The notes below the pieces were generated by a model. It ran no database searches. It saw only the letters and a program-made list of their open reading frames with translations, and was not told the DNA's origin. This document shows positions 1 to 64,000 of a stretch of DNA of 64,000 bases, piece by piece. Made by a program: the position numbers and the translations under genes. This stretch comes from Aeromicrobium sp. PE09-221 (GTDB lineage Bacteria > Actinomycetota > Actinomycetes > Propionibacteriales > Nocardioidaceae), in NCBI RefSeq assembly GCF_002174305.1, contig NZ_MIJB01000014.1, positions 82,047 through 146,046 on the forward strand, given 5' to 3'. Positions within the stretch are counted from its first letter, which is position 1. Each line of letters starts with the position of its first letter.

Positions 1-377
1 ATCTCGAGGTCGTCGAGCCCCTTCCAAGGACGACGGGCTCTGATCAGTTCGGTCTTGTAGAGCCCGATCACCGACTCGGCCAGGGCGTTGTCGTGCGACG
101 ATCCGACTGCTCCGGTCGAGGGTTTGATGCCAGCGGTGGCGAGGTGTTCTGTGTAGGCCACGGACAGGTACTGAACTCCGTGGTCGTGGTGGGCGATCAG
201 CCCGGCCAGGTCGCGGCCGTCGCGGTGCCGGGTCCAGATCGCCTGGTCGACCGCATCGACGACGAACTGGCTGGTCATCGTGGTCGAGACCGCCCAGCCC
301 AGGATCCGGCGGGCGTAGGCGTCGATCACGAACGCGGTGTAGCACCAGCCCGACCACGTTGAGCAGTAGGTGTAGGG
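1..377 (-). pseudogene. IS3-family transposase OrfB, C-terminal part (3' exon), partial
   Basis: This is the second half of an IS3-family DDE transposase. The translation gives TYCSTWSGW, then AFVIDAYARRILGW, HDHGVQYLS and GSSHDNALAES. These are the rve-domain blocks around the second catalytic Asp and the catalytic Glu region of IS3 OrfB proteins. It has no start of its own because a group II intron separates it from the N-terminal half at 2539-2978. The C-terminal end lies beyond base 1. It would become part of a normal OrfB only after intron splicing. Confidence 0.8.
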
Positions 378-380
378 GTC

Positions 381-469
381 GGACAGGAGCGCCCTGTCAG
401 CCTTTCGGCTGGTGGGTTTCTCCTGCCCGCCCTCCGAACCGGACGTGCGGCTTCCACCGCATCCGGCTC
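381..469 (-). ncRNA. Group II intron domains V and VI
   Basis: Domain V occupies 469-436 and is exactly 34 nt. It opens with GAGCCGGATGCGG and closes with CGCACGTCCGGTTC, which pair with each other and include the catalytic AGC. Domain VI follows, with outer arms GGGCAGGAG and CTCCTGTCC enclosing an inner CAGCC-GAAA-GGCTG hairpin. The ribozyme active site appears intact by eye. Folding the RNA would test this. Confidence 0.8.
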
Positions 470-478
470 TCCACATGT

Positions 479-1918
479 TCATGCCGTGGCTGCTGGTCCC
501 CATGGTGTGAGAATCTTCGTTCCTCGATACCGGTAGCGAGTTACTGGATGCTGCCAGCAGCGGTAGAACTCGATCCCTTCGGCGCGGATCTCCCATCCGG
601 GAAGGTGACGCCTGATGAGGGTGCCCATGTTCAGTTTGGGGTGACGTTTCTTCAACCAGCCCACGATCCGCCAGAAGGCGAAGTGATCGAGATAGTCAAA
701 GACGCGTTTCGATACCCCGTGCTGAAAGTAGGTGCACCAGCCCCGCAGCACCGGGTTCAACCGGCGCAGCAGGTCTGCCAGCGTTCGATGTGATGCTCGC
801 CGAGTCATGCGTCTGACCTTGTCCTTGATCGAAGCCAGCGAATTCTTCGATGGGTAGGTATAGACCGCAGTCTTCTCGGCCGAGTGTCCTCGAATATGCC
901 GACGCTGGATGCGCCAGCCGAGGAAGTCGAACCCTTCGTCAATATGTGTCAGGCGGGTCTTCTCGGCCGACAGGCGCAAACCCATCGGTTCGAGCACCGC
1001 TGCTGTCTCACCCCACAGCGTTTCGGCATCGGCGCGGTTGCCGTGGACAAGAACAACGAAGTCATCGGCATAGCGGATGAGTTTCATTGTCGCGCCTCCA
1101 GCACGCCGGTGCTTCGCGCGTGTCCATTCCGGACCGAGAGCATCCCACTTCGCAGCGAAGTGCTCGTCCAGAACGGACAGGGCGATGTTGGCCAGCAACG
1201 GTGACAGAATCCCTCCTTGCGGGGTGCCGGTGATGGTGTCCCTGCTCAGGCCATCCTCGGAGAGGACACCTGCTCTCAAGAACCCGCGGACCAGCCGCAG
1301 CACACGTTTGTCCCCGATCCGATCTCGCACCCTGCCCATGAGGGCCGTGTGGTCGATCTCGTCGAAACACGCCTTGATATCGGCCTCGAACACCCATTCA
1401 TAGTTCCGGGTGCCCGAGGCATAGAAATGAATCTCAGCGATCGCGTCCTGCGCTCTTCTTCTCGGCCGGAAACCATACGACGATGGTTCAAAGTCGGCTT
1501 CGAAGACCGGTTCCATCACCATCTTCAGGGACGCCTGCACGATCCGGTCCGTCATCGTCGGTATCCCCAGCGAACGCGTCTTGCCATTCGCTTTGGGGAT
1601 CTGCTTCTGCCGGACCCGCTCAGGCGTGAATGCTCCCGACTTCACGCTTTCACGTAAATCGGCGAGCATCGCGACCACACGGTCGGCCGGTATCGAACAA
1701 GGCACGACCCCGTCGACGCCGGCAGTGCGGCCGCCCTTGTTGCCCCGCACCCGATCCCACGCTGCCATCAGGAACGCAGGATCATGGACGAGGGTGAACA
1801 CATCATCGAAACGACGACCAGGATCGGCCGCCGCCCAACGGTGCAGTTTCGTTTGCATCCCAAGTACTCGCGCCCACGCCGACTGCGTGTCGACCGGCCA
1901 CGAAACACCCGTATTCAC
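479..1918 (-). CDS. ltrA: Group II intron reverse transcriptase/maturase
   Basis: Intron-encoded protein of about 479 residues that binds its own intron RNA, helps it splice and copies it into DNA targets. Visible RT blocks are IPKANGKTRSLGIP (RT1-2), SYGFRP, the palm block FEADIKACFDEIDH, TPQGGILSPLLANI and the catalytic YADD box (LIRYADDFVVLV). A thumb/maturase X domain with group II maturase features (RGWCTYF) follows. No HNH endonuclease domain is seen at the C-terminus, so target priming would rely on other means. The chosen start is GTG at 1918, preceded by AAGGAG. An in-frame ATG at 1975 is an alternative with a less convincing leader. It lies in intron domain IV. Confidence 0.9.
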   Translation of the reverse strand: MNTGVSWPVDTQSAWARVLGMQTKLHRWAAADPGRRFDDVFTLVHDPAFLMAAWDRVRGNKGGRTAGVDGVVPCSIPADRVVAMLADLRESVKSGAFTPERVRQKQIPKANGKTRSLGIPTMTDRIVQASLKMVMEPVFEADFEPSSYGFRPRRRAQDAIAEIHFYASGTRNYEWVFEADIKACFDEIDHTALMGRVRDRIGDKRVLRLVRGFLRAGVLSEDGLSRDTITGTPQGGILSPLLANIALSVLDEHFAAKWDALGPEWTRAKHRRAGGATMKLIRYADDFVVLVHGNRADAETLWGETAAVLEPMGLRLSAEKTRLTHIDEGFDFLGWRIQRRHIRGHSAEKTAVYTYPSKNSLASIKDKVRRMTRRASHRTLADLLRRLNPVLRGWCTYFQHGVSKRVFDYLDHFAFWRIVGWLKKRHPKLNMGTLIRRHLPGWEIRAEGIEFYRCWQHPVTRYRYRGTKILTPWGPAATA

Positions 1919-2538
1919 CAGTGTGTCTCCTTGCCTGCATCCGCTACTGCGAAACATGCTGGACCCCTTCGCCATGTGGTCGGCTTTCCCGACCCCGGAC
2001 TACTACGAGTCCTCCGCCCCATCCCGGCCCGATCAACAGGCCATGCGTTCAGCCAAGTCGTCTGCCGCTGGCTGCGGCAGACGACCGGCAGAGCCGGGAC
2101 AGTTCCCACGTTCCTTCTTGGACCATTCGACGGGATCGGCACCCAGTTATGCCCCTGCACCATCGCCACGACTACGCCGCAGGCATTCATCGTGGCCTCC
2201 GGACCGGCGACATCACCCACTCCCAGAGTTCCCCGCACGACCGAAGCCGCCCAGGTGCGCGATGCGACCCAGCCCATGTCCGCCAGGTTTTGGGCTGGTG
2301 GGTTGGATTGAGGGGCTTTCAGCCACTGGTTCCTCACGTATGCCTCTCCGTCTCGCTAGCCGAGCCCGCACCATCTGGCAGTACTGATACGACTCGTCGT
2401 TGTCGAGGACTGCTCCACCACCCGCCCACATGCCTGAGCAGACGACCGTCCTCCAGCTATCAGATGCCTGCTGCGACAGGCATCCAGCGGTGTCCTTTCA
2501 CCACCACAAGGTCCAAGAACGCCTCGTGGCGCTCGAAG

Positions 2539-2978
2539 TCGGCCACCCAGAGCCGATCCGGCGCCAGCGGCGCGAAGTTCCGGTCGACCAAGTCCAGCGG
2601 CTTCGGGGCCTTCGGGTCGCTGATCGTGGTGCGTTTGACCTTCCCGCGGACCGCTCCGGCCAGCCCGAGTTCGCCCATCAGCCGCTCGACCGTGCACCGC
2701 GCGATCGGCGCCGCACCGGCGGGCCGTTGGCGGTTCAGCGTCAACCAGACCTTCCGCGCTCCGTAGACGCCGTAGTTGTCCGCATGCACCTGCTCGATCG
2801 CGGGCCTCAACTCGGCATCGCGCTGCTCACGAGCGGTCGGCCGGCGGCCGCGGTGTTCGTAGTAGGTCGCGGGGGCGATCTTGCAGCCCAGCTTGGTGAG
2901 CTGGTCGCAGATCGACTCGACACCCCATCGCAGACCGTCGCCGTCGCGGACACCGACGTGCTCGTCGATGTAACGCAC
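2539..2978 (-). pseudogene. IS3-family transposase OrfB, N-terminal part (5' exon)
   Basis: This is the N-terminal HTH_21 region and the beginning of the integrase domain of OrfB. Recognisable stretches are DGLRWGVESICDQL, YGVYGARKVW, CTVERLMGELGL and APDRLWVAD. The reading frame continues artificially into the intron to 2460. It starts with GTG at 2978 in the -1 frame relative to orfA, as expected for the programmed -1 frameshift that makes IS3 OrfAB. The remainder of the protein is at 377-1. Confidence 0.8.
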
Positions 2979-2980
2979 GA

Positions 2981-3305
2981 TCAGCGCTGTGGCCGGTCGA
3001 GTTCGGCCGCGAAGAAAGCCGACGCGCTCCGCAGGATCGCGTTGGCCCGCTTCAGCTCGGCGTTCTCCCGCTTCAACCGCTTCAACTCGGCCGACTCCTC
3101 GGACGTCATCCCCGACCGCCGACCAGCGTCAACCTCCGCCTGGCGACACCACTTGCGCACCGTCTCCGGCGTCCCGACGCCCAGCAACTCAGCGACCTTG
3201 GTCATCGCGGCCCACTCCGACTCGTGATCGGCGGATCTCGGTGACCATCCGGACCGCCCGCTCACGCAACTCGACCGGGTACCTCGTAGACGTTCTCCCT
3301 GACAT
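2981..3305 (-). pseudogene. IS3-family OrfA, frameshifted
   Basis: This is the HTH DNA-binding subunit of the IS3 transposase. From ATG 3305 it reads MSGRTSTRYPVELRERAVRMV. One extra base near 3233 breaks the frame, and the expected continuation (DHESEWAAMTKVAELLG, then TPETVRKWCRQAEVD) is found in the next frame. The C-terminus has the usual leucine-zipper helix (ELKRLKRENAELKRANAIL) and ends next to orfB. With this insertion no full OrfA can be made. A sequencing error is possible. Confidence 0.75.
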
Positions 3306-3477
3306 GACTCCATCCTTCCCAAGGGTCGAAGTCTCCGGACTCGCCGGGGCGGTTCAAGCCGGGCACAAGCCGGGTGAGCGGGTCGAGCAGGCCGGTCGTC
3401 TGCGGGCGGACGATGGGCTCCTCGCCGAGCTCCTCGACCTGCGCGGCCAGAGCCTCGGCGGTGAGCTGCTGGTCCCC
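3306..3477. other. Region upstream of IS3 orfA, no gene assigned
   Basis: These bases must contain the IS3 terminal repeat and the junction with older DNA. A minus-strand open frame reads through here (for example EALAAQVEELGEEPIV), but I cannot assign it to a family and it has no start or partner. No clear inverted repeat was identified by eye. Confidence 0.4.
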
Positions 3478-3703
3478 GAGCTCTCGGCCCCGTCAGCAGC
3501 ATCACCTCGGCAGGCACGCATGATCTGCTTCGCGCCGGCCTGGCCACGATGGTGACCAGTGCCCAGGACGTTCTCGAGGACCTCGGCGTGCTCTCGGCTG
3601 GGGAAGCCGAGGTCCGGACCGACAGTCGTGCTAGGCAACGCAGCCGGCTGCCTGAGCAGATGCCGTCGTGGGTTCACGCCCAGAGAGGCACCTCACCGCC
3701 GCG
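3478..3703 (+). pseudogene. dprA: DprA C-terminal fragment
   Basis: About 70 residues resemble the end of the Rossmann-like domain of the DNA-processing protein DprA plus the linker after it. It reads GPVSSITSAGTHDLLRAG and then MVTSAQDVLEDLG, matching the pattern PGPVTS..SAG.H.LIR.GA.LVT.A.DVLE in DprA. There is no N-terminus: a stop codon lies just upstream and IS3 sequence follows. It ends at TGA 3703. DprA loads RecA on incoming single-stranded DNA during natural transformation. This remnant cannot do so. Confidence 0.55.
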
Positions 3704-3795
3704 ATGACAAAGAGGTGCGACGATGCTCGGGCGCCGATGGCGCAGACATGGCTAACGCAGATTGAGGGACCGGGTGGCGCCGGCGAATTGTCGAA

Positions 3796-3837
3796 GGGCC
3801 GGTGGGAGTCATGGCGACTCCCACCGGCCCTCTTTTC
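3796..3837 (+). terminator. Intrinsic terminator hairpin
   Basis: A perfect 15-bp inverted repeat, GGGCCGGTGGGAGTC and GACTCCCACCGGCCC, with a 5-nt loop (ATGGC), is followed by TCTTTTC. It sits downstream of the dprA fragment and probably once ended that transcription unit. Confidence 0.75.
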
Positions 3838-4010
3838 GGCTGCTGCCGAGGACAGATTGAGGACTGACGACCTGCTCAGACAGTGTTTGTGCAGGTCAGA
3901 GGCGCTTTACGTCCTAGATGTCGTCATAGTGATCCACCCACCAAGGCTGACCTGGGCAAACACCGTCTGAGCTTGAGTTGGGGCCCCCACGGGGCCGCAC
4001 GTTGACGAGT
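3838..4010. other. Intergenic stretch with no recognised feature
   Basis: No open frame of note, RNA gene or repeat was recognised between the terminator and the antitoxin gene. Confidence 0.5.
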
Positions 4011-4265
4011 TCAGCTCGCCACCAAGGCAGTGACCTTACCGAGCTCGTCGGCGTGCAGATCGCGCTCGACCTCCACGTTGTAGTCGGTAAGGGCGGTGTC
4101 GGTGGTGATGGCGCGCTTGCCTCGGTCGATCTGGCTGATGCGGGTCTGGGGGAGACCGGTGGCCTGGCTGAGGCGGTACTGGCTGATGCTCAGCGGCTTC
4201 AGGAACTCGGTCAGCAGGATCTCACCCGGGGTGATCGGGTCGTGTGCCTTCGTCGTGGTGGCCAT
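4011..4265 (-). CDS. higA: HigA-type antitoxin, internally deleted
   Basis: XRE-family DNA-binding antitoxin of a HigBA/RelE-type module, 84 residues from ATG 4265. The helix-turn-helix is clear: PGEILLTEFL, then SISQYRLSQATGLPQTRISQI and DRGKRAITTDTAL. Family members normally continue with a segment like ARYFGTSPEFWLNLQ before a YDLEVERD block. Here DTAL runs straight into TDYNVEVERD, so roughly 17-20 residues are missing in frame. The gene therefore is probably not a normal antitoxin. It lies directly downstream of the broken higB and shares its frame. Confidence 0.7.
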   Translation of the reverse strand: MATTTKAHDPITPGEILLTEFLKPLSISQYRLSQATGLPQTRISQIDRGKRAITTDTALTDYNVEVERDLHADELGKVTALVAS

Positions 4266-4289
4266 GTTCGTCTCCTCTGGTGGTGCACG

Positions 4290-4535
4290 GTGGTAGTCGG
4301 TGATCTCGACGTCGTCTGGACCGGTGTCGGTCCAGGCGAAGCAGATCCGGTACCGATCGCTAATGCGTATGGGAGTGCTGGCCGGCGCGGTGACGTCCAA
4401 CTTCTCTAGGCGGTCGCCGGGAGGCATCCGTGGCTGTCGAGTTCAGAGGCCGCGATGAGGAGCCGAAGCGCCCTTCTGCGCGGCACGTTGTAGCGCGGGC
4501 TTCTTTTGGTCGACAGGACTGGCGGGTCGGGCAGT
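4290..4535 (-). pseudogene. higB: HigB-type toxin (RelE/ParE superfamily), multiply frameshifted
   Basis: Remnants of the mRNA-cleaving toxin occur in order but in different frames: VPRRRALRLLIAASELDS, then RMPPGDRLEKLD, then RHRAGQHS, then IRISDRYRICFAWTD and DVEITDYH. These match the HigB pattern ending in GDRAGQ.SIRI...YRICFRW.....VEI.DYH. At least three single-base shifts are needed to reconnect them, and the stop after DYH is lost, so the frame runs on into higA. An active toxin cannot be produced. Confidence 0.7.
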
Positions 4536-4709
4536 CCCGCCGAGTAGGTGTGCCCGGCCGATTGCTGTGACCGCGTGCCGGCAGCACGAACGTCAGGTTC
4601 TTGCTAGCCAACTCGTCGTTCGATTACGCCGTGCTTCTACCCGAGCTGGCGCCACGGTGGACGCGCTGGCGAAACGTCGAGGCCTGGAGAATCTGACTCA
4701 TAGACTTTT

Positions 4710-4740
4710 ACCTACTCCGTAGGTAAACTACGCTGTAGGT
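4710..4740. promoter_or_regulatory. Paired TetR-type operators before the Baeyer-Villiger monooxygenase
   Basis: Two palindromes lie side by side: ACCTACTCCGTAGGT (4710-4724) and AACTACGCTGTAGGT (4726-4740), with centres 16 bp apart. They match the pairs at 8710-8758 and 13726-13774. The second ends 23 bp before the ATG at 4764, so repressor binding would block the promoter or the transcript start. The likely ligand-binding regulator is the TetR protein encoded at 13802-14497. Confidence 0.75.
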
Positions 4741-4763
4741 ATTTCCGAACGCGTGGAGGAGAC

Positions 4764-6254
4764 ATGGGCGACACAACGCTCAACGTGGAAGTCGACGAAC
4801 TGGACTTCATCATCGTCGGAGCCGGCCTATCTGGAATCGGCATCGCAGCGACGCTGCAACGAGAGAGGCCGGGCACACGCTTCGTCATGTTGGAGGCCCG
4901 CGACGCCATCGGAGGAACCTGGGACCTGTTCAAGTACCCCGGGATCCGGTCCGACTCCGACCTCTACACCTTCGCCTACGACTTCAAGCCGTGGACCGAC
5001 AAACGAGCCATCGCACCCGCTTCGGCCATTCTCAGTTACCTGCGCGAAACCGTGGCCGAGTACGACCTCGCTCCCACGATCCGGTACAACCACAAGGTCA
5101 TCCGCGCGGTATGGACAAGTGAGGACGGCTGTTGGGAGGTAACCGCTCAACATGGCGAAGAGACGGTGCTCCTGCGAACCAAGTGGCTGTTTTGCGCCAG
5201 CGGCTACTACAACTACGACGCAGGGTATTCACCGGAGTTCCCGGGAGCGGCGTCGTTCAACGGGCAGATCATCCATCCCCAAGCGTGGCCGGACGACCTG
5301 CAGTATGCAGGCAAGCGCGTTGTGGTCATCGGTAGCGGCGCGACCGCCGTCACCCTCGTGCCTGCGATGGCGCCCCTCGCTGGTCACGTCACGATGTTGC
5401 AGCGGACTCCGAGCTACATCCTTCCGGTTCCGGGCGGTGACCCCATCGCCAATGGCCTGCGAAGGGTGCTCGGACCCAAGCGCGGCCACGCCATTGCCCG
5501 GCAGAAGAATGTCGCCCAAGCGCGAGGCATCTTCAACGTCTCCCAGCGTCACCCGTCGATAGTTCGCAAGGCCATCCGCAAGCTGACTGAGTCGAAGCTG
5601 CCGAAGGGCTATCCCGTCGACGCGCACTTCAACCCGCCGTACAACCCTTGGGACCAACGGCTCTGCCTGGTGCCAGACGGAGATCTCTTCACGGCCATCT
5701 CTGAAGGCAGCGCCTCCATCGTCACCGACCGAATCAAGACCTTCACCGCCGACGGCCTTCTCCTTGAATCGGGTGAGGAGCTTCCGGCCGACATCGTGGT
5801 CACGGCTACGGGCTTGGATCTGCTCGCACTGGGGGGCATGGACCTCGTCATCGACGGTGAACCGCTGGTCCTCACCGAGGCGGTCGCCTTCAAGGGGATG
5901 CTGATGAGTGGTGCTCCCAACTTCGCATTCGCCATCGGCTACACCAACATCTCGTGGACCCTGAAGGTCGGGCTCGTCGCCGAGCATCTCGTTCGCATCC
6001 TCGACTACATGGACGTTCACGGCTATGACGTTGTGGCGCCAGAGCTCCCTGGTGGCGAGTTCGCGACTCGCCCTTTGATGGACTTCGACGCGGGCTACGT
6101 CCAGCGCGCGATCGATCGACTTCCCCGCCAGGGGGCTGACGCTCCGTGGGTCATGCCGCAGGACTACCGCAAGGACACGAAACTGTTACGCCACGGACCT
6201 GTGACCGATCCTCAACTGCACTACCGCCGCGTTCCCGTGAAGGTTGCTCCCTGA
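4764..6254 (+). CDS. EthA-like Baeyer-Villiger flavin monooxygenase
   Basis: FAD/NADPH-dependent class B monooxygenase of 496 residues that would insert oxygen next to a ketone (giving an ester or lactone) or oxidise sulfur. The FAD Rossmann motif GAGLSG is at residues 19-24, the Baeyer-Villiger fingerprint FNGQIIHPQAWPD at about 165-177, and the NADPH motif GSGATA near 190. Stretches such as GGTWDLF, YPGIRSDSD, GYYNYD and NPWDQRLCLVP follow M. tuberculosis EthA closely. The ATG at 4764 has a strong GGAGGAG ribosome site. The gene is monocistronic, preceded by two TetR-type operators and followed by a terminator. Together with the ester-, ketone- and acyl-processing genes downstream it suggests degradation of a cyclic ketone or terpenoid/steroid-like compound. 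The substrate is not known. Confidence 0.9.
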   Translation: MGDTTLNVEVDELDFIIVGAGLSGIGIAATLQRERPGTRFVMLEARDAIGGTWDLFKYPGIRSDSDLYTFAYDFKPWTDKRAIAPASAILSYLRETVAEYDLAPTIRYNHKVIRAVWTSEDGCWEVTAQHGEETVLLRTKWLFCASGYYNYDAGYSPEFPGAASFNGQIIHPQAWPDDLQYAGKRVVVIGSGATAVTLVPAMAPLAGHVTMLQRTPSYILPVPGGDPIANGLRRVLGPKRGHAIARQKNVAQARGIFNVSQRHPSIVRKAIRKLTESKLPKGYPVDAHFNPPYNPWDQRLCLVPDGDLFTAISEGSASIVTDRIKTFTADGLLLESGEELPADIVVTATGLDLLALGGMDLVIDGEPLVLTEAVAFKGMLMSGAPNFAFAIGYTNISWTLKVGLVAEHLVRILDYMDVHGYDVVAPELPGGEFATRPLMDFDAGYVQRAIDRLPRQGADAPWVMPQDYRKDTKLLRHGPVTDPQLHYRRVPVKVAP

Positions 6255-6276
6255 CGGGAGGGAAACAGGCGGGAAC

Positions 6277-6318
6277 GCGAAGAGGGCCTGGCGGAAGTGC
6301 TCGCCAGGCCCTCTTCGC
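6277..6318. terminator. Bidirectional terminator between convergent genes
   Basis: A perfect 17-bp inverted repeat (GCGAAGAGGGCCTGGCG and its complement) with an 8-nt loop lies between the monooxygenase (plus) and the CMD gene (minus), just past both stop codons. Confidence 0.8.
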
Positions 6319-6329
6319 ATTCAGATGCG

Positions 6330-6857
6330 CTAGAGAATCGCACTGTCCTCAAGTGGCACCCGCGCCGACTCCAGGAACCGACTCACGAGGTTGAAATAGC
6401 TGACGCACAGGACCAGCTCGGTGGTCTGCACGCGGCCGTAGCGATCGAGTAGCGCCTCCAGCAGGTCATCGCGCAGTCGGATGTTGAGTGTGATGTCCTC
6501 AGCGGCGTCGAGGACCAACTGCGTCTCCTCGTCGAACCCACGCACGGGTCCGTCAACGCTCACTCGTGCGATCTCGTCGTCGCTCAGACCGACGATCCTG
6601 CCAATCCGCTCGTGCTGGACCCATTCATACTTCGAGCTGGTGATGGTCGCGATCCTCAGGATCGCGAGCTCACGCAGGCGTCGGTCGAACTTGCTCTGCA
6701 ACAGGATCGAGCCGGCGAACTCAAGGAACGGCTTCAAGCTCGCAGTCGTGTTGGCGACAGCCCGGAAGATGTTGGCATCGGGAATGCCCTTGAGCAGCTT
6801 GAACTCCTTCTCGGAAAGCTCCTCGTCGGTCGGCAGAGGAATGAATGGTTTGGTCAC
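6330..6857 (-). CDS. Carboxymuconolactone decarboxylase (CMD/AhpD-like) family protein
   Basis: All-helical protein of 175 residues. The family includes gamma-carboxymuconolactone decarboxylase and the AhpD peroxidase partner. The core reads RRLRELAILRIATITSSKYEWVQH. It has the YEWxxH block of the decarboxylase branch and lacks the CxxC pair of AhpD, so a peroxidase role is unlikely. It is the last gene of the operon SCP2-VOC-MDR-CMD and overlaps the MDR stop by 4 nt. A close paralog lies at 12271-12798 and two more distant ones at 29914 and 32934, always next to VOC and/or MDR genes. The reaction is unknown. A ring-opening or decarboxylation step is an inference. Confidence 0.8.
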   Translation of the reverse strand: MTKPFIPLPTDEELSEKEFKLLKGIPDANIFRAVANTTASLKPFLEFAGSILLQSKFDRRLRELAILRIATITSSKYEWVQHERIGRIVGLSDDEIARVSVDGPVRGFDEETQLVLDAAEDITLNIRLRDDLLEALLDRYGRVQTTELVLCVSYFNLVSRFLESARVPLEDSAIL

Positions 6858-7840
6858 GCGAGGTCCTCCAGGTTGATGATGATCTTGCCGAGATGTTCAT
6901 TTGCTGCCATACGGGCGAACGCAGCCTCGTACTCGGTTGCCTTGAGGACATGGTCGACCGGCATCCGCAAGCTCCCGTCGGCGATACCCGGCAGCAGCGC
7001 CTCGCGGGCGCTGGCGATGACCTCGTCGATCTCGCCGAGGGTTCGACTGCGGAACGTGGTCCCGAAGTACTGGATGCGGCGCGCCGAGTGCTCTTCGAGG
7101 TCGATCTCCACCTTGTTGCCGCCCATGCGCCCGATGTTGATCAGCCGTCCAGCCACGCGGGTGGCTTGGATCGTCTGGTTGACCAGTCGTCCCGCAACGA
7201 GGTCGACGGAGAGGTCGACGCCCTTGCGCTTGGTCGAGCGCAGGACGCCGCGGACCCATTCGGGGTCCGTGGGGTCCAGGGCAAGGTCGGCCCCGAACTC
7301 CGTGAGTCGTTCCCGTCTCGCCGCTGTGGTGGAGGTGCCGATGACCGTGGCCGCACCGAAGCGCTTGGCGACCTGCAGACCCATGAGACCCATCGCCGAG
7401 CTGGCACCTTGGATCAGCACCGACTCGCCCGCGACGAGGCCGCCGAGCGTGACCACGGCGTCATGCATCGTCTGCATCGAGACCGGAAGCCCGGCCGCCT
7501 CCTCGTAGGAGAGGGTGGCGGGGATCGGGTGGAGCCACTCGGGCTTGGTGACCAGATACTCCGAGAATGCACGTGGCCCGGCCGACATGACCCGGTCGCC
7601 AACCGAGGCAGAGGTGACGCCGTCTCCGAGCTCGACTACCTCTCCGGACCATTCGAGGCCGAGCGGCTGTCCGACACCCCCCATGAGGCCGTGGCTGTCC
7701 CCAGTGAGCATCGACAGATCAGCCCGGTTGAGTGCAGCAGCGCGGAGCTTGATGAGGACGAATCCCGGGCCAGGCGAGGGTTTGTCGAACTCGCCGATCG
7801 CCGGACCATTGGTTCCGGCAATGATGGCACGCATGGTCAC
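6854..7840 (-). CDS. Quinone oxidoreductase-like MDR family protein
   Basis: NAD(P)H-dependent medium-chain reductase of 328 residues without zinc-binding cysteines. The N-terminal GroES-like domain carries AAALNRADL and GLEWSGEVVELG. The cofactor domain carries LIQGASSAMGLMGLQVAKRFGA (read as a GxxxxxG-type Rossmann loop). Such enzymes reduce quinones or alpha,beta-unsaturated carbonyls. It overlaps both neighbours by 4 nt, so translation is coupled to VOC upstream and CMD downstream. A paralog in the third module is at 31217-32218. The substrate is presumably the same ring or enone intermediate that the co-encoded monooxygenase and CMD proteins handle. Confidence 0.85.
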   Translation of the reverse strand: MTMRAIIAGTNGPAIGEFDKPSPGPGFVLIKLRAAALNRADLSMLTGDSHGLMGGVGQPLGLEWSGEVVELGDGVTSASVGDRVMSAGPRAFSEYLVTKPEWLHPIPATLSYEEAAGLPVSMQTMHDAVVTLGGLVAGESVLIQGASSAMGLMGLQVAKRFGAATVIGTSTTAARRERLTEFGADLALDPTDPEWVRGVLRSTKRKGVDLSVDLVAGRLVNQTIQATRVAGRLINIGRMGGNKVEIDLEEHSARRIQYFGTTFRSRTLGEIDEVIASAREALLPGIADGSLRMPVDHVLKATEYEAAFARMAANEHLGKIIINLEDLA

Positions 7841-8370
7841 TTGCCTCCCATCGGGCGGATCGGCTTGGACCCGTCCCAGCCGATCGACGACTTCCGGATG
7901 AAGTCGAACACCGCCCGTTTGGGGCCGCTGACGTCAGAGATCTCCACGACGGTGCCGGGATGTCCCTGAGTCTCGAAGTAGGCGAATCGCCCGTGCTCGC
8001 CCCCGATCTTTCCCTCCTGCCCAACCACGTAGCCGAGATCAATTGCGTTGTCGTAGAGATCCTGATACTCGGTGGTCCAGTAACACATGTGCTGGAGGCC
8101 TTCGTGGCCGGCGGCGAGGAAGTCGCGGTACATCGACGGGGCGTCGTTGCTGGGCTGAATCAGCTCGATCTGCAGATCGCCGGAGTTGGCCAGAGCCACG
8201 CTGATCCGGGCGTCAGATGGCTCGCCGCGGTACCGGAAGTCCTCGACCTGGACGTCCTCGAAGTAGAACCACGGGCCAACTCCAAGGGCATCGACCCAGT
8301 GCTTGATCGCGGAGTCCAGATCGCGCACCACGTAGCCGTTCTGGGTCACCGCACCGAAGATCCGGCTCAT
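7837..8370 (-). CDS. VOC-superfamily (glyoxalase/dioxygenase fold) protein
   Basis: Protein of 177 residues with the vicinal-oxygen-chelate fold. It starts MSRIFGAVTQNGYVVRDLDSAIKHW, the usual first beta-alpha unit. Candidate metal ligands are His in GLQHMCYWT and Glu residues in IELIQ and VVEIS. VOC members include lyases, epimerases and extradiol dioxygenases. The exact activity is not evident. It overlaps SCP2 (8367) and MDR (7840) by 4 nt each. Paralogs at 12846-13373 (very similar) and 32215-32754 (more distant) sit in equivalent positions of sister operons. Confidence 0.8.
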   Translation of the reverse strand: MSRIFGAVTQNGYVVRDLDSAIKHWVDALGVGPWFYFEDVQVEDFRYRGEPSDARISVALANSGDLQIELIQPSNDAPSMYRDFLAAGHEGLQHMCYWTTEYQDLYDNAIDLGYVVGQEGKIGGEHGRFAYFETQGHPGTVVEISDVSGPKRAVFDFIRKSSIGWDGSKPIRPMGGK

Positions 8371-8688
8371 GCGAGCTGGTCCTTGTTGAAGAAGGTGGGG
8401 ATGTCCTTGGCGAGTTGGAGGTCGCCTTCGACCTGGAGTTTGCCGGCGAGGAAGGCCTCGACGCCGTCGAGGTCGCCGCGGAGGACGGAGATGAGGTCCT
8501 CGTCGGAGGCGATGAGCGTGACGTCGGGGTCGGCGGCGGTGCCGTCGTGGACGGTCAGGCCGTCGCTGGTGAGGACGACGTAGGCGGGGGTGGAGACGTT
8601 GAGCTGGACGGTTCCCTCGGCGCCGTCGGCGGCCTCGGCGTCGTAGGCGGGGGGCAGCATGTTGAGAAACTCGGAGGCGGACATCGGG
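8331..8688 (-). repeat. Near-identical direct repeat, copy 1 (SCP2 plus start of VOC)
   Basis: This block matches 13334-13691 at an offset of 5003 bases. The central part, about 8396-8620, appears identical, with a handful of changes near both ends. The adjoining VOC bodies and the upstream leaders diverge sharply. It is a target for homologous recombination that would delete or duplicate the 5 kb between. Confidence 0.85.
8367..8684 (-). CDS. SCP2 sterol-binding domain protein
   Basis: Stand-alone SCP2 domain of 105 residues, a hydrophobic-ligand carrier. The sequence has the domain's usual blocks: GTVQLNVSTPAYVVLTSDG, DPDVTLIASDEDLISVLRG and GKLQVEGDLQLAKDIP. It is first in its operon and would bind a lipid-like or CoA-linked substrate for the enzymes downstream. 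It is almost identical in DNA to 13370-13687, far more so than the flanking VOC genes, which suggests recent gene conversion. Expression is probably controlled by the operator pair at 8710-8758. Confidence 0.88.
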   Translation of the reverse strand: MSASEFLNMLPPAYDAEAADGAEGTVQLNVSTPAYVVLTSDGLTVHDGTAADPDVTLIASDEDLISVLRGDLDGVEAFLAGKLQVEGDLQLAKDIPTFFNKDQLA

Positions 8689-8709
8689 GTGGGACCTTTC
8701 AGTTCAAGA

Positions 8710-8758
8710 ACCTACGGCGTAGGTAATGCACATCACACCATAAACATACGGCGTAGAT
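8710..8758. promoter_or_regulatory. Paired TetR-type operators before the SCP2-VOC-MDR-CMD operon
   Basis: ACCTACGGCGTAGGT (8710-8724) is a palindrome, and ACATACGGCGTAGAT (8744-8758) is a slightly weaker copy. The centres are 34 bp apart, the same spacing as the pair at 13726-13774. The first lies 26 bp upstream of the SCP2 start on the minus strand. Confidence 0.75.
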
Positions 8759-8779
8759 ATTTCAACCCGGGAGAGCTGC

Positions 8780-9220
8780 TCAGGTGGCAAGTTCCTGCTC
8801 TGCCGCGTCGAGAATTCCGCTGAGTAGGCGCTGCGCGGATCGCTGGACGAGGTACCCGGCCGGCCCGTGAGCCCAGCCGGGCAGAGCGAGCTCGATGTGC
8901 GACGACCAGACTACCCTGGTGCCCTGTGCGTCATCGAGCAGACGGACATGGCCTGAGCCGCGGACGGGAGGGAAGGCCGCTCGAATGACGTAGCCGATCG
9001 AGTCGCCGGGAACGTAGCTGGTGATCTCTTCTCGGAACCATCCAGTCGAGCTGATGAGGCTGCGTACTGCATGGACACCGAAGGGGAACCGGGCGCCAGC
9101 GGCTAGCCATCGGGCGCGCAGCACCGTGCTGGAAGACGAGTAGCGTCCAGCGTCGGAGAGCCAGGTGAACACCAGTGGACGCGGGGCGGAGATGACTCGG
9201 TCGACGATCGTGCGTGTCAT
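8780..9220 (-). CDS. SRPBCC (START-like) family protein
   Basis: Small protein of 146 residues with the START/Bet v1-type pattern: an initial TRTIVDRVISAPRPLVFTWLSD strand-helix, a central set of strands (TRVVWSSHIEL) and a C-terminal helix lining the cavity. Members bind hydrophobic ligands or act as cyclases/dehydratases. It is the last gene of the 13687-8780 operon and overlaps the esterase stop by 4 nt. The ligand is unknown, but the operon suggests the same lipid-like substrate bound by SCP2. Confidence 0.75.
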   Translation of the reverse strand: MTRTIVDRVISAPRPLVFTWLSDAGRYSSSSTVLRARWLAAGARFPFGVHAVRSLISSTGWFREEITSYVPGDSIGYVIRAAFPPVRGSGHVRLLDDAQGTRVVWSSHIELALPGWAHGPAGYLVQRSAQRLLSGILDAAEQELAT

Positions 9221-10215
9221 GAGGGCCGCGTCACCTCACCCTCGTGCCCCACGGCCTCCCGCAGGGTCCTGGCCATGGTCTCCCAGAGCGCGGTCATCGT
9301 CGGCGGCTGTGGACGCACCATCACATCCGCGGCGTGGTACATGCCTGGAACGGTGTGGACCTCGCAGGGCACGCCGGCTCGTCGCAGTCGTGCGCCGTAC
9401 AGATGCACCTCGTCGTAGAAAAGGTCGAGATCCCCGACTCCGATCCAAGCAGGCGCAAGTCCGCGAAGGTCCTCTCGCCTGGCGGCTGAGCCTTCGAGGG
9501 TTTGCGCGTCCTGCAGGTACTGCGCCCAGGCAAAGCGGTTGGATGCCGCCGTCCAGATCAATCGCCCTCGTCCACCGCGGGATGCGCGGGTGCGGTCATC
9601 AAGCATCGGGTAGAGCAGCATCTGCAACGAGACCGGTATCCCTTCGTCCTGCGCCCGCTGGGCAACTTCGGCCGCAAGGCCTCCGCCGGCAGAGTCCCCA
9701 CCGACTGCGATGCGCTCAGGATCGACCCCGAGGGCCGCGGCGTTGGCGCGCAACCAGCGCAGCGCGGCCATGCAGTCGTCGACTGCGCAGGGAAAGGGGT
9801 CCTCAGGCGCGGTCCGATACTGCGGCAGCGCGACCAGGACGCCCGCCTTGACGGCAAGGAAGCTGCCCTTCTCGTACTCTGATCTGGGCGAACCAAAGAG
9901 CCGTCCTCCTCCGTGGATCCACAGGAGAGCGCCCGTGACACCGCTCCTGTCCTCTGCGTCGACCAGGTGGATGGCGCGACCCTCGGGCAGGTCGTTGAGT
10001 CGCCGTGCGCGCGTGGACCCGATCAGCGGCGTCGGTCGGCCCATGACCCGTCGTGCCATCTGCAACGAGGCCGTCGATCGCACGCTCGTCGGCAACCACA
10101 GCAGCACGTTTCTTCGTAGTTCAGGTGCTGCTCGTCGCACCTGTCGCGCGCGTACGACGAGCGCTCCGAGGAGACCGAGGCCGGTCAGGACGAGCCAGAC
10201 CCGGGTCCTCGTCAT
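9217..10215 (-). CDS. Alpha/beta hydrolase of the hormone-sensitive lipase type, N-terminal membrane anchor
   Basis: Esterase of 332 residues. It has the oxyanion motif IHGGGRLFG, nucleophile motif GDSAGGG, catalytic Asp in GDLDLFYDE and His in YHAAD. The N-terminus has a hydrophobic segment (VWLVLTGLGLLGALVV) followed by Arg residues, so it is likely tethered to the membrane facing the cytoplasm. ATG 10215 overlaps the upstream stop by 4 nt. A longer frame upstream is an overlap with the dehydrogenase gene and is not used. In context it may hydrolyse the ester or lactone made by the Baeyer-Villiger enzyme. That link is inferred. Confidence 0.85.
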   Translation of the reverse strand: MTRTRVWLVLTGLGLLGALVVRARQVRRAAPELRRNVLLWLPTSVRSTASLQMARRVMGRPTPLIGSTRARRLNDLPEGRAIHLVDAEDRSGVTGALLWIHGGGRLFGSPRSEYEKGSFLAVKAGVLVALPQYRTAPEDPFPCAVDDCMAALRWLRANAAALGVDPERIAVGGDSAGGGLAAEVAQRAQDEGIPVSLQMLLYPMLDDRTRASRGGRGRLIWTAASNRFAWAQYLQDAQTLEGSAARREDLRGLAPAWIGVGDLDLFYDEVHLYGARLRRAGVPCEVHTVPGMYHAADVMVRPQPPTMTALWETMARTLREAVGHEGEVTRPS

Positions 10216-11375
10216 GGCACTGGAAGCAGGATGTCGGGGTGGAGTTCCGTGATGCTCGCGTACCCATTCAGTGCCATGGTCAGGTCCATCTCCGCGAGGA
10301 GACTCTTGAGGACGTGGACGATGCCATCGGTGGCGCCCAGCGCTGCTCCGTAGCCGTACGGACGACCGATTCCGACGGCGGTCGCGCCGAGGGCGAGTGC
10401 CTTCACGATGTCGACTCCGCTGCGCACGCCTGAGTCGAAGAGCACGGGCAAGTCGCCCGCAGCCGCGACGACCTCGGGCAGGAACGTCAGTGCCGGCGCG
10501 CTCGCGGCTTGACGACCCCCGTGGTTGGAGCAATAGATGCCGTCAACGCCAGCGTCACGTGCCTGGCGAACATCTTCGGCCGCGCAGATGCCCTTGAGGA
10601 TGAGGGGAAGGCTGGTGCTGCCGCGCAACCAGTCCAGATCGGCCCAACTGAGGGTGGGATTGCCGAAGACTCCCGCCCACTGCTCGACCGCCGCGGCCGG
10701 ATCGTCGCGGCGCTCGGCGGGCAGGCGTCTGAGGAAGACCTCGTCGCTGGTGTAGTTGGCCAGCCCGGCTCCACCCAGTTGGGGGAACGTGCCGTGCCGC
10801 AGATCCCGCGGCCTGTAACCCAGCGTCCAGGTGTCGAGGGTGACGACGAGCGCTCGATAGCCGGCCGACTCGGCCCGCGAGATGAGGCTCACGGCGAGTT
10901 CTCGATCATTGGGGGTGTAGAGCTGGAACATGCCAGGCGTCTGTCCCAAGTTGGCCGCAACCTCTTCGAGTGGATCCTGCATCAGGGTTGAACCCACCAG
11001 CGGAACACCGGTCGCCGCAGCTGCCTTGGCGGCCGCTATGTCGCCGTGCCCGTCGCTGCTCAAGACACCGAGAACACCAATCGGTGCCATGAACACCGGT
11101 GAGGGCAGGGACATGCCGAACAGGTCGACTGATTGGTCACGCTGTCCAGCCCCGACCAGCATGCGCGGCCGGATGCCGAGCCGCTCGAATGCTGCGACGT
11201 TGCCCTGCTGAGTGTGCTCGTCACCCGCGCCTCCGGCCACGTAGTCCCACAGGTCCGGGACAACGGCTTCTTGGGCCTGCGCCTCCAGCTCTGAGAACGT
11301 GAACGGCATGGTCGGCGCCTGCCCCAAGATTCCTTCGAGATAGACACCGAGCTGGAAGTCAGAGAAGTTGCTCAT
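10212..11375 (-). CDS. FMN-dependent alpha-hydroxy acid dehydrogenase/oxidase
   Basis: TIM-barrel flavoprotein of 387 residues in the lactate dehydrogenase/glycolate oxidase/lactate 2-monooxygenase family. Visible features are PVFMAPIGVLG, LPLILKG with the FMN-contacting Lys, the catalytic His block SNHGGRQ, and the phosphate-binding FDSGVRSGVDIVKALALGA. It oxidises a 2-hydroxy acid to the 2-keto acid, or decarboxylates it. It is coupled by 4-nt overlaps to SDR upstream and esterase downstream. The actual 2-hydroxy acid is unknown and is probably an intermediate of the pathway encoded here. Confidence 0.88.
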   Translation of the reverse strand: MSNFSDFQLGVYLEGILGQAPTMPFTFSELEAQAQEAVVPDLWDYVAGGAGDEHTQQGNVAAFERLGIRPRMLVGAGQRDQSVDLFGMSLPSPVFMAPIGVLGVLSSDGHGDIAAAKAAAATGVPLVGSTLMQDPLEEVAANLGQTPGMFQLYTPNDRELAVSLISRAESAGYRALVVTLDTWTLGYRPRDLRHGTFPQLGGAGLANYTSDEVFLRRLPAERRDDPAAAVEQWAGVFGNPTLSWADLDWLRGSTSLPLILKGICAAEDVRQARDAGVDGIYCSNHGGRQAASAPALTFLPEVVAAAGDLPVLFDSGVRSGVDIVKALALGATAVGIGRPYGYGAALGATDGIVHVLKSLLAEMDLTMALNGYASITELHPDILLPVP

Positions 11376-12274
11376 GGCTTCGTCTCGACCACGTCGGCCG
11401 TCGAAGTCGCGTGATCAACAAGATCCCATAGGTGCGCGGCAAGGCGAGGGTCTGATGCCTCCTTGGTGCGCCCTACCGGCTTCGGGTGCCCACGGAATTC
11501 GTAGAGGCGATCAGGGCCGATGTAGCTGTTGTTCGGCAGCACCTCGGTAGCGGCGTAGAGGGTGGTGAGGGCTCCCTTCGTCGGCGGCTGTCCGAGCATG
11601 GCGACGCCGACGTCGAAGAGGCGGTTGAGTGCCTTGCTCGGTGTCGGGTTCGTCAGGCTCGTTGCAGCCCAGCCGGGGTGCGAGAGTTGGACGTCGACAC
11701 CCGGCCGCAGGGCGTGGATGCGCCTGGACAGCTCGGCGCCCCAGATCATGTCGCCCAGCTTGGACTGACCGTAGGCTGCAGGCTTGGTCCACTTCCTGCG
11801 CTCGAAGTGCGGGTCGTCAAGGTCGAAGGTGGCCTGCTTGTGGGCCATCGAGCCCACGACGACGACGCGACGCTTGACTCGGGGCAGCACCAGGTTGGTG
11901 AAGCGGAACGGCCCGAACAGGTTGACCGCAAGGTTCATCTCGAAGCCGTCCTCGCTCACCTGGCGGGAGTTCGTTGCGGCGCCGGCGTTGTTGATGAGCA
12001 CGTCCACCTGCTCAGTGACCTGGTTGGCTGCGGACTGGACGCTCGCCTGTGAGGAGAAGTCAACCCTCAGCACATCGGCGTCGCCGAGTTGGCTGGCAAC
12101 CTTCTGCCCCAAGGCCTCGTTGCGTACCGCCAGGATGATCCGCGCGCCGCGGCTCGACGCGACCCGCACAGTCTCCAAGCCGAGGCCGTTGGTGCTGCCG
12201 GTGACGAGCCACGTCTGGCCGGTAAGGTCGGGCATGTCGTCGAGGTCCCATCGGGGGGTGGCAGGTGCACTCAC
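11372..12274 (-). CDS. Short-chain dehydrogenase/reductase (SDR)
   Basis: NAD(P)-dependent SDR of 300 residues. It has the cofactor motif TGSTNGLG, the NNAG strand (VLINNAGAA), catalytic Ser in VVVGSMAHK, and YGQSK as the Tyr-x-x-x-Lys pair. It resembles the retinol dehydrogenase/WW-oxidoreductase-like group and is a paralog of the gene at 18650-19525 (same DLDDPHF and SKLGDM stretches). It is coupled to CMD upstream and FMN dehydrogenase downstream by overlaps. It would interconvert an alcohol and ketone in the same pathway. Confidence 0.88.
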   Translation of the reverse strand: MSAPATPRWDLDDMPDLTGQTWLVTGSTNGLGLETVRVASSRGARIILAVRNEALGQKVASQLGDADVLRVDFSSQASVQSAANQVTEQVDVLINNAGAATNSRQVSEDGFEMNLAVNLFGPFRFTNLVLPRVKRRVVVVGSMAHKQATFDLDDPHFERRKWTKPAAYGQSKLGDMIWGAELSRRIHALRPGVDVQLSHPGWAATSLTNPTPSKALNRLFDVGVAMLGQPPTKGALTTLYAATEVLPNNSYIGPDRLYEFRGHPKPVGRTKEASDPRLAAHLWDLVDHATSTADVVETKP

Positions 12275-12798
12275 AGCAGGGCCTCGCTCTCCAGCGGCAC
12301 CCGCGCGGACTCGAGGAAGCGCGGAATGAGGTTGTAGAAGCTGATCGCCAGCACGAACTCAGTGGTCTGCTCGCGCCCGTAGCGCTCCAGCAGGCGCTCG
12401 AGCAGGTCGGAACGAAGCTTGATGTTCCGAGTGATGTCCTCGGCGGCCTCGAGGACGAGCAGCGTCTCCTCGTCCAGCCCCTCGGTCGAGCCCGGAGTGT
12501 TCGCGGTGACGATGTCTTGCTCCGGCACACCGACCACCTTGGAGATGCGCTCATGCTGGACCCGTGCGTACTCAGAGCCCAAGATCGCAATCACGCGCAA
12601 GATCGCCAGCTGGCGCAGGCGCCGGTCGAACTTGTTCTGGAGCAGCACGGAACCCGCGAAGTCCAAGAACGGCTTGAGGCTTGCCGAGGTGTTCGCAACC
12701 ATCCGGAACACGTTGGCCTCCGGAAGGCCCTTGAGCAGCTTGAGCTCTCGCTCGGTCAGTTGCTCGTTGGTGGGGAGTGGGATGTGGGCGTCGGTCAT
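12271..12798 (-). CDS. Carboxymuconolactone decarboxylase (CMD/AhpD-like) family protein
   Basis: Paralog of 6330-6857, also 175 residues, with RRLRQLAILRVIAILGSEYARVQH in place of the canonical EYEW..H block (Trp replaced by Arg). No CxxC is present. The start ATG 12798 (MTDAHIPLP) aligns with the sister gene. A much longer open frame upstream is the antisense-like shadow of the VOC gene and was discarded. It overlaps SDR by 4 nt and follows VOC after 47 nt. The function is probably parallel to that of the sister gene with a shifted substrate. Confidence 0.8.
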   Translation of the reverse strand: MTDAHIPLPTNEQLTERELKLLKGLPEANVFRMVANTSASLKPFLDFAGSVLLQNKFDRRLRQLAILRVIAILGSEYARVQHERISKVVGVPEQDIVTANTPGSTEGLDEETLLVLEAAEDITRNIKLRSDLLERLLERYGREQTTEFVLAISFYNLIPRFLESARVPLESEALL

Positions 12799-12845
12799 GT
12801 GGCGCTCGATTTCTGGTAGTCGTGGGTTGATGTCGGTGCCGCTGC

Positions 12846-13373
12846 TCAGTTCATGTGGCGGATGGGTCTGGAGCCGTCCCAGGTGGCAGCCGTCTTGCGC
12901 ATGAAGTCGAAGATGGCCTTCTTGGGGCCGCCGTGGTCGGACAGCTCGAGCACGGTGCCGGGATGGGTCTGGGTGTCGAAGTAGGCGAAGCGACCTTGCT
13001 CGCCGCCCACACAGCCCTCCTGGCCGACCACGTAGCCGAGTTCGAGTGCCTTGTCGTAGTCGGCTTGGAAGTTGCTGGTCCCGTAGCAGATGTGCTGCAG
13101 GCCTTCGTGGCCTGCGGCGAGGAAGTCGCGGTACATCGACGGAGCGTCGTTGGTCGGCTCGATGAGCTCGATCTGCAGGTCGCCGGCGTAGGCGATGCCC
13201 ACGCTCATCCGGGCATCGGAGGGAACGCCACGGTAGCGAAAGTTCATGATCGGGATGTCGTGCACATAGAACCACGGGCCGACATGCAGGTTCTCGGCCC
13301 AGTGCTGCATCGCAGTCTGGATGTCTCGCACGACGTAGCCGTTCTGGGTCACCGCACCGAAGATCCGGCTCAT
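12846..13373 (-). CDS. VOC-superfamily protein
   Basis: Protein of 175 residues, close paralog of 7837-8370. Shared stretches include GAVTQNGYVVRD, DLQIELI, NDAPSMYRDFLAAGHEGLQH and WDGS.PIR at the C-terminus. The conserved His (GLQHICYGT) and Glu (LQIELIE, VLELSD) are the likely metal ligands. It overlaps SCP2 by 4 nt. Changed residues are concentrated in the middle, as expected for a related but different ligand. Confidence 0.8.
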   Translation of the reverse strand: MSRIFGAVTQNGYVVRDIQTAMQHWAENLHVGPWFYVHDIPIMNFRYRGVPSDARMSVGIAYAGDLQIELIEPTNDAPSMYRDFLAAGHEGLQHICYGTSNFQADYDKALELGYVVGQEGCVGGEQGRFAYFDTQTHPGTVLELSDHGGPKKAIFDFMRKTAATWDGSRPIRHMN

Positions 13374-13691
13374 GCGAGCTGGTCTTGGTTGAAGAAGGTG
13401 GGGATGTCCTTGGCGAGTTGGAGGTCGCCTTCGACCTGGAGTTTGCCGGCGAGGAAGGCCTCGACGCCGTCGAGGTCGCCGCGGAGGACGGAGATGAGGT
13501 CCTCGTCGGAGGCGATGAGCGTGACGTCGGGGTCGGCGGCGGTGCCGTCGTGGACGGTCAGGCCGTCGCTGGTGAGGACGACGTAGGCGGGGGTGGAGAC
13601 GTTGAGCTGGACGGTTCCCTCGGCGCCGTCTGCGGCGTCGGCGTCGTAGGCGGCGGGGAGCTTGTTGAGAAACTCGGAGGCGGACATCGGG
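13334..13691 (-). repeat. Near-identical direct repeat, copy 2 (SCP2 plus start of VOC)
   Basis: Second copy of the block at 8331-8688, same orientation, offset 5003 bases. Confidence 0.85.
13370..13687 (-). CDS. SCP2 sterol-binding domain protein
   Basis: SCP2-domain carrier of 105 residues, differing from 8367-8684 at only a few positions (for example NKLPAAYDADA versus NMLPPAYDAEA, and NQDQ versus NKDQ). It is the first gene of the seven-gene operon SCP2-VOC-CMD-SDR-FMN dehydrogenase-esterase-SRPBCC. ATG 13687 is used. The frame remains open far upstream but crosses the operator region and the divergent regulator, so the longer version is rejected. Confidence 0.88.
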   Translation of the reverse strand: MSASEFLNKLPAAYDADAADGAEGTVQLNVSTPAYVVLTSDGLTVHDGTAADPDVTLIASDEDLISVLRGDLDGVEAFLAGKLQVEGDLQLAKDIPTFFNQDQLA

Positions 13692-13725
13692 TGGAACTTC
13701 CTCTCAGGCATGGAATGAAACGAAA

Positions 13726-13774
13726 ACCTACGCTGTAGGTGACACACGCCACAGACTAAACCTACGTTGTAGGA
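13726..13774. promoter_or_regulatory. Paired TetR-type operators between SCP2 and tetR
   Basis: ACCTACGCTGTAGGT (13726-13740) and ACCTACGTTGTAGGA (13760-13774), centres 34 bp apart, lie in the divergent region between the SCP2 operon (start 13687, minus) and the regulator (start 13802, plus). This placement fits repression of the operon together with autoregulation. Confidence 0.8.
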
Positions 13775-13801
13775 ATAGCAACGGTGGGGCATGATGGACC
13801 A

Positions 13802-14497
13802 ATGAGCAGCGTCAAAGCCAAGCCCGCTCGACGAGGACGCCCGCCGCGGGGGAGCGAGCTCCTGTCCCGCCAGCGGGTGCTGGAGGCCGCCCTCGCGCTC
13901 GTTGACGAGGAGGGCCTCGATGCGATCAGCATGCGCAAGCTGGCGTTGCGCCTCGATGTCGATCCGATGAGTTTCTACAATCACGTCGACGGTAAGGACG
14001 CACTGCTCGACGGCATCGCCGAGATGATGTTGTCCTCCATCGGCTTTCCCGAGACCGTTGGTGACAGCGAGCACAAGGGGCTGCGGGAGAGCATGGAGGT
14101 CATGGCGCGGAAGTTCCGGCAGGCCATGCTGGACCATCCGCGAGCGGCACCTGTGGTGCTGACCCGACAGCTTCCGTCGATCGTCGCGCTGGCTCCCATC
14201 GAAGCCGTGATAGGTCCGCTGCTTGCCGCCGGCTATCCATCGGACAAGGCGGTTCATGCTCTGCGCTCCGTCCTCGCCTTCCTGATTGGAGCGTTGATGA
14301 GGGAAGTTGGGGCAGCGCCGACTTTCAGTGCCAGCGACTCTGAAGCGAGCCGGCAGCGGGAAGCCGATCTGCGAGCTTCGGGACTGCCTGCAGTGATGGC
14401 CACTGCCGCGCACCTGGCTGTGATCGACCACGAGACGGAGTTCGAGTTCGGTCTCGCGCTCCTGCTTGACTCGCTGGATAATCAGCTTCGTCCTTAG
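13802..14497 (+). CDS. TetR-family regulator of the catabolic island
   Basis: Repressor of 231 residues from ATG 13802. The N-terminal HTH reads RVLEAALALVDEEGLDAISMRKLALRLDVDPMSFYNHV, the TetR pattern with the long recognition helix. The C-terminal part has the TetR_C-like effector pocket with hydrophobic helices. It is divergent to the SCP2 operon with the CCTACnnnGTAGG pair between. The same sites precede 8684 and 4764, so it likely controls all three units. The inducer is probably a pathway metabolite. An in-frame GTG at 13784 is an alternative start. Confidence 0.85.
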   Translation: MSSVKAKPARRGRPPRGSELLSRQRVLEAALALVDEEGLDAISMRKLALRLDVDPMSFYNHVDGKDALLDGIAEMMLSSIGFPETVGDSEHKGLRESMEVMARKFRQAMLDHPRAAPVVLTRQLPSIVALAPIEAVIGPLLAAGYPSDKAVHALRSVLAFLIGALMREVGAAPTFSASDSEASRQREADLRASGLPAVMATAAHLAVIDHETEFEFGLALLLDSLDNQLRP

Positions 14498-14644
14498 CTT
14501 TTTACGCCGTGCGACGAGTGACCGGCGTTAGGCCACGGTGATCCTTGGCGGACGATGGCACTCGAAAGCCAAACGATAGGCACATGAAGTGCTCCACGGA
14601 CAGTTACGGCGTGCCCAATTCCCGCCGCCACCGGAATGGAACCG

Positions 14645-15976
14645 CTACTCATGGCGGAGTGCGTCGATGGGGTCCTTGCTGGCGGCGCGGATGGCGGGGA
14701 GTGTGCCTGCGGTGAAGGCGATGCCGATGATGACGGCAGCCACCGCAGCGATCAGGGTTGGTGTGAAGGAGATCAGTTGGAGTCCTGGGAGGTCTGCGAG
14801 GGGGCCTTCGGCGAGGACTTGGTTCACCCATGGTGCGAGGGCGACGGGGGTGGTGATGCCGATGGTGGCGGAGAGGACGCCGATGGTGACCGCCTCGAGG
14901 CTGAACAGGGTGAACACGCGTCGGGAGGTGAGGCCGAGGGCTTTGAGGAGTCCGATCTCGCGGGTGCGTTCCTGGACGCTCATCAGGAGGGTGTTGATGA
15001 TGCCGAGGCTGCCGGCCAGCAGCGTGATCGCGGCGAAGCCGATGAGCATGAGCAGGATCGCGTCGAAGAAGGCGCGGAACTGGCCGAGGATGTCGTCGAT
15101 GGTGCGGCCCTGGAACCCGGTCTCGTCGAGTCTTTCCTGGACGGCGGCGACCGAGTCCGCGACAGGGGTCCCTTGTTCGGTGGTGACGGTCACGGCTGCG
15201 AGGGCCCACCGGTTCTTCTGCTCGTCGGGCAGTCCGCGGGCCTGAATGTCGTAGATCGCTTCGGCGAGTGCGACGCTGGGCGTCGCGGCGGGTGTGCTGA
15301 AGGTCAGCACCGGGTCGGTGACGCCGACGACGGTGGCGGTGAGGGTCTCTTGTGTTCCGGTCGGGTCGGTGACGCCGAGGAGGAGGGTACGGCCGGCGAG
15401 GTCGTCGGCGCTGTCGAGTCCGAGGATCTTCACGTAGTCGCGTGGCAGGAGGATCTGCGGTTCGTCACTGTCGAGGTCGGGTTGCGTGCCGGCGGCGAGG
15501 GGGAATCGGACGCCGGGGATGCCGGGGCTGAGGGAGAGTTTCCATCGGTCGGCTTCGGGCGCGTCTTCGAGCTGCAGGTAGTCGACGCGGACGGGACGGA
15601 CGGTGTGGACGCGCTCGACGCCGTCGAGGGAACGCAGGGTGTCGAGGTCGTCGGTGGTGAGGAGTTCGGTCTGCCCGGAGGATGCGCCCAGGAGCACCGA
15701 TCCGGAGCTGCCGATCCCGCCGACGGTCGGGGCGTCGGGGTCGTAGCGGACGATGTCCCCTTCGACCTCGCCTGCGGGTTTGGTGACGGTGAGGGTGTCT
15801 TCGGAGCCGACGGTGGCGACGGTGTCGTCGATGTAGCTGTTCAGCCCGTTGTTGACTGCCAGCGTGAGGGCGAGGGTGAACGCGCCGATCACGATCGCCA
15901 GCGCGGTCAGGGAGGTGCGCAGCCGGTTGCGGAAGGTGCCGGCGACGGCGGTGCGGACGAGGTCACGGGTCTTCAT
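14645..15976 (-). CDS. MacB/FtsX-type ABC transporter permease
   Basis: Membrane protein of 443 residues. It has an N-terminal TM segment ([22 protein letters not shown]), a large extracytoplasmic domain (about residues 45-300) and three C-terminal TM helices in a FtsX domain ([63 protein letters not shown]). MacB-like pairs move peptides or lipoproteins or transmit force, and do not act as ordinary importers. It overlaps the ATPase gene by 4 nt and ends the operon that begins with the TetR at 18621. Confidence 0.88.
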
Positions 15977-16671
15977 GCCGCCCTCCTCTCGTCGGCGACG
16001 ACACGGCCGTCAGCGATCGTGACCGCGCGGTCGCAGTGGGCGGCGAGGTCGGGGTCGTGGGTGACGATGACGAGGGTGATGCCCTGTTCCCGGTTGAGGG
16101 TGAACAAGGTGTCCTCGACGGCCTGCCCGGTGGCGGTGTCGAGGTTGCCGGTGGGTTCGTCGGCGAAGATCACCTCGGGGTCGTTGATCAGCGCGCGGGC
16201 GATCACGACCCGCTGCTTCTGCCCGCCGGACAGATCGGTGGCGCGGTTCCGCGCCTTGTCGGCCATGTCCAGGCGCTCGAGCGCCGCCAGCGCCTTGCGC
16301 TCGCGTTCCTTGCGGGAGACGCCGGCGATGCTCAGCGGGAGGGCGACGTTGTCGAGGACCGATGCGCCGGCGATGAGGAAGAACTGCTGGAACACGAACC
16401 CGAAGGTGTCGTTGCGGGTGCGGGCCACCCGTGACGCGGAGAGTCTGGTGGTGTCGGTGCCGTCCAGCGTGATGGTCCCCGTGCTGGGAGTGTCCAGCAA
16501 CGCCATGACGTGCATGAGGGTGGACTTGCCCGATCCACTCTTACCGACGATAGCCAGCGACTCCCCACGGGCAATGCTCAGATCGACTCCCCGCAGCGCG
16601 GTGAAGGCAGACGAGCCTTCCCCGTAGGTCTTGGTTACGTTCGAGACGGTGATCAGATCAGCGGACGTCAT
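15973..16671 (-). CDS. MacB/LolD-type ABC transporter ATP-binding protein
   Basis: ATPase of 232 residues with Walker [11 protein letters not shown]-loop FVFQQFF, signature LSGGQKQR, Walker B VIFADEP and H-loop VTHD. The order and ADEPTGNLD motif are those of the MacB/LolD/FtsE branch, so it pairs with the FtsX-type permease downstream. ATG 16671 overlaps the previous gene by 4 nt. The frame is open upstream but only as a shadow. Confidence 0.9.
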
Positions 16672-17336
16672 CCGGTCGTGCCCTGTTCTGCCGTCGCACG
16701 TGCTTTCGGCCGGTCGATCCACCACCCCACCGCCAGCACGATCAGGTTGAGCGTGAGGGTGGTGGCGGCGAGCAGCTTGACGTTCTCCGGCGGGGTGGCC
16801 AGTTGGGAGAGGAGTTGGATGCCGATCAGGAGGGTGAAGATTCCGACGGCGGAGCGGGTACTCATGCCCATGCGTGAGCGGAACACGGCCCAGACGATGA
16901 CCGCCGCGCCCAGCAGCCCGATCTCCAGGGTCGCCGCCGGGACGGGGATGTCCCACATGCCCAAGCCCACCCTGGGCCCGCCGAACCACAGGTCGAGGTC
17001 GGGGCGGTGCACGATCAGGTCGAGGATCCAGTGCGAGAACACCACGGCGCCGAGCACGATCGATGGTCGCCACGGAAGTTTGAACAGTCTCGCCAGGCCG
17101 ATCACCAGCGCGGTCCAGAGGACTGCGGCAGGCAGGCTGTGCGTGAAGGGCATGTAGTCGAGGTGGATCGGGGATCCTGGGAGGTCGGCGTCGACGCGGG
17201 CGACCTCGACACCGGCGATGATCAGCGGCGCCCAGGCCAGATCCAGCGTCTGGGAGGCGGAGAGGTAACTCCACAGCGGGGCACGGCTGTCGACCGCCTT
17301 GCCGGCGAAGCCGGCGGCGAAGTGTCCGACCAGCAT
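16668..17336 (-). CDS. Membrane-bound metal-dependent hydrolase-like protein (YdjM/DUF457-like)
   Basis: Protein of 222 residues starting MLVGHFAAGFAGKA. It has about five TM segments and conserved His/Asp groups (HFAAGF, FTHSLPAA, HWILDLIVHRPDLDLW) arranged as in LexA-regulated YdjM-type membrane hydrolases. The biochemical role of the family is not established. It overlaps the NAD(P)-binding gene by one base and the ABC ATPase by four, so it belongs to the TetR-controlled operon. Confidence 0.65.
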   Translation of the reverse strand: MLVGHFAAGFAGKAVDSRAPLWSYLSASQTLDLAWAPLIIAGVEVARVDADLPGSPIHLDYMPFTHSLPAAVLWTALVIGLARLFKLPWRPSIVLGAVVFSHWILDLIVHRPDLDLWFGGPRVGLGMWDIPVPAATLEIGLLGAAVIVWAVFRSRMGMSTRSAVGIFTLLIGIQLLSQLATPPENVKLLAATTLTLNLIVLAVGWWIDRPKARATAEQGTTG

Positions 17337-18001
17337 CAGCGGCCGCCCCCGGTAGCGGGCATCCACCCGGTCGGGGTGGTGATCAGCAGCCGCTGCCCTG
17401 CGGTCTTCGGGTCGGTGACGACATCGAGGAGCGCCTCGGCGGCGTTGTCCATCGGGAGGGTCGGCAGGCCCGGGACCTTCCCGACCTGATCGAGCCGCTT
17501 GACGGCCGCCTTCTCCGTGAGGGCAGTCGTGTCCCTGAGGTTGACCGGGTACACGATCGTCCACTCCAGCCCGGAGGCCTGCAGTATCTTGTCGGCGGCA
17601 GCCTTGTCGTGAAGGAACTTGCCCAGCGCGGTCCTGTAGACGAGCTTGGCGAGCCCCGACGCCTTCTCGGCGGTGTCGCCGGCGCCGAAGACCGACACAA
17701 GCACCAGGCGGGTGACGCCGGCCTGCTTGACCGCGTCGATGACCCTCGGGAGGCGCTGCTGCATGAACGTTCCATCGCTGGTCTTGCCGGTGATCGACAC
17801 CACCACCACATCGGCGCCCTTCGCAGCGCTAGCGAGGGGAGCGGTGTCCTCGGCTGATCCCTGGACGATCGTGACGCCCTTGCTCCTCGGCACAGCATCG
17901 GGGCGGCGCGCGAACGCGACCACCTCATGTGCTGCTGCGGTTGCTTGTGTGGTGAAACGCGATCCGACATTGCCGGTCGCTCCCAGTACGACGATTCTCA
18001 T
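17336..18001 (-). CDS. NAD(P)H-binding protein, NmrA/atypical SDR type
   Basis: Protein of 221 residues with the N-terminal Rossmann motif VVLGATGNVGS, a Val-Ser-rich strand (VVVVSITG, VLVSVFGAG) and C-terminal YPVNLRDT. Such proteins act as redox sensors or as oxidoreductases lacking the full SDR triad. It overlaps tetR by 4 nt, placing it first among the structural genes. A redox-sensing partner of the regulator is a guess only. Confidence 0.75.
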   Translation of the reverse strand: MRIVVLGATGNVGSRFTTQATAAAHEVVAFARRPDAVPRSKGVTIVQGSAEDTAPLASAAKGADVVVVSITGKTSDGTFMQQRLPRVIDAVKQAGVTRLVLVSVFGAGDTAEKASGLAKLVYRTALGKFLHDKAAADKILQASGLEWTIVYPVNLRDTTALTEKAAVKRLDQVGKVPGLPTLPMDNAAEALLDVVTDPKTAGQRLLITTPTGWMPATGGGR

Positions 18002-18621
18002 AGCGACTCCTTCTGCATAACGTTGATAGCGGTGTGCTCCGGGACGTCAAAGGACGTCTCCAGGGCTCCCTCCAAGGTCGTGATACACAAATCGATGACC
18101 TGCTCACGGACGAGGCCGCCGGCCTCGACGGACTGGCGGGCGGTGAACTCGACGAACGCGAGCCACCCTCCGAGCGCCAGCCGGGTACGCGGGGTGTCCG
18201 GCTGACCGGCGTGCTCCAGCAGCCAACGCATGTGCAGTTGGTGATTGGCCTGCGACAACTCCTGCACCGTCGGCACCGCCGCAGCCGCCGTGTACAACTC
18301 CCGCACGGCGCCGCCACTGGCTGCGAAGAAGTTCAGGTAGGCGCCCAAGGCCCGCTGCAGGTTTTCCCGAGCGCTGAGTGCCGGATCCGGTCTGGTCGCC
18401 TCCAGCAACCGATCCGATTCCGCATGAAGCACCGCCTCCAGCAGCGCCTCCTTGCCCGAGAAGTAGTGATACACCAGCGCACGAGTCACCCCGGCGTCCT
18501 TCGCGATCGCACTCATCGACGCGCCCGCGACACCATCTCGAGTGAAGTGCTCAGCGGCGACCCGGACGATCTGCTCGGAACGATCCTCAGCCCGCATGCG
18601 CCCACGACTTGGATTTGACAC
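17998..18621 (-). CDS. TetR-family regulator
   Basis: Repressor of 207 residues. The HTH reads IVRVAAEHFTRDGVAGASMSAIAKDAGVTRALVYHYF. It is first in the operon tetR-NmrA-YdjM-ABC and divergent from the SDR gene at 18650. The GTG at 18621 lies within the left operator half, and ATG 18598 (MRAEDRSEQ) is a possible start. The twin inverted repeats in the 28-bp gap imply autoregulation and control of both directions. Confidence 0.85.
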   Translation of the reverse strand: MSNPSRGRMRAEDRSEQIVRVAAEHFTRDGVAGASMSAIAKDAGVTRALVYHYFSGKEALLEAVLHAESDRLLEATRPDPALSARENLQRALGAYLNFFAASGGAVRELYTAAAAVPTVQELSQANHQLHMRWLLEHAGQPDTPRTRLALGGWLAFVEFTARQSVEAGGLVREQVIDLCITTLEGALETSFDVPEHTAINVMQKESL

Positions 18622-18656
18622 GTGTCTAATTATACGTCATATTAGTCATGTGTCAA
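18615..18656. promoter_or_regulatory. Twin operator overlapping both divergent start codons
   Basis: TTGACACGTGTCTAAT (18615-18630) and ATTAGTCATGTGTCAA (18641-18656) are inverted copies matching at 14 of 16 positions, and the first also contains the palindrome GACACGTGTC. Both GTG starts (18621 minus, 18650 plus) fall inside the repeats, so the transcripts may have very short or no leaders. Confidence 0.65.
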
Positions 18657-19525
18657 ACAATGAATCGAGCACCCCGCAGAAGTGGACCGCCACCGACCTG
18701 CCCGATCTGACCGGACAGCGGTGGCTGATCACCGGCGCCAGCAACGGACTCGGTCTGGCCACCGCACGGGCCGCCGCCGAACACGGCGCACAAGTCATCC
18801 TCGCGGTGCGCAACCCCGACAAAGGCGAACAGATCGCCCGCACCCTGCCGAGCGCCACTGTCCTCCCGCTCGACCTGTCCTCCCTAGAGGCCGTGCGCAC
18901 AGCCGCAGCGCGGACCGGCGAGGTGGACGTGCTGATCAACAACGCCGGCACGCAGACCGTGCAGCGCGAAGAGACCATTGACGGATTCGAGGCGAACCTG
19001 GGCGTGAACCTCCTCGGCCCCTTCTTGTTCACCCACCTCGTGCTTCCCCAGGTGCGGCGCCGGGTGGTGATCCTCGGGTCGATGGCGCACAAGCGGGCCC
19101 GCTTCGACTTCGACGACCCGCACTTCCGCCACCGCCCCTGGAAAGCCGGGACCGCCTACGCACAGTCCAAACTCGGCGACATGCTCTGGGGATACGAGCT
19201 GAACCGCCGCCTCCTCGCAGACGGCACCAGTGTGGACATGCAACTCGCGCACCCCGGCTGGTCACCCACCGCCGTCGCCAACCCCACCGGCAACCCGGTC
19301 ATCGGATGGGCTGCCGGTGTCATCGGCCAGCCACCCGCGATGGGCGCCCTGCCCACCCTCTACGCCGCCACCCAACACCTCACGCCCGGCAGCTACATCG
19401 GCCCCGGCGGCCCCTTCGAACTGCGCGGCTACCCCAAAACCGTCGAACGCGCCGCCGCAGCAAGCGACCCGGACGCCGCCCGCCGGGTATGGGAGTTCGC
19501 CTCCCACGAAGTCGGCACCGCCTGA
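18650..19525 (+). CDS. Short-chain dehydrogenase/reductase (SDR)
   Basis: Oxidoreductase of 291 residues with TGASNGLG, VLINNAGTQ, the catalytic Ser in VILGSMAHK and YAQSK. It is a paralog of 11372-12274. The start is taken as GTG 18650 (VSNNESSTPQKW), because the frame upstream overlaps the divergent regulator. It is likely induced with the TetR-ABC operon. The substrate is unknown. Confidence 0.85.
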   Translation: MSNNESSTPQKWTATDLPDLTGQRWLITGASNGLGLATARAAAEHGAQVILAVRNPDKGEQIARTLPSATVLPLDLSSLEAVRTAAARTGEVDVLINNAGTQTVQREETIDGFEANLGVNLLGPFLFTHLVLPQVRRRVVILGSMAHKRARFDFDDPHFRHRPWKAGTAYAQSKLGDMLWGYELNRRLLADGTSVDMQLAHPGWSPTAVANPTGNPVIGWAAGVIGQPPAMGALPTLYAATQHLTPGSYIGPGGPFELRGYPKTVERAAAASDPDAARRVWEFASHEVGTA

Positions 19526-19701
19526 CTTTGTTTCAGGGTCGACTGTTTGTCGACGACGAAGAGTGATCACATTGGAGGACTATCGCGGCGTCGTTCAGAT
19601 CACGACGCCAGTCCGCATCCCCTCGGGTCAGCTACTGTGTCGCTGTCGCGCGTCAAGATTTTGGCAGGGTCGTTATGTAGGTCCTGAAGGAGAATTTGAA
19701 G
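19526..19701. other. Intergenic region with a short inverted repeat
   Basis: Apart from GTCGACtgtttGTCGAC near 19540 I see no gene or clear signal. The right half is probably the flank of the transposase remnant. Confidence 0.4.
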
Positions 19702-20270
19702 ATGGGAAGACACCCGCAGATTCCGGTGGAGCAGAAGACCCGGATCGTGCTCAGCGTGATCGCTGGCGAGTTGTCGATCGCTGATGCTGCTCGTCGCGAG
19801 AAAGTCAGCGAGTAGTCGATAAGTCGCTGGAAGGCTGAGTTCCTCGATGCCGGCAAGACCGCGCTGGCGGCTGGTCGTAGTGCGCCGTCGAGCCGAGAAG
19901 AACAGCTCGAGGCTGAGGTGGTCGAGCTGACGCAGGCCCTCGGTGAGGCGGCCGTGGAGATCCGGGTCTGGAAGAAGAGCGCCGAGGGCCGCTTGGGACC
20001 TCGAGGTGATCAGGCGCGAGTTTGGGATGTCGACCGCGAGGTGGTGCAGGAAATTTGACATCCCGGAACGGAACGGGCGACGTTGGCAGGCCAAAGCCAG
20101 CCGTGACGTTCCAGCGCGTGGTCCGTGGCCGTAGCCAGCCTGGGACGCCGCACGAGATCGGGTCCTGGCGCACGCGTCTGCTCACCCGGTGCCGGGTCAT
20201 CGCAAGACCTGGGCGCTGGTCCGTCGCGACGGTCACGTCGTGTCAGAGGTGACAGTGCGCCAACCAGTTT
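19702..20270 (+). pseudogene. IS3-like transposase remnant (orfA and start of orfB)
   Basis: From ATG 19702 the frame reads MGRHPQIPVEQKTRIVLSVI, then ELSIADAARREKVSE, an HTH_Tnp_1 pattern. A TAG stop at 19813-19815 interrupts it. The coiled region EEQLEAEVVELTQAL follows in the same frame. Pieces of orfB (HPVPGHRKTWALVRRDGH) appear in another frame before the homology stops near 20260. No catalytic domain remains. Confidence 0.7.
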
Positions 20271-20347
20271 GCGAATTCGGCGATCCATAAAGCTGATGCC
20301 TACGAGGCATGAGCAATGTGTGCCATGAACCAATACCGCGTCCTTGA

Positions 20348-20362
20348 TTGACGATATGTCAA
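20348..20362. promoter_or_regulatory. Inverted repeat upstream of the ABC importer operon
   Basis: TTGACgatatGTCAA is a perfect palindrome with 5-bp arms about 80 bp before the binding-protein start. It fits the T-N11-A form of LysR sites and could also hold a -35 element (TTGACG). Assignment to the LysR protein at 23977 is a guess. Confidence 0.35.
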
Positions 20363-20441
20363 GATTGTGTCTAGCATCACACCAGTGATCGCTGTGAATC
20401 CCGTACAGCGGCTCTCGTCATGGGAATGAGAAGGAATTCTG

Positions 20442-21440
20442 ATGAAGCGTGCGTTGAAGAAGGCAGCCATTCTGGTCGCGGCGATGAGTACGATCATGGC
20501 TGCGGGGGCATGTGGGAGCGGTGAGTCTGGGCAAGGGAATGCTGACGACCTGACAGTTCTTCGTGTTGCGGTGAACTCTGGAATCTCCTCGCTCCCAGTC
20601 AAAATTGCGATGGAGAATGGCATCTTCGAGGAGAATGGCCTCGCAATCGAGTTGACTGAGGGGTCCGATGTTCCCGCGTGGCAGGCCGCGGTCGGCAAGC
20701 AATTTGACATCGTGGTGACTTCGCCGGCGAACTATGGGCCGTCGGTCGCCAAGGGTCTGGATAACACGGTCTTGTACAACATGACGCAGTCGGGTGAGGG
20801 ATACCTGTCAATCCCGATCGTGTCGCGCGATCCGATCACCAAGTTCGCTGATCTTGAAGGCAAGACGATCGGCGCCACTGCTTTGACCGGAACGTCGCCG
20901 GATGGACTCAAGTACCTGCTTTCGGAGGCGGGGCTTTCTCCTGACTCCATCAAGCTCATCCAACTTCCATACAGCGCACACCCAGATAACTTGAAGGCCG
21001 GCAACGTCGATGCGGTGCTGTCGGCTAATCCGTACTTCCCGGGCCTTGCAGAGGACGGGTTCCACGTCTTCCCTGAAGATGTTCCGGCTGCTGCGATGGC
21101 CGCGGTCACGAACGGAAAGTCAAAGACCGCGTCCCCGCTGATGTTTTGCGCGAACACCGTGTGGGTGGAAAAGAACGCTGATGTGGTCAACGCATGGGTC
21201 AAGTCCGTGCAGGAAGCTGCGAAATTCTCGAATGAGAACAAGGAAGAGGCGCGCGCGATCCTCACTCAGTGGTTGAACTTCTCTGACGACCTCGCGGCGC
21301 AGGTGATCATTCCCGACTTTGAGGAGGAGGTCGACGCCGAGCTCATCGAGACCCACATGCTCGGGACGTGGGACATCCTCAAGAACAACGGTGGTGTTCA
21401 AGGTGAGTTCCCGCTCGACAAGTTGAAGATCCATAAGTGA
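20442..21440 (+). CDS. ABC transporter substrate-binding lipoprotein (SsuA/TauA/NrtA-like)
   Basis: Binding protein of 332 residues. Lys-rich start, hydrophobic stretch and lipobox AAGAC place the lipid-modified Cys at residue 24. The mature part follows the NMT1/SsuA fold: LRVAVNSGISSLPVKIAMENGIFEENGL, GKQFDIVVTSPAN, LEGKTIGATALTGTSPDG. The class imports sulfonates, nitrate, taurine, thiamine precursors or aromatic acids. The ligand is not deducible here. The three genes for the ATPase and two permeases follow, all in one direction. Confidence 0.88.
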   Translation: MKRALKKAAILVAAMSTIMAAGACGSGESGQGNADDLTVLRVAVNSGISSLPVKIAMENGIFEENGLAIELTEGSDVPAWQAAVGKQFDIVVTSPANYGPSVAKGLDNTVLYNMTQSGEGYLSIPIVSRDPITKFADLEGKTIGATALTGTSPDGLKYLLSEAGLSPDSIKLIQLPYSAHPDNLKAGNVDAVLSANPYFPGLAEDGFHVFPEDVPAAAMAAVTNGKSKTASPLMFCANTVWVEKNADVVNAWVKSVQEAAKFSNENKEEARAILTQWLNFSDDLAAQVIIPDFEEEVDAELIETHMLGTWDILKNNGGVQGEFPLDKLKIHK

Positions 21441-21471
21441 GAGCGCTGGGAATGAAGGCAGGGAGCCGCAC

Positions 21472-22317
21472 ATGAGGCGTTCCACCATGGCTGGTGATGC
21501 ACAGACGAATGACGAGCCGGAGGAGTCGGCGTCCTCGCCCGTGTATGAGTTGAAGGAGGTGGCGGTTGATCTGACGGGCGTGCTTGGCACTCGTCGGATC
21601 TTGTCGGACATCTCGCTAACGGTCCACCAGCGAGAGATCGTGGGAATCGTCGGTCGCTCTGGAACGGGTAAAACCACGTTGATGCGTGCTCTCGGGGGAC
21701 TGACGGCACCCGCGGCGGGGGAACTCCTCCTGAACGGGGAGCCGATCTCGGGTACTCCCGAGGGCGTCGTCACGATCTTTCAGGATTATGGCAACGCGCT
21801 GCTCCCTTGGCGCACTGTTGCCAAGAATGTCGCACTTCCTCTCGAAGGTCGGATGCGGCGCTCTGAGATTCGTGAGCGCGTTGACCGGGCGATTGATTCT
21901 GTGCAGCTCCGGGGTCGCGAGAATGACTACCTGAACAGCCTGTCGGGAGGCATGCAACAGCGGGTACAGATTGCCAGGGCGTTGGCCGTCAACCCTGCTG
22001 TACTTCTGATGGATGAGCCATTTGGGGCCTTGGATGCTTTGACCAAGGCGTCCCTTCAAGACGTCTTGCTCGACCTACATAGTCACAACGACGCGACGAT
22101 CATCTTCATCACACACGACTTGGATGAGGCGATCTATCTGAGCGACCGTACCTTCGTTATTTCTGGCGATGTGAGTGCAGGAGATCCCGGTCATCTCTCA
22201 CTCGAACTTGATGTGGAGCTGCCTCGACCACGACACCAAGTTCGCACGCGAGAGTCGCCGGACTATCTTTTCTTGCGACATACGTTAGGCGATGCGATCG
22301 ACTTGGCGAGAGGTTGA
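21472..22317 (+). CDS. ABC transporter ATP-binding protein (SsuB/TauB-like)
   Basis: ATPase of 281 residues. It has Walker A GRSGTGKT, Q-loop FQDYGNALLPW (typical of the nitrate/sulfonate class), signature LSGGMQQR, Walker B LLMDEPFGALD and switch ITHD. A 20-residue acidic N-terminal extension precedes the core. ATG 21490 is an alternative start. Confidence 0.9.
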   Translation: MRRSTMAGDAQTNDEPEESASSPVYELKEVAVDLTGVLGTRRILSDISLTVHQREIVGIVGRSGTGKTTLMRALGGLTAPAAGELLLNGEPISGTPEGVVTIFQDYGNALLPWRTVAKNVALPLEGRMRRSEIRERVDRAIDSVQLRGRENDYLNSLSGGMQQRVQIARALAVNPAVLLMDEPFGALDALTKASLQDVLLDLHSHNDATIIFITHDLDEAIYLSDRTFVISGDVSAGDPGHLSLELDVELPRPRHQVRTRESPDYLFLRHTLGDAIDLARG

Positions 22318-22320
22318 GGC

Positions 22321-23073
22321 GTGAGAAATCTCAACCTTCTTGGGACCGCGGTCATCGGCTTGGTGATCGGATTGTGGGAAGTGGCCGCCAGGTGGGGACC
22401 TCTCGCGGATCTGGACGCACTTCCGAGCCCAGGTGAGATCGTCGCGGCATTCGGAGAGTTGCTCTCCGATGGCTCGCTCATTCCGGCGGTCGTGCATACG
22501 CTCTGGATTGCACTGCTCGCCGCGGTCGTCGCTATCTCAGCAGGAACCGTGCTGGGACTCCTTCTCGGGGCTTCGTCGGCCTTTCGGCTGGTGACCCAAA
22601 GCAGTTTCGACGTGCTGCGTACGATCCCAGCGGTTTCGATCATGCCTGTCCTACTGCTCTTGCTAGGCCCGGAGCCGCGCACGGAGATCATTGCCGGATC
22701 CATTGCCGCGACCTGGCCGATGCTGGTGAATGCCGCCGACGGAGTCCGCTCGGTCCATCCGCGCCTCGCTGAGGTCGGCCAGGTGTTCGGGTTCAGCAGG
22801 ACGCGAGTAGCAGTAAGACTGACGCTGCCTGCGGTCGTCCCAAACCTGCTCGTCGGTGCGAGGTTGGCCGTTGTTACTGCCTTATTGGCGACGCTCCTCG
22901 CTGAAATGATCATTGTTCCGACCGGGCTCGGCTGGGCGTTGATCAGTGCACAGAATGCGATTCAGATGGCCCAGATGTGGGTGGTCGTCGTGGTCTGTGG
23001 GTGGATCGGATGGCTTCTCAGCATCGCACTCACCCAGATCGCCCGAAATCTTCAGCCCGGAGGAGCCCGATGA
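22321..23073 (+). CDS. ABC transporter permease (SsuC-like)
   Basis: Membrane protein of 250 residues, start GTG 22321, with about six TM helices. The coupling-helix region AEVGQVFGFSRTRVAVRLTLPAVVPNLLVGARLA matches the EAA motif of this importer class. It overlaps the next permease by 4 nt. Two different permeases suggest a heterodimeric channel. Confidence 0.88.
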   Translation: MRNLNLLGTAVIGLVIGLWEVAARWGPLADLDALPSPGEIVAAFGELLSDGSLIPAVVHTLWIALLAAVVAISAGTVLGLLLGASSAFRLVTQSSFDVLRTIPAVSIMPVLLLLLGPEPRTEIIAGSIAATWPMLVNAADGVRSVHPRLAEVGQVFGFSRTRVAVRLTLPAVVPNLLVGARLAVVTALLATLLAEMIIVPTGLGWALISAQNAIQMAQMWVVVVVCGWIGWLLSIALTQIARNLQPGGAR

Positions 23074-23903
23074 GTACGCAAGTGGATTCGACTTTGGCGC
23101 TGGCGACCAGCCCGCGCAAAGGACGCCGGCTCAAGGTGAAGCGACGCAATACTCGGGGAGCCGGCCGTATGCTCGTCGGGCTCCTGCCGTTGGTTCTCGG
23201 CCTGGCCCTGTGGGAGGCACTGGGCACCGATCAGTCCTTCTCCTTTCCCCGCCCGTCCAGCTGGTGGGCCGCTGCGAGCGACATGTGGCAGGCAGGCGAG
23301 CTGGCTCCCGCGCTTCGGCGTACGGTGCTCACGTTCGTCCTCGGGCTGTCGGCTTCCATCGTGGTGGGTTCAGCACTTGGTTGGCTGATCGGCGCGTCGA
23401 CTCGCTTCCATCAGGCTCTCAATCCGATCCTGGAGTTCATCCGATCGACTCCCTCCGTGGCGATTGTCCCCGTGGCCACAGTCCTGTTCGGTGTGAGTAT
23501 GCGGATGAGCATCGTGGTCATGCTGACGGCTATTATCTGGCCGGTATTGCTCTCCACCACGACTGCCCGCAGGACGATCACGCCGGTGCGACTGGAGATG
23601 GGCCATGTTGTGGGGTTGAGTCGTTCTGATCAGATGCGCAAGGTGGTCTTCCCTTCGCTACTGCCGGCGATCATGACCGGAACGCGTGTCTCGGCGTCCC
23701 AGGGCCTGATCATCGCGCTGATCATCGACATCATCGGTTCCGGAGAGGGAATCGGGCGCGTGCTGGTCGAGAAGCAGCAGTTGTACGAAGCGGCTTCAGT
23801 TTGGGCGTTGATGGTCATTATCGGTCTGCTGGGACTGGTCGCGAATGGACTTGTCGGAGCCGTCGACTCCTACGTTCAGCGTGGCTGGAGGACCGAGAGT
23901 TGA
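23070..23903 (+). CDS. ABC transporter permease (SsuC-like), second subunit
   Basis: Membrane protein of 277 residues starting at ATG 23070 (MSTQVDSTLAL), with a basic cytoplasmic N-terminus (RKGRRLKVKRRNTRG) before the first TM. The EAA-type loop EMGHVVGLSRSDQMRKVVFPSLLPAIMTGTR is clear. It is paralogous to the preceding gene, and together they would form the channel for the ATPase at 21472. Confidence 0.88.
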   Translation: MSTQVDSTLALATSPRKGRRLKVKRRNTRGAGRMLVGLLPLVLGLALWEALGTDQSFSFPRPSSWWAAASDMWQAGELAPALRRTVLTFVLGLSASIVVGSALGWLIGASTRFHQALNPILEFIRSTPSVAIVPVATVLFGVSMRMSIVVMLTAIIWPVLLSTTTARRTITPVRLEMGHVVGLSRSDQMRKVVFPSLLPAIMTGTRVSASQGLIIALIIDIIGSGEGIGRVLVEKQQLYEAASVWALMVIIGLLGLVANGLVGAVDSYVQRGWRTES

Positions 23904-23976
23904 CTGGATCGGGTATCGGTTCGCGCCGGCGTAGGAGCGCGCGTGGCCAAAGCGTCGCAGGTCTTGGCCGTTCCGG

Positions 23977-24906
23977 ATGCTAGATCTCAGGGTCCTGCGG
24001 TACTTGGTGGCCGTTGCCGACGAAGGAAGCCTCACTGCGGCTTCGGAATTGGTTCTAGTCGCGCAACCGTCCTTGTCGCGTCAGTTGCGGAAGCTCGAGT
24101 ACTCACTGGGCTTCCCCCTGTTCGACCGATCATCGAATTGCTTGTCGCTGACCAGCGCTGGCTATGTTTTCGCACAGGAGTCCCGCAGCCTCATCAGTCA
24201 CGCGGAATCGGTCGAGAGAATTGCGAGGCGGTTCGCCGATGGTCTCACTGAGCGAGTTGTCGTACATGCGCCGCCCACGATCGTCGACGATCTGGTGTCA
24301 CCCTTTATTGCGACAGAGTTGCGGGCAAGTGATCCCATGATCGATGTGACTCCGGTCCCGACTACAGCGCGCTTCACACCCCTCGAGGAAGGGGCGGATA
24401 TCGCCATCGCGTTCGCGCCTGCTCCGTCGCGATATATCTCAAGAATACTGGGGACAATACCCCTGTTCGCGCAGATGCCGAGTGGGCATCGTCTCGCATG
24501 CCAAGACTCGATCGATATGACGGAGCTTTCGAGCGAGACGGTCATTGCTCTGGAGGGAGCCAGTCGGACCCGGCAGCTGCTAGTGCGCGGACGAAATCGC
24601 GTATCGCAGAGGGGAGACGAGATTCTCAGCTCTCCGAATCCGCTGGCTGCGCAGGCCTTGGCTGCGGCAGGTCGAGGCGTCGCAGTATCGACGAGTATGC
24701 CCAGATTTGGGCTCCGCGCGGTTCCGCTTCGCACGAAGGGTGATGTCGTCGAAGTCCAGGCATGGTGCGCCTGGCGTTCGGGGCACCATGCTGCGCCGGT
24801 CATCGAGGACCTGGCGGAACGTCTCGCTTCGCGATACGTGCGGCTTATACGCAGCTTGTCCCGTCAGGACCATAGCGACACGAAGGTGATCACCTCGGCG
24901 ACCTGA
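23977..24906 (+). CDS. LysR-family transcriptional regulator
   Basis: Regulator of 309 residues with the N-terminal winged HTH MLDLRVLRYLVAVADEGSLTAASELVLVAQPSLSRQLRKLE, followed by a periplasmic-binding-protein-like effector domain. It follows the ABC importer in the same direction after 73 nt and precedes an acyl-CoA dehydrogenase. The most economical reading is that it controls uptake and first oxidation of a carboxylic or aromatic acid. That is inference. Confidence 0.88.
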   Translation: MLDLRVLRYLVAVADEGSLTAASELVLVAQPSLSRQLRKLEYSLGFPLFDRSSNCLSLTSAGYVFAQESRSLISHAESVERIARRFADGLTERVVVHAPPTIVDDLVSPFIATELRASDPMIDVTPVPTTARFTPLEEGADIAIAFAPAPSRYISRILGTIPLFAQMPSGHRLACQDSIDMTELSSETVIALEGASRTRQLLVRGRNRVSQRGDEILSSPNPLAAQALAAAGRGVAVSTSMPRFGLRAVPLRTKGDVVEVQAWCAWRSGHHAAPVIEDLAERLASRYVRLIRSLSRQDHSDTKVITSAT

Positions 24907-25008
24907 TCGCTCTCGCCCCTCCCCGTTCGCCCTGCTCCTCAGCTTCAGCCGAATGCCTGAGTACCCGCCACTGTACAAATCGATCACTTCGCGAGGAAAG
25001 TAGGAGTA

Positions 25009-26231
25009 ATGCAGTTTCAGCTTGATGACCGGACCCTCGACCTGCAACGCCGGATCCGTACGTTCATGGATGAGTTCGTCTATCCGGCGGAAGAGCAGTT
25101 CGCACTCGAACTGGATGCGCGTGATGACCGTGGCTGGCGCCTCCTGTGATCGACCGGCTGAGAGGCGAAGCCCGAGCACAGGGGCTGTGGAATCTTTTCA
25201 TGCCCGGTGAGGAGCACGGCGCTGGCTTGACGAACCTTCAGTACGCGAGCCTGGCTGAGGAGATGGGTCGGAGCCTCGCGCTGGCTCCGGCGGCGTTCAA
25301 TTGTGCCGCGCCGGATACCGGGAACATGGAGGTTCTGGCCCGTTTCGGCACTGAGTCTCAGAAGGAGCAATGGCTGCGCCCACTCCTCGAGGCTGAGATT
25401 CGATCAAGTTTCGCCATGACAGAGCCGCAGGTCGCGTCTTCCGACGCGACAAACATCGAAACGTCGATCGTCCGCGATGGAGCCGACTATGTCATCAACG
25501 GCCGGAAATGGTGGATCACTGGCGCCATGAGCAAGGATGCGAAGATCTTCATCGTCATGGGCAAGACAGATCCCGCCGCGGCACGGCATCGCCAGCAGTC
25601 CATGCTCCTGGTGCCGCGTGACACGCCGGGCATCACCATTGTGCGTGGCATGACGATCTTCGGATATGACGACAGCGACCACGGGGGTCACGCCGAGATT
25701 CACTTCGATGAGGTTCGTTTGCCGGCCGCGAACATTCTTGTAGGCGAAGGGGAGGGCTTCGCGATTGCTCAAGCGCGGCTCGGCCCAGGTCGAATTCACC
25801 ACTGCATGCGGCTGATCGGCATCGCGGAACGTGCGCTTGACCTCATGTGCTCACGCGCGCTGGAGCGGAGTGCTTTCGGCTCGACTCTCGCCGACAAGGG
25901 AGTCGTGCAGGATTGGGTGGCGGAATCACTCGTGCGGATTGAGCAGTTGCGACTCCTAGTGTTCAAAACAGCTTGGTTGATGGATACCGTGGGCAACAGG
26001 GGCGCCCATCGTGAGATTCAGGCGATCAAGATCGCTACCCCCCGCACGGTTGAATGGATCGTTGATAAGGCGATCCAGGTGCACGGTGCGGGAGGGCTCA
26101 GCCAGGACTTCCCACTTGCAGAAGCCTTCGCTCAGGTTCGTACGCTCCGCTTCGCTGATGGCCCCGACGAGGTTCACAAGTCGTCGATGGCCCGCGCGGA
26201 GTTCCGCCGCCGCGCAACTGGTCAACAGTAG
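25009..26231 (+). pseudogene. Acyl-CoA dehydrogenase, single-base frameshift
   Basis: The N-terminus starts at ATG 25009 (GGAG box upstream) as MQFQLDDRTLDLQRRIRTFMDE and meets TGA at 25147-25149. In the +1 frame the protein continues at once: PPVIDRLRGEARAQGLWNLF, PGEEHGAGLTNLQYA, FAMTEPQVASSDATN, INGRKWWITGAM, GPGRIHHCMR, and the C-terminal QVHGAGGLSQDFPLA. This is a full FAD acyl-CoA dehydrogenase of the long-chain-like group (about 407 residues). One missing C near 25140 explains the break. If real, the gene is inactive; if an error, it is intact. It likely oxidises an acyl-CoA produced in the same pathway as the ligase at 28163. Confidence 0.85.
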
Positions 26232-26569
26232 GCTTGATGGAGCGGCGGCGTCGGACCGGTTCGATTGGACCGAACTGTCGACCCTGTTCATGCCGGACCT
26301 AGAATCGATCAGTCCTCGCCTCCGACAGATCGTTAGCGGAGATCGTTACGCGGGGCAAGTAGTCGGTGCACGGAGGAGTCTGGTGCTGTCGCCATTGTGC
26401 GTGCGGCCAATCATCTATGATTTGGATGAGCGAAATTCGGAATGGGATTAGACGTACATGAGGTGGCCATGCTCTTGTCAAAGCGTCAGTCAAGTAGGTC
26501 CAAGTGTCTGGTGCTCGGACCTACCGAAGCCTCGGTGCGACTGCAGCTTTCGGCCATCGATTTACTTCC

Positions 26570-27247
26570 ATGGGAGAAGCGGGGTTGGCGGTCGTGAACC
26601 GGCGCAAGGCAGTCAGGCAGGAAGAGACTGCCGAGGTCAGACTTGAGCGGGCGGCCCTCCGCATCCTTGAGCGTGATGGGGTACTCGCCGGTCTCAACTT
26701 GCGCGAAGTGGCTGACGAGGCCAAGGTTACACGCGGGTTGGTGTATCACCACTTTGGAGACCGACGGTCATTTCTCCGTTCGGCCATCGAACGATCCACC
26801 CGTCGCCGCCGATCCACAGTTCTTCGCCGCGAAAAGCTTCCGGCGCGGGCACGACTCGAGTCCTACTTCGCCTCCACGATGTCGGACCCTTCGACGGTCC
26901 GCCTCATCACTCTCTTGCTTCTCGATGGAGATGAGGGATTCAACGCATTGCCCTACGCGCAGATCACTCGCAAGGCCGATCAACGCGATGTCGAGGCGGG
27001 TCTTCTAGCGGACGATCTCAGTGTGGATTCGTTGCAGGCCGGACTCCTGGCTGCGCTCTATGGATGGGCCCTGTTTCGTGAGTCGTTCGCAGCGTCATTG
27101 GGGCGCACGCCAGATGAACTGGACGACGGCGTCCTGGAGATGCTGCACCGGATGTGGGAACCCGAAGCCGATCGGGGGGAGCCTTCCAAGTCGGGTGGGG
27201 AGCCTGAGCGGCCCGGTGGAGACGTGGAAGGTCAGGCAACTACCTAG
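26570..27247 (+). CDS. TetR-family regulator
   Basis: Regulator of about 225 residues. The HTH reads ALRILERDGVLAGLNLREVADEAKVTRGLVYHHFGDRRSFLRSAIER. It is a clear paralog of 30483-31163 (DGVLAGLNLREVAD and TRGLVYHHFG shared). ATG 26570 is taken. The frame is open to 26504 upstream. Its stop TAG lies inside the CTAG duplicated by the IS5-family insertion, so the protein end is unaffected. It probably regulates the acyl-CoA dehydrogenase or ligase genes. Confidence 0.82.
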   Translation: MGEAGLAVVNRRKAVRQEETAEVRLERAALRILERDGVLAGLNLREVADEAKVTRGLVYHHFGDRRSFLRSAIERSTRRRRSTVLRREKLPARARLESYFASTMSDPSTVRLITLLLLDGDEGFNALPYAQITRKADQRDVEAGLLADDLSVDSLQAGLLAALYGWALFRESFAASLGRTPDELDDGVLEMLHRMWEPEADRGEPSKSGGEPERPGGDVEGQATT

Positions 27248-27790
27248 GAAGGTGGTGTCGGTCCAGTGGAGTGTCGCGGCGAGGCAGAGTCCGGCGTGGT
27301 AACTGCTGGCGGTCTTGTCTGATCGCATCGCGATGCCGCGCCATTGCTTGAGCTTGTTGAAGCAGCGTTCGACGACGTTGCGGCCCTTGTAGCGGTCCTG
27401 CTGCTGATCTCCGAAGTCGATCGGTCGGCCGGGGCGTTTGCGGCGATGCGCGATCTGGTCGTCGCGTTCGGGAATCGGGGCGGCGATGCCGCGCTCGCGC
27501 AGCCAGGCCCGGTTCGTCTTGGACGGGTAGCCCTTGTCCGCGATCAGCCGGTCCGGCCGCAACCGCGGACGGCCACGTGCCTGGCCAGGAACCCGGATCT
27601 GGTCCACGGTCGCTGCGAGCATGGTCGTGTCGGCGACCTGCCCACCGGTCAGGATGAACGCGAGCGCGCGTCCCTTGCCGTCGCAGACCAAATGGCTCTT
27701 GGTGGTCAGGCCACCACGGGACCGGCCGATCGCGTGATCGGCCGGTTCAAGCCCGAACTTCCTGTAATTCGATCCCGCCCCCTGTGTCCC
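27248..27790 (-). CDS. IS5-family transposase, OrfB frame (made by frameshift)
   Basis: C-terminal catalytic part: FGLEPADHAIGRSRGGLTTKSH, DRLIADKGYPSKTNR with the second Asp, and GRNVVERCFNKLKQWRGIAMRSDK with the catalytic Glu. It has no start of its own and depends on frameshifting from OrfA. It also has no stop inside the element. The frame leaves the IS and ends at 27095, adding about 51 residues from antisense tetR sequence. This may impair the protein. Confidence 0.75.
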
Positions 27791-28172
27791 TGGGCAGAGT
27801 CGCGCCGTGCTGATGGACCCGCACGATCGTCGAGTCGATCGACGCGACCCAGTCCAGATCGCCACGGGCGTAGGCCCTCGACTGGACCTGCTCGAGCACC
27901 CGCGCCCAGACACCGTCGGCAGCCCACCGATTGAAGTTCTTGTAGATCGTGTTCCAGTTCCCGGACCGCTCCGGCAGATCCCGCCACGGCGCACCGGTGC
28001 GGAAACGCCACGCCGTCGCCTCCACCACGATCCGCCGATCCACCGGCGGACGCCCCGTCGACCTCGACGCGGGAAACAACGGACCGATCACACTCCACGC
28101 CTCATCAGAGACGACATCACGCGACACGCTCCAAGCCTCGCCGATCAGCCACCCAAAACGGTTTAGCAACAC
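27747..28172 (-). CDS. IS5-family transposase, OrfA frame
   Basis: N-terminal part of a DDE transposase of the two-frame IS5 type (141 residues): SDEAWSVIGPLFP, RPPVDRRIVVEATAWRFRTGAPWRDLP, then DSTIVRVHQHGAT with the first catalytic Asp. The frame ends at TGA just after a G-rich run (about 27770-27790) where a ribosomal frameshift would join it to the frame that continues to 27248. Confidence 0.8.
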   Translation of the reverse strand: MLLNRFGWLIGEAWSVSRDVVSDEAWSVIGPLFPASRSTGRPPVDRRIVVEATAWRFRTGAPWRDLPERSGNWNTIYKNFNRWAADGVWARVLEQVQSRAYARGDLDWVASIDSTIVRVHQHGATLPRDTGGGIELQEVRA

Positions 28173-29668
28173 GGCCTAGCTGTCTTCAGCGTCTTCCTGA
28201 GCTCCCGCTTTAGAATCTTCTGGCTGGGACCCATCGGCATCTCTTCTTGGACGACAATTCGCCGCGGATACTTCTGCCCTCCCAGCCTCTCCTTCGACCA
28301 TGACTGCAAGTCGTGGGGATCGATGGAGGAGCCGCTCTTCGGCACGACAACTGCACACACCTCCTCTCCGAGTATCGGGTCGTCAATGCCGATGACGGCC
28401 ACGTGCAGCACGGCGGGGTGCCTGGCGAGTTCTTCCTCGATTTCGCGCGGGTAGACGTTGTATCCGCCACGGATGATCAAGTCCTTCTTGCGATCGACGA
28501 TGAAGATGAAGCCGTCGGCGTCTTTGACGCCGATGTCGCCTGTCCGGAACCAGCCCTCTTGGACTACGGCACCGGTTGCTTCGGGGTCACCCACGTACTC
28601 GGAGAAAACGTTGTGCCCGCGCACCACGACCTCACCATGTTCACCGGCTTCCACCAGTTCAATCCGCTCCTCGACAGTTGAGTTCGCGATCTCGACGTCG
28701 ACGCCCCATATCGCGTGTCCAACCGATCCGGCACGCAAACCAAACTCGGGCTGATTGACCGTGGCGGTGGGCGACGTCTCCGACAAGCCGTAGCCCTCAA
28801 GGATCGGCACGGAGAACGCGCGCTCGAACTGCTCCAGCACTGCAACAGGAAGGGCGGCCCCGCCGGCCGTAGCTAGGCGTAAGGGCGGTCGGTCATCGAC
28901 TTGCTTCGCTGCTTCCAAGATGCGGATATACATCGTCGGAACCCCGGAAAAAACAGTGACCCCATTATCGATCATCAACCTCAAGGTCTCCATTTCGCTG
29001 AACCTGGCCTGGGTGAGCATCGTCGCCCCCGCGCGGAAGGTCGCGTTCATGCTGACGGTCTGGCCATAGGTGTGGAACAACGGCAGCACAGCCAGCACGA
29101 TGTCTTCGGGGGTGTAACGGTTCAAGTCGAATGCGTTCACGGTTGCATTCATAACCAGGTTGAGATGGCTCAGTACGGCGCCTTTGGGCCTTCCCATGGT
29201 GCCGCTGGTGAAGAACACCACTGCAGCTGACTCCGCCTCGGTCATAACGATGGTGCTTTGGGGCTCTTGGTCGGCCCGGAACGAAATCTGCAGGGCACGG
29301 TCGGCGCCGAGCGCACATGCTTGAGCGATCCGCGCATGGGCAGAGTCGTAAAGCAGTCGACTGGCATTCGCCGTGTTGGTGATGTGATCCATCTCGGCTG
29401 GCCTCAACATGGTTGGCATGGGCGCAACCGTCGCGCCCATGGCCAAGATTCCAAAGTACCCCGCAACGAAATCGCGGCCGTTACCCGCCAGAAGCGCCAC
29501 CACGTCCCCAGATGCGACGCCGTCGGCACGAAGATCCTCAGCGACGTTCAGGGCGGCGCGCCACACTTCGGCGTACGTATGCTCCTGATCGTCGTCGATG
29601 AGTGCCGTCGAAAACGGGTGGCGCATCGCGGATTCCCGCAACACCGAAGCCAAGGACAACGTTGTCAC
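28163..29668 (-). CDS. AMP-dependent acyl-CoA synthetase/ligase
   Basis: ANL-family enzyme of 501 residues that activates a carboxylic acid to its CoA thioester. The AMP motif is VFFTSGTMGRPKGAVLSH, then GYGLSETSP, the hinge DRKKDLIIRGGYNVYPREIEE, and a C-terminal Lys in PSQKILKRELR. Start is GTG 29668. The last residues (PCC) and stop come from the IS5-family element. Without it the frame would end LKTAR-stop at the CTAG. It is divergent from CMD 29914. It likely feeds the acyl-CoA dehydrogenase at 25009. Confidence 0.88.
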   Translation of the reverse strand: MTTLSLASVLRESAMRHPFSTALIDDDQEHTYAEVWRAALNVAEDLRADGVASGDVVALLAGNGRDFVAGYFGILAMGATVAPMPTMLRPAEMDHITNTANASRLLYDSAHARIAQACALGADRALQISFRADQEPQSTIVMTEAESAAVVFFTSGTMGRPKGAVLSHLNLVMNATVNAFDLNRYTPEDIVLAVLPLFHTYGQTVSMNATFRAGATMLTQARFSEMETLRLMIDNGVTVFSGVPTMYIRILEAAKQVDDRPPLRLATAGGAALPVAVLEQFERAFSVPILEGYGLSETSPTATVNQPEFGLRAGSVGHAIWGVDVEIANSTVEERIELVEAGEHGEVVVRGHNVFSEYVGDPEATGAVVQEGWFRTGDIGVKDADGFIFIVDRKKDLIIRGGYNVYPREIEEELARHPAVLHVAVIGIDDPILGEEVCAVVVPKSGSSIDPHDLQSWSKERLGGQKYPRRIVVQEEMPMGPSQKILKRELRKTLKTARPCC

Positions 29669-29782
29669 TCTGTGATCCCTTCGTTCAACCAGGCTGGCAT
29701 AGCGTCAATCATGAATGGCCTTCGCGTATGGATCGAGGGTGGTTCAGAACGGTAAAGAATAACCTCGTGCGGTCAGGCGCAG

Positions 29783-29811
29783 TTGACAGAACGTTAGTAG
29801 ATTTCTAGTCT
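29783..29811 (+). promoter_or_regulatory. Candidate promoter of the CMD-tetR unit
   Basis: TTGACA (29783-29788), 17-nt spacer, TAGTCT (29806-29811). A related TTGACA followed by ATTTCTAGT lies on the minus strand upstream of the VOC gene (around 32842-32820), suggesting a shared promoter or operator design in this module. Confidence 0.4.
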
Positions 29812-29913
29812 CAGGACAAGCATCTTATGACTGCAGCCGATGTGCTTAACCGCTCGCATGATGTACGAACTTAGCGGTGGCATGCGGAAGCCTTCCGGAC
29901 GAAGAGAGACGAC

Positions 29914-30486
29914 GTGACCGTTGAAGCACCGAACATGAACGTGGCCCCCCTTGAACGGGCTGAGCTGACTGCGACCCAGAGCCTTATGCTCAGGGAAGCC
30001 TTGGGCGGGCGCGAGATCGAGGTCCACATCTATTCGACCCTTGTGCGTGTGCCGGAGATGTTCGAGGCCTGGGTTGCTCTTGCAAAGGAGTTCCTTGCCG
30101 GCGACGCGCTTCCCCGGCGGGCGAGCGAGATCGCGATTCTTCGCCTCGCGACGCGGACTGAGTGCGAGTACGAATGGGTCCACCACGTCGGTCGCGCCAG
30201 GGCTGCGGGAGTCGATGAGGAGACGCTCGCGGCGATCAGGGAAGGAAGCGGGGACCCGCACTGGGACGGTTTCGAGGCGGCGTTGGTCCGCGCTGCCGAC
30301 GAGATTGTGGATGACCGTCAGATCTCCGCTACGACATGGGGCGTGCTTTCTGGCACGTTTGATGTGGATCAACTCGTGGCCTTCACCGTGATGCTTGGCT
30401 TCTACTCCGGTACGATGATGTCGTTGCGAACCTTCGGCACGCCATTAGAGTGGCGTTATCGGCAGACCGCCTGTGAGTGCTCATGA
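29914..30486 (+). CDS. Carboxymuconolactone decarboxylase (CMD/AhpD-like) family protein
   Basis: Protein of 190 residues, start GTG 29914. The core ASEIAILRLATRTECEYEWVHHVG has the decarboxylase-type EYEWxxH. A single Cys precedes it and there is no CxxC. It is more distant from the CMD genes at 6330 and 12271 than from the one at 32934, with which it shares EVHIYSTLVR and VEVNIYSTFVR blocks near the N-terminus. It overlaps tetR by 4 nt. Confidence 0.8.
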   Translation: MTVEAPNMNVAPLERAELTATQSLMLREALGGREIEVHIYSTLVRVPEMFEAWVALAKEFLAGDALPRRASEIAILRLATRTECEYEWVHHVGRARAAGVDEETLAAIREGSGDPHWDGFEAALVRAADEIVDDRQISATTWGVLSGTFDVDQLVAFTVMLGFYSGTMMSLRTFGTPLEWRYRQTACECS

Positions 30487-31163
30487 GTAAGCGGCATGCG
30501 CGGCCAGAAACCAATACGCGCGGGCTTACGTCGTCGCGTTACGATGGTCCGTGGAACTCGGAGTTCTCTGAAAGGTACGGGCAGGTGACACCAGCGGAAG
30601 TTGACGGTTCACCTATCGCTAAACTTGAGATGGCAGCGCTCGAACTCCTTGAACGCGATGGTGTTTTAGCCGGGTTGAACCTGCGCGAGGTGGCCGATGT
30701 CGCGGGCGTCACCCGTGGTCTGGTCTACCACCACTTCGGCACGCGTCAGTCGCTGCTGAGATCCGCGCTTGAGCGGTTCGCGCGAAACCGACGTGCGACC
30801 GTGATTCGGCGTGGAGAGATTCCCGGCCCCGAGCGTATTCGGACCTTTGTCCCTGGGCTCGTCGATGACCCCGTGAGCGTTCGCATCCTTGCGCTCTTGA
30901 TCTTGGACGGTGCCGAGGAGTTTGTAGCCTTGCCCTACGCAAAAGAGACGCGAGCGAACCTCGAGCGCGATGTCGACGCGGGGATCTTGACCGGTGACGT
31001 AGATCCGGATGCACTTCAGGCAGGGGTTCTAGCAGCCGCCTATGGATGGGCGTTGTACCGCAAGGCCTTCGCCTCATCCCTGGGCCGTGAGGCGTCTGAG
31101 CTCGATGCAGATGTCCTGGAGATGATCGAGCGCATGTGGCAGACACGTCATTCGTCGAAATGA
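30483..31163 (+). CDS. TetR-family regulator of the third VOC-MDR-CMD module
   Basis: Regulator of 226 residues from ATG 30483 (ATGA overlap with CMD). The HTH is LERDGVLAGLNLREVADVAGVTRGLVYHHFGTRQSLLRSALERFA. It is a paralog of 26570-27247 along its length (LPYAKETR versus LPYAQITR, GWALYRKAFASSLGR versus GWALFRESFAASLGR). A roughly 40-residue N-terminal extension precedes the HTH. Confidence 0.85.
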   Translation: MSKRHARPETNTRGLTSSRYDGPWNSEFSERYGQVTPAEVDGSPIAKLEMAALELLERDGVLAGLNLREVADVAGVTRGLVYHHFGTRQSLLRSALERFARNRRATVIRRGEIPGPERIRTFVPGLVDDPVSVRILALLILDGAEEFVALPYAKETRANLERDVDAGILTGDVDPDALQAGVLAAAYGWALYRKAFASSLGREASELDADVLEMIERMWQTRHSSK

Positions 31164-31166
31164 GAC

Positions 31167-31208
31167 TTCACGTGGGCCCGTCGCAAGTGAATGCTGGGCC
31201 CACGTGAA
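31167..31208. terminator. Bidirectional terminator hairpin
   Basis: A perfect 13-bp inverted repeat, TTCACGTGGGCCC and GGGCCCACGTGAA, with a 16-nt loop lies between the convergent tetR and MDR genes. There is no strong T-run. Confidence 0.65.
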
Positions 31209-31216
31209 CGCTCGCA

Positions 31217-32218
31217 CTAGTCGACCGAGCTGACCTTCACGACGAGCTTTCCAGCGTTACGGTTCGTGCGTAGTATCTCCAGTGCTTGGGGCGCATTCTC
31301 CCATGCGATCACCTGGTCAATCTTGGCCCTGATCAGTCCCTTTTCGATCAAGGGAACGACGTTATCGCGCACGGCCGCGTACACAGCCGCTCGTTCTTCG
31401 GGAGTGCGCACGCTGAAGGTTGTTCCGATGAGATGGATGCGCCGAAACGACAGTTGGTCCAGATTGATCGTCGTATCAGGACCCGCGAGGCGACCGATGT
31501 TGATGACGGTGCCTCCGATTCTGGTCAGCCCGAAGAGTTGACTGAACCCAGGGCCTCCGACGTGATCCACGACGATGTCCACGCCCCGGCCCTCAGTCTC
31601 ATCCAGAACAGTCTGAGTGAGATCCTGCGTAGTGGTGTCCACGACAACGTCCGCCCCAACCGTAGTCGGTAGTCCCATCTTCGTCGCCGATGTCGTGGTC
31701 GCGATCACCTTGCCCGCCCCGAATGCCTTTGCAATCTGGATCCCCGCAAGGCCGACGCCCGAGGTTCCTCCGACGAACAGCACCGAGTCACCCTGTGACA
31801 ATCCGGCTTGGCTGACGACCGCATCGTGCTCCGTGCCCATGCCGATCGGCAGGGCAGCTGCTTCCTCCCACGAGATGCCCAGCGGCACCGGCAGGAGGTT
31901 CCTGTGATCGGCGAGAGCGTACTCCGCCATTCCGCCGAGACTCGAGACCATGACGCGATCGCCCTCGGACCACCCCGTGACCCCGGTCCCCAAGGCGTCG
32001 ATGATTCCGGCATATTCCAAGCCCGGTACGAACGTCGCTGCATTGCCGGACTTGGTCGCTGGCGTGTAGCTTCCGTCCATCATGTAGATGTCTGAGCGGT
32101 TCAGGCCCGCTGCTCTGACCGCGACCCTCACCTGGCCGGCTCCGGGCTCAGGGATCTCAACTTCACGAGGCACCCATGCGGGACCGTCTCCACCGAGGAG
32201 TGCGCGCATGGTGGTCAC
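31217..32218 (-). CDS. Quinone oxidoreductase-like MDR family protein
   Basis: Reductase of 333 residues, zinc-free. It shows RAAGLNRSDIYMMDG, PGLEYAGIIDALG, the cofactor loop VLFVGGTSGVGLAGIQIAKAFGA and FRRIHLIGTTFSVR. It is a paralog of 6854-7840. The likely start is GTG 32218, overlapping the VOC stop (GTGA), with ATG 32209 as alternative. It is the second gene after VOC, the same order as the 8684-6330 operon. Confidence 0.85.
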   Translation of the reverse strand: MTTMRALLGGDGPAWVPREVEIPEPGAGQVRVAVRAAGLNRSDIYMMDGSYTPATKSGNAATFVPGLEYAGIIDALGTGVTGWSEGDRVMVSSLGGMAEYALADHRNLLPVPLGISWEEAAALPIGMGTEHDAVVSQAGLSQGDSVLFVGGTSGVGLAGIQIAKAFGAGKVIATTTSATKMGLPTTVGADVVVDTTTQDLTQTVLDETEGRGVDIVVDHVGGPGFSQLFGLTRIGGTVINIGRLAGPDTTINLDQLSFRRIHLIGTTFSVRTPEERAAVYAAVRDNVVPLIEKGLIRAKIDQVIAWENAPQALEILRTNRNAGKLVVKVSSVD

Positions 32219-32754
32219 CGGCTGCCACCCGCCACGCGGATCGGGTCCGAGCCGTCCCATGTCCGCGCTGCCTCTGCGACCGAGGCGAAGTACTCGGCCT
32301 TGCCTCCGGTCTGCTCTGAAATCTCGATGAAGTTGCCAGGATCTTGGGGATGCTCGAAGTACGCATACCTGCCCTTCGTCCCCATTCGGCCATCCATCGC
32401 ATTGACATACCCGCGATCCGTGAGGTGCCGGCACTTCTCGTCGAACTCGGTCGTCCAATAGGCGGTGTGCTGAACACCGCCGGGGGAATGCTCCAAGAAC
32501 GCGTTGTAAACCGTGGGCACGTCGTCGTGTTGCTGGATGAGCTCGATTTGCATCTCGCCTGAGTTGGCGATGCCGAAGGACAGGTTCGGAAAAGTGTCAA
32601 CTGGGATCCCGTAGTACCTCATCTCCACGACTTCCGCGCGCTCGCGATAGAAGAACGGACCAACGTCTAGCTTCTCGATCCAATGGTTCATCGCCAACTC
32701 GATGTCTTTCACGATGTAGGCGATCTGGCGCGGAGTGCCGAAAACTCTGCTCAC
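32215..32754 (-). CDS. VOC-superfamily protein
   Basis: Protein of 179 residues, start MSRVFGTPRQIAYIVKDIELAMNHW. It has His in GVQHTAYWT, Glu in MQIELIQQHDD and FIEISEQ as likely metal ligands, and WDGSDPIR at the C-terminus as in the other two VOC paralogs of this window. It is first in its operon. The promoter region is shared with the divergent CMD at 32934. Confidence 0.8.
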   Translation of the reverse strand: MSRVFGTPRQIAYIVKDIELAMNHWIEKLDVGPFFYRERAEVVEMRYYGIPVDTFPNLSFGIANSGEMQIELIQQHDDVPTVYNAFLEHSPGGVQHTAYWTTEFDEKCRHLTDRGYVNAMDGRMGTKGRYAYFEHPQDPGNFIEISEQTGGKAEYFASVAEAARTWDGSDPIRVAGGSR

Positions 32755-32933
32755 GGTATGGACCCTCCTCAGGGATCAGGCATTTATGCGTGCGGTGCGA
32801 GTAAGCGATTCCGATCTCACTAGAAATTTGGCATAATGTCAATATCTAGGGTTACGCGTCTGCCTTAGAGACTGAAATGCCAGTACTACTAACCTGACGC
32901 TACGTTAGAAATATGAGTCGCTAGGAGACATGC

Positions 32934-33521
32934 ATGCAGGGATACGAAACAGCGGTCGAGCCGCGGATCTTGCCCCTGGCACCCGCCGAATGGACCCCGC
33001 GGGTCGTGAGGGAGTTATTGGTTGCGACGAGAGCCAACCCGGCTAAAGCCGAGGCGGAGACTCCAGTGGAGGTGAACATCTACTCCACATTTGTCAGGCA
33101 TCCGCGGTTGTTCGAGCCTTGGCGATCGGTTGCGCATGCTCTGCTGTTCGACGGGCAACTTCCGCCGCGCGAGCGGGAGCTCGCGATCTTGCGGACTGCC
33201 TGGAGGGCAGACTGCGACTACATGTGGGCTCAACACCGCCGCCATGCCGCTAATGCGGGCATTTCCGAAGAAGAGGTGGAGGCCGTAGCGGTAGAGGATG
33301 TGTCGGCGTGGTCGGACGACGACCGTCTCGTTCTTGTCGCATCGGACGAACTCACTCGCGATGCAGACCTCTCGACCGAGACCTGGAGCGCTCTTCGTCG
33401 GCGTTGGTCGGAGGAAGATGTGATGGAGTTCGTCGTCCTGGTAGGCGGCTATCGCCTTACGGCTTCGATGCTCAACTCCTTCAGGGTTCCGCTCGATGAA
33501 GGCACGGCCGGCTTCTCCTGA
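32934..33521 (+). CDS. Carboxymuconolactone decarboxylase (CMD/AhpD-like) family protein
   Basis: Protein of 195 residues. The core reads RERELAILRTAWRADCDYMWAQHRRHA, with DYMW in place of EYEW, so the acidic residue of the motif shifts. It is divergent to VOC-MDR across 179 nt. It completes the third CMD-VOC-MDR grouping of the window. The catalytic role is unknown. Confidence 0.78.
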   Translation: MQGYETAVEPRILPLAPAEWTPRVVRELLVATRANPAKAEAETPVEVNIYSTFVRHPRLFEPWRSVAHALLFDGQLPPRERELAILRTAWRADCDYMWAQHRRHAANAGISEEEVEAVAVEDVSAWSDDDRLVLVASDELTRDADLSTETWSALRRRWSEEDVMEFVVLVGGYRLTASMLNSFRVPLDEGTAGFS

Positions 33522-33575
33522 GCTGTTGGTTCGGCCAAGCGGGGCCGCTCATCGAACGACCCGACGACCCGGCTC

Positions 33576-34972
33576 GGTGACGTCCCGCTGTGTGGTGGAG
33601 TTTCTCGACACCGTGCGGTCAGTGGCTTGAGTCTATGCCGCGTCGATCGCGGCGATGGCCACCTCCTCGGGATCAGCGGTCAGGAGCTTCATAGAGCCCT
33701 CACTGAAGTAGCGGCGATCAGCTGAGTCCCACTCGTCGTGCTGCTCGATCAGCACGTGCCCAGCCAGGCGCAGCAGCGCAGCTGGGTTTGGGAAGACCCC
33801 GACGACGTTGGTGCGGCGTTTGATCTCCTTGTTCAACCGTTCCAGCGGGTTGGTCGACCAGATCTGCTGCCAGTGAGCGGGCGGGAACTCCGCGAACGCA
33901 AGGAGGTCTTCTCGGGCGTCGTCGAGCATGTCCGCAACATGAGGGTGGGAGCGGGTCAGCATGGTGACGACTTCGTCGAACTGTGCGCGGACCAGGTCGC
34001 GTTTGCCGCGGGGCACGAAGATCGTGCGGATAATCGCGGCGACCATGGGGCCGGCGACCTTGGGTACCTTCGCGAGGACGTTGCGCATGAAGTGAACCCG
34101 GCAGCGTTGCCAGGCGGCACCGGCGAAGCAGGTGCCGATCGCGGCGACCAGGCCCGTGTGGGCGTCGGAGACGATCAGCTGGACTCCGGACAGTCCGCTG
34201 GCCTTCAGGGAGCGGAAGAAGTCGGTCCAGAACGGTTCGGACTCGGTGTCACCGACGTTGAATCCCAGGACTTCTCGCCGTCCGTCGGCGGCGACCCCGA
34301 CCGCGATCACGATCGCCTGGGACACGACCCGACGACCGACTCTGGCTTTGCAGTAGGTCGCATCGACGAACACATACGGATAGGCCGTGGCATCGAGTGG
34401 CCGCTGCCGGAACTCGGCGACATCCTCGTCCAAGTTCTGGCAGATCCGGGAGACCTCGGACTTGCTGATGCCCGTGTCTGCACCGAGTGCACGGACCAGG
34501 TCGTCTACCTTCCTGGTCGAGACGCCGTGAACATAAGCCTCCATCACCACCGCGAACAACGCTTGGTCGACCCGGCGTCGGCGCTCCAGGAGCGAGGGGA
34601 AGAACGACCTCGTCCGCCGTTTCGGGATCCGCAGATCCAACTGGCCGGCGGTCGTGGTGACCGTCTTGGGCCGAGTGCCGTTGCGGTGAACGGTCCGATC
34701 CGCAGAGCGTTCGAACGGCGCCGCGACGATCGCCGCAGCAGCCTCGGCATCGATCAGCTCCTGATAGAGCTTCTCAGTCGCGACGCGGACCCGGTCGGTG
34801 ACATCAGTTGAGTGGAGTTCCCCGAGCAGCTCGAGGAGGGCAGACTGGTCAAGAGCCATCGTGCGTTGTGTCCTATCCGTGAGTTCCTTGGTCGGTTCTC
34901 ACTGACCATCGCACGATGGCTCACCTCATCAAGGACAAGCAGCGGAACTACACCACCAGCCGGGACGTCACC
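33576..34972 (-). mobile_element. IS256-family insertion sequence
   Basis: The ends share GGTGACGTCCCG and then a similar GTGGTGgAGTT stretch read inwards (left 33576, right 34972). Flanking bases ACCCGGCTC (33567-33575) and ACCCCGCTC (34973-34981) match at 8 of 9 positions, fitting the 8-9 bp target duplication of this family with one later mutation. It carries one intact transposase. Confidence 0.8.
33633..34859 (-). CDS. IS256-family (mutator type) transposase
   Basis: DDE transposase of 408 residues, apparently full length. The first Asp is in YVFVDATYCKARV, the second in QLIVSDAHTGLVAAI, and the Glu in STNPLERLNKEIKRRTNVVGVFPN, with the signature C-x2-H (CRVHFMRNVL). It is different in sequence from the transposase at 61976. 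Because the gene and ends look intact, the element may be active. Confidence 0.92.
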   Translation of the reverse strand: MALDQSALLELLGELHSTDVTDRVRVATEKLYQELIDAEAAAAIVAAPFERSADRTVHRNGTRPKTVTTTAGQLDLRIPKRRTRSFFPSLLERRRRVDQALFAVVMEAYVHGVSTRKVDDLVRALGADTGISKSEVSRICQNLDEDVAEFRQRPLDATAYPYVFVDATYCKARVGRRVVSQAIVIAVGVAADGRREVLGFNVGDTESEPFWTDFFRSLKASGLSGVQLIVSDAHTGLVAAIGTCFAGAAWQRCRVHFMRNVLAKVPKVAGPMVAAIIRTIFVPRGKRDLVRAQFDEVVTMLTRSHPHVADMLDDAREDLLAFAEFPPAHWQQIWSTNPLERLNKEIKRRTNVVGVFPNPAALLRLAGHVLIEQHDEWDSADRRYFSEGSMKLLTADPEEVAIAAIDAA

Positions 34973-34981
34973 ACCCCGCTC

Positions 34982-35282
34982 GGCTGAAACGAGATTAGAA
35001 GGGATCCGATCTGTGCCTTCTCGCACTCGGCGGCGCGTTGAGCGCCCAGCCGCAACCGAATGACTCGACTGGCTCGCCGACTCCCCCCGACCTAGCGCGA
35101 CTGCGAAAGAGCTGGCCCGGCTATGTAGTAACTGCCTTATCACGGTCGCCGAAGGCTGCCAGCTAGCCTTCGGAGATCGTGTAGCAAACTCTTCCTCCGA
35201 CTCGTCCGTCCCACTCCGAACGAACGTCGATCATTTTGGCGGGGCCTGCCCCCCGGGATGTCCGGAGGCCCTGCTTGGTGGC
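34982..35282. other. Intergenic region with a hairpin, no gene seen
   Basis: No convincing coding sequence. CCGAAGGCT-gccagct-AGCCTTCGG at 35149-35173 is a perfect 9-bp stem without a T-run, perhaps an IS terminal repeat or a weak terminator. The remainder is probably debris from past insertions. Confidence 0.45.
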
Positions 35283-35648
35283 TCAGCCGGTCCGCGTGAG
35301 ACGGTTTCTTGCCGTGTAGTGAACCCGCTTGGCCTGGACCGGTGTCAGGTCGTCGATGGCCTTGTGGGTGCGCTCGCTGTCGAACCAGTCGACCAGTTCA
35401 GGGTTTCGAGCTCGGCGTGCTCGCCCCCGGGGACCAGGGGCACTCGGGGGGATGAGCTCGGTCTTGAGCAGACCGATCTGGGACTCGGCCAGGGCGTAAG
35501 CGTCGCCGACTGACCCGACCGGCGGGTCGACGCTGGCCTCGACTTGGTCAACATGCGTATGGGTGACGCCAATGGTCCGCAGCTTGCATCCATCGCGGAG
35601 GCGTTCGGCGCACTGGTCGAGTTGCAGCAGGAGGGCTCGATCCGTCAC
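35283..35648 (-). pseudogene. IS3-family OrfB C-terminal remnant
   Basis: The end of an integrase domain is recognisable: DPPVGSVGDAYALAESQIGLLKTELI, then after a deletion ELVDWFDSERTHKAIDDLTPVQAK. These are the final blocks of IS3-family OrfB. The segment between contains an unrelated or frame-disturbed stretch (PRGRARRARN), and no N-terminal half is present. Confidence 0.7.
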
Positions 35649-35699
35649 CTCGGGGGGTTAGCAACGTCACGCCTGCGCAGGTCTATGAGGCACGCGGCG

Positions 35700-36260
35700 T
35701 CGGCGAGATCGTGTGTGTAAAGAAGATGTACAACCACCGGCGGAAGCTGGCGGCTGGCGGGCTGCCGGGACTACTGGTCCAAATACGAGCACCCGTTCCA
35801 CGTGTCACCGCCGGCGAACCAGCTCGACGCGATCGATGCCGTCGAGCTCGCGCTGGCCGACTACGAGGCAATGTTCGGCCACCGGCTGGTTGAGGAATGC
35901 CAGGTCGATGTCGAGACCGGCGAAGTGCTGCCGGTCGTGACCATCGTGGCTGACAACGGCGGCCCGTTCCGGTTATTCCGGTTGAGAATTTCCTCTTCGA
36001 CCATCCCGAGCTGCACCACGTGAGGACTCGAGTGAGGTCCCCGGGTCAAACGGGTCACGCGAACGCGGCTTCGGCGCGCTGAAGTACGAGCGGCTCTTCA
36101 TTGACGAGTTCGACGACGCCGTCATGCTCGCCAAGCACGCCGAGGAGTACCCGATCGAGTACAACCAGGTCCGGCCGCACGAGGCGATTGCCTGGAACCG
36201 ACCGAAGGAGGTGCACCTCGGCCTGGCCGACCCCAAACACCGTTTATCGGACATACCCGG
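35700..36260 (+). pseudogene. Integrase-core transposase remnant
   Basis: Pieces of an rve-type transposase appear in shifting frames: YEHPFHVSPPANQLDAIDAVELALADYEA, EVLPVVTIVADNGGPFR (second Asp), RGFGALKYERLFIDE, and YPIEYNQVRPHEAIAWNRPKEVHLGLADP (C-terminal block with Glu region). At least two frameshifts (near 35980 and 36110) separate them. The type is common in actinobacterial genomes. Confidence 0.75.
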
Positions 36261-36267
36261 GGTCCCG

Positions 36268-36798
36268 TCATCGCGTTTGTTGGGGTCGGCGGCGGAGGGT
36301 GCCAGCCAGGGCTGCGAGGGAAGCGGCAACGTGGAGTGCTGCCCGAGCACGACTCGCCGATTCCCAGGCGGTGCGGAGTTGGAGCGGGTCGAGTTCCTGA
36401 TGGGCTTTCTCGGTGGGTGCGACACCGAATCGCGGTGCGGACCCGAGTGGGCGCAGGCGGCGGAATTTGCGGTTCAACGGCTCGTTGGTGGTGGCTGTGA
36501 TCAGCAGTGAGGAGCCGAAAGCCCCTGCTGCCGTCGCGAACAGTGCGGTGGCGCGTCCATCACGCGCGGCATAGGCGCGTCTGGCCTCGCGTAGCACGAG
36601 GGCGACTCCGGCGGCATGGACCCCATTGCCGACGATGGACGCGTAGGGGTCGATGCGGTGGAAGTTCTCCAGCCACGCGTCGATCTCGCGTGGTGCCGAC
36701 CCGCGGCCTCTGATGTCTCCCAGGGTCAGGCCGGTGATCGTGACGGTGGTCAGGACCGAGGCTGCTCGTGAACGTTTCATGTGCTTGTTCTCTTTCAT
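36268..36798 (-). CDS. DUF1772-like (anthrone oxygenase-related) small membrane protein
   Basis: Protein of 176 residues with two or more hydrophobic helices. The stretch TATTNEPLNRKFRR matches the NxPLN motif of DUF1772 proteins, some of which relate to anthrone oxygenase. It begins 1 nt after the tetR stop, so it is likely co-transcribed with that regulator. The 3' end abuts transposase debris, and the last 40 residues (rich in Arg and Ala) may be altered by it. The reaction is not known. Confidence 0.55.
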   Translation of the reverse strand: MKENKHMKRSRAASVLTTVTITGLTLGDIRGRGSAPREIDAWLENFHRIDPYASIVGNGVHAAGVALVLREARRAYAARDGRATALFATAAGAFGSSLLITATTNEPLNRKFRRLRPLGSAPRFGVAPTEKAHQELDPLQLRTAWESASRARAALHVAASLAALAGTLRRRPQQTR

Positions 36799-36799
36799 C

Positions 36800-37354
36800 T
36801 CAGGAACCCGGCCCGGCGGGCGGTTCGATCAGTTCTCGGATCCGGGCGAGTACGGCGTCGAGCACCTCGGCCGGAAGCGACTGCCCGGTCAGGGCGGCGA
36901 AGACCCAGAGGCCGTCGGAGGCCAGTCGTGCCACGAGGGCGTCGAGTTCGTCTCGAGTGGTGGGTGGCGTCATCAGGTCCGGGGCCCATCGATTGGCGAC
37001 TTGCAGTGCAGCGGATCCGTCCTCGGCGTCTGCGGAGGCCTCCATAACCAGCGACAGGTCCCGGGGGGTGACCGGATCGATCGATGCCTGCAGGTAGGCG
37101 TGGAGTCGGTCGGCCGGCGTCGAGTCCTCCACGTCTCGGTCCAGCAGGGCGATCAGCTGCGACTCCCAAGCGGCGGCGCTGTGCGCATGCATCTGCTCCA
37201 GCAGAGCGTCCTTGGTGTCGAAGTGATACATGACGCCACCGCGGCTCAGGCCTGATTCGCGCGCCACCGAGTCGAACGTGACCGCGCTCAACCCGTCGCG
37301 CCTCGCGACACGCAACGCGGCGTCGAGGACCGCGTCCCTCGAACTCGGTCTCAT
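36800..37354 (-). CDS. TetR-family regulator
   Basis: Regulator of 184 residues from ATG 37354 (MRPSSRDAV). ATG 37396 is an in-frame alternative. The HTH reads VLDAALRVARRDGLSAVTFDSVARESGLSRGGVMYHFDTKDALLEQM. The C-terminal part is a TetR_C-like ligand domain. It is divergent from the second TetR at 37511 and probably regulates the DUF1772-like gene behind it. Confidence 0.85.
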   Translation of the reverse strand: MRPSSRDAVLDAALRVARRDGLSAVTFDSVARESGLSRGGVMYHFDTKDALLEQMHAHSAAAWESQLIALLDRDVEDSTPADRLHAYLQASIDPVTPRDLSLVMEASADAEDGSAALQVANRWAPDLMTPPTTRDELDALVARLASDGLWVFAALTGQSLPAEVLDAVLARIRELIEPPAGPGS

Positions 37355-37486
37355 GTTCCTCCTCCGTCGCGCGTCGCCGATAACTATACCGGACATCCAG
37401 TTCAGTTACTGCCTATCGGCCCGGGAGCATCGGTCGGCGAGATGGATCGAGACCACCAGCGAGGCAGCCACCCGCTAATCGTGTAC

Positions 37487-37510
37487 AAACGTACATGTAC
37501 TCTTGTGCAC
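37487..37510. promoter_or_regulatory. Candidate operator of the TetR-MFS unit
   Basis: TGTACAAACGTACA and the adjoining ACGTACATGTACT form overlapping palindromes directly before the ATG. The location suits TetR autoregulation. Confidence 0.4.
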
Positions 37511-38071
37511 ATGGGTGTTGGGAAGCGGACGACGCGGGATCCCGAGGGACGTCGGCGGATGATCATCGAAGCTGCGGCGGAGTTGATCGTAGAGGATGGC
37601 GTGGGTGGGTTGACGCATCGCAAGATCGCGGCCCGGGCCGGGGTGCCGCTGGGTTCAACGACCCACTACTTCGAGTCGCTGACCGATCTGCGGGACGCGG
37701 CACTGGAGTTCTTGGCGGCGATGATGGACTCCGGCCTGGCCGAGCTGGGCCGAGAACTGGCTGGGGATCAGTCCGTTGCGCGGGTGCTGGCTCGGGTGTT
37801 CCACCAGTATCTGAGTGATCCGGTCCGAGTCCGAGCCGACGCGGCCTTCTATGTGGTCGCGACCCAGGATCCGGGGCTGCGTCCCTTGGCGACACGCTGG
37901 TTCGACGGCCTGGTCGACATCCTGTCCGGGATCACCGACCAGCAGACGGCCGTGGCGGTCGCGGTGTACGGCGACGGGGCGATGCTGCACGCCATGCTGC
38001 ACGACACTGCGCTGAGCGAGGAGGAGTTGGAGATGACGATTGAACGACTGATGGAGAACACGAATGCGTAG
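37511..38071 (+). CDS. TetR-family regulator of the MFS exporter
   Basis: Regulator of 186 residues starting MGVGKRTTRDPEG at 37511. The HTH is IIEAAAELIVEDGVGGLTHRKIAARAGVPLGSTTHYFESLTDLRDAALE. It overlaps the exporter gene by 8 nt, so the two form one unit. Upstream sequence near 37480-37510 contains TGTACAAACGTACATGTAC-like repeats that could be its operator. The ligand is probably a drug-like compound exported by the MFS protein. Confidence 0.85.
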   Translation: MGVGKRTTRDPEGRRRMIIEAAAELIVEDGVGGLTHRKIAARAGVPLGSTTHYFESLTDLRDAALEFLAAMMDSGLAELGRELAGDQSVARVLARVFHQYLSDPVRVRADAAFYVVATQDPGLRPLATRWFDGLVDILSGITDQQTAVAVAVYGDGAMLHAMLHDTALSEEELEMTIERLMENTNA

Positions 38072-39620
38072 CCTGCTGACCTCTCGGACGGCCGAGTCGA
38101 TGACCACGCGGCAGCGCTGGGCCGCGTTGCTCATGCTGGCCGGAAGCCTGCTGGTGGTCATGATGGACATGACGATCCTGATCATGGCACTGCCGGCCCT
38201 GGTCGAGGATCTGGGACCGAGCAGTGCTCAGCAGTTGTGGATCATCGACATCTACTCGCTGATCCTGGCTGGGTTGCTGATCCCGATGAGCGCTCTGGCC
38301 GATCGCTGGGGCCGCAAGAAGGTTCTGTTGACTGGGTTCGCGATTTTCGGTGTGGTCTCGGTGCTGGTGCTGTTCGCCACGAGCGCGGTGCACGTGATCG
38401 TGCTGCGCGCCCTGCTGGGCGCAGGCGGGGCGATGATCATGCCGACCACCTTGTCGATGATCCGCACCATCTTCACCAACCCCAAAGAACGAGCGACGGC
38501 ACTGGCGGTGTGGTCGGTGGTCTCCGGCGTCGGAGCGATCATTGGCCCGCTGGTCGGCGGAACTTTGCTGGAGTTCTTCGACTGGCATGCCGCCTTCCTG
38601 ATCAACGTGCCGTTCGTGGCGGTGGCGATCGTCGCCGGCCTGATCCTCCTGCCGGAAGCACGGGACCCGAACCCGCCACGCTGGGACCTGCCGGCGACCG
38701 TGCTGTCCATCGCCGGAATGTCCGCGCTGGTGTGGTCGATCAAGCAGCTGGCCAAGCACGGCTGGGGCGATATCGGCTCGTGGGCGGCGATCGCGGCCTC
38801 GCTGGCGTTGATGACCTGGTTCGTGCTGCGCTGCCTGCGCCGGTCGGACCCGCTGCTGGACGTGCGGCTCTTCAAGAGCAAGCCCTTCACCGCCGGCACC
38901 CTCGCAGCCATGGCATCGATGTTCGGGATGGCCGCCCTCATCCTGCTGGTCGCCCAATGGCTACAGGCCGTCGAAGGCCTCTCACCCGTCGTGGCGGGCG
39001 TGGCGCTGCTGCCGATGGTCCTGGGGTCGCTGGTCTTCGCGCCATTCGCGCCCACACTCGCGATCCGGATCGGCGCCCGTAACGTCCTGGCCGGCGGTCT
39101 GGCGATCGCCGGGCTCGGAATGCTGCTGCTGTTCGGCATCGGCAGCACCTTCACCTACTGGCAGCTCGCACCCGCGATGGCCCTGGTCGGCGCCGGTCTG
39201 GGATCGCTCGCGATCGCCTCGGCCATCATCATGGGCAGCACCCCCACCGAGAAGGCGGGAAACGCCGCCGCGATCGAGGAGTCCATGTACGACCTGGGCA
39301 ACGTCCTGGGCATCGCGGTACTCGGCAGCATCGCCGCCGCGATCTACCGCACCCAACTGGCCATCGGCGACTTCGCCGATCAAGGCATCACCGGGACACT
39401 GGCCCACGACTCACGCGAGTCCATCGTCGGAGCCCTAGCCGTGGCCGAGCAGACCGACACCCCCGCCCTCGCCACCACCGCGATCGACGCATTCACCCAG
39501 TCCATCGTGCAGACCTCGCTGGTCGGCGGACTCATCATGCTCGCCGCCGCCATCGTGGTCCACCGCCTCGTCCCCAAGTCCTTCGACATCGCCACCCACG
39601 AAACCCCCTCCGTACAGTAA
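38064..39620 (+). CDS. MFS drug:H+ antiporter, 14-TM (DHA2) family
   Basis: Membrane exporter of 518 residues. The first helix carries the motif MDMTILIMALPALVEDL (DHA2 motif D1-like), then LADRWGRKK (motif A) and the antiporter motif C near WSVVSGVGAIIGPLVGGTLL. About 14 hydrophobic helices are visible. It resembles EmrB/QacA-type efflux pumps (for example LfrA) that expel cationic dyes or biocides. The adjoining TetR is its likely repressor. Confidence 0.9.
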   Translation: MRSLLTSRTAESMTTRQRWAALLMLAGSLLVVMMDMTILIMALPALVEDLGPSSAQQLWIIDIYSLILAGLLIPMSALADRWGRKKVLLTGFAIFGVVSVLVLFATSAVHVIVLRALLGAGGAMIMPTTLSMIRTIFTNPKERATALAVWSVVSGVGAIIGPLVGGTLLEFFDWHAAFLINVPFVAVAIVAGLILLPEARDPNPPRWDLPATVLSIAGMSALVWSIKQLAKHGWGDIGSWAAIAASLALMTWFVLRCLRRSDPLLDVRLFKSKPFTAGTLAAMASMFGMAALILLVAQWLQAVEGLSPVVAGVALLPMVLGSLVFAPFAPTLAIRIGARNVLAGGLAIAGLGMLLLFGIGSTFTYWQLAPAMALVGAGLGSLAIASAIIMGSTPTEKAGNAAAIEESMYDLGNVLGIAVLGSIAAAIYRTQLAIGDFADQGITGTLAHDSRESIVGALAVAEQTDTPALATTAIDAFTQSIVQTSLVGGLIMLAAAIVVHRLVPKSFDIATHETPSVQ

Positions 39621-39924
39621 GGACGTGCGCCAATAGGCGCGGTTGAGGATGCGTGGCGATGGCAGGCTCTCGTAGACATGTGAGTGAAACGATGAGGGGT
39701 GGGCCACGCTCAAAGTGCCCTTCGCGAACCGACAGGCATCGGTGAGTACGACGAAGGCGATTGCGTTGATCCACGAGTCTGTTCCCTGCACGTCACTGAT
39801 GGTGGCTCGCAAGGGTCTTTGTGGCCCTCGTCGAGACATCGCGACTAGGGCTCAACGGATGATCCGGGTGGTGGTGCAGGCGGTCGGCGGCGCAGCGCAT
39901 CGTGGCGGCGGTGGACTCGAGCAA
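39621..39924. other. Intergenic region with an unassigned minus-strand open frame
   Basis: A minus-strand stretch around 39839-39653 reads ATISDVQGTDSWINAIAFVVLTDACRF, which looks coding-like, but I recognise no family and it may be debris of a transposase. No promoter signal could be supported. Confidence 0.35.
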
Positions 39925-40716
39925 CTATGCCTGCCGGGCGCGGACGCGCACTGCGGTGTATCCGGCCAGCAGGGTCAGGCCGAGCGCCCAGCCGAGGGTG
40001 GCCAAGACGTGGAGTCCGGCGGGTTCGCCGCCGTGGGCGAAGGTTCGCATCGCCTCGATGACATGGGTGATGGGATTGGCCTCGGCGACAGGCTGGGCCC
40101 AGCCGGGCAGATCGCCGATCGTGACGAATCCGGTGGACAGGAACGACAGCACCAGCAACACGGCGTTGAGCACGGCGACCGCGGACTCCGCGGACGCGGC
40201 CGACAACGCTATGGCAACCATGAACCACGCCAGGCCGAAGCCGTAGATCAGCGGGACGACCAGGTAGCCGATGACTCCGGTGATGCCTTCGGTGAACCGG
40301 AACCCCAAGCCGATTCCCACGACCGTGACGACGAGCAGGGTGGCCAGATTGCGGATGGTGTCGGCAATGATCCGACCCGCCAGCGGTGCGATCGGTGAGA
40401 TCGGCAGAGTGCGCAGTCGGTCGTCGAAGCCGGTGGTTCGATCGGTGTGGGCAGCGATGGCCGTGGACAAGGTGGCGAAGGTGATGCCCATCGTGGCGAA
40501 CAGCGGCACGGTGTAGTCGATGTAGTGGGCATAGGACGCGTCTGGCATGACGACCTTGGCGAACGAGACCGACAGCAAGCACAGCAGGATCACCGGGAAT
40601 GCCGCGGCCATCAGCAGGGTCGTGGGGGAACGGGCCATGAGCAGGGCGCTGCGTGCGGCCAGGACGGCCGTGTCCGTCCAGAGCGAGGGGTGCGGAGCTG
40701 TGTCATGGTTTCTCAT
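39925..40716 (-). CDS. ABC-2 type exporter permease (DrrB-like), second copy
   Basis: Membrane protein of 263 residues with six TM helices: an N-terminal helix (LLMAAAFPVILLCLLSVSFA), YTVPLFATMGITFATLSTAI, LATLLVVTVVGIGLGFRF, VAVLNAVLLVLSFLSTGFVTIGDLPGWAQPVAEANPITHVIEA (the ABC-2 signature). ATG 40716 overlaps the other permease by 4 nt. It forms a heterodimer with 40713-41504 and uses the ATPase at 41501. The promoter has an iron box, so it is likely expressed under iron limitation and might export a siderophore. Confidence 0.88.
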   Translation of the reverse strand: MRNHDTAPHPSLWTDTAVLAARSALLMARSPTTLLMAAAFPVILLCLLSVSFAKVVMPDASYAHYIDYTVPLFATMGITFATLSTAIAAHTDRTTGFDDRLRTLPISPIAPLAGRIIADTIRNLATLLVVTVVGIGLGFRFTEGITGVIGYLVVPLIYGFGLAWFMVAIALSAASAESAVAVLNAVLLVLSFLSTGFVTIGDLPGWAQPVAEANPITHVIEAMRTFAHGGEPAGLHVLATLGWALGLTLLAGYTAVRVRARQA

Positions 40717-41504
40717 CGGACCCTCCCGAAAGCGCGTGGTGCCAAGAACGTGAACGCCGTCAGCAGTCCGGCGATCCAGAGCACGGCGATGAGTATGGTG
40801 CGCCCCAGGTCCTCGTGACCGAGAGTCGACACGGCGCGTAGTGCGTCGGCGATCCGCGAGACCGGCTGATTCTCGACCAGGGGTTGCAGCCAGCCGGGAA
40901 AGGCTTCGGCGGGAACGAACAGGTTGGACACCAGGAGCAGCGGGTAGTAAAGCAGTCCGCCGATGGCTTGGACCTGCTCGACCTTGGCGATCGCGAAGCC
41001 GAGCACGATGTAGCCGGCGCACGCGGCTGCGGCGCAACCGATCGCCAGCGCCACGAAGAGCAGCACGTATCCGGCCCCGCGCTCGAACCGGAATCCGAAA
41101 CCGTAGCCGGCGATCACCAGCACGACGAGGCTGAGCAGCGCGCGTACCAGTTCGCCGACCAGGAGTGAGAGCACGGGCGCGGTCCGCGAGATCGGCATCG
41201 ACCGCAGTCGCGCGGACATGCCCCCCGAGGCGTCCTCGGCCGCCCATACCGATGCCGATATTGCGCTGAAGAACATCGCCTGGAGCACGACCGCGGGTAT
41301 CACGTACTGCGCATAGTCGACTCCCGCCCGCTCCATGACCCCGTTCAGGACGGTGAAGAACAGGAACGCGAACACCAGCGGCAGGACGATCGCGCCGATG
41401 ATGGACGAGGGTCGGCGCGACATCAGTCGCAGGTGGCGACCGGCCAACTGGGCCGTGTCGCTCACGAACGACGGCTGCGGCGTCGGTATGAGGGTCGGGC
41501 TCAT
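40713..41504 (-). CDS. ABC-2 type exporter permease (DrrB-like), first copy
   Basis: Membrane protein of 263 residues with SSIIGAIVLPLVFAFLFFTVL, AVVLQAMFFSAISASVW, the cytoplasmic loop ARLRSMPISRTAPVLS and the C-terminal block NLFVPAEAFPGWLQPLVENQPVSRIADALRAV. It is a paralog of the following gene. It overlaps the ATPase and the second permease by 4 nt each. Confidence 0.88.
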   Translation of the reverse strand: MSPTLIPTPQPSFVSDTAQLAGRHLRLMSRRPSSIIGAIVLPLVFAFLFFTVLNGVMERAGVDYAQYVIPAVVLQAMFFSAISASVWAAEDASGGMSARLRSMPISRTAPVLSLLVGELVRALLSLVVLVIAGYGFGFRFERGAGYVLLFVALAIGCAAAACAGYIVLGFAIAKVEQVQAIGGLLYYPLLLVSNLFVPAEAFPGWLQPLVENQPVSRIADALRAVSTLGHEDLGRTILIAVLWIAGLLTAFTFLAPRAFGRVR

Positions 41505-42466
41505 GGCGCGGTCGCCCCGGCGGGCGTCTCGGTGGCGGGGGTCGCTGGGTTCGAGGCTCGTCCGGTGAGGGCGAGGAACACGTCGTCCAACGTCGGCTGC
41601 CGAAGTCCCACTTCGGTCGGGGCCACGTCGTGCTCGTCGAGGAGTCGCAACACCTCGACGAGGGTCTGCGGCCCCGCGGCGGGGATGGTGAGCAGCAACT
41701 CGTCGCGGCTGACCTCCCACCGTTCAGCCAGGACTCGCTGTGCCCGGTCGACCGTTGACTCGGCCACGCCGACCTGACAGGTCGAGCCGCCGGTGCGCTG
41801 TTTGAGTTCATGCGCCGTGCCGTCCGCGATCACCTTGCCGTGGTCGATCACCACGATCCGGTCTGCCAGCTCGTCGGCCTCGGCCAGGTACTGCGTGGTC
41901 AGCACGATCGTCGTGCCCTCGGCGCGCAGCGACCGCACGGCCTCCCACAGCGCGTTGCGGCTGTGCGGATCCAAGCCGGTCGTCGGTTCGTCGAGGAACA
42001 ACACCCGAGGGCGGCCGATCATCGAGGCCGCCAGATCGAGTCGGCGGCGCATCCCGCCGGAGAACGTGCCCGTGCGGCGGTGGGCCACCTCGGCCAGCCC
42101 GAACTCGGTGAGCAGTTCGTCGGCCCGTGCCCAGGCACCGGCCGAACCCAGCTTCAGCAGTCGGCCGAACAGCACGAGGTTCTCCCGGGCTGTCAGGCCG
42201 TCGTCGAGGGCCGCGAACTGGCCGGTCAGTCCGATCCGACCGCGTGCGGCGGCCGGGTCGGCGATCACGTCGATCCCGTCGACCCGTGCGGTCCCCGCGT
42301 CAGGACGAATCAGGGTCGTCAGGACGTTGATCGTCGTTGTCTTGCCCGCGCCGTTCGGTCCGAGCAGCCCCAGGATCTCTCCTTCGGACACTTGCAGGTC
42401 CACCCCGCGTAGGGCCTCGACCTCGCCGAATCGCTTGTGCAGCCCTTCGGCCTCCACCACCAGCAT
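41501..42466 (-). CDS. DrrA-type ABC exporter ATP-binding protein
   Basis: ATPase of 321 residues: Walker A GPNGAGKTT, Q-loop LTGQFAALDDGLTARENL (typical of daunorubicin-resistance-type exporters), signature FSGGMRRRLDLAAS, Walker B VLFLDEPTTGLD, and the C-terminal QPTLDDVFLALTG block. It is the first gene of the operon. The iron box at 42479-42497 lies 13 nt upstream of its start, in the promoter or leader. Exporters of this class move antibiotics and glycolipids. In an iron-regulated setting a siderophore is a reasonable guess. Confidence 0.9.
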   Translation of the reverse strand: MLVVEAEGLHKRFGEVEALRGVDLQVSEGEILGLLGPNGAGKTTTINVLTTLIRPDAGTARVDGIDVIADPAAARGRIGLTGQFAALDDGLTARENLVLFGRLLKLGSAGAWARADELLTEFGLAEVAHRRTGTFSGGMRRRLDLAASMIGRPRVLFLDEPTTGLDPHSRNALWEAVRSLRAEGTTIVLTTQYLAEADELADRIVVIDHGKVIADGTAHELKQRTGGSTCQVGVAESTVDRAQRVLAERWEVSRDELLLTIPAAGPQTLVEVLRLLDEHDVAPTEVGLRQPTLDDVFLALTGRASNPATPATETPAGATAP

Positions 42467-42478
42467 AGTGCTCCCCTC

Positions 42479-42497
42479 TTAGGTAATCCTCACCTTA
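42479..42497 (-). promoter_or_regulatory. DtxR/IdeR iron box of the ABC exporter operon
   Basis: On the minus strand the site is TAAGGTGAGGATTACCTAA, 15 of 19 matches to TTAGGTTAGGCTAACCTAA, the consensus for DtxR/IdeR. It is close to the start codon, so an Fe(II)-loaded repressor would shut off the operon. Confidence 0.78.
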
Positions 42498-42607
42498 GTT
42501 CGGCCAGCATCGATGCGCGACGGTCGCGGCGCAGGTCGTCCTCTGGGTGTGTTGAGGCAGCCGCTCAGGACAGTCGCGGTCGTGATTCGGCCCGGGCAGG
42601 CCAGGGC

Positions 42608-43190
42608 TCAGCCCTGCGACGGCCCGAGGTTCCACAGGCGCATGTCCCAGCCGAGTTCCCTCGGCTCGCCGGGGGTGAGCCCCGCGGCACGAGCCAGGGC
42701 CTCGATCCCGGCGGGGGTCCGCAGCCCCGAGCCGTAGGCGACGCGCAGCCTCAGGTCCAGTTCGGCGTCGTGGTCGTGCACCTCGTCGCCGGTCTCGGTC
42801 ACGCGCTCGGCCAGCAGCACCGGTACTCGTGCCCCGCCGAGCTTGCGCAGCATGGCGACGGCGGTCTCGTCAGTGAGGCGTTCGAGCAGCCAGGTCGCGA
42901 CGATCACATCCGCTCCGCCGGTCGCCGCGGCAGTGGGATCATCGGCAAGCGTCACCGTCAGGGCGGGGTGCGCGTCGCGCAGGGCGTCCCGCAGCGCCGA
43001 CGATCCGGCGCCCACGAGACGTGCCGCGGCGTAGGACGTCCACTCGTGATGGTGCACGATCGACGGAGCGGCCCAGCGCGAATCCTGGTGGTCGCGTTCG
43101 GTCATCGCGTGGGCGAGTTCCTTGTCGCTGTCGTCGGTCGGAGCGGACAGGACATCTGCCAGGTAACGGCCGTCGCCGTGGGGGCCGCCG
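42608..43190 (-). pseudogene. Methyltransferase half of a SIP-methyltransferase fusion, out of frame
   Basis: The frame from about 43190 reads GDGRYLADVLSAPTDDSDKELAHAMTERDHQDSRWAAPS, then ADVIVATWLLERLTDETA and ends at 42608. It continues the O-methyltransferase-like winged-helix domain at the end of the preceding gene, with a SAM-fold C-terminal portion. A single missing base near 43190 puts it out of frame. An independent start at ATG 43105 (MTERDHQDSRW) overlaps the SIP stop as ATGA, so separate translation as a 165-residue protein is possible. Confidence 0.7.
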
Positions 43191-44397
43191 CTCCCGTGCG
43201 AAGCGTCGCCACGAGTCGTTCCGGAGTCATGTCGAGAGCGTCGAGTGCCGGATCGCCCAGCTCGTCCAGCGCAGTGGCGATGAGCTCGCCCGTTGCCCCG
43301 AGCCGAAGTGAACCGTCGCCGACCAGCGCCGGGTCGGCGGGATCCAGGGCAACCACGTCGAGAGTCGCGAGGTAGCGCAGCAAGCCCCGCAGTGCGGGTG
43401 CGTCGAGGTTCAGTTCACGCGCCAGCGCGGGAACGGAAGCCGGTGCCCGTTCCAGGCGCGCCAGCACGCCCGTCGCGACGGCGGCGCGCAGGACCACCGG
43501 CCGGGTCATGTCGAACGCCTCCTCCACGGCGGCCTCCTCGGCCGCGTCCAGATCGACGGCGTCGGCCGGACGGCTCGACTCGTCAGGCGTGGTGGCGGTC
43601 CGACGCCAGTAACCGGTGATGTCGAGGCAGTCGCGTGGGACCTCACGCTCGACCTTGAGGAAGGTGCGCAACGGTTTGAGTCGCATCGCTTCTCCGGCGA
43701 GCCAGCAGAACACCACTCCCGGCCACCAGGGGGCGGAGGTGATCGCGCGCTCGAGGACATCGCTGGTGCCCGGGGCGGCACCGTCGCGTGGCAGCCAGGT
43801 GACGTCGACGCCCTCGGGCGAGGCGACGTCGAGGCGGTGGGTGTCGTCGGCGATCTCGATGAACACTTGGCCGCGCACGCCGGCGGGCCACTCCTCGAGC
43901 AGCCGCGCGATCGCGGGAAGCGCCGTCTCGTCACCGCCGGCGAGGATCCATTCGACCCCCTCGGGCAGCAGCGCCGAGCTCTTCGGTCCTGCGATGAAAG
44001 CGGTGTCCCCGGGGTGCACGGTCTCGACCCAGGACGAGGCATATCCCGTGCCATGGCGGACGAAATCCAGATCGAGCTCGCCGGATACCGGGTCCCAGCG
44101 GCGTGGGGTGTAGTCCTTCGCCGGGGAACTCCCGGACCAGTCCAGGTGCCCCTCGACCTGTCTCGGCGGCCGCGCCGCGGTCTGGCCGTTGCCGGGAACG
44201 ATGAGCTTGACGTGGTCGTCGAAGCCCTCGTTGCGCAGCGGGGGCACCGCGATGCCGTCGGCGGTCGCGAAGGCGCCGAACTGCGCACCGGTCAGCGTGA
44301 TTCGGCGCATCCCCGGTCCCAGATCGACCACCCGGGAGACGGTCAGTTCGCGCACGCTGATCGGGTAGATCCTCTGCTCGCGTCGGGTGCGGGGCAC
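43102..44397 (-). CDS. Siderophore-interacting protein (SIP) with partial methyltransferase-type domain
   Basis: FAD-dependent ferric-siderophore reductase of the ViuB/SIP family, 431 residues. The FAD domain (about residues 15-130) includes GPGMRRITLTG, RNEGFDDHVKL and YTPRRWD. The C-terminal SIP domain includes FIAGPKSS, WILAGGDETALPAIARLLEEWP and VFCWLAGEAMRLKPLRTFL. It releases iron by reducing Fe(III) in imported siderophores. Residues from about 285 are a methyltransferase dimerisation/winged-helix region (VLRAAVATGVLARLERAP, LRGLLRYLATLDVV). After PERLVATLRTG the protein goes out of frame and stops. It is divergent from the surface-protein operon, with an iron box between. Confidence 0.88.
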   Translation of the reverse strand: MPRTRREQRIYPISVRELTVSRVVDLGPGMRRITLTGAQFGAFATADGIAVPPLRNEGFDDHVKLIVPGNGQTAARPPRQVEGHLDWSGSSPAKDYTPRRWDPVSGELDLDFVRHGTGYASSWVETVHPGDTAFIAGPKSSALLPEGVEWILAGGDETALPAIARLLEEWPAGVRGQVFIEIADDTHRLDVASPEGVDVTWLPRDGAAPGTSDVLERAITSAPWWPGVVFCWLAGEAMRLKPLRTFLKVEREVPRDCLDITGYWRRTATTPDESSRPADAVDLDAAEEAAVEEAFDMTRPVVLRAAVATGVLARLERAPASVPALARELNLDAPALRGLLRYLATLDVVALDPADPALVGDGSLRLGATGELIATALDELGDPALDALDMTPERLVATLRTGAAAPTATAVTWQMSCPLRPTTATRNSPTR

Positions 44398-44552
44398 GTG
44401 ACTCTCCTCAAGATGTCGTCGGTCTGTCGCTGGGTTCGATCATGAGGGGTCGCGGCCGCAATGTGATGATCGAGCGCCGGAAATGTCCTCTGACTTGTCG
44501 CACGACTGCGCAGAAGACAACTTTTCCTCCAGTCTGGACTCCGAATCCTGAG

Positions 44553-44571
44553 GATGCTTAGGCTCACCTTG
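44553..44571. promoter_or_regulatory. DtxR/IdeR-type iron box between SIP and the surface-protein operon
   Basis: GATGCTTAGGCTCACCTTG contains TTAGGCTCACCTTG, matching 11 of 14 positions of the half-box pair TTAGGCTAACCTAA (12 of 19 overall). It is the weakest of the three iron boxes, but placed midway in the divergent promoter region. Confidence 0.6.
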
Positions 44572-44648
44572 GTTTCTCGGGGCTCGAGCGGTTGTTCGTG
44601 CCCCGGTCGTGCGCCGCGCCGTCGGGTGCGCCAGACAGGAAGGTCATC

Positions 44649-46499
44649 ATGTTCTCGGGATTCTCCCGCCGCCCCCTCGTCGCCTCGGGGCTCGTCGCCC
44701 TGGTCGCGCCCGTGGCTCTGACTTCCATCGTCTCGCCGGCCGAAGCGGCCGAGACGCCCACCGACACGCACTCGGTCACGACGCAGTGGAAGTGCAACAT
44801 CTTCTACGGCGACTCCCAGATGTACGACTACGAGATCGGAGTGACCGTCGACCTGCCGACGAGTGTCGCGCCCGGTGAACGCGTCGCATCACGGACGGCG
44901 ACCTGGCGCATCAACGACCGGGGTTACCTGCGGGGTCTCAACGACCGGCCCAACGCCACCGCGCTGCACCCGGACTCGGCGACGTTCGGCCTGCAGGGTG
45001 GCTGGCTGGAGGTCGTCTCGGGCGGCGCGGTCGGCGAGGAGGCCGAGTTCGAACCGGTGACCCTCCCGGTGGACGACCCGGACAGCCAGATCCACGGCGA
45101 GCTGCCCGGTGCGGTGGTCGCCGAGGGAGAGGGGCTGTTCCCGGGTTTCACGGTGCCCGCCGACGCCAGCGGTGAGATCTCACTGCAGTTCGCGAACCAC
45201 CTGCGCCGCGACATCACCCTGGTCACCGGCAGCGTTCCGCGCGTGTTCACCGCCGACGAGTGCAAGCCCGCAGGAGATCTGACCATCGCCACGATCGACG
45301 TCGTCGGCGAGCCCGCTCCCACCGCTGCAACGAAGACGCTGTCCAAGCAGGCGATCTACCAGTGCAAGATCTCCGGATCGACCGGCATCAACGCGGTGAT
45401 CAAGATCAACGCCACCGCGACCGTACCCACGCTGGCTCGGCCGGGAGACCGGTTCCGGGTGCCCTTCACGCTGTCGGTAGAGTTCCCCGCGATCCTGTCG
45501 ACGATGGTCGGCGGATTCGGTGACTTCGACCGCGTGCGCGGTTACAGCGACAACATCGACGTGGCCAGCTACGACGCCGACGGACGACATTCCACCCGGT
45601 TGCCGCGCGTCCTCACCGATGGCCCGATGCCGACATCGGGGGCGTTCACCCTGGAGGCGACCTCCGGAGGCGCGTGGATCGACGTCCCGCAGAACTCGGC
45701 GACGGACGTGGAGATCCGGATGCCGCAAGCCGATCAGATCGATCACCCGATGCTCGCCGCCAACCCCAGCATGGTTCCCGAGGGCTGGGAGCAGATCAGC
45801 TTCACACTCAACGCCCAGATATACAACTCGGCCACGCCGGACGCGACGCCCTTGTTCGCGGTCCTGTTCTGCAAGGCCTACGAATCGCGCCATCCAGGCA
45901 GCACCGAACTCGGCAAGGTCGACGTCGCGGGGACGGAAACTGTGGCGAAGGTGGCGCTGAGCGCCCCCACGTCGGTGAGGCACGGCAAGGCCACAGCGGT
46001 GGCAGTGTCGGTGCCGGGTGCCACTGGCGCGGTGACGCTGACCGGTGCGGGCGCTGCGCAGACGCGGAGCCTGTCCGGCGGCAAGGCATCCTTCGTGGTG
46101 CCGAAGACGCTCAGGGCCGGCCGCTACACGCTGAAGGCCAATTACGCCGGCGATCGCGACGTCAAGGCCGGAACGGTGAGCCGCACGTTGGTGGTGGTGA
46201 AGGCGGGTACTCGGGCGTCGGTTCGGGTGTCGAAGAGGCCGACGTCGAAGAAGCGGGGCAAGGCCGTGGTGACGGTGCGGTCGGTGACTGGTACGAAGCC
46301 GCGGGGCAAGGTCACGGTGACTTTGCGCAAGGGCAAGAAGGTCAAGCGGGTCAGTGCTCGGGTGAATGCGCGGGGTCAGGCGAGTGTGCGGTTGCCGAAG
46401 CTCGCGAAGGGCACGTGGAAGTTCACCGCGGCGTATGGCGGTGACGTCAACCATCTCAAGAAGACCGTCAAGGTCAAGAAACTGAAGGTGAAGAAGTGA
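44649..46499 (+). CDS. Secreted protein with two DUF6801-like domains and Ig-like basic tail, copy 1
   Basis: Protein of 616 residues. A signal peptide (FSRRPLVASGLVALVAPVALTSIVSPAEAAE) starts at ATG 44649, with AGGAAGG upstream. Two domains of about 180 residues follow, each opening with a Cys-bearing strand (WKCNIFYG, YQCKISGS), then VDLPTSVAPGERV or ATVPTLARPGDRF, and closing with Cys (TADEC, LFCKAYE). The C-terminus has two Ig-like domains; the last is very basic (RPTSKKRGKAVVTV to KVKKLKVKK). No anchor is evident. First gene of the 17-kb chain. The role is unknown; a surface ligand-binding protein is inferred from the iron box. Confidence 0.8.
   Translation: MFSGFSRRPLVASGLVALVAPVALTSIVSPAEAAETPTDTHSVTTQWKCNIFYGDSQMYDYEIGVTVDLPTSVAPGERVASRTATWRINDRGYLRGLNDRPNATALHPDSATFGLQGGWLEVVSGGAVGEEAEFEPVTLPVDDPDSQIHGELPGAVVAEGEGLFPGFTVPADASGEISLQFANHLRRDITLVTGSVPRVFTADECKPAGDLTIATIDVVGEPAPTAATKTLSKQAIYQCKISGSTGINAVIKINATATVPTLARPGDRFRVPFTLSVEFPAILSTMVGGFGDFDRVRGYSDNIDVASYDADGRHSTRLPRVLTDGPMPTSGAFTLEATSGGAWIDVPQNSATDVEIRMPQADQIDHPMLAANPSMVPEGWEQISFTLNAQIYNSATPDATPLFAVLFCKAYESRHPGSTELGKVDVAGTETVAKVALSAPTSVRHGKATAVAVSVPGATGAVTLTGAGAAQTRSLSGGKASFVVPKTLRAGRYTLKANYAGDRDVKAGTVSRTLVVVKAGTRASVRVSKRPTSKKRGKAVVTVRSVTGTKPRGKVTVTLRKGKKVKRVSARVNARGQASVRLPKLAKGTWKFTAAYGGDVNHLKKTVKVKKLKVKK
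46215..46499 (+). repeat. 285-bp perfect direct repeat, copy 1
   Basis: Identical by eye to 47975-48259. It encodes the last Ig-like basic domain and stop codon. See the gene-conversion finding. Confidence 0.9.
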
Positions 46500-48259
46500 A
46501 GACGTCGACCGGATACAAGACGATCGCTGCGACTGCGGCCGCAGCGCTGACCGCCGGACTACTCGGCGCAATGACGGGTACGGCACGGGCCGATGAACCA
46601 ACCACCGCGACGGTGGTCCACACTATTTCGACCCAGAAGTTGTCCTGCGATGCGACGCCATGGCTGGCTCCCGGCGTGACGGAGCCTGCCACGGTAGATC
46701 TCAACTTCTATCCGTTCAGCTACGACTATCCCACCGAGGTGAAGGACGGCGAGCAGATCGAGGCGCAGGCGATCTCAGCCACCGTGACGCTCGCTCTCAA
46801 CGCGCAGTTCATGAAGAACAGCATGAAGGCGACCGATGTCGGTTTGACGATCGACGGCATGCGGCTGACTGCGGAGGGAGCTCCTGGCGGATCGGTCGCC
46901 CTCCCGGCCGTGGAACTGGAGAGCATCCCCGCGCCGGTCAACGAGTTCAGCCCGGTCCGGTGGACCGACCGCGAGTTTCTCCTGCCGGCCTACACCGCAT
47001 CGGACACCAATGCCGACGGCTGGTCGGAGCGATCACTGACCGGACCGTTCACCGTGACGGCGAGCGTGGTCCGCGAAGGGGAGACCGAGCCGACGAGCAT
47101 CTCGACGACCTGCGACGAGGAGTACAACGGTAGGATCCGGCTTGCATCGCCGATCGTGGTGAGCCGCTACTCCGATCCCATTGCGGACCGGCCGACCGGT
47201 GAGCCGCTGGCGACACTGAACCTGCACAACGAATTCATGGGTCAGGACAACCCGATCAGTTTCTTCGGCGCGCTTCCGGAGAAAGTCTACGCAGGTCAGA
47301 AGGTGTCGGCGATCTCGGTGGTGGCCCATGAACCCGCAGAGGAATATGACGAGCCCAACGACGGCGGAGCACTCAATACGCGGTGGCACGAGGGCTTCAC
47401 GGCCACGGCCACGGTCGGGCGGCACCGGATCAAGGTCCCGATCACCGTTGCCCCGCCGACGCCTAACGTCTATTCGCGCAATGTCTATCGACTCGAGCTG
47501 GGCGCGTTCGCCATTCCCGCCGACGCCTCCGGCAAGCTGACTCTCGCTCTCGACAACGCGGACCTGGACTGGAAGTTCGTCAGCCGGTACCCCTCGATCA
47601 TGCTGACCGAATCGGAAGCGGAGGTCCCCGACGAGATGCGCGAGTTCCTCATCGAACAACTCGAGGGTGATGGGACGTTGGGTTCGGTCCCTGTGGTGGC
47701 TCGGGGTGCGGTGGGTCTGTCGGTTCCGTCGTCGGTGGCGTATGGCCGCGCCGGTGTCGTGAGTGTGTCGGTACCGGGTGCGACTGGCGCGGTGACGTTG
47801 ACCGGTGCGGGCGCTGCGCAGTCGCGGAGTCTGTCGGGTGGGAAGGTGTCGTTCGTGGTGCCGAGGACGCTGCGGCCGGGGCGGTATGGCCTCAAGGCTG
47901 CGTATGCCGGTGATGGCTCGCATCAGGCTGGCGCGGTTTCGAAGACGTTGGTGGTGACTAAGGCGGGCACGCGTGCGTCGGTTCGGGTGTCGAAGAGGCC
48001 GACGTCGAAGAAGCGGGGCAAGGCCGTGGTGACGGTGCGGTCGGTGACTGGTACGAAGCCGCGGGGCAAGGTCACGGTGACTTTGCGCAAGGGCAAGAAG
48101 GTCAAGCGGGTCAGTGCTCGGGTGAATGCGCGGGGTCAGGCGAGTGTGCGGTTGCCGAAGCTCGCGAAGGGCACGTGGAAGTTCACCGCGGCGTATGGCG
48201 GTGACGTCAACCATCTCAAGAAGACCGTCAAGGTCAAGAAACTGAAGGTGAAGAAGTGA
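46496..48259 (+). CDS. Secreted Ig-like repeat protein, copy 2
   Basis: Protein of 587 residues, GTG 46496 overlapping the previous stop (GTGA). Signal peptide IAATAAAALTAGLLGAMTGTARAD. The N-terminal 400 residues are related to the other copies only in outline (TQKLSCDAT, YPTEVKDGEQIEAQAISATV, CDEEYNG). The C-terminal region has the two Ig-like domains VGLSVPSSVAYGRAGVVSV and the same basic last domain as copy 1. No membrane anchor. Confidence 0.78.
   Translation: MKTSTGYKTIAATAAAALTAGLLGAMTGTARADEPTTATVVHTISTQKLSCDATPWLAPGVTEPATVDLNFYPFSYDYPTEVKDGEQIEAQAISATVTLALNAQFMKNSMKATDVGLTIDGMRLTAEGAPGGSVALPAVELESIPAPVNEFSPVRWTDREFLLPAYTASDTNADGWSERSLTGPFTVTASVVREGETEPTSISTTCDEEYNGRIRLASPIVVSRYSDPIADRPTGEPLATLNLHNEFMGQDNPISFFGALPEKVYAGQKVSAISVVAHEPAEEYDEPNDGGALNTRWHEGFTATATVGRHRIKVPITVAPPTPNVYSRNVYRLELGAFAIPADASGKLTLALDNADLDWKFVSRYPSIMLTESEAEVPDEMREFLIEQLEGDGTLGSVPVVARGAVGLSVPSSVAYGRAGVVSVSVPGATGAVTLTGAGAAQSRSLSGGKVSFVVPRTLRPGRYGLKAAYAGDGSHQAGAVSKTLVVTKAGTRASVRVSKRPTSKKRGKAVVTVRSVTGTKPRGKVTVTLRKGKKVKRVSARVNARGQASVRLPKLAKGTWKFTAAYGGDVNHLKKTVKVKKLKVKK
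47975..48259 (+). repeat. 285-bp perfect direct repeat, copy 2
   Basis: Second copy of 46215-46499, 1760 bases downstream, same orientation. Confidence 0.9.
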
Positions 48260-49767
48260 GAGGACCACTCGCCACGGTCACGGCTGCTGCGCTGGTCGTG
48301 GGCCTGCTGGGCGCCACCGCCGGTGCCGCCCGCGCAGAGCCGGTCGGGGTGAGTCACACGTACGAATGCGACCTGAGCATCAACGAACTGAAGGACGGCA
48401 ATCCGTACGAGTTCGCCACCACCGCGCGGATGGCTCTGCCCAGGAAGGTGGCGCCGGGGACGAGCATTCCGGCGCGCCCGTTCAGCATCGACATCACGCT
48501 GCCGCGGGTACTGTTGGAGTTCGGCGCCAACCACCCCCTGGGGCCGTTCACCCGGCTGGTCGGCCGCGCGGGGACCCTGGCTCTCAACACCACGATCAAC
48601 GGTGTCGAGGGCAAGCACGCGATCGCCGAGGTGACGACGCCCTCGTACGAATTCGACGGGGAACGTGACCTGAGCGTCACCGCCAGCGGAACGTTGTCGG
48701 CGATCGACGTGCCGGCGGGCACCCCCGACGGCTCGGTGATCCAGGTCCGTCTGCCCGACAATGACAACACCCAGGATCCGTGGTTCCCGAGCGCCAGCGA
48801 CACCATGTTCGTCGCCTTCACGATGTTCGCGAACCTGGTCTCCGACGAGACCGGACTGGACTACGACGCCCCGGCGCGCTGCGGTGTCGGCGACAGTGCG
48901 CTACAAGGCCCCGAGATCGCCACGATCGAGGTGGACGATTCACTGATCGCGCCCGAGGTGGCGTTGCTGGTGCCCGCGTCCGTCGTCCACGGGCGGGCTG
49001 CCACGGCGTCGGTCTCGGTGCCGGGCGCCACTGGTGAGGTCACCGTCGTCGGTGCCGGTGAGACCCGGACCGTGACACTCCAGGGCGGAAGTGCCGCGGT
49101 CGTGCTCCCTGGCGATCTGGCCGCAGGTACCCACCAGATCTCGGCCATCTACGACGGCGACGATATCTACGGTCCGGGAGCCGCCGCAGCGAGTCTGACC
49201 GTCGCCCGAGCTCCGTCGGCGGCGCTGAAGGCGAAGGGCGCCTCGATCGTGCACGGCAGGAGCGGAACCATCTCGGTCACGGCGCCCGCCGCAGGCGCGG
49301 TGACGGTGGCTGGCTTGGGCACGAAGACTGCCACGACCGCCGGCCAGGGCCTCGCGTTCACCGTGCCGAAGACGTTGCGGGCCGGCACCACGACCTACCG
49401 AGCCAGTTTCGTCCCGGCGGACGGCAACTACGCGTCGCCCAGCCCGATCGCCGTCCGGGTCGGTGTCGCGAAGGCCGGCACTCGCGCGTCGGTGCGCGTG
49501 TTGAAGAGGCCGACGTCGAAGAAGAAAGGCAAGGCCGTGGTCACGGTGCGGTCGGTGACCGGAACCAAGCCGCGTGGCACGGTCACGGTGACCTTGAAGA
49601 AGGGCAAGAAGACCAAGAGGGTCAGGGCGAAGGTGAACGCCAACGGCCAGGCGAGCGTGAGGCTGCCCAAACTCGCGAAGGGCGCCTGGAAGGTGACCGC
49701 CGCCTATGCCGGCGACGCCAACCACGTCAGGAAGTCCATCAGGAAGAAGCTCAAGGTCACGAAGTGA
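48256..49767 (+). CDS. Secreted Ig-like repeat protein, copy 3
   Basis: Protein of 503 residues, GTG 48256 (GTGA overlap). Signal peptide ATVTAAALVVGLLGATAGAARAE, then one DUF6801-like domain (HTYECDLSIN, MALPRKVAPGTSIPARPFSID, to DAPARCGVGD). Three Ig-like domains follow (EVALLVPASVVHGRAATASV; SAALKAKGASIVHGRSGTISV; the basic RPTSKKKGKAVVTV domain). The last is homologous to those of copies 1 and 2 but has diverged in DNA, so it escaped the recent conversion. Confidence 0.78.
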   Translation: MRGPLATVTAAALVVGLLGATAGAARAEPVGVSHTYECDLSINELKDGNPYEFATTARMALPRKVAPGTSIPARPFSIDITLPRVLLEFGANHPLGPFTRLVGRAGTLALNTTINGVEGKHAIAEVTTPSYEFDGERDLSVTASGTLSAIDVPAGTPDGSVIQVRLPDNDNTQDPWFPSASDTMFVAFTMFANLVSDETGLDYDAPARCGVGDSALQGPEIATIEVDDSLIAPEVALLVPASVVHGRAATASVSVPGATGEVTVVGAGETRTVTLQGGSAAVVLPGDLAAGTHQISAIYDGDDIYGPGAAAASLTVARAPSAALKAKGASIVHGRSGTISVTAPAAGAVTVAGLGTKTATTAGQGLAFTVPKTLRAGTTTYRASFVPADGNYASPSPIAVRVGVAKAGTRASVRVLKRPTSKKKGKAVVTVRSVTGTKPRGTVTVTLKKGKKTKRVRAKVNANGQASVRLPKLAKGAWKVTAAYAGDANHVRKSIRKKLKVTK

Positions 49768-50864
49768 GCCTGCACAGCGTGGTCGAGACCGGATCGAACG
49801 AAGCGAGCCTTCGCGTCTTTGGTGACGTGCTGAACCACGAGACGATCGAGTCCGACGAGCTCGTGCGGGGGGCCGCCCGTGGGATTCGAATGACCTACGT
49901 TTCGCAGGGAGCTTCGGGGGAGCGCCGACCGGTCACCGCCGTGGTGCAGGTCCCGGAAGGGACTGCCCCGGTAGGTGGCTGGCCGGTGATGGCGTACGCC
50001 CACGGCACGAGCGGCGTCGGTGAGCACTGCACTGTCTCGAACCTTCTGGCTCTCCATGGGGACCTCCTGGCACCGTGGATCCAGCGTGGGTTCGCCGTGG
50101 TCGCGACCGACTACGCCGGCATCGGCACACCCGGCGGTCACCCCTATCTTTCCTCCGCCGCGTCGGGGGCGAACGTGATCGACAGCGTCAGTGCGGCGCG
50201 ATCGATGGTCTCTGAGCTCTCAGTGTGCTGGGTGACGATGGGCGGATCGCAAGGCGGTCAGGCGGCGATCGCCACGGCGCACCTGTCGGCCAGCAGGGCG
50301 CCGCACCTGCGCCACGTCGGCGCGATCGCCGTGTGCCCGCCGCTCCTGATCTCGAGGTTCGTCGCCTTGGCGGGCCCGTGGGTGCCACGGCTGCCGGTGC
50401 CTGACTTCGTCACCTACCTGGCCTACATCCTGGCCGGCCTGCGGGTCTCGCGTCCCGACGTCGACAGTTCGCCCTACCTCACCCCGCTGGGTCAGCGCCT
50501 CGTCGACGAGGCGCCGTGGTACGGCTACGCGCAGATGGTGGAGCGTACCCGCGGGATTGGCGTCGGAACGATGTTCCGGCGCGGACTCCGGCGCACGCCC
50601 GTTGCTCGTGCCTTCGACGAGCAGACCCATCTGCCGACCGAGGGCTACAGTGTGCCCGTTCTCGTGGCAGCGGGCGTGTTCGACCCGATCTGCCCGGCGC
50701 CGCTGGCGGAGAGGTTCGTCGCCCGAGCGCGTCGCCGCGGGCAGCAGTTCACCCTTCACCGCTATGTGTCAGGCCATCAGGTCGGGAGCAAGGCGAACGC
50801 CGACGCGATCGCGTTCTCGCTGTCCGTGCTCGGCGCAGATTCTGTCGCGAGGTCGTCATCATGA
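49764..50864 (+). CDS. Lipase-like alpha/beta hydrolase, copy 1
   Basis: Hydrolase of 366 residues, GTG 49764 (GTGA overlap), of the secretory-lipase-like (LIP) family. It has the strand PVMAYAHGTSGVGEHC (oxyanion region), nucleophile block VTMGGSQGGQAAI (G-x-S-x-G), Asp in VLVAAGVFDPICP and His in RYVSGHQVG. No signal peptide is visible. A paralog closes the operon at 60846. In a siderophore setting it could be an esterase that opens ester siderophores to release iron, as Fes/IroE do. In a lipid setting it would be a lipase. Confidence 0.8.
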   Translation: MSLHSVVETGSNEASLRVFGDVLNHETIESDELVRGAARGIRMTYVSQGASGERRPVTAVVQVPEGTAPVGGWPVMAYAHGTSGVGEHCTVSNLLALHGDLLAPWIQRGFAVVATDYAGIGTPGGHPYLSSAASGANVIDSVSAARSMVSELSVCWVTMGGSQGGQAAIATAHLSASRAPHLRHVGAIAVCPPLLISRFVALAGPWVPRLPVPDFVTYLAYILAGLRVSRPDVDSSPYLTPLGQRLVDEAPWYGYAQMVERTRGIGVGTMFRRGLRRTPVARAFDEQTHLPTEGYSVPVLVAAGVFDPICPAPLAERFVARARRRGQQFTLHRYVSGHQVGSKANADAIAFSLSVLGADSVARSSS

Positions 50865-52729
50865 ATGCCATTCGGGTTCGTCAGGTCGTGCTCGGTCTGG
50901 TGTCGGTGGTTCTCGGGGCCGCCACCGTGACGGCCGAGGCGTCGACCACCGCGCGCAGCGTTGTCGACGCCGAGGTGGTCTTCACGTGCAACCGTGTCTT
51001 CAGGGGCGACGTCGAGACCTGGCCGCTCTCGGTGCGCGTTCGCACTGAACTGCCTGACGCCGTGACGGCCGGTGAGGAGGTCGTGTCCCGTGACGCGACC
51101 TTCTCCCTTCACGTGGGTGACCTGTTCGCCCGAGGCGCCGAGCTCAGCGACGGCTTCGCGTTCGATGCCGTGAAGGTCGGGATCGCGGGGGCGTGGCTCA
51201 ACGTCCTGGACGATGGAGTTGTCGTGGAGGAAGCGGCCATCGGCGAGAGCGCGTCGGACTGGATCGACCTGACCGGGCAGGGGGCCAGGGAGGGGGTCGT
51301 CGGCGAGGTCGAGGGCACCCTCTCGGCCTTCGTGATGCCCGCGGCGGGCTCGGGCACGGCGGCGCTGGCCCTCGGGGAGAACTTGAAGCTCCAGATCGGC
51401 TACCGGAGGGCAGGTGTCGAAGGCGACTTCCAGCCGACCGAGTGCACGGCGGCGGGCGAGCGGACGTTCGGCCAGGTCGCGGTCACGCCCGACACCTCGG
51501 CGCCGGCGGTCACCCAGGTGAAGAAGACCTTCAGCACGACCTACGCGTGCGTACCCTCGGGGTCGAATGTGAAGACCACGGTCAAACTGACCGGCACTGC
51601 GACCCTGCCCGAGCGCGTCGCGCCGGGCTCGAAGTTCCGGGTCCCGTTCACCTTCGACCTGGGGCTGCCTGCGATGCTCAGCGAGATGGCGTCCGGGTAC
51701 GGCCAGTTCGAGACGGTCTGGGGATACACCGACAACGTCGAACTCAACGCCACCATCGCCAAGAAGACGACCGCTCACCGGTTCGCCCGCATCAGTGCTG
51801 AGGGCAAACTGCCGGAGAAGGGCGAGTTCACGCTGACCGCCGCATCGGCCGGAGTCCGGGTCGAGGTGCCCCGGAACGTCACCGGCGGCACCGTCGACCT
51901 GACCCCGCCCGGCTCCAGCCAGATCCCGCACCCGCGAACCGACATCGGCGGCCGCGTGTCGTTCACGCTGAACGCGCAACTGAGGAGTCCGGCCTATGCC
52001 ACTCCGCTCTACGCGGTCCTGGTGTGCACGCTGCCCCGGGGCGTGACGGCGCCCGCCATGAGTGTGACGATCGACCCCGACGCCGCGCTGGTCAACGACG
52101 ATCCGATCGCGATCGACAACCCCGAGGTGCCGGTCGTGGAGAACGACAGCGCCACCGGCAAGATCTGGATGGAGATCGACACCGCAGACCTGTCGTCGGG
52201 CAGTTCGGCATTCACCGTCCTGGTCAGCAATGCCAACGGCAAGGTGCCGCTGGTGCCCCGTATCAGCACGATCGGCACGACATTGCCCACGGTGACCTCC
52301 AAGAAGGACGGCACCGCCAGCTTCGGCGTCGACATCGGCGCGCTCGGACTTCGAGACGGCACCCACGTGGTGAGAATCCGCGAGTCGTCGACCCTGCGGA
52401 CCGGCACGCTGTCGTTCACCGTCAAGGGCGGTCGCCTGGACTCTGGCACCGACTCGACTCCGGTCGGCTCGATCCCCAACGACGTGGTGTTCGGCAACGA
52501 CGTGGGCAGTGTGCCCGAAGACGTGCTCGTCACGCCCGCACGCACAGTCCCGGTGAGCAGCGTCTCGGAACTGACTGCGCCGCTGTCGGCGGCCGGCCCG
52601 CAGCCCGTCGTCGCGGGCCTCTCGGTGTGGACTTGGGGCGTCGTGGCCGCTGGTGCGGTGGCGCTGGGAGCGATCATCTCGGCCCACGGCCGCACGATGC
52701 GCCGGCTGCGCGACGAGTCGGCGCGATGA
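50861..52729 (+). CDS. Membrane-anchored protein with two DUF6801-like domains
   Basis: Protein of 622 residues, ATG 50861 (ATGA overlap). Signal peptide VVLGLVSVVLGAATVTAEAS. Domain 1 opens VVFTCNRVFRG and ends QPTECTAAG; domain 2 opens TTYACVPSGS and ends YAVLVCTLP. Both carry the LPDAVTAGEEV or LPERVAPGSKF block, and domain 2 matches that of copy 1 (GQFETVWGYTDNVEL versus GDFDRVRGYSDNIDV). A further beta domain (MEIDTADLSSGSSAFTVLVSN) follows. The C-terminal TM helix WTWGVVAAGAVALGAIISAHGR and basic tail anchor it in the membrane. Confidence 0.8.
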   Translation: MNAIRVRQVVLGLVSVVLGAATVTAEASTTARSVVDAEVVFTCNRVFRGDVETWPLSVRVRTELPDAVTAGEEVVSRDATFSLHVGDLFARGAELSDGFAFDAVKVGIAGAWLNVLDDGVVVEEAAIGESASDWIDLTGQGAREGVVGEVEGTLSAFVMPAAGSGTAALALGENLKLQIGYRRAGVEGDFQPTECTAAGERTFGQVAVTPDTSAPAVTQVKKTFSTTYACVPSGSNVKTTVKLTGTATLPERVAPGSKFRVPFTFDLGLPAMLSEMASGYGQFETVWGYTDNVELNATIAKKTTAHRFARISAEGKLPEKGEFTLTAASAGVRVEVPRNVTGGTVDLTPPGSSQIPHPRTDIGGRVSFTLNAQLRSPAYATPLYAVLVCTLPRGVTAPAMSVTIDPDAALVNDDPIAIDNPEVPVVENDSATGKIWMEIDTADLSSGSSAFTVLVSNANGKVPLVPRISTIGTTLPTVTSKKDGTASFGVDIGALGLRDGTHVVRIRESSTLRTGTLSFTVKGGRLDSGTDSTPVGSIPNDVVFGNDVGSVPEDVLVTPARTVPVSSVSELTAPLSAAGPQPVVAGLSVWTWGVVAAGAVALGAIISAHGRTMRRLRDESAR

Positions 52730-52767
52730 GCCAGCTTCAGCGGACCACCAGGCTGGTCTCGCGATGA
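52726..52767 (+). CDS. 13-codon linker ORF, ATGA overlaps on both sides
   Basis: ATG 52726 overlaps the previous stop, and the ORF (MSQLQRTTRLVSR) ends in TGA overlapping the ATPase start at 52764. It is probably a translational coupling device, since the peptide itself resembles nothing known. It is too short for any domain. Confidence 0.45.
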   Translation: MSQLQRTTRLVSR

Positions 52768-53456
52768 GTGGGGTGGCTGGGCGCCGCGCGGTCGCCGCGG
52801 TCGAGGCGCGGGACGTCTGCAAGTCGTATCGCGGCGTGGATGCCGAACCGGTGCTGGCATTGGACCACGTCAGCCTACGGGTCGAGGCCGGTGAGATGGT
52901 CGCCGTCATGGGGCCGTCGGGAGCCGGCAAGTCGACCCTGCTCAACGTGCTCGCCGGCCTGGACCGGGCCGACAGCGGAACGATCGCCATTGCAGGTTCG
53001 GACATCACCGGGATGTCCGACCGCCGGCTCACCGCACTGCGTCGCGAACGCATCGGATTCGTCTTCCAAGGATTCAACCTGTTGCCCCAGTTGACGGCCG
53101 CGCAGAACATCGTCCTGCCGTTCGAGTTGGCCAGGCGGCGCCCCGATCCGCAGCGGCTTGACCGGTTGGCGAAGGTGCTGCGCATCTCAGATCGTCTCTC
53201 CCACCGGCCCGGTGAGTTGTCGGGAGGCCAGCAGCAGCGGATCGCCGTGGCACGCGCTCTCCTGCCGGCGCCCGACATCGTCTTCGCCGACGAGCCCACC
53301 GGGGCTCTGGACTCGCACAGTAGCGCCGAACTGCTTGGCTTCTTGCGCGATGCGGTGGATCGTGAAGGACAGTCGGTGGTCCTGGTGACTCACGAAGATT
53401 CCGCCGCCGCGTACGCCGACCGGACGATCCAGGTCGTCGACGGGCGGACTCGATGA
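52764..53456 (+). CDS. MacB/LolD-type ABC transporter ATP-binding protein
   Basis: ATPase of 230 residues from ATG 52764: Walker A GPSGAGKST, Q-loop FVFQGFNLLPQL, signature LSGGQQQR, Walker B IVFADEPTGALD, switch VTHED. It belongs to the MacB/LolD/FtsE branch. It overlaps its permease by 4 nt. It would power the double-FtsX permease. Confidence 0.92.
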   Translation: MSGVAGRRAVAAVEARDVCKSYRGVDAEPVLALDHVSLRVEAGEMVAVMGPSGAGKSTLLNVLAGLDRADSGTIAIAGSDITGMSDRRLTALRRERIGFVFQGFNLLPQLTAAQNIVLPFELARRRPDPQRLDRLAKVLRISDRLSHRPGELSGGQQQRIAVARALLPAPDIVFADEPTGALDSHSSAELLGFLRDAVDREGQSVVLVTHEDSAAAYADRTIQVVDGRTR

Positions 53457-55960
53457 TCCTTCGCCTCGCGTGGACCTCGGTCGCGACGGGGTGGACCCGC
53501 TCGATCGCGGTCGGAGTCGCGATCGCGATCGGGGTGTGCCTGCTGTCTCTCACCTCGATCCTGTCGGACACGGCCCGGACGACCGTGGACCGTGGACTCC
53601 ACGTCGAGTACGAGGGAGCGGACATCGTAGTGTCGGCCGGAACGCGCTCGGAGTCCACGACCTCGGGCGAGTCGGTGGGCGCGTCGATGTCGCCGGAGCA
53701 GGTGCGTGCAATCGGTGACGTCGACGGGGTCCAGGCGGTCTCCGCCGTCGCGCGCGGCGCCGCGGTCGTCCGTGCCGGCGATACGGTGCGCGGTATCGAG
53801 ATCGAGAGCCCGTGGGCCGGGCCGCTGGCCTGGCAGGGCACGAGCAGCGGGGAATTCTCCGGCGGCGACGCGCAGATCGCCCTCTCGGCTCAGACGGCGC
53901 GCAGTCTCGGCGTCGGAGTCGACGACCGGGTGCTGCTCGGCCGTCAAGGCGTCGACGCACAGGGCTTCACGGTCTCCGCGATCGTGGACACTCGCGGATC
54001 CTCGCGCCACGTCACTGCCGCCTACGGCATCGTGAATCTCGACGAGGCCAGGCGGCTGGCCGGCATCGACGGGTTCAGCGAGGTTCGCCTGTCGGTGGCA
54101 GACGGTGTGTCCGTGGGGGCGGTCGTCGACGCCGTCAATGCTCTCTCGCCGGGTGGCTGGCCGATGACGGCCGACGAACTGGCCTCCGGGACGGCCGACC
54201 TGTTCGGGTTGGGACTCGACGTCCTCGAACGCGTGACGATCGTGCTGGTCGCGGTCTCGCTCATCGTCAGCGCGCTCGTGCTCGCGACGACCTTCACCAT
54301 CACCGTGGCGGGACGGAGCCGCCAGTCGGCGCTGCTGCGCTGTGTGGGCGCGAGCCGGGGACAGGTGTTCGGATCAGTGGTGGTCGAGGCCGCCCTCGTC
54401 GGAGCGCTGGCTGCGCTCGCCGGTGTGATTGTCGCCGTCGTCCTGACCTGGCTGGCGGCGGTAGCGATCGGCGCTCTGACCGGCGTCGTGTCCATCGCCG
54501 ACGTCACCATCGCGCCGACGGGTTCGGTGTTGGCCCCGTGGCTCGCGGGGGTCGTGCTGGCCGTGATCGCTGCCGTCATACCGGGCTGGACCGCGACGCG
54601 CGTGCCTCCCGTCGCCGCCCTCGGCGCCAGCGTGGGCGCTCGCCCGGCGCATCCCGTCCTCGCCGGGCTCCTCAGCGCCATCGTCTCGCTGGGTCTCGTC
54701 CCGGTCGTGCGAGTCGCCTCGGCGTCGCTCGGTCACGTCGCCAGTTGGGTTCGCTGGCCCTCGGCGGCGCTGGCGTCGGCCAACATCGCGCGCAACGCGG
54801 TCCGCAGTGCGGCCGTGGTGCTGACGGTCGCCATCGGGGTCGCGGTGTGCTCGGGTGCTTGGATCAGCCTGCAGTCGTTGCGCCACATCGCCGTCGAACG
54901 TGTGCTGAGCGAGCCGGGCATCGACGTGGTGGTCGGTGACGGCAATGGGGGAGGGCGGATCACCTCCGACACGGCCAGTCACGTGGCGCGGATACCCGGC
55001 GTCGTCGCGGCCCAACCGGTCGTCGTCACCGACCAGGTCGTGATCCGCGGGAAGGCCGCCGAGATCGCGGACGCGAACCAAGACGTGTCGGACCTCGATG
55101 CGGCCCTCGACGACTCTGGTCTGCGGGTCGAGAGCGAGCGGGGTCAGATGTCGTGGGAGGTTGCCGTCGCCGCGCTGACCGGCGAGCAACTCGACCGGGC
55201 CACCCACGTGCCGTTCGACCTGGGGGAAAGTGAGTCGGGCCCGGTCGTCTACCTGACGGAGTCTGCCTACCCGCCGTTCGAATCCGGTGCGCGAGTCACG
55301 CTGAGTGGTCCGTCCGGACCGGTGGCGGGCGTGCGCGTCGCGTACGTGAAGGACCTTCCGGTACCGGCGATGATCGCCCCCGAACTGTTCGACGAGTTGG
55401 GCGGTTCGAGCAGTTTGCGGTCGGTGTGGCTGCGCCTGGATTCTGAGGCGGATCGTGCCGGCGTTCTCGACCGCGTGCGTGCCGAGGCCGTCCTCGGCGG
55501 CAATCAGGCGGTCGGCGGAACTCTGCCGCTGACGGTGCGGATCGACACGGTCGTCGATCTCGTCGTGGCGTTCACGATGGCGCTGCTGGCCGCGGCCCTG
55601 GTGATCGCGGTAATCGGGGTGTCCAACGTGATGGTGCTGTCGGTGGTCGAGCGCCGCCGCGAGAACGGTCTTCTGCGGGCGCTGGGTCTCGACACCGAGC
55701 AACTGCGCGCCCTGCTGACGACGGAGGCCACGGTGCTGACAGCGCTCGGCTCGGCCCTTGGCCTTCTCGTCGGTGGGTCCGTCGCTGTATGGGCCGTGCA
55801 CGCGGTGGCCGCGACGTTCGGTCTGATCCCCGAGGTTCGCCTCGGGTGGCTCGCGCTCGGTGCCGTCGTGGTGCTCGTGGTGTTCGCGGCCCGATGGGCC
55901 ACCGCGCGGGCGGTCGCCGGGGCCATCTCGAGTCAGCCGGCGCGAACGATGAGCGGATAG
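53453..55960 (+). CDS. FtsX-family ABC permease with two FtsX domains
   Basis: Permease of 835 residues. N-terminal TM (WTRSIAVGVAIAIGVCLLSLTSIL), extracytoplasmic domain 1, then a first FtsX domain of three TMs (VLVAVSLIVSALVLATTF; LVGALAALAGVIVAVVLTWLAAV; LAPWLAGVVLAVIAAVIPGW). A fifth hydrophobic segment, second outer domain (about residues 490-700) and final FtsX TMs follow (VAFTMALLAAALVIAVIGVSNVMVLSV; GSALGLLVGGSVAVWAV; VVVLVVFAARWA). Such 10-TM permeases act on substrates in the outer layer, including lipoproteins, lipids and peptides. This one may release or remodel the surface proteins encoded around it. Confidence 0.88.
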   Translation: MILRLAWTSVATGWTRSIAVGVAIAIGVCLLSLTSILSDTARTTVDRGLHVEYEGADIVVSAGTRSESTTSGESVGASMSPEQVRAIGDVDGVQAVSAVARGAAVVRAGDTVRGIEIESPWAGPLAWQGTSSGEFSGGDAQIALSAQTARSLGVGVDDRVLLGRQGVDAQGFTVSAIVDTRGSSRHVTAAYGIVNLDEARRLAGIDGFSEVRLSVADGVSVGAVVDAVNALSPGGWPMTADELASGTADLFGLGLDVLERVTIVLVAVSLIVSALVLATTFTITVAGRSRQSALLRCVGASRGQVFGSVVVEAALVGALAALAGVIVAVVLTWLAAVAIGALTGVVSIADVTIAPTGSVLAPWLAGVVLAVIAAVIPGWTATRVPPVAALGASVGARPAHPVLAGLLSAIVSLGLVPVVRVASASLGHVASWVRWPSAALASANIARNAVRSAAVVLTVAIGVAVCSGAWISLQSLRHIAVERVLSEPGIDVVVGDGNGGGRITSDTASHVARIPGVVAAQPVVVTDQVVIRGKAAEIADANQDVSDLDAALDDSGLRVESERGQMSWEVAVAALTGEQLDRATHVPFDLGESESGPVVYLTESAYPPFESGARVTLSGPSGPVAGVRVAYVKDLPVPAMIAPELFDELGGSSSLRSVWLRLDSEADRAGVLDRVRAEAVLGGNQAVGGTLPLTVRIDTVVDLVVAFTMALLAAALVIAVIGVSNVMVLSVVERRRENGLLRALGLDTEQLRALLTTEATVLTALGSALGLLVGGSVAVWAVHAVAATFGLIPEVRLGWLALGAVVVLVVFAARWATARAVAGAISSQPARTMSG

Positions 55961-55995
55961 GCCGATATGGACACAGTGAGAGAAGGAAGGCGAGG

Positions 55996-56961
55996 ATGAG
56001 AAACTCCATCGTCAGATGGGCAGTGTTGCTGCCCCTGCTGACCGGTCTCGGCTCGGTCGGCATCGTGGTGGCCGGTGCCCCGGCCGCCACGGCGAAGACC
56101 GTCACGAAACAGGTGACTTACACCTGTCAGGTCGCGGGTGTTCCGGGTGAGAGCAGCATCGGCATCCTGCTCAGCGTTGATGTGCCCGATTCCGTCTCGC
56201 CGGGCGAGAAGGTCTCGATCAAGGGCACGATCACCCTGCGGCTGCCCGAGAACGTGCGGGCTGCGGCCGCAGCCGCCGAGTTGACTGCTGTGCAGGGCTA
56301 TTCGGACACGGTCGCCCTCCCGGTGACGGTCGGCGGCAAGACGACCTTGATCCGCACGTCGCGGATCCAGACGCCGAAGTCCCGCATCCTCAGGCCGTTC
56401 ACCGTCTCGGCGCCGGTCAGCGTCCCGGCCTTCACGGTTCCGGCCGGTGCCACGGGAGAGGTGGTGGTGGAGTTCCCGCGCAATGGATCGGTGGCGAATC
56501 CGAAGCCCGGTGGGCAGCCGGCGAAGGTGGCCTTCACGGCGATGTCGACGGTGTACGGAGAGGCGGGCAGTCAGCAGATCGGTCTGTTCTGTTACTACAC
56601 CCGCGAGATCGACCGGGTCATCGCGAAGGTTCCGGTTCGCGCCGCGGCGCAACAGGCGCCGACGGCCACGACTCTCACGACCCCCACGGCATCGGCATCA
56701 GCCTCGGCCGTGGTGGAGGAGCCGACTGCCCCGGCGGAGACCGAGGTCATGGCGACGACCGAGGCGACCTCCGTCGTGGATGAGTCGGTCGAGGCGTTTA
56801 GGGAGGTCTCGGCCACGGGCGACCAGTCGCGCGAACCGGGGATCTTCATCCCGCAGCAGACGCTCGTGGCGGCCGGCATCGCCGTCGTGGTCGTGGCCGT
56901 CGTCTACGGCGTCCTCGCCGGTCGCCGGGCGCGCCTGCTGATGAAAGGAAGGCCACGATGA
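55996..56961 (+). CDS. Membrane-anchored protein with one DUF6801-like domain
   Basis: Protein of 321 residues. Signal peptide VRWAVLLPLLTGLGSVGIVVAGAPAATA. One domain, from VTYTCQVAGV through VDVPDSVSPGEKVSIKGTI and FTVPAGATGEVVVEF to LFCYYTREI. A Thr/Ala/Glu-rich linker of about 60 residues follows, then the C-terminal TM TLVAAGIAVVVVAVVYGVLAG and basic end RRARLLMKG. Start ATG 55996 with GGAAGGCGAGG before it, 35 nt after the permease, the only sizeable gap in the chain. It resembles heme-receptor architecture in outline but not in sequence. Confidence 0.8.
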   Translation: MRNSIVRWAVLLPLLTGLGSVGIVVAGAPAATAKTVTKQVTYTCQVAGVPGESSIGILLSVDVPDSVSPGEKVSIKGTITLRLPENVRAAAAAAELTAVQGYSDTVALPVTVGGKTTLIRTSRIQTPKSRILRPFTVSAPVSVPAFTVPAGATGEVVVEFPRNGSVANPKPGGQPAKVAFTAMSTVYGEAGSQQIGLFCYYTREIDRVIAKVPVRAAAQQAPTATTLTTPTASASASAVVEEPTAPAETEVMATTEATSVVDESVEAFREVSATGDQSREPGIFIPQQTLVAAGIAVVVVAVVYGVLAGRRARLLMKGRPR

Positions 56962-57020
56962 GCGTGAGTGCCGGGCGTCCCACGATGCGCGCACGTGGGA
57001 CCAGCGTCGGACGACATGAG

Positions 57021-57034
57021 TTAGGCTTGCCTAA
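57021..57034. promoter_or_regulatory. DtxR/IdeR-type iron box upstream of the AraC regulator
   Basis: TTAGGCTTGCCTAA is a 6-bp perfect dyad with a 2-bp centre and matches 12 of 14 positions of TTAGGCTAACCTAA. It lies inside the open frame but before the likely GTG 57072, implying an internal iron-responsive promoter for the regulator and ECF genes. Confidence 0.72.
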
Positions 57035-57071
57035 GTATCGATCGGTTGGCCGGCTGGGAGGTGGCAGGGGC

Positions 57072-57899
57072 GTGGGTCCGAGGCAGCGTCGCGCGCTGGG
57101 CAGCAGCACGATCGGCACCGTCTCCGGCAGCTTCGTCCACGAGGACGCCGACGAGTTGGCGGTCGTGATCGAGGGATCGGCCACGATGCGCTGCGACGAC
57201 AGCTACTTCGAGCTCAATCCACACATCGCGCTGTGGATCCCCGCCGGAACGGACCATCACGTCACCTTGCACGATGGCTCGCTCGTCTCTCCGATCGGTC
57301 TCACCCGCCCGCGCGACGTCCACGCGGGCTGGTCGAGTCTGGCGGAACTGCGCGTCACCGCCCGGTTGCGTGCGCTCGCGATCCAAGATCTGCAGCATCA
57401 CATCAGTGACCTCTACCTCGGCAACGGTCAGGTCCGCGACGGCTACTTCGGTCCCAACCCGGCCAAGACTCGCATCGTCGAACTGCTGCCCGCCCTGGAA
57501 CGGGACGGGCTCATCCTGCGGATGCCCCAGCACTCGGCCGCCGCACGGATCGCCAGGACGCTCCGTGAGCATCCCGCCGATCAGCGCAGTCTGGAGGAAC
57601 TGTCCAAAGAGGTGTTCGTCAGTGCCAAGACCGTCCAGCGCGCCTTCAGTTCCGAGACGGGGCTGAGCTTCAGCGCATGGCGAATGCGCGCGAGGATGCG
57701 CGTTGCCTTGAGCCTGCTGTGCCGCCACGAGCAGGTCGAGGTCGTCGCGCGCCGGGTGGGGTATCAGAGCGTGGCCGGGTTCGTGCTGGCCTACCGCCGC
57801 GAGATCGGCTTTGATCCCCAAGAGACCGCATCGCGTGCGAATCTGGCGCCGACCGGATCCGATCCGGCCGCCCAGCGCGAGTCTCCTCGGTCGTCGTGA
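57072..57899 (+). CDS. AraC-family transcriptional regulator
   Basis: Regulator of about 275 residues from GTG 57072 (ribosome site GGAGGTGG upstream). An alternative start at ATG 56958 would add 38 poorly coding residues containing the iron box. The N-terminal cupin-type sensor (GTVSGSFVHEDADELAVVIEGSATMRCDD, LWIPAGTDHHVTLHD) precedes a C-terminal double HTH: SLEELSKEVFVSAKTVQRAFSSETGLSFSAWRMRARMRVAL and VARRVGYQSVAGFVLAYRREIGFDP. Such regulators often activate siderophore or heme uptake genes when the ligand binds. It overlaps the S component by 4 nt. Confidence 0.85.
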   Translation: MGPRQRRALGSSTIGTVSGSFVHEDADELAVVIEGSATMRCDDSYFELNPHIALWIPAGTDHHVTLHDGSLVSPIGLTRPRDVHAGWSSLAELRVTARLRALAIQDLQHHISDLYLGNGQVRDGYFGPNPAKTRIVELLPALERDGLILRMPQHSAAARIARTLREHPADQRSLEELSKEVFVSAKTVQRAFSSETGLSFSAWRMRARMRVALSLLCRHEQVEVVARRVGYQSVAGFVLAYRREIGFDPQETASRANLAPTGSDPAAQRESPRSS

Positions 57900-58447
57900 G
57901 TGTCGCGTCCACGTGGTCGATGTCGACGCGCGAACTGCTCGTGTGCTCGGCGATCGCCGTGGTCTCCTCGGTCGTGCTGGTGCCCGCGCTGTGGATGCAG
58001 GCCACCGTGGCGGTCGCCGTGCCCGGGCTCTACGCGGTGTTCTCGGGAGCGATCCTGTTCGGCCCGGTCCTCGCGCAGTCGATGCTCAAGCGCGGTGGGG
58101 TGGCGCTGGCCACCTCGCTGATCGGCGCACTGGCGATCATGCCGCTGACCCCGCGCGGTTCGGCCATGCTGGTGCCGCTGGCGTTGCAGGGACTGTTTCT
58201 GGAGGCGTTGTTCGCCGTCGACGGCTACCGACGTTGGCAGACATGGCGTTGGCCGGTGGCGTGTTTGGGCGTTGGCGTGGTGCACGCGGCGGGCGTCTGG
58301 GTCGCCCTTGACCTGGCGTCCATGAACACGGTGTACGCGACGGTCACGATCGCGGTGGTGGTGCTGTCCTACCTGGGTTGGCCGCTGGCCGCCCTCGCGC
58401 TGCGTTCGCGCTTGGCGCTGGCCGGTGTCGGGGTGAGCGCCGCATGA
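57896..58447 (+). CDS. ECF transporter S component-like membrane protein
   Basis: Protein of 183 residues, GTG 57896 (GTGA overlap), five to six TM helices: LLVCSAIAVVSSVVLVPALW, VAVAVPGLYAVFSGAILFG, GVALATSLIGALAIMPL, VACLGVGVVHAAGVWVALDLA, ATVTIAVVVLSYLGWPLAALAL. Its position directly before the A-A and T genes and its size identify it as the substrate-binding S component. No known vitamin-specific family is recognisable. Given the iron boxes, heme or another iron compound is proposed. The heme-type ECF LhaSTA of Staphylococcus lugdunensis shows such a role is possible. Confidence 0.75.
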   Translation: MSVASTWSMSTRELLVCSAIAVVSSVVLVPALWMQATVAVAVPGLYAVFSGAILFGPVLAQSMLKRGGVALATSLIGALAIMPLTPRGSAMLVPLALQGLFLEALFAVDGYRRWQTWRWPVACLGVGVVHAAGVWVALDLASMNTVYATVTIAVVVLSYLGWPLAALALRSRLALAGVGVSAA

Positions 58448-60126
58448 GCGACGGTGCTGCGGTGCTGCGAATGGAATCGGTCGGCGTCGACTTCGGCGGC
58501 CGACGGGTGCTCGATGGAGTCGATCTGACGGTCGATCCCGGTGAGGTGGTGCTGCTCGCCGGTTCGAGTGGTTCTGGCAAGTCGACGTTGCTGCTGACGA
58601 TCAACGGCCTGATCCCGCAGTCGATCGCCGCGACCGTCACCGGGACGCTGGAGGTCGCCGGGCACCCAGTCGCGACGACCTCGACGCCGCGCCTGGCAGA
58701 GCACGTGGCGGTCGTGTTCCAGGACGCGGACAGCCCGTCGGTGACCGGGACGGTTTTCGAGGAGGTGTGCTTCGGGGCCGAGAACCTGTGCGTCGATGCC
58801 ACCGAGATCGAGCGGCGGGCGGAGAACGCCCTACGAGCAATGGGTCTGTGGGAGCAGCGCCACGCGGACCCGTCGCGCTTGTCGGGAGGCCAGCGTCAGC
58901 GGCTCGCCGTGGCGGGGGCGCTCGCGCAGGGCACCCGGCTGCTGATCCTGGACGAGCCGACCGCCAACCTCGATCCGGTGGCGAGTGACGAGCTCTACGC
59001 GTTGCTCGGTGGCCTCGCGGTCAGCGAGCCGCAGACGGCCCCGGCCATCGTGATCGTCGAGCACGATGTCGACCTCGTGATCAACATCGTCGACCGGATC
59101 GTGGTCCTGGGCTCCGACGGCAGGATCGTCGACGACGGCCCGCCGGACCTGCTGTATGCGCCCGAGCGCCTCGCCGCGCTGAGGCAGTCTGGCGTCGCCG
59201 TCCCCGGTCCGATCCATGCCGCGGGATTGCTGCGCGAGCTCGGCTGGCAAGTTTCGCAGACCACCGAGCCGGTGGAACTAGCTCGCCAAGTCCGGTCCGA
59301 TCCGCGGCCCCTTCCGGTCCAGACCGGCGGCCAGCCATCGGCCGAGCCGGGTGAGGAACTGGTCGGTGTGCGCGGCGTCAGCGTGCGTCGTGGCCGTGCG
59401 ATGGTGCTCACCGACGTGAACCTGTCGGTCGCTCGCGGTTCGATCACGGCGCTGATCGGGGTCAACGGTGTCGGCAAGTCGACCCTCGCCCGCACGCTCG
59501 CGGGTCTGTACCGACCAGCCGCAGGGGAGATCGTCTGGGCGCCCGACGTGCCACGGGGGCACCGGGCGGGCCTGGTGTTCCAGAATCCCGAGCACCAGTT
59601 CGTCGGATCGACCGTCTACAACGAATTGGCCCACGGTTGGCGACGGGCCCGCCTGACCGAGGAAGAGGTCGCCGCGCACGTCGAGCCGCTGCTGAGTCTG
59701 GTCGGACTGACCGACATGAGCGATCAGCATCCGTTCACCCTCTCGGGAGGGCAGAAGCGTCGGCTGTCGGTGGCATCCGCGCTGGGCACGGGAACGTCGC
59801 TGCTGGTACTCGACGAGCCCACGTACGGTCAGGATCCGCACCACGGCGCGCGGCTGCGTCGCCTGCTGCTCGACCTGCACACCCGCGGCACGACGATCGT
59901 CGTGGTGACACACGATCTCGCCCTGGTGGAGTCCACGGCGACGGCGGTGGCGCTCATGGCCGGCGGCACCGTCGTGCGGTCGGGCACGGCGCTCGACCTG
60001 CTCGCCGACGATGAGGCGCTGGAGCGTGCCGGACTGCGGCGCCCGGCGATGGATCGTGCCATGTCCACGGTCCCGGGTGGATCGTCATGGTGGCGTTCGG
60101 TGCGAGACGGGCAGGCCGAGTCATGA
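58444..60126 (+). CDS. ECF transporter ATPase, two fused A domains
   Basis: Protein of 560 residues with two ABC domains. Domain 1: [29 protein letters not shown]. Domain 2 (about residue 300 onwards): GVNGVGKST, LVFQNPEHQFVGSTV, LSGGQKRR, LLVLDEPTYGQD. The Q-loop NPEHQ and fused form match EcfA-type ATPases of group II importers. ATG 58444 and its stop overlap both neighbours. Confidence 0.9.
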   Translation: MSDGAAVLRMESVGVDFGGRRVLDGVDLTVDPGEVVLLAGSSGSGKSTLLLTINGLIPQSIAATVTGTLEVAGHPVATTSTPRLAEHVAVVFQDADSPSVTGTVFEEVCFGAENLCVDATEIERRAENALRAMGLWEQRHADPSRLSGGQRQRLAVAGALAQGTRLLILDEPTANLDPVASDELYALLGGLAVSEPQTAPAIVIVEHDVDLVINIVDRIVVLGSDGRIVDDGPPDLLYAPERLAALRQSGVAVPGPIHAAGLLRELGWQVSQTTEPVELARQVRSDPRPLPVQTGGQPSAEPGEELVGVRGVSVRRGRAMVLTDVNLSVARGSITALIGVNGVGKSTLARTLAGLYRPAAGEIVWAPDVPRGHRAGLVFQNPEHQFVGSTVYNELAHGWRRARLTEEEVAAHVEPLLSLVGLTDMSDQHPFTLSGGQKRRLSVASALGTGTSLLVLDEPTYGQDPHHGARLRRLLLDLHTRGTTIVVVTHDLALVESTATAVALMAGGTVVRSGTALDLLADDEALERAGLRRPAMDRAMSTVPGGSSWWRSVRDGQAES

Positions 60127-60836
60127 CGCGCGCCTGGCTGTGTCGGGTCGATCCGCTCGCTCTGGTGGCGGCTGTGCTGCCGGCGACGATCCTGGTGCTG
60201 TTCTCGCGCGGAGTGGCCGTTCCTGCGTGCTTCTTGGGGCTGGGCTTCGGGTTGCTGGTGGCCTCCGGGGCGCCGTGGCGCCGCATCGCTGCGGTGGTGG
60301 CGGGCGCCGCGGCGATGGTGACGCTGTTGACGCTCGCGCTGCGTCCGTGGATTTCCGCCGACCGGGTCGAGGGTGAGCCCTGGGCCATTGCCCTGGCGGC
60401 AGGTCTGCGGGTGATCACGATGATGGTGCTGACGCTGTTGGTCGCGCTCTCGGGACATTCAGGACGCGATCTCGTGCGCTCGCTGGTGACGAACCTGCGG
60501 CTGCCGTACCGGTGGGGGTACGCCGGCCTGAGCGGAGCGCGGCTCTTTCCCGCCGTGGCCGCCGAGCTCGAGCTGGTGCGCTCGGCGCGGGCCGTCCGTG
60601 GTAGCGCCCACCGCGGTCGTCCGTGGAGTCCGGTCCAGCGATTCCTCGAACCCGTCGTGCCGTTGCTCGCCTCGCAGATCCGACATGCCGAACGCCAGGC
60701 GCTCGTGCTGGAGTCGCGAGGATTCGGCGCCTACCCGATGCGTACCGAGCGTGCCGGTCGCCCGTGGTCCGTGACTGACAGTCTGGCCGTGCTGATCATC
60801 TGGGCGATCACTGTCGTCCCATTCGTCGTGCGATGA
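60123..60836 (+). CDS. ECF transporter T component (CbiQ/EcfT family)
   Basis: Membrane protein of 237 residues, several TM helices. It carries the two signature Ala-Arg-Gly-like motifs of the cytoplasmic coupling helices: SARAVRGSA and LESRGFG. It links the ATPase to the S component. It overlaps the ATPase stop by 4 nt. Confidence 0.88.
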   Translation: MTRAWLCRVDPLALVAAVLPATILVLFSRGVAVPACFLGLGFGLLVASGAPWRRIAAVVAGAAAMVTLLTLALRPWISADRVEGEPWAIALAAGLRVITMMVLTLLVALSGHSGRDLVRSLVTNLRLPYRWGYAGLSGARLFPAVAAELELVRSARAVRGSAHRGRPWSPVQRFLEPVVPLLASQIRHAERQALVLESRGFGAYPMRTERAGRPWSVTDSLAVLIIWAITVVPFVVR

Positions 60837-60845
60837 GAGGCCTTC

Positions 60846-61910
60846 ATGAGTGTTGACCCGCTGGCCGGCACGGTCGTCGCCACCGAGGAGTTGGAACCCG
60901 GCCTGCTGGTTCCCGGTGCCGATCGTGGTGTGCTCTTCAGCTATCGATCGGCCGGCTCCGCGGGCGAGCCGCGCGTGGCGACCGCGTCGTTCCAGGCGCC
61001 GGTGCGTGCAGGCCAGGAGCGCCCCGTGGTGGTGTTCTGCCACGGCACCACGGGGGTGGGGGAGCAGTGCTCCGTTTCGCGCGGCGTCGGCCCGGCGATC
61101 GGGGAGTTCCTGGCACCGTGGATAGCCTTGGGCTTCGCGCTCGTCGTTGTCGACTACGCCGGTCTGGGCAGTGAAGGTCCTCATGCCTACCTCAACCACT
61201 TCGGCACGGGGCGCCAAGTCGTCGACTCGGTGCGTGCGGTACATCGGCTCGCGCCGGACCTCGGCGTTCGACTGGACGACCGGTGGATGGTGTTCGGTGG
61301 ATCCCAGGGTGGGCACGCGGCCCTATCGGCGTCGCTGGTTTCGACGCGGGCCCCGGGGCTGGAGCTGATCGGAACGGTCGCGCTCTGCCCGCCCACCGAT
61401 CTGGGTCCGCAGTTCTACTTGGCGGGGCCGTGGGTGCCCTGGCTTCCGGTGAAGGATCTGGTTGCGTACTTCGGGTACATCCTCCACGGCTTCGAGAGCG
61501 CCGATCCGGGTGTGCGCGAGGAACTCGACCGGGTACTGACGCAGCGCGGGCGCGATTTGGTCGATTCGTCGCCGTGGTACCACTACGCCGAGCTGGTGGA
61601 GCGGACGCGTTCGTGGTCGGTCGGGTCGTTGCTGCGCCGCCCGCTCGGAAAGTCGGTGGTGCGCCGATTGCGCGAGCACTCGCGACTGCCGTCGGCGGTG
61701 GCTCATCTGGCTCCGGTGCTCGTGGGTCAGGGGCGGCTCGACCCGGTGGTGCCGTGGCCGCTCACCGGGCGCTACGTGCGGGACAGCCGCGCCGCCGGCT
61801 CCGACATCCGGATGCGTTCCTACTGGACGGGCCACGGTGTCCACGCGGCGGCCCGCCCGGACGCACTGCGATTCGCGTCCGAACGCCTGCGCCAATCGCG
61901 CAGCACGTAG
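60846..61910 (+). CDS. Lipase-like alpha/beta hydrolase, copy 2
   Basis: Hydrolase of 354 residues, paralog of 49764-50864 (VVFCHGTTGVGEQC, VVDYAGLGSEGPHAY, MVFGGSQGGHAAL with the nucleophile, GQGRLDPVVPW, RSYWTGHGVH). No signal peptide. It follows the T component after 9 nt and ends the chain. The pair of enzymes may act on one ligand at two steps. Confidence 0.8.
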   Translation: MSVDPLAGTVVATEELEPGLLVPGADRGVLFSYRSAGSAGEPRVATASFQAPVRAGQERPVVVFCHGTTGVGEQCSVSRGVGPAIGEFLAPWIALGFALVVVDYAGLGSEGPHAYLNHFGTGRQVVDSVRAVHRLAPDLGVRLDDRWMVFGGSQGGHAALSASLVSTRAPGLELIGTVALCPPTDLGPQFYLAGPWVPWLPVKDLVAYFGYILHGFESADPGVREELDRVLTQRGRDLVDSSPWYHYAELVERTRSWSVGSLLRRPLGKSVVRRLREHSRLPSAVAHLAPVLVGQGRLDPVVPWPLTGRYVRDSRAAGSDIRMRSYWTGHGVHAAARPDALRFASERLRQSRST

Positions 61911-61950
61911 AAAAGCGCAAATACACTGCCCATGACGGGGACTATCTCGG

Positions 61951-63323
61951 TAACGGTGTTTCCGGCGGTTTTCATTTAGTAGGTCTCCGCGGCCGGCCAG
62001 CGGTCAGCGAAGGTGATGGCGAATGCGTTGAGAGCGGGTTTCCATCGGATCGTCCATCGGGCCCGTCCCGCACCGGTCGGGTCGAGTGACCTGGTGACAA
62101 GATACAGGCACTTGATCGCTGCCTGCTCCGTCGGGAAATGGCCCCGAGCTCTGACTGCTCGCCGGTATCGGGCGTTGAGGGACTCGATCGCGTTCGTCGA
62201 GCAGATCACACGGCGGATCTCGATGTCGTAGTCCAGGAACGGGATGAACTCTTCCCACGCGGAATCCCAGAGCCGGATGATCGCTGCGTACTTCTTGCCC
62301 CACTTCTCGTCGAGGTCCTCCAGCGCGGCCCGAGCGGCGTTCGGGTTCGGGGCGGTATAGATCGGCTTCACGTCACGTTTGAGGGCATCCCAGTCCTTCT
62401 TCGACGCCAACCGGAACGTGTTCCGGATCAGATGGATGATGCAGGTCTGCACCGTCGTGAGCGGCCACACATTCCCGACGACCTCGGGCAGGCCTTTCAG
62501 CCCGTCGCAGACGAGGAAGAACGTGTCCTTGACACCCCGGTTCTTGATATCAGTGAGCACGCTCATCCAGAACTTCGCTCCCTCACCACCATTGCCAGCC
62601 CAGAGCCCGAGGACGTCCTTCTCGCCGGCGAGGGTGACACCGATCGCGGCATAGATGGGCCGGTTCGCGACTTGCCCGTCGCGGATTTTCACCACGATCG
62701 CGTCGATGAAGATCGCCGCATAGACCTCATCCAGCGGCCTCGAGGACCACTCGTTCATCTCCTCGATGACCTTGTCTGTGATTCTGGAGATCGTCTCCTT
62801 CGAGACGCTGGCGCCATAGATCTGCGCGAAGTGCGCACTGATCTCACCCGTGGTGAGCCCGTGCGCATACAGCGACAACACGATCTCCTCGACCCCGTTC
62901 AACCGACGTTGACGTTTCTTCACGATCTGCGGCTCGAACGACCCGTCACGGTCGCGCGGCACATCAATCGTGACCTGCCCGGTCGCTTCGGTCAGCACCG
63001 TCTTGGGTCTCGTCCCGTTACGCACGTTCCTGTCCTCGCCATCCGGGTCAGCATGGTTCTTCTCATGCCCGCGATGCTCCGTGAGCTCCTCGTTTAGCGC
63101 GGTCTCGAGCACGTTCTTCGTGAACAGTTTCAACAACCCGTCGGGGCCGGTCAAGGCCAGGCCTTGTTCCTTGGCCAGCCGGACCAGCTCTGCCGCCGCA
63201 GCGGCCTCCGCGGACCGATCATCATCGTGGTGTTTCTTCGGACTCACAACTTCCAGTGTCGTTGTCATCACGGCACCTTTCCCGCCACGCATCACGCGCG
63301 GCGCGTCAGGCCGGAAACACCGT
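61951..63323 (-). mobile_element. IS256-family insertion sequence, second type
   Basis: TAACGGTGTTTCCGGC begins at 61951 and its complement ends at 63323, so these are the inner parts of the terminal inverted repeats. No target duplication is obvious by eye. It lies just behind the lipase gene and carries one intact transposase. Confidence 0.78.
61976..63268 (-). CDS. IS256-family (mutator type) transposase
   Basis: DDE transposase of 430 residues from ATG 63268. ATG 63295 is an alternative. The first Asp is in AAIFIDAIVVKIRDGQV, the second in FFLVCDGLKGLPEV, and the Glu in CSTNAIESLNARYRRAVRARGHFP. TCIIHLIRN carries the C-x2-H. It is of the ISMyma/IS1081-like branch and clearly distinct from the gene at 33633. 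Confidence 0.92.
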   Translation of the reverse strand: MTTTLEVVSPKKHHDDDRSAEAAAAAELVRLAKEQGLALTGPDGLLKLFTKNVLETALNEELTEHRGHEKNHADPDGEDRNVRNGTRPKTVLTEATGQVTIDVPRDRDGSFEPQIVKKRQRRLNGVEEIVLSLYAHGLTTGEISAHFAQIYGASVSKETISRITDKVIEEMNEWSSRPLDEVYAAIFIDAIVVKIRDGQVANRPIYAAIGVTLAGEKDVLGLWAGNGGEGAKFWMSVLTDIKNRGVKDTFFLVCDGLKGLPEVVGNVWPLTTVQTCIIHLIRNTFRLASKKDWDALKRDVKPIYTAPNPNAARAALEDLDEKWGKKYAAIIRLWDSAWEEFIPFLDYDIEIRRVICSTNAIESLNARYRRAVRARGHFPTEQAAIKCLYLVTRSLDPTGAGRARWTIRWKPALNAFAITFADRWPAAETY

Positions 63324-63472
63324 TAAACCCACAGTCCCCGCCGAGTACATCTAGGCGGTATGAAGTAACCGCTCAGGGCTGCTGGGGGGGCGGGCCGGGG
63401 CCTCGCTCAAAAGATTCGTGGGTTACCGAACAGGGGCGTCCTGCTCGCTATCTGACATTGTGGGAAGCCCCG

Positions 63473-63731
63473 GTGTTTACGGAGCGTACGAGTGTGGGAC
63501 TGGACGTGCACGCACGATCGGTTGTCACCGCAGCGATCGATGGCGTCACGGGTGAGCTGGTCGAGGCTAGATTGGCGCCGTCGCATGAGCATGTCCGATC
63601 CTGGCTGGACGGCTTATATGGCCCGGTGGTCGAGGCCGATGAGGCCGGACCGACGGGGTTCGGGCTGTATCGGACGTTGGCCTCGGAGGGGATCCGCTGC
63701 GAGGTGGTCGCGACGAGCAAGTTTCAGCGCC
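63473..63731 (+). pseudogene. IS110-family transposase, N-terminal fragment
   Basis: The RuvC-like DEDD domain of an IS110 enzyme starts SVGLDVHARSVVTAAIDGVTGEL, then GPVVEADEAGPTGFGLYRTL (second acidic residue) and CEVVATSKFQRP. It stops where IS481-family sequence begins at a CTAG. The rest of the enzyme is absent from the window. Confidence 0.8.
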
Positions 63732-64000
63732 CTAGCTGTAGTTCCCCGGGAGGTTGTGAACGCGGTCGGCGGGGACGAAGCCTCCGATTCCGGTGTGGGG
63801 TCTGTGGTGATTGTAGGAGTGCAACCAGTCGGCGTAGGTCGCTGAGCGGTCCTCGTCAGACAGGTAGATCTGGGCGTATGCCCACTCGTCCATCAGGGTT
63901 CGGTTGAAGCGTTCGACCTTGCCGTTGGTTTGGGGCCGGTATGGCCGTGTCCGGCGGTGCTTGACGTTCTCGCCGAGTGCTGCGGCGAAGACGTATGACC
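63732..64000 (-). CDS. IS481-family transposase, C-terminal part, runs off the window
   Basis: Minus-strand frame ending at TAG 63732: SYVFAAALGENVKHRRTRPYRPQTNGKVERFNRTLMDEWAYAQ with the catalytic Glu (VERFNR), then SYNHHRPHTGIGGFVP. These are the terminal blocks of IS481-type integrase-core transposases. The N-terminal part lies beyond base 64000. The stop codon overlaps CTAG, the preferred target of this family, so the element end is at about 63732. Confidence 0.88.
   Translation of the reverse strand, partial: SYVFAAALGENVKHRRTRPYRPQTNGKVERFNRTLMDEWAYAQIYLSDEDRSATYADWLHSYNHHRPHTGIGGFVPADRVHNLPGNYS

Follow-up and report, generated by a model that had tools for sequence, protein, structure and literature searches.

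The locus described here, from the genome of an Aeromicrobium (Nocardioidaceae), probably imports a ferric siderophore or a similar iron chelate under iron shortage through a complete ECF importer, as judged from its gene content, its putative operators and related loci. Within the window, by which we mean the whole 64-kb stretch of DNA analysed, a chain of genes at 44649-61910 encodes an S-AA-T ECF importer, a MacB-type pair, five DUF6801 surface proteins, two LIP hydrolases and an AraC regulator, with 4-nt overlaps (ATGA/GTGA) at 12 of 14 junctions. A SIP gene is divergent from the chain, and three iron-box-like sites lie in the locus. The first-pass annotation had correctly reported the overlaps and a 13-codon ORF but counted 12 genes, where we count 13 together with a further ORF of 10 codons; it had also framed the locus within Mycobacteriales, outside which the host genus falls. 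The full gene set was not met as a single unit in any other fetched locus. The features, in window coordinates, are listed below.

39925..42466, minus strand: ABC exporter by Pfam (DrrA-like ATPase ORF 41501-42466; ABC2-type permease ORF 39925-41811)
42479..42497, unstranded: iron box, 17/19, about 12 bp upstream of the divergent ABC exporter ATPase gene start
42608..43105, minus strand: weak match (E 0.047) to an O-methyltransferase C-terminal part, in a different frame and overlapping the stop of the SIP ORF
43102..44397, minus strand: SIP ferric-siderophore-reductase-type protein (PF04954 9.6e-35, PF08021 1.4e-21)
44553..44571, unstranded: iron box, 14/19, between SIP and A, 77 bp before A
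44649..46499, plus strand: A, secreted, two DUF6801 and two Big_3_5 (Pfam, iterated profile)
46496..48259, plus strand: B, one diverged DUF6801 and Big_3_5, N terminus signal-like by eye (Pfam, iterated profile)
48256..49767, plus strand: C, secreted, DUF6801 and three Big_3_5 (Pfam)
49764..50864, plus strand: D, LIP-family alpha/beta hydrolase with GGSQG motif, N terminus not signal-like (Pfam)
50861..52729, plus strand: E, two DUF6801, hydrophobic helix at the C-terminus (Pfam)
52726..52767, plus strand: 13-codon ORF joining E to F via two ATGA overlaps
52764..53456, plus strand: F, MacB/LolD-like ABC ATPase (profile match)
53453..55960, plus strand: G, MacB/FtsX-type permease, 835 aa (profile match)
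55967..55999, plus strand: 10-codon ORF overlapping the start of H
55996..56961, plus strand: H, DUF6801, hydrophobic helix at the C-terminus (Pfam)
56958..57899, plus strand: I, AraC-family regulator, start 56958 or 57072 (HTH_18 1.1e-14; cupin part below cut-off)
57016..57034, unstranded: iron box, 15/19, at the head of the AraC-ECF-lipase part
57896..58447, plus strand: J, ECF S component (PF09819)
58444..60126, plus strand: K, fused double ECF ATPase (two ABC domains)
60123..60836, plus strand: L, ECF T component (CbiQ)
60846..61910, plus strand: M, LIP-family hydrolase, 43% identical to D (Pfam)

J, K and L adjoin with 4-nt overlaps and bring together a dedicated S component, a T component and two ATPase domains, the arrangement of a group I ECF transporter; the complete S-AA-T importer proposed at first pass (J, PF09819; K, fused AA; L, CbiQ) is confirmed. 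The earlier reading had named membership of S in a known vitamin family among the outcomes that would refute it. By Pfam name J does fall in such a family, matching PF09819/YkoE at 1.7e-11 (44.8 bits versus a cut-off of 25.2), but its predicted pocket does not conform. In the part of the B. subtilis YkoE study available to us (PMC5037267), thiamine is contacted by Y46, W49, E77, Q95 and D131, and the W49A variant gives no fluorescence response to thiamine. J has SIIQV where YkoE has YWEQD, so that four of the five contacts (Y46, W49, E77 and D131) are changed and Q95 is kept, as it is in thiamine-type S components; E77 is changed in many thiamine-type rows too. The window resembles the B. subtilis thiamine transporter YkoEDC, as far as that source describes it (PMC5037267), in combining a PF09819 S component, a fused double ATPase and a CbiQ-type T component, while differing in its thiamine contacts, in an ATPase that lies across the tree split described below, and in its iron boxes. 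Outside the window the genome holds a separate thiamine-type YkoE with its own ATPase, and this YkoEDC copy shares the S-AA-T gene order.

Related loci argue for an iron substrate. We surveyed 29 non-thiamine-type and 18 thiamine-type S loci, counting as a box any site that scores 14/19 or better and lies no more than 4.5 kb from S. Boxes were found in 16 of the 29 non-thiamine-type loci versus 1 of the 18 thiamine-type loci (Fisher 5e-4), although the test overstates independence because 13 of the 16 box-bearing loci come from one family (f34) and the split between thiamine-type and other S components was drawn with the first 20 loci already in view. Surrogate sequences gave a box in 0 to 2 of 29. 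A SIP gene lies beside T on the same strand in 8 of the 29 non-thiamine-type loci, all within the box-bearing 16 (two checked by Pfam). DUF6801, the MacB permease, LIP and this AraC were absent from every box-bearing ECF relative, as from all the S loci checked (those from L196 on, and L044).

In the ATPase tree, 20 rows (16 box-bearing, 3 without a box and the window's K) separate from 17 thiamine-type YkoD sequences with support of 100/98, the tree having left out 10 of the 13 non-thiamine-type loci with no box at 14/19 or better. All 16 box-bearing ECF operons of the fetched loci lie on K's side, and the host genome's own YkoD lies on the thiamine-type side. K may be sister to the other 19 rows and not nested inside them (group without K: 79/48). 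K has both traits of the box-linked ECF group, namely its side of the tree and a 15/19 box at the AraC gene directly before S, and its position gives the iron reading independent, sequence-level support. The group is present in four sample families: f1 (with the window), f2, f34 and f42. Among 58 relatives, only one other genome (G050) has an S match; there a 15/19 box precedes S by 24 bp, and the ECF genes are followed by two ABC half transporters. Because the closest relatives of the importer in other actinobacteria mostly have putative boxes, and some an iron-reductase-type gene alongside, it likely carries an iron compound and not a vitamin.

All box scores rest on TWAGGTWAGSCTWACCTWA, which we take to be the 19-position DtxR/IdeR-type iron-box consensus. 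The window's three best matches are 42479-42497, 57016-57034 and 44553-44571 (17, 15 and 14 of 19), placing putative operators of a DtxR/IdeR regulon in the locus. The first-pass annotation had two of these correctly and gave the third as 57021-57034. Sixty Markov surrogates of the window yielded, per 64 kb, 0.17 sites at 14/19, 0.03 at 15/19 and none above. Scanning the genome at no more than three mismatches returned 11 places versus 1 with the reversed pattern; the site at 42479 is the only one of the window's three among the 11, ranking in the best five, and the other two are weak (57016 with four mismatches, 44553 with five). Six of the ten places outside the window adjoin HtaA, heme oxygenase, two Peripla_BP_2 proteins, an ABC half transporter or an SBP. 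From this excess and these neighbours, the motif is, on sequence grounds, a working one in this genome, which encodes two DtxR-family genes. With a start at 56958 the AraC ORF contains the 57016 box; only a start at the in-frame GTG at 57072 would leave the box upstream of it. The iron control and iron role first suggested for the ECF importer thus find support in the boxes, in the behaviour of the motif across the genome and in the box- and SIP-linked ECF group elsewhere.

As to the form of iron, the SIP and AraC genes favour a ferric siderophore over heme. The SIP-type reductase reported earlier carries both PF04954 and PF08021, the signature of the siderophore-interacting protein family. 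Its ORF runs into an O-methyltransferase dimerisation domain, and it belongs to a neighbouring unit, outside the ECF operon, and is only 27-32% identical to six SIPs of ECF operons. AraC regulators of siderophore loci sense the chelate. A siderophore-iron importer under DtxR-type control (putative in the window) has a counterpart in EqbHIJ of S. equi, a three-gene ABC importer required to obtain iron from its siderophore (PMC3672683). The likeness is one of description; unlike the window, the EqbHIJ locus also holds siderophore synthesis genes (PMC3672683), and it has YbtPQ-like half transporters, as half transporters likewise follow the ECF genes in G050.

For the surface proteins the case is weaker. 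Of the five related products claimed earlier, A, C, E and H have DUF6801 above the Pfam cut-off, and B (17.7 bits versus 26) joins them by iterated profile (5e-12). D and M proved to be LIP-family hydrolases, in line with the lipases first noted, and F and G are of the MacB/Lol-like kind but fall under the cut-offs of named NCBIfam equivalogs. No paper in the literature searched names DUF6801. An iron role for the family, as first proposed, is not borne out: it also stands directly before mce operons, those of Mce lipid importers, in 9 of 74 loci read (one checked by Pfam), and it occurs in six other MacB-DUF6801 operons, all in Nocardioidaceae. The latter resemble the window in that one or two DUF6801 domains come after a MacB-like ATPase and permease, but have no labelled YkoE-type ECF genes, AraC or LIP alongside, and one of the six has an iron box.

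These proteins could be hemophores feeding a heme-importing ECF transporter, as in LhaSTA with Isd or HtaA with HmuTUV, a reading we regard as unlikely. Secreted surface proteins under box control together with a membrane importer take up heme in corynebacteria (HtaA/HmuTUV), and the window has the same outline with putative boxes, except that DUF6801 replaces HtaA, the importer is of ECF type and the HtaA protein is encoded elsewhere. That protein shares Big_3_5 with A-C, and both it and a heme oxygenase stand at boxes in this genome, which suits the heme reading, but their place outside the locus counts against heme in particular here. With hits accepted up to E 0.1, Pfam gave no HtaA (PF04213) or NEAT match in A, B, C, E or H, DUF6801 has no invariant His or Met, and the S loci gave no matches to HtaA or heme-oxygenase seeds; SIP, whose name refers to ferric siderophores, is a neighbour of this ECF and is present in 8 of the 16 box-bearing relatives. 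LhaSTA of S. lugdunensis is, in the available part of its description (PMC7299338), an iron-regulated ECF heme importer in a locus with surface proteins, and is likened here by description; it differs in having a single ATPase gene, in being controlled by Fur and in its Isd partners.

Uptake of lipid or sterol esters is less probable still. DUF6801 would then bind lipid, LIP cleave it and MacB and ECF move the products, the boxes reflecting co-regulation only. The position of DUF6801 before mce operons and the two LIP hydrolases suit this, but K groups with box-bearing ECF operons, the ykoEDC of six of the Mce loci is of thiamine type, and ECF S components, to our knowledge, bind small cofactors and not bulk lipid. 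Least credible is a diverged importer of thiamine, HMP or another cofactor under iron control, perhaps feeding iron-sparing metabolism, which fits the PF09819/YkoE match and retained Q95 of J but not its four changed contacts, the separation of K from YkoD or the thiamine-type system already present in the genome.

In the preferred reading of iron-chelate import, IdeR-type repression would act at the boxes, the exporter, SIP, A-H and I-M would each form a unit of their own, and regulator I would sense the imported chelate. J would bind the chelate directly and K and L would power its uptake; in the cytosol SIP would reduce the iron, and the chelator would be cut by the two LIP hydrolases. Least securely, the chelate might be collected or retained on the cell surface by the DUF6801 proteins, and either these proteins or the emptied chelator might be handled by the MacB pair.

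ECF transporters are known importers of vitamins and metals. Heme is represented among them by a single case, LhaSTA, in the available part of that source (PMC7299338). More tentatively, we suggest that the YkoE-type ECF fold has a second, widespread role in Actinobacteria, as an IdeR-controlled, often SIP-linked route for ferric-siderophore import without a lipoprotein receptor, coupled here to DUF6801, a MacB pair and two esterases in a full capture-import-release pathway. If this holds, the box-linked ECF group, with SIP in half of its box-bearing operons, would add an iron-chelate route to the ECF repertoire, and labels such as ‘HMP/thiamine permease’ or ‘cobalt transport’ would now mask iron-chelate importers.

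The thirteen genes A–M form a one-direction run from 44649 to 61910 (the window is C34:82047-146046 of the 4.0 Mb genome), with 4-nt overlaps at 12 of 14 junctions when a 13-codon and a 10-codon ORF are counted in. The importer comprises the S component J (PF09819, Pfam), the fused double ATPase K, which passes two NCBIfam ECF cut-offs, and the CbiQ-type T component L (Pfam). DUF6801 was found with Pfam in A, B, C, E and H, under the cut-off in B, where an iterated profile detected it at 5e-12; A–C also carry Big_3_5 domains (Pfam), and E and H a C-terminal hydrophobic helix. At the DNA level the stretches coding for the Big_3_5 ends of these three genes (46005-46499, 47765-48259, 49470-49767) repeat one another with 90% and 80% identity, pointing to recent duplication or conversion. 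D and M are LIP-family alpha/beta hydrolases with 43% mutual identity and a GGSQG motif, neither with a signal-like N terminus. F and G are a MacB/Lol-like ATPase and permease, scoring under the named NCBIfam cut-offs, and I is an AraC regulator (Pfam).

Divergent from A lies a SIP (ferric-siderophore-reductase-type) gene whose ORF continues into an O-methyltransferase domain. At 42608-44397 this ORF runs into the dimerisation domain, and the methyltransferase remainder is in a different frame, the two overlapping by ATGA; this may be a split gene, a coupled gene pair or a change of frame. Mutator-family transposases without a mutual blastn match flank the locus (33633-34859 and 61976-63295), and a direct repeat of ~835 bp, 85% identical, occupies 7854-8688 and 12857-13691.

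Scored out of 19 against what we take to be the DtxR/IdeR consensus, the three iron boxes proposed in the first-pass annotation (42479-42497, 44553-44571 and 57021-57034, the last taken here as 57016-57034) proved to be the window's top three; per 64 kb, surrogate sequences gave 0.17 sites scoring 14/19 and 0.03 scoring 15/19. The genome, which carries two DtxR-family genes, has 11 motif places with ≤3 mismatches, versus 1 with the reversed pattern. The 42479 site is among the 11, and the other two window sites have 4 and 5 mismatches. Ten of the 11 lie outside the window, 6 of them at, or ≤100 bp from, HtaA, heme oxygenase, Peripla_BP_2, ABC half transporter or SBP genes.

Genes beside iron boxes elsewhere in the genome
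L161:3982-7944, HtaA-Big_3_5-LPXTG protein, 12 bp after the box
Heme oxygenase, 100 bp from the box
Two Peripla_BP_2 proteins, one with the box at 56 bp, one with it inside the called 5' end
ABC half transporter, 9 bp from the box
SBP, 43 bp from the box
Two subtilases (L163:2-3976, L164:458-3898), with boxes at 22 and 66 bp

One subtilase shares its box with a divergent Peripla_BP_2 gene. At box sites L156, L159 and L160 the nearest ORF fell outside the scanned set; a SIP gene lies ~1.9 kb from the L159 box and an ABC ATPase ~1.1 kb from that of L160.

In a protein-database search J matched only itself at the chosen sensitivity setting, and J-like S components are rare nearby (2 of 58 relatives, this genome included). 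In the second genome (G050, locus L044) the S gene, preceded by a box, is followed by an AA-T fusion and two ABC half transporters. A profile from both S components matched in 105 of 393 genomes of the class, from which survey 40 loci were retrieved. The YkoE residues that contact thiamine, five positions given in PMC5037267, read YWEQD in the B. subtilis protein and align with SIIQV in J. Loci with W49 plus either Q or E at position 95 were classed as thiamine-type (18), leaving 29 (J uncounted, L221 left out). In 16 of the 29, versus 1 of the 18 (L033), a box scoring 14/19 or better lay no more than 4.5 kb from S (Fisher 5e-4). That value is to be read with two points in mind: the split was set with the first 20 loci already in view, and 13 of the 16 box-bearing loci belong to one family. 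Surrogates gave 0-2 of 29, and the reversed consensus 3 matches in 294 kb and 4 in 165 kb. SIP genes occur in 8 of the 29, all 8 with a box, and several ECF operons are ordered S - box - AA - T - SIP - S.

Five box-bearing ECF operons of family f34 (L202, L206, L209, L215, L220) have two S components each, one with His replacing YkoE Trp49 (LHAFV, LHSFV, LHAII), the other keeping Trp49 and missing Q95. In six genus mates (L032, L033, L035, L082, L086, L088) a thiamine-type ykoEDC sits between DUF6801 genes, immediately 5' of an mce operon.

The strongest single result is that, by ATPase phylogeny, the importer is kin to box-bearing ECF systems and not to the thiamine importer. In a tree of K and 36 ATPases, to which 10 of the 29 loci of non-thiamine type contributed nothing, K falls with 16 box-bearing rows and 3 without a box (support 100/98), opposite 17 thiamine-type rows that include the genome's own YkoD (L043); K may lie inside or beside the other 19 rows, which group without it at 79/48. 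The related loci, 1.55 Mb in all, contained only 9 matches of 14/19 or better. The four best are a box immediately 5' of a MacB-DUF6801 operon (L141), one 24 bp before the G050 S gene, and two whose neighbours were recognised by eye from N-terminal sequence alone, a siderophore-type ABC operon (L074) and a ferritin-like gene (L143).

No box-bearing ECF relative retrieved contains the window's DUF6801, MacB, LIP or AraC genes, which slightly lowered our confidence both in iron-chelate uptake, still a little above even, and in the more novel reading of the locus, already less likely than not and now marginally more so. Among the literature matches listed, none is an actinobacterial ECF siderophore importer. 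The three-gene importer EqbHIJ is needed for siderophore iron, and its locus also encodes a DtxR-like regulator and YbtPQ-like proteins (PMC3672683).

Heme is a competing ligand. LhaSTA is an ECF system able to serve iron supply through heme (PMC7299338). The SIP and AraC genes lead us to favour a siderophore over heme. IucA/IucC had no match in the genome, and two large ORFs on contig C106 carry condensation domains, so the siderophore may be either the cell's own or a foreign one. These NRPS domains span G000:C106:62557-80394 (L238-L241), in ORFs 2808 and 1821 aa long; their product is possibly a siderophore.

Ferric-chelate uptake under iron shortage is, by a modest margin over even, our best reading, its observed parts being anatomy and kinship. 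Iron shortage would free the boxes, and the surface proteins, MacB pair, AraC regulator, ECF importer, hydrolases, SIP and exporter would all be made. S-AA-T would then import the ferric chelate, SIP would reduce its iron, and the LIP enzymes would split the chelator.
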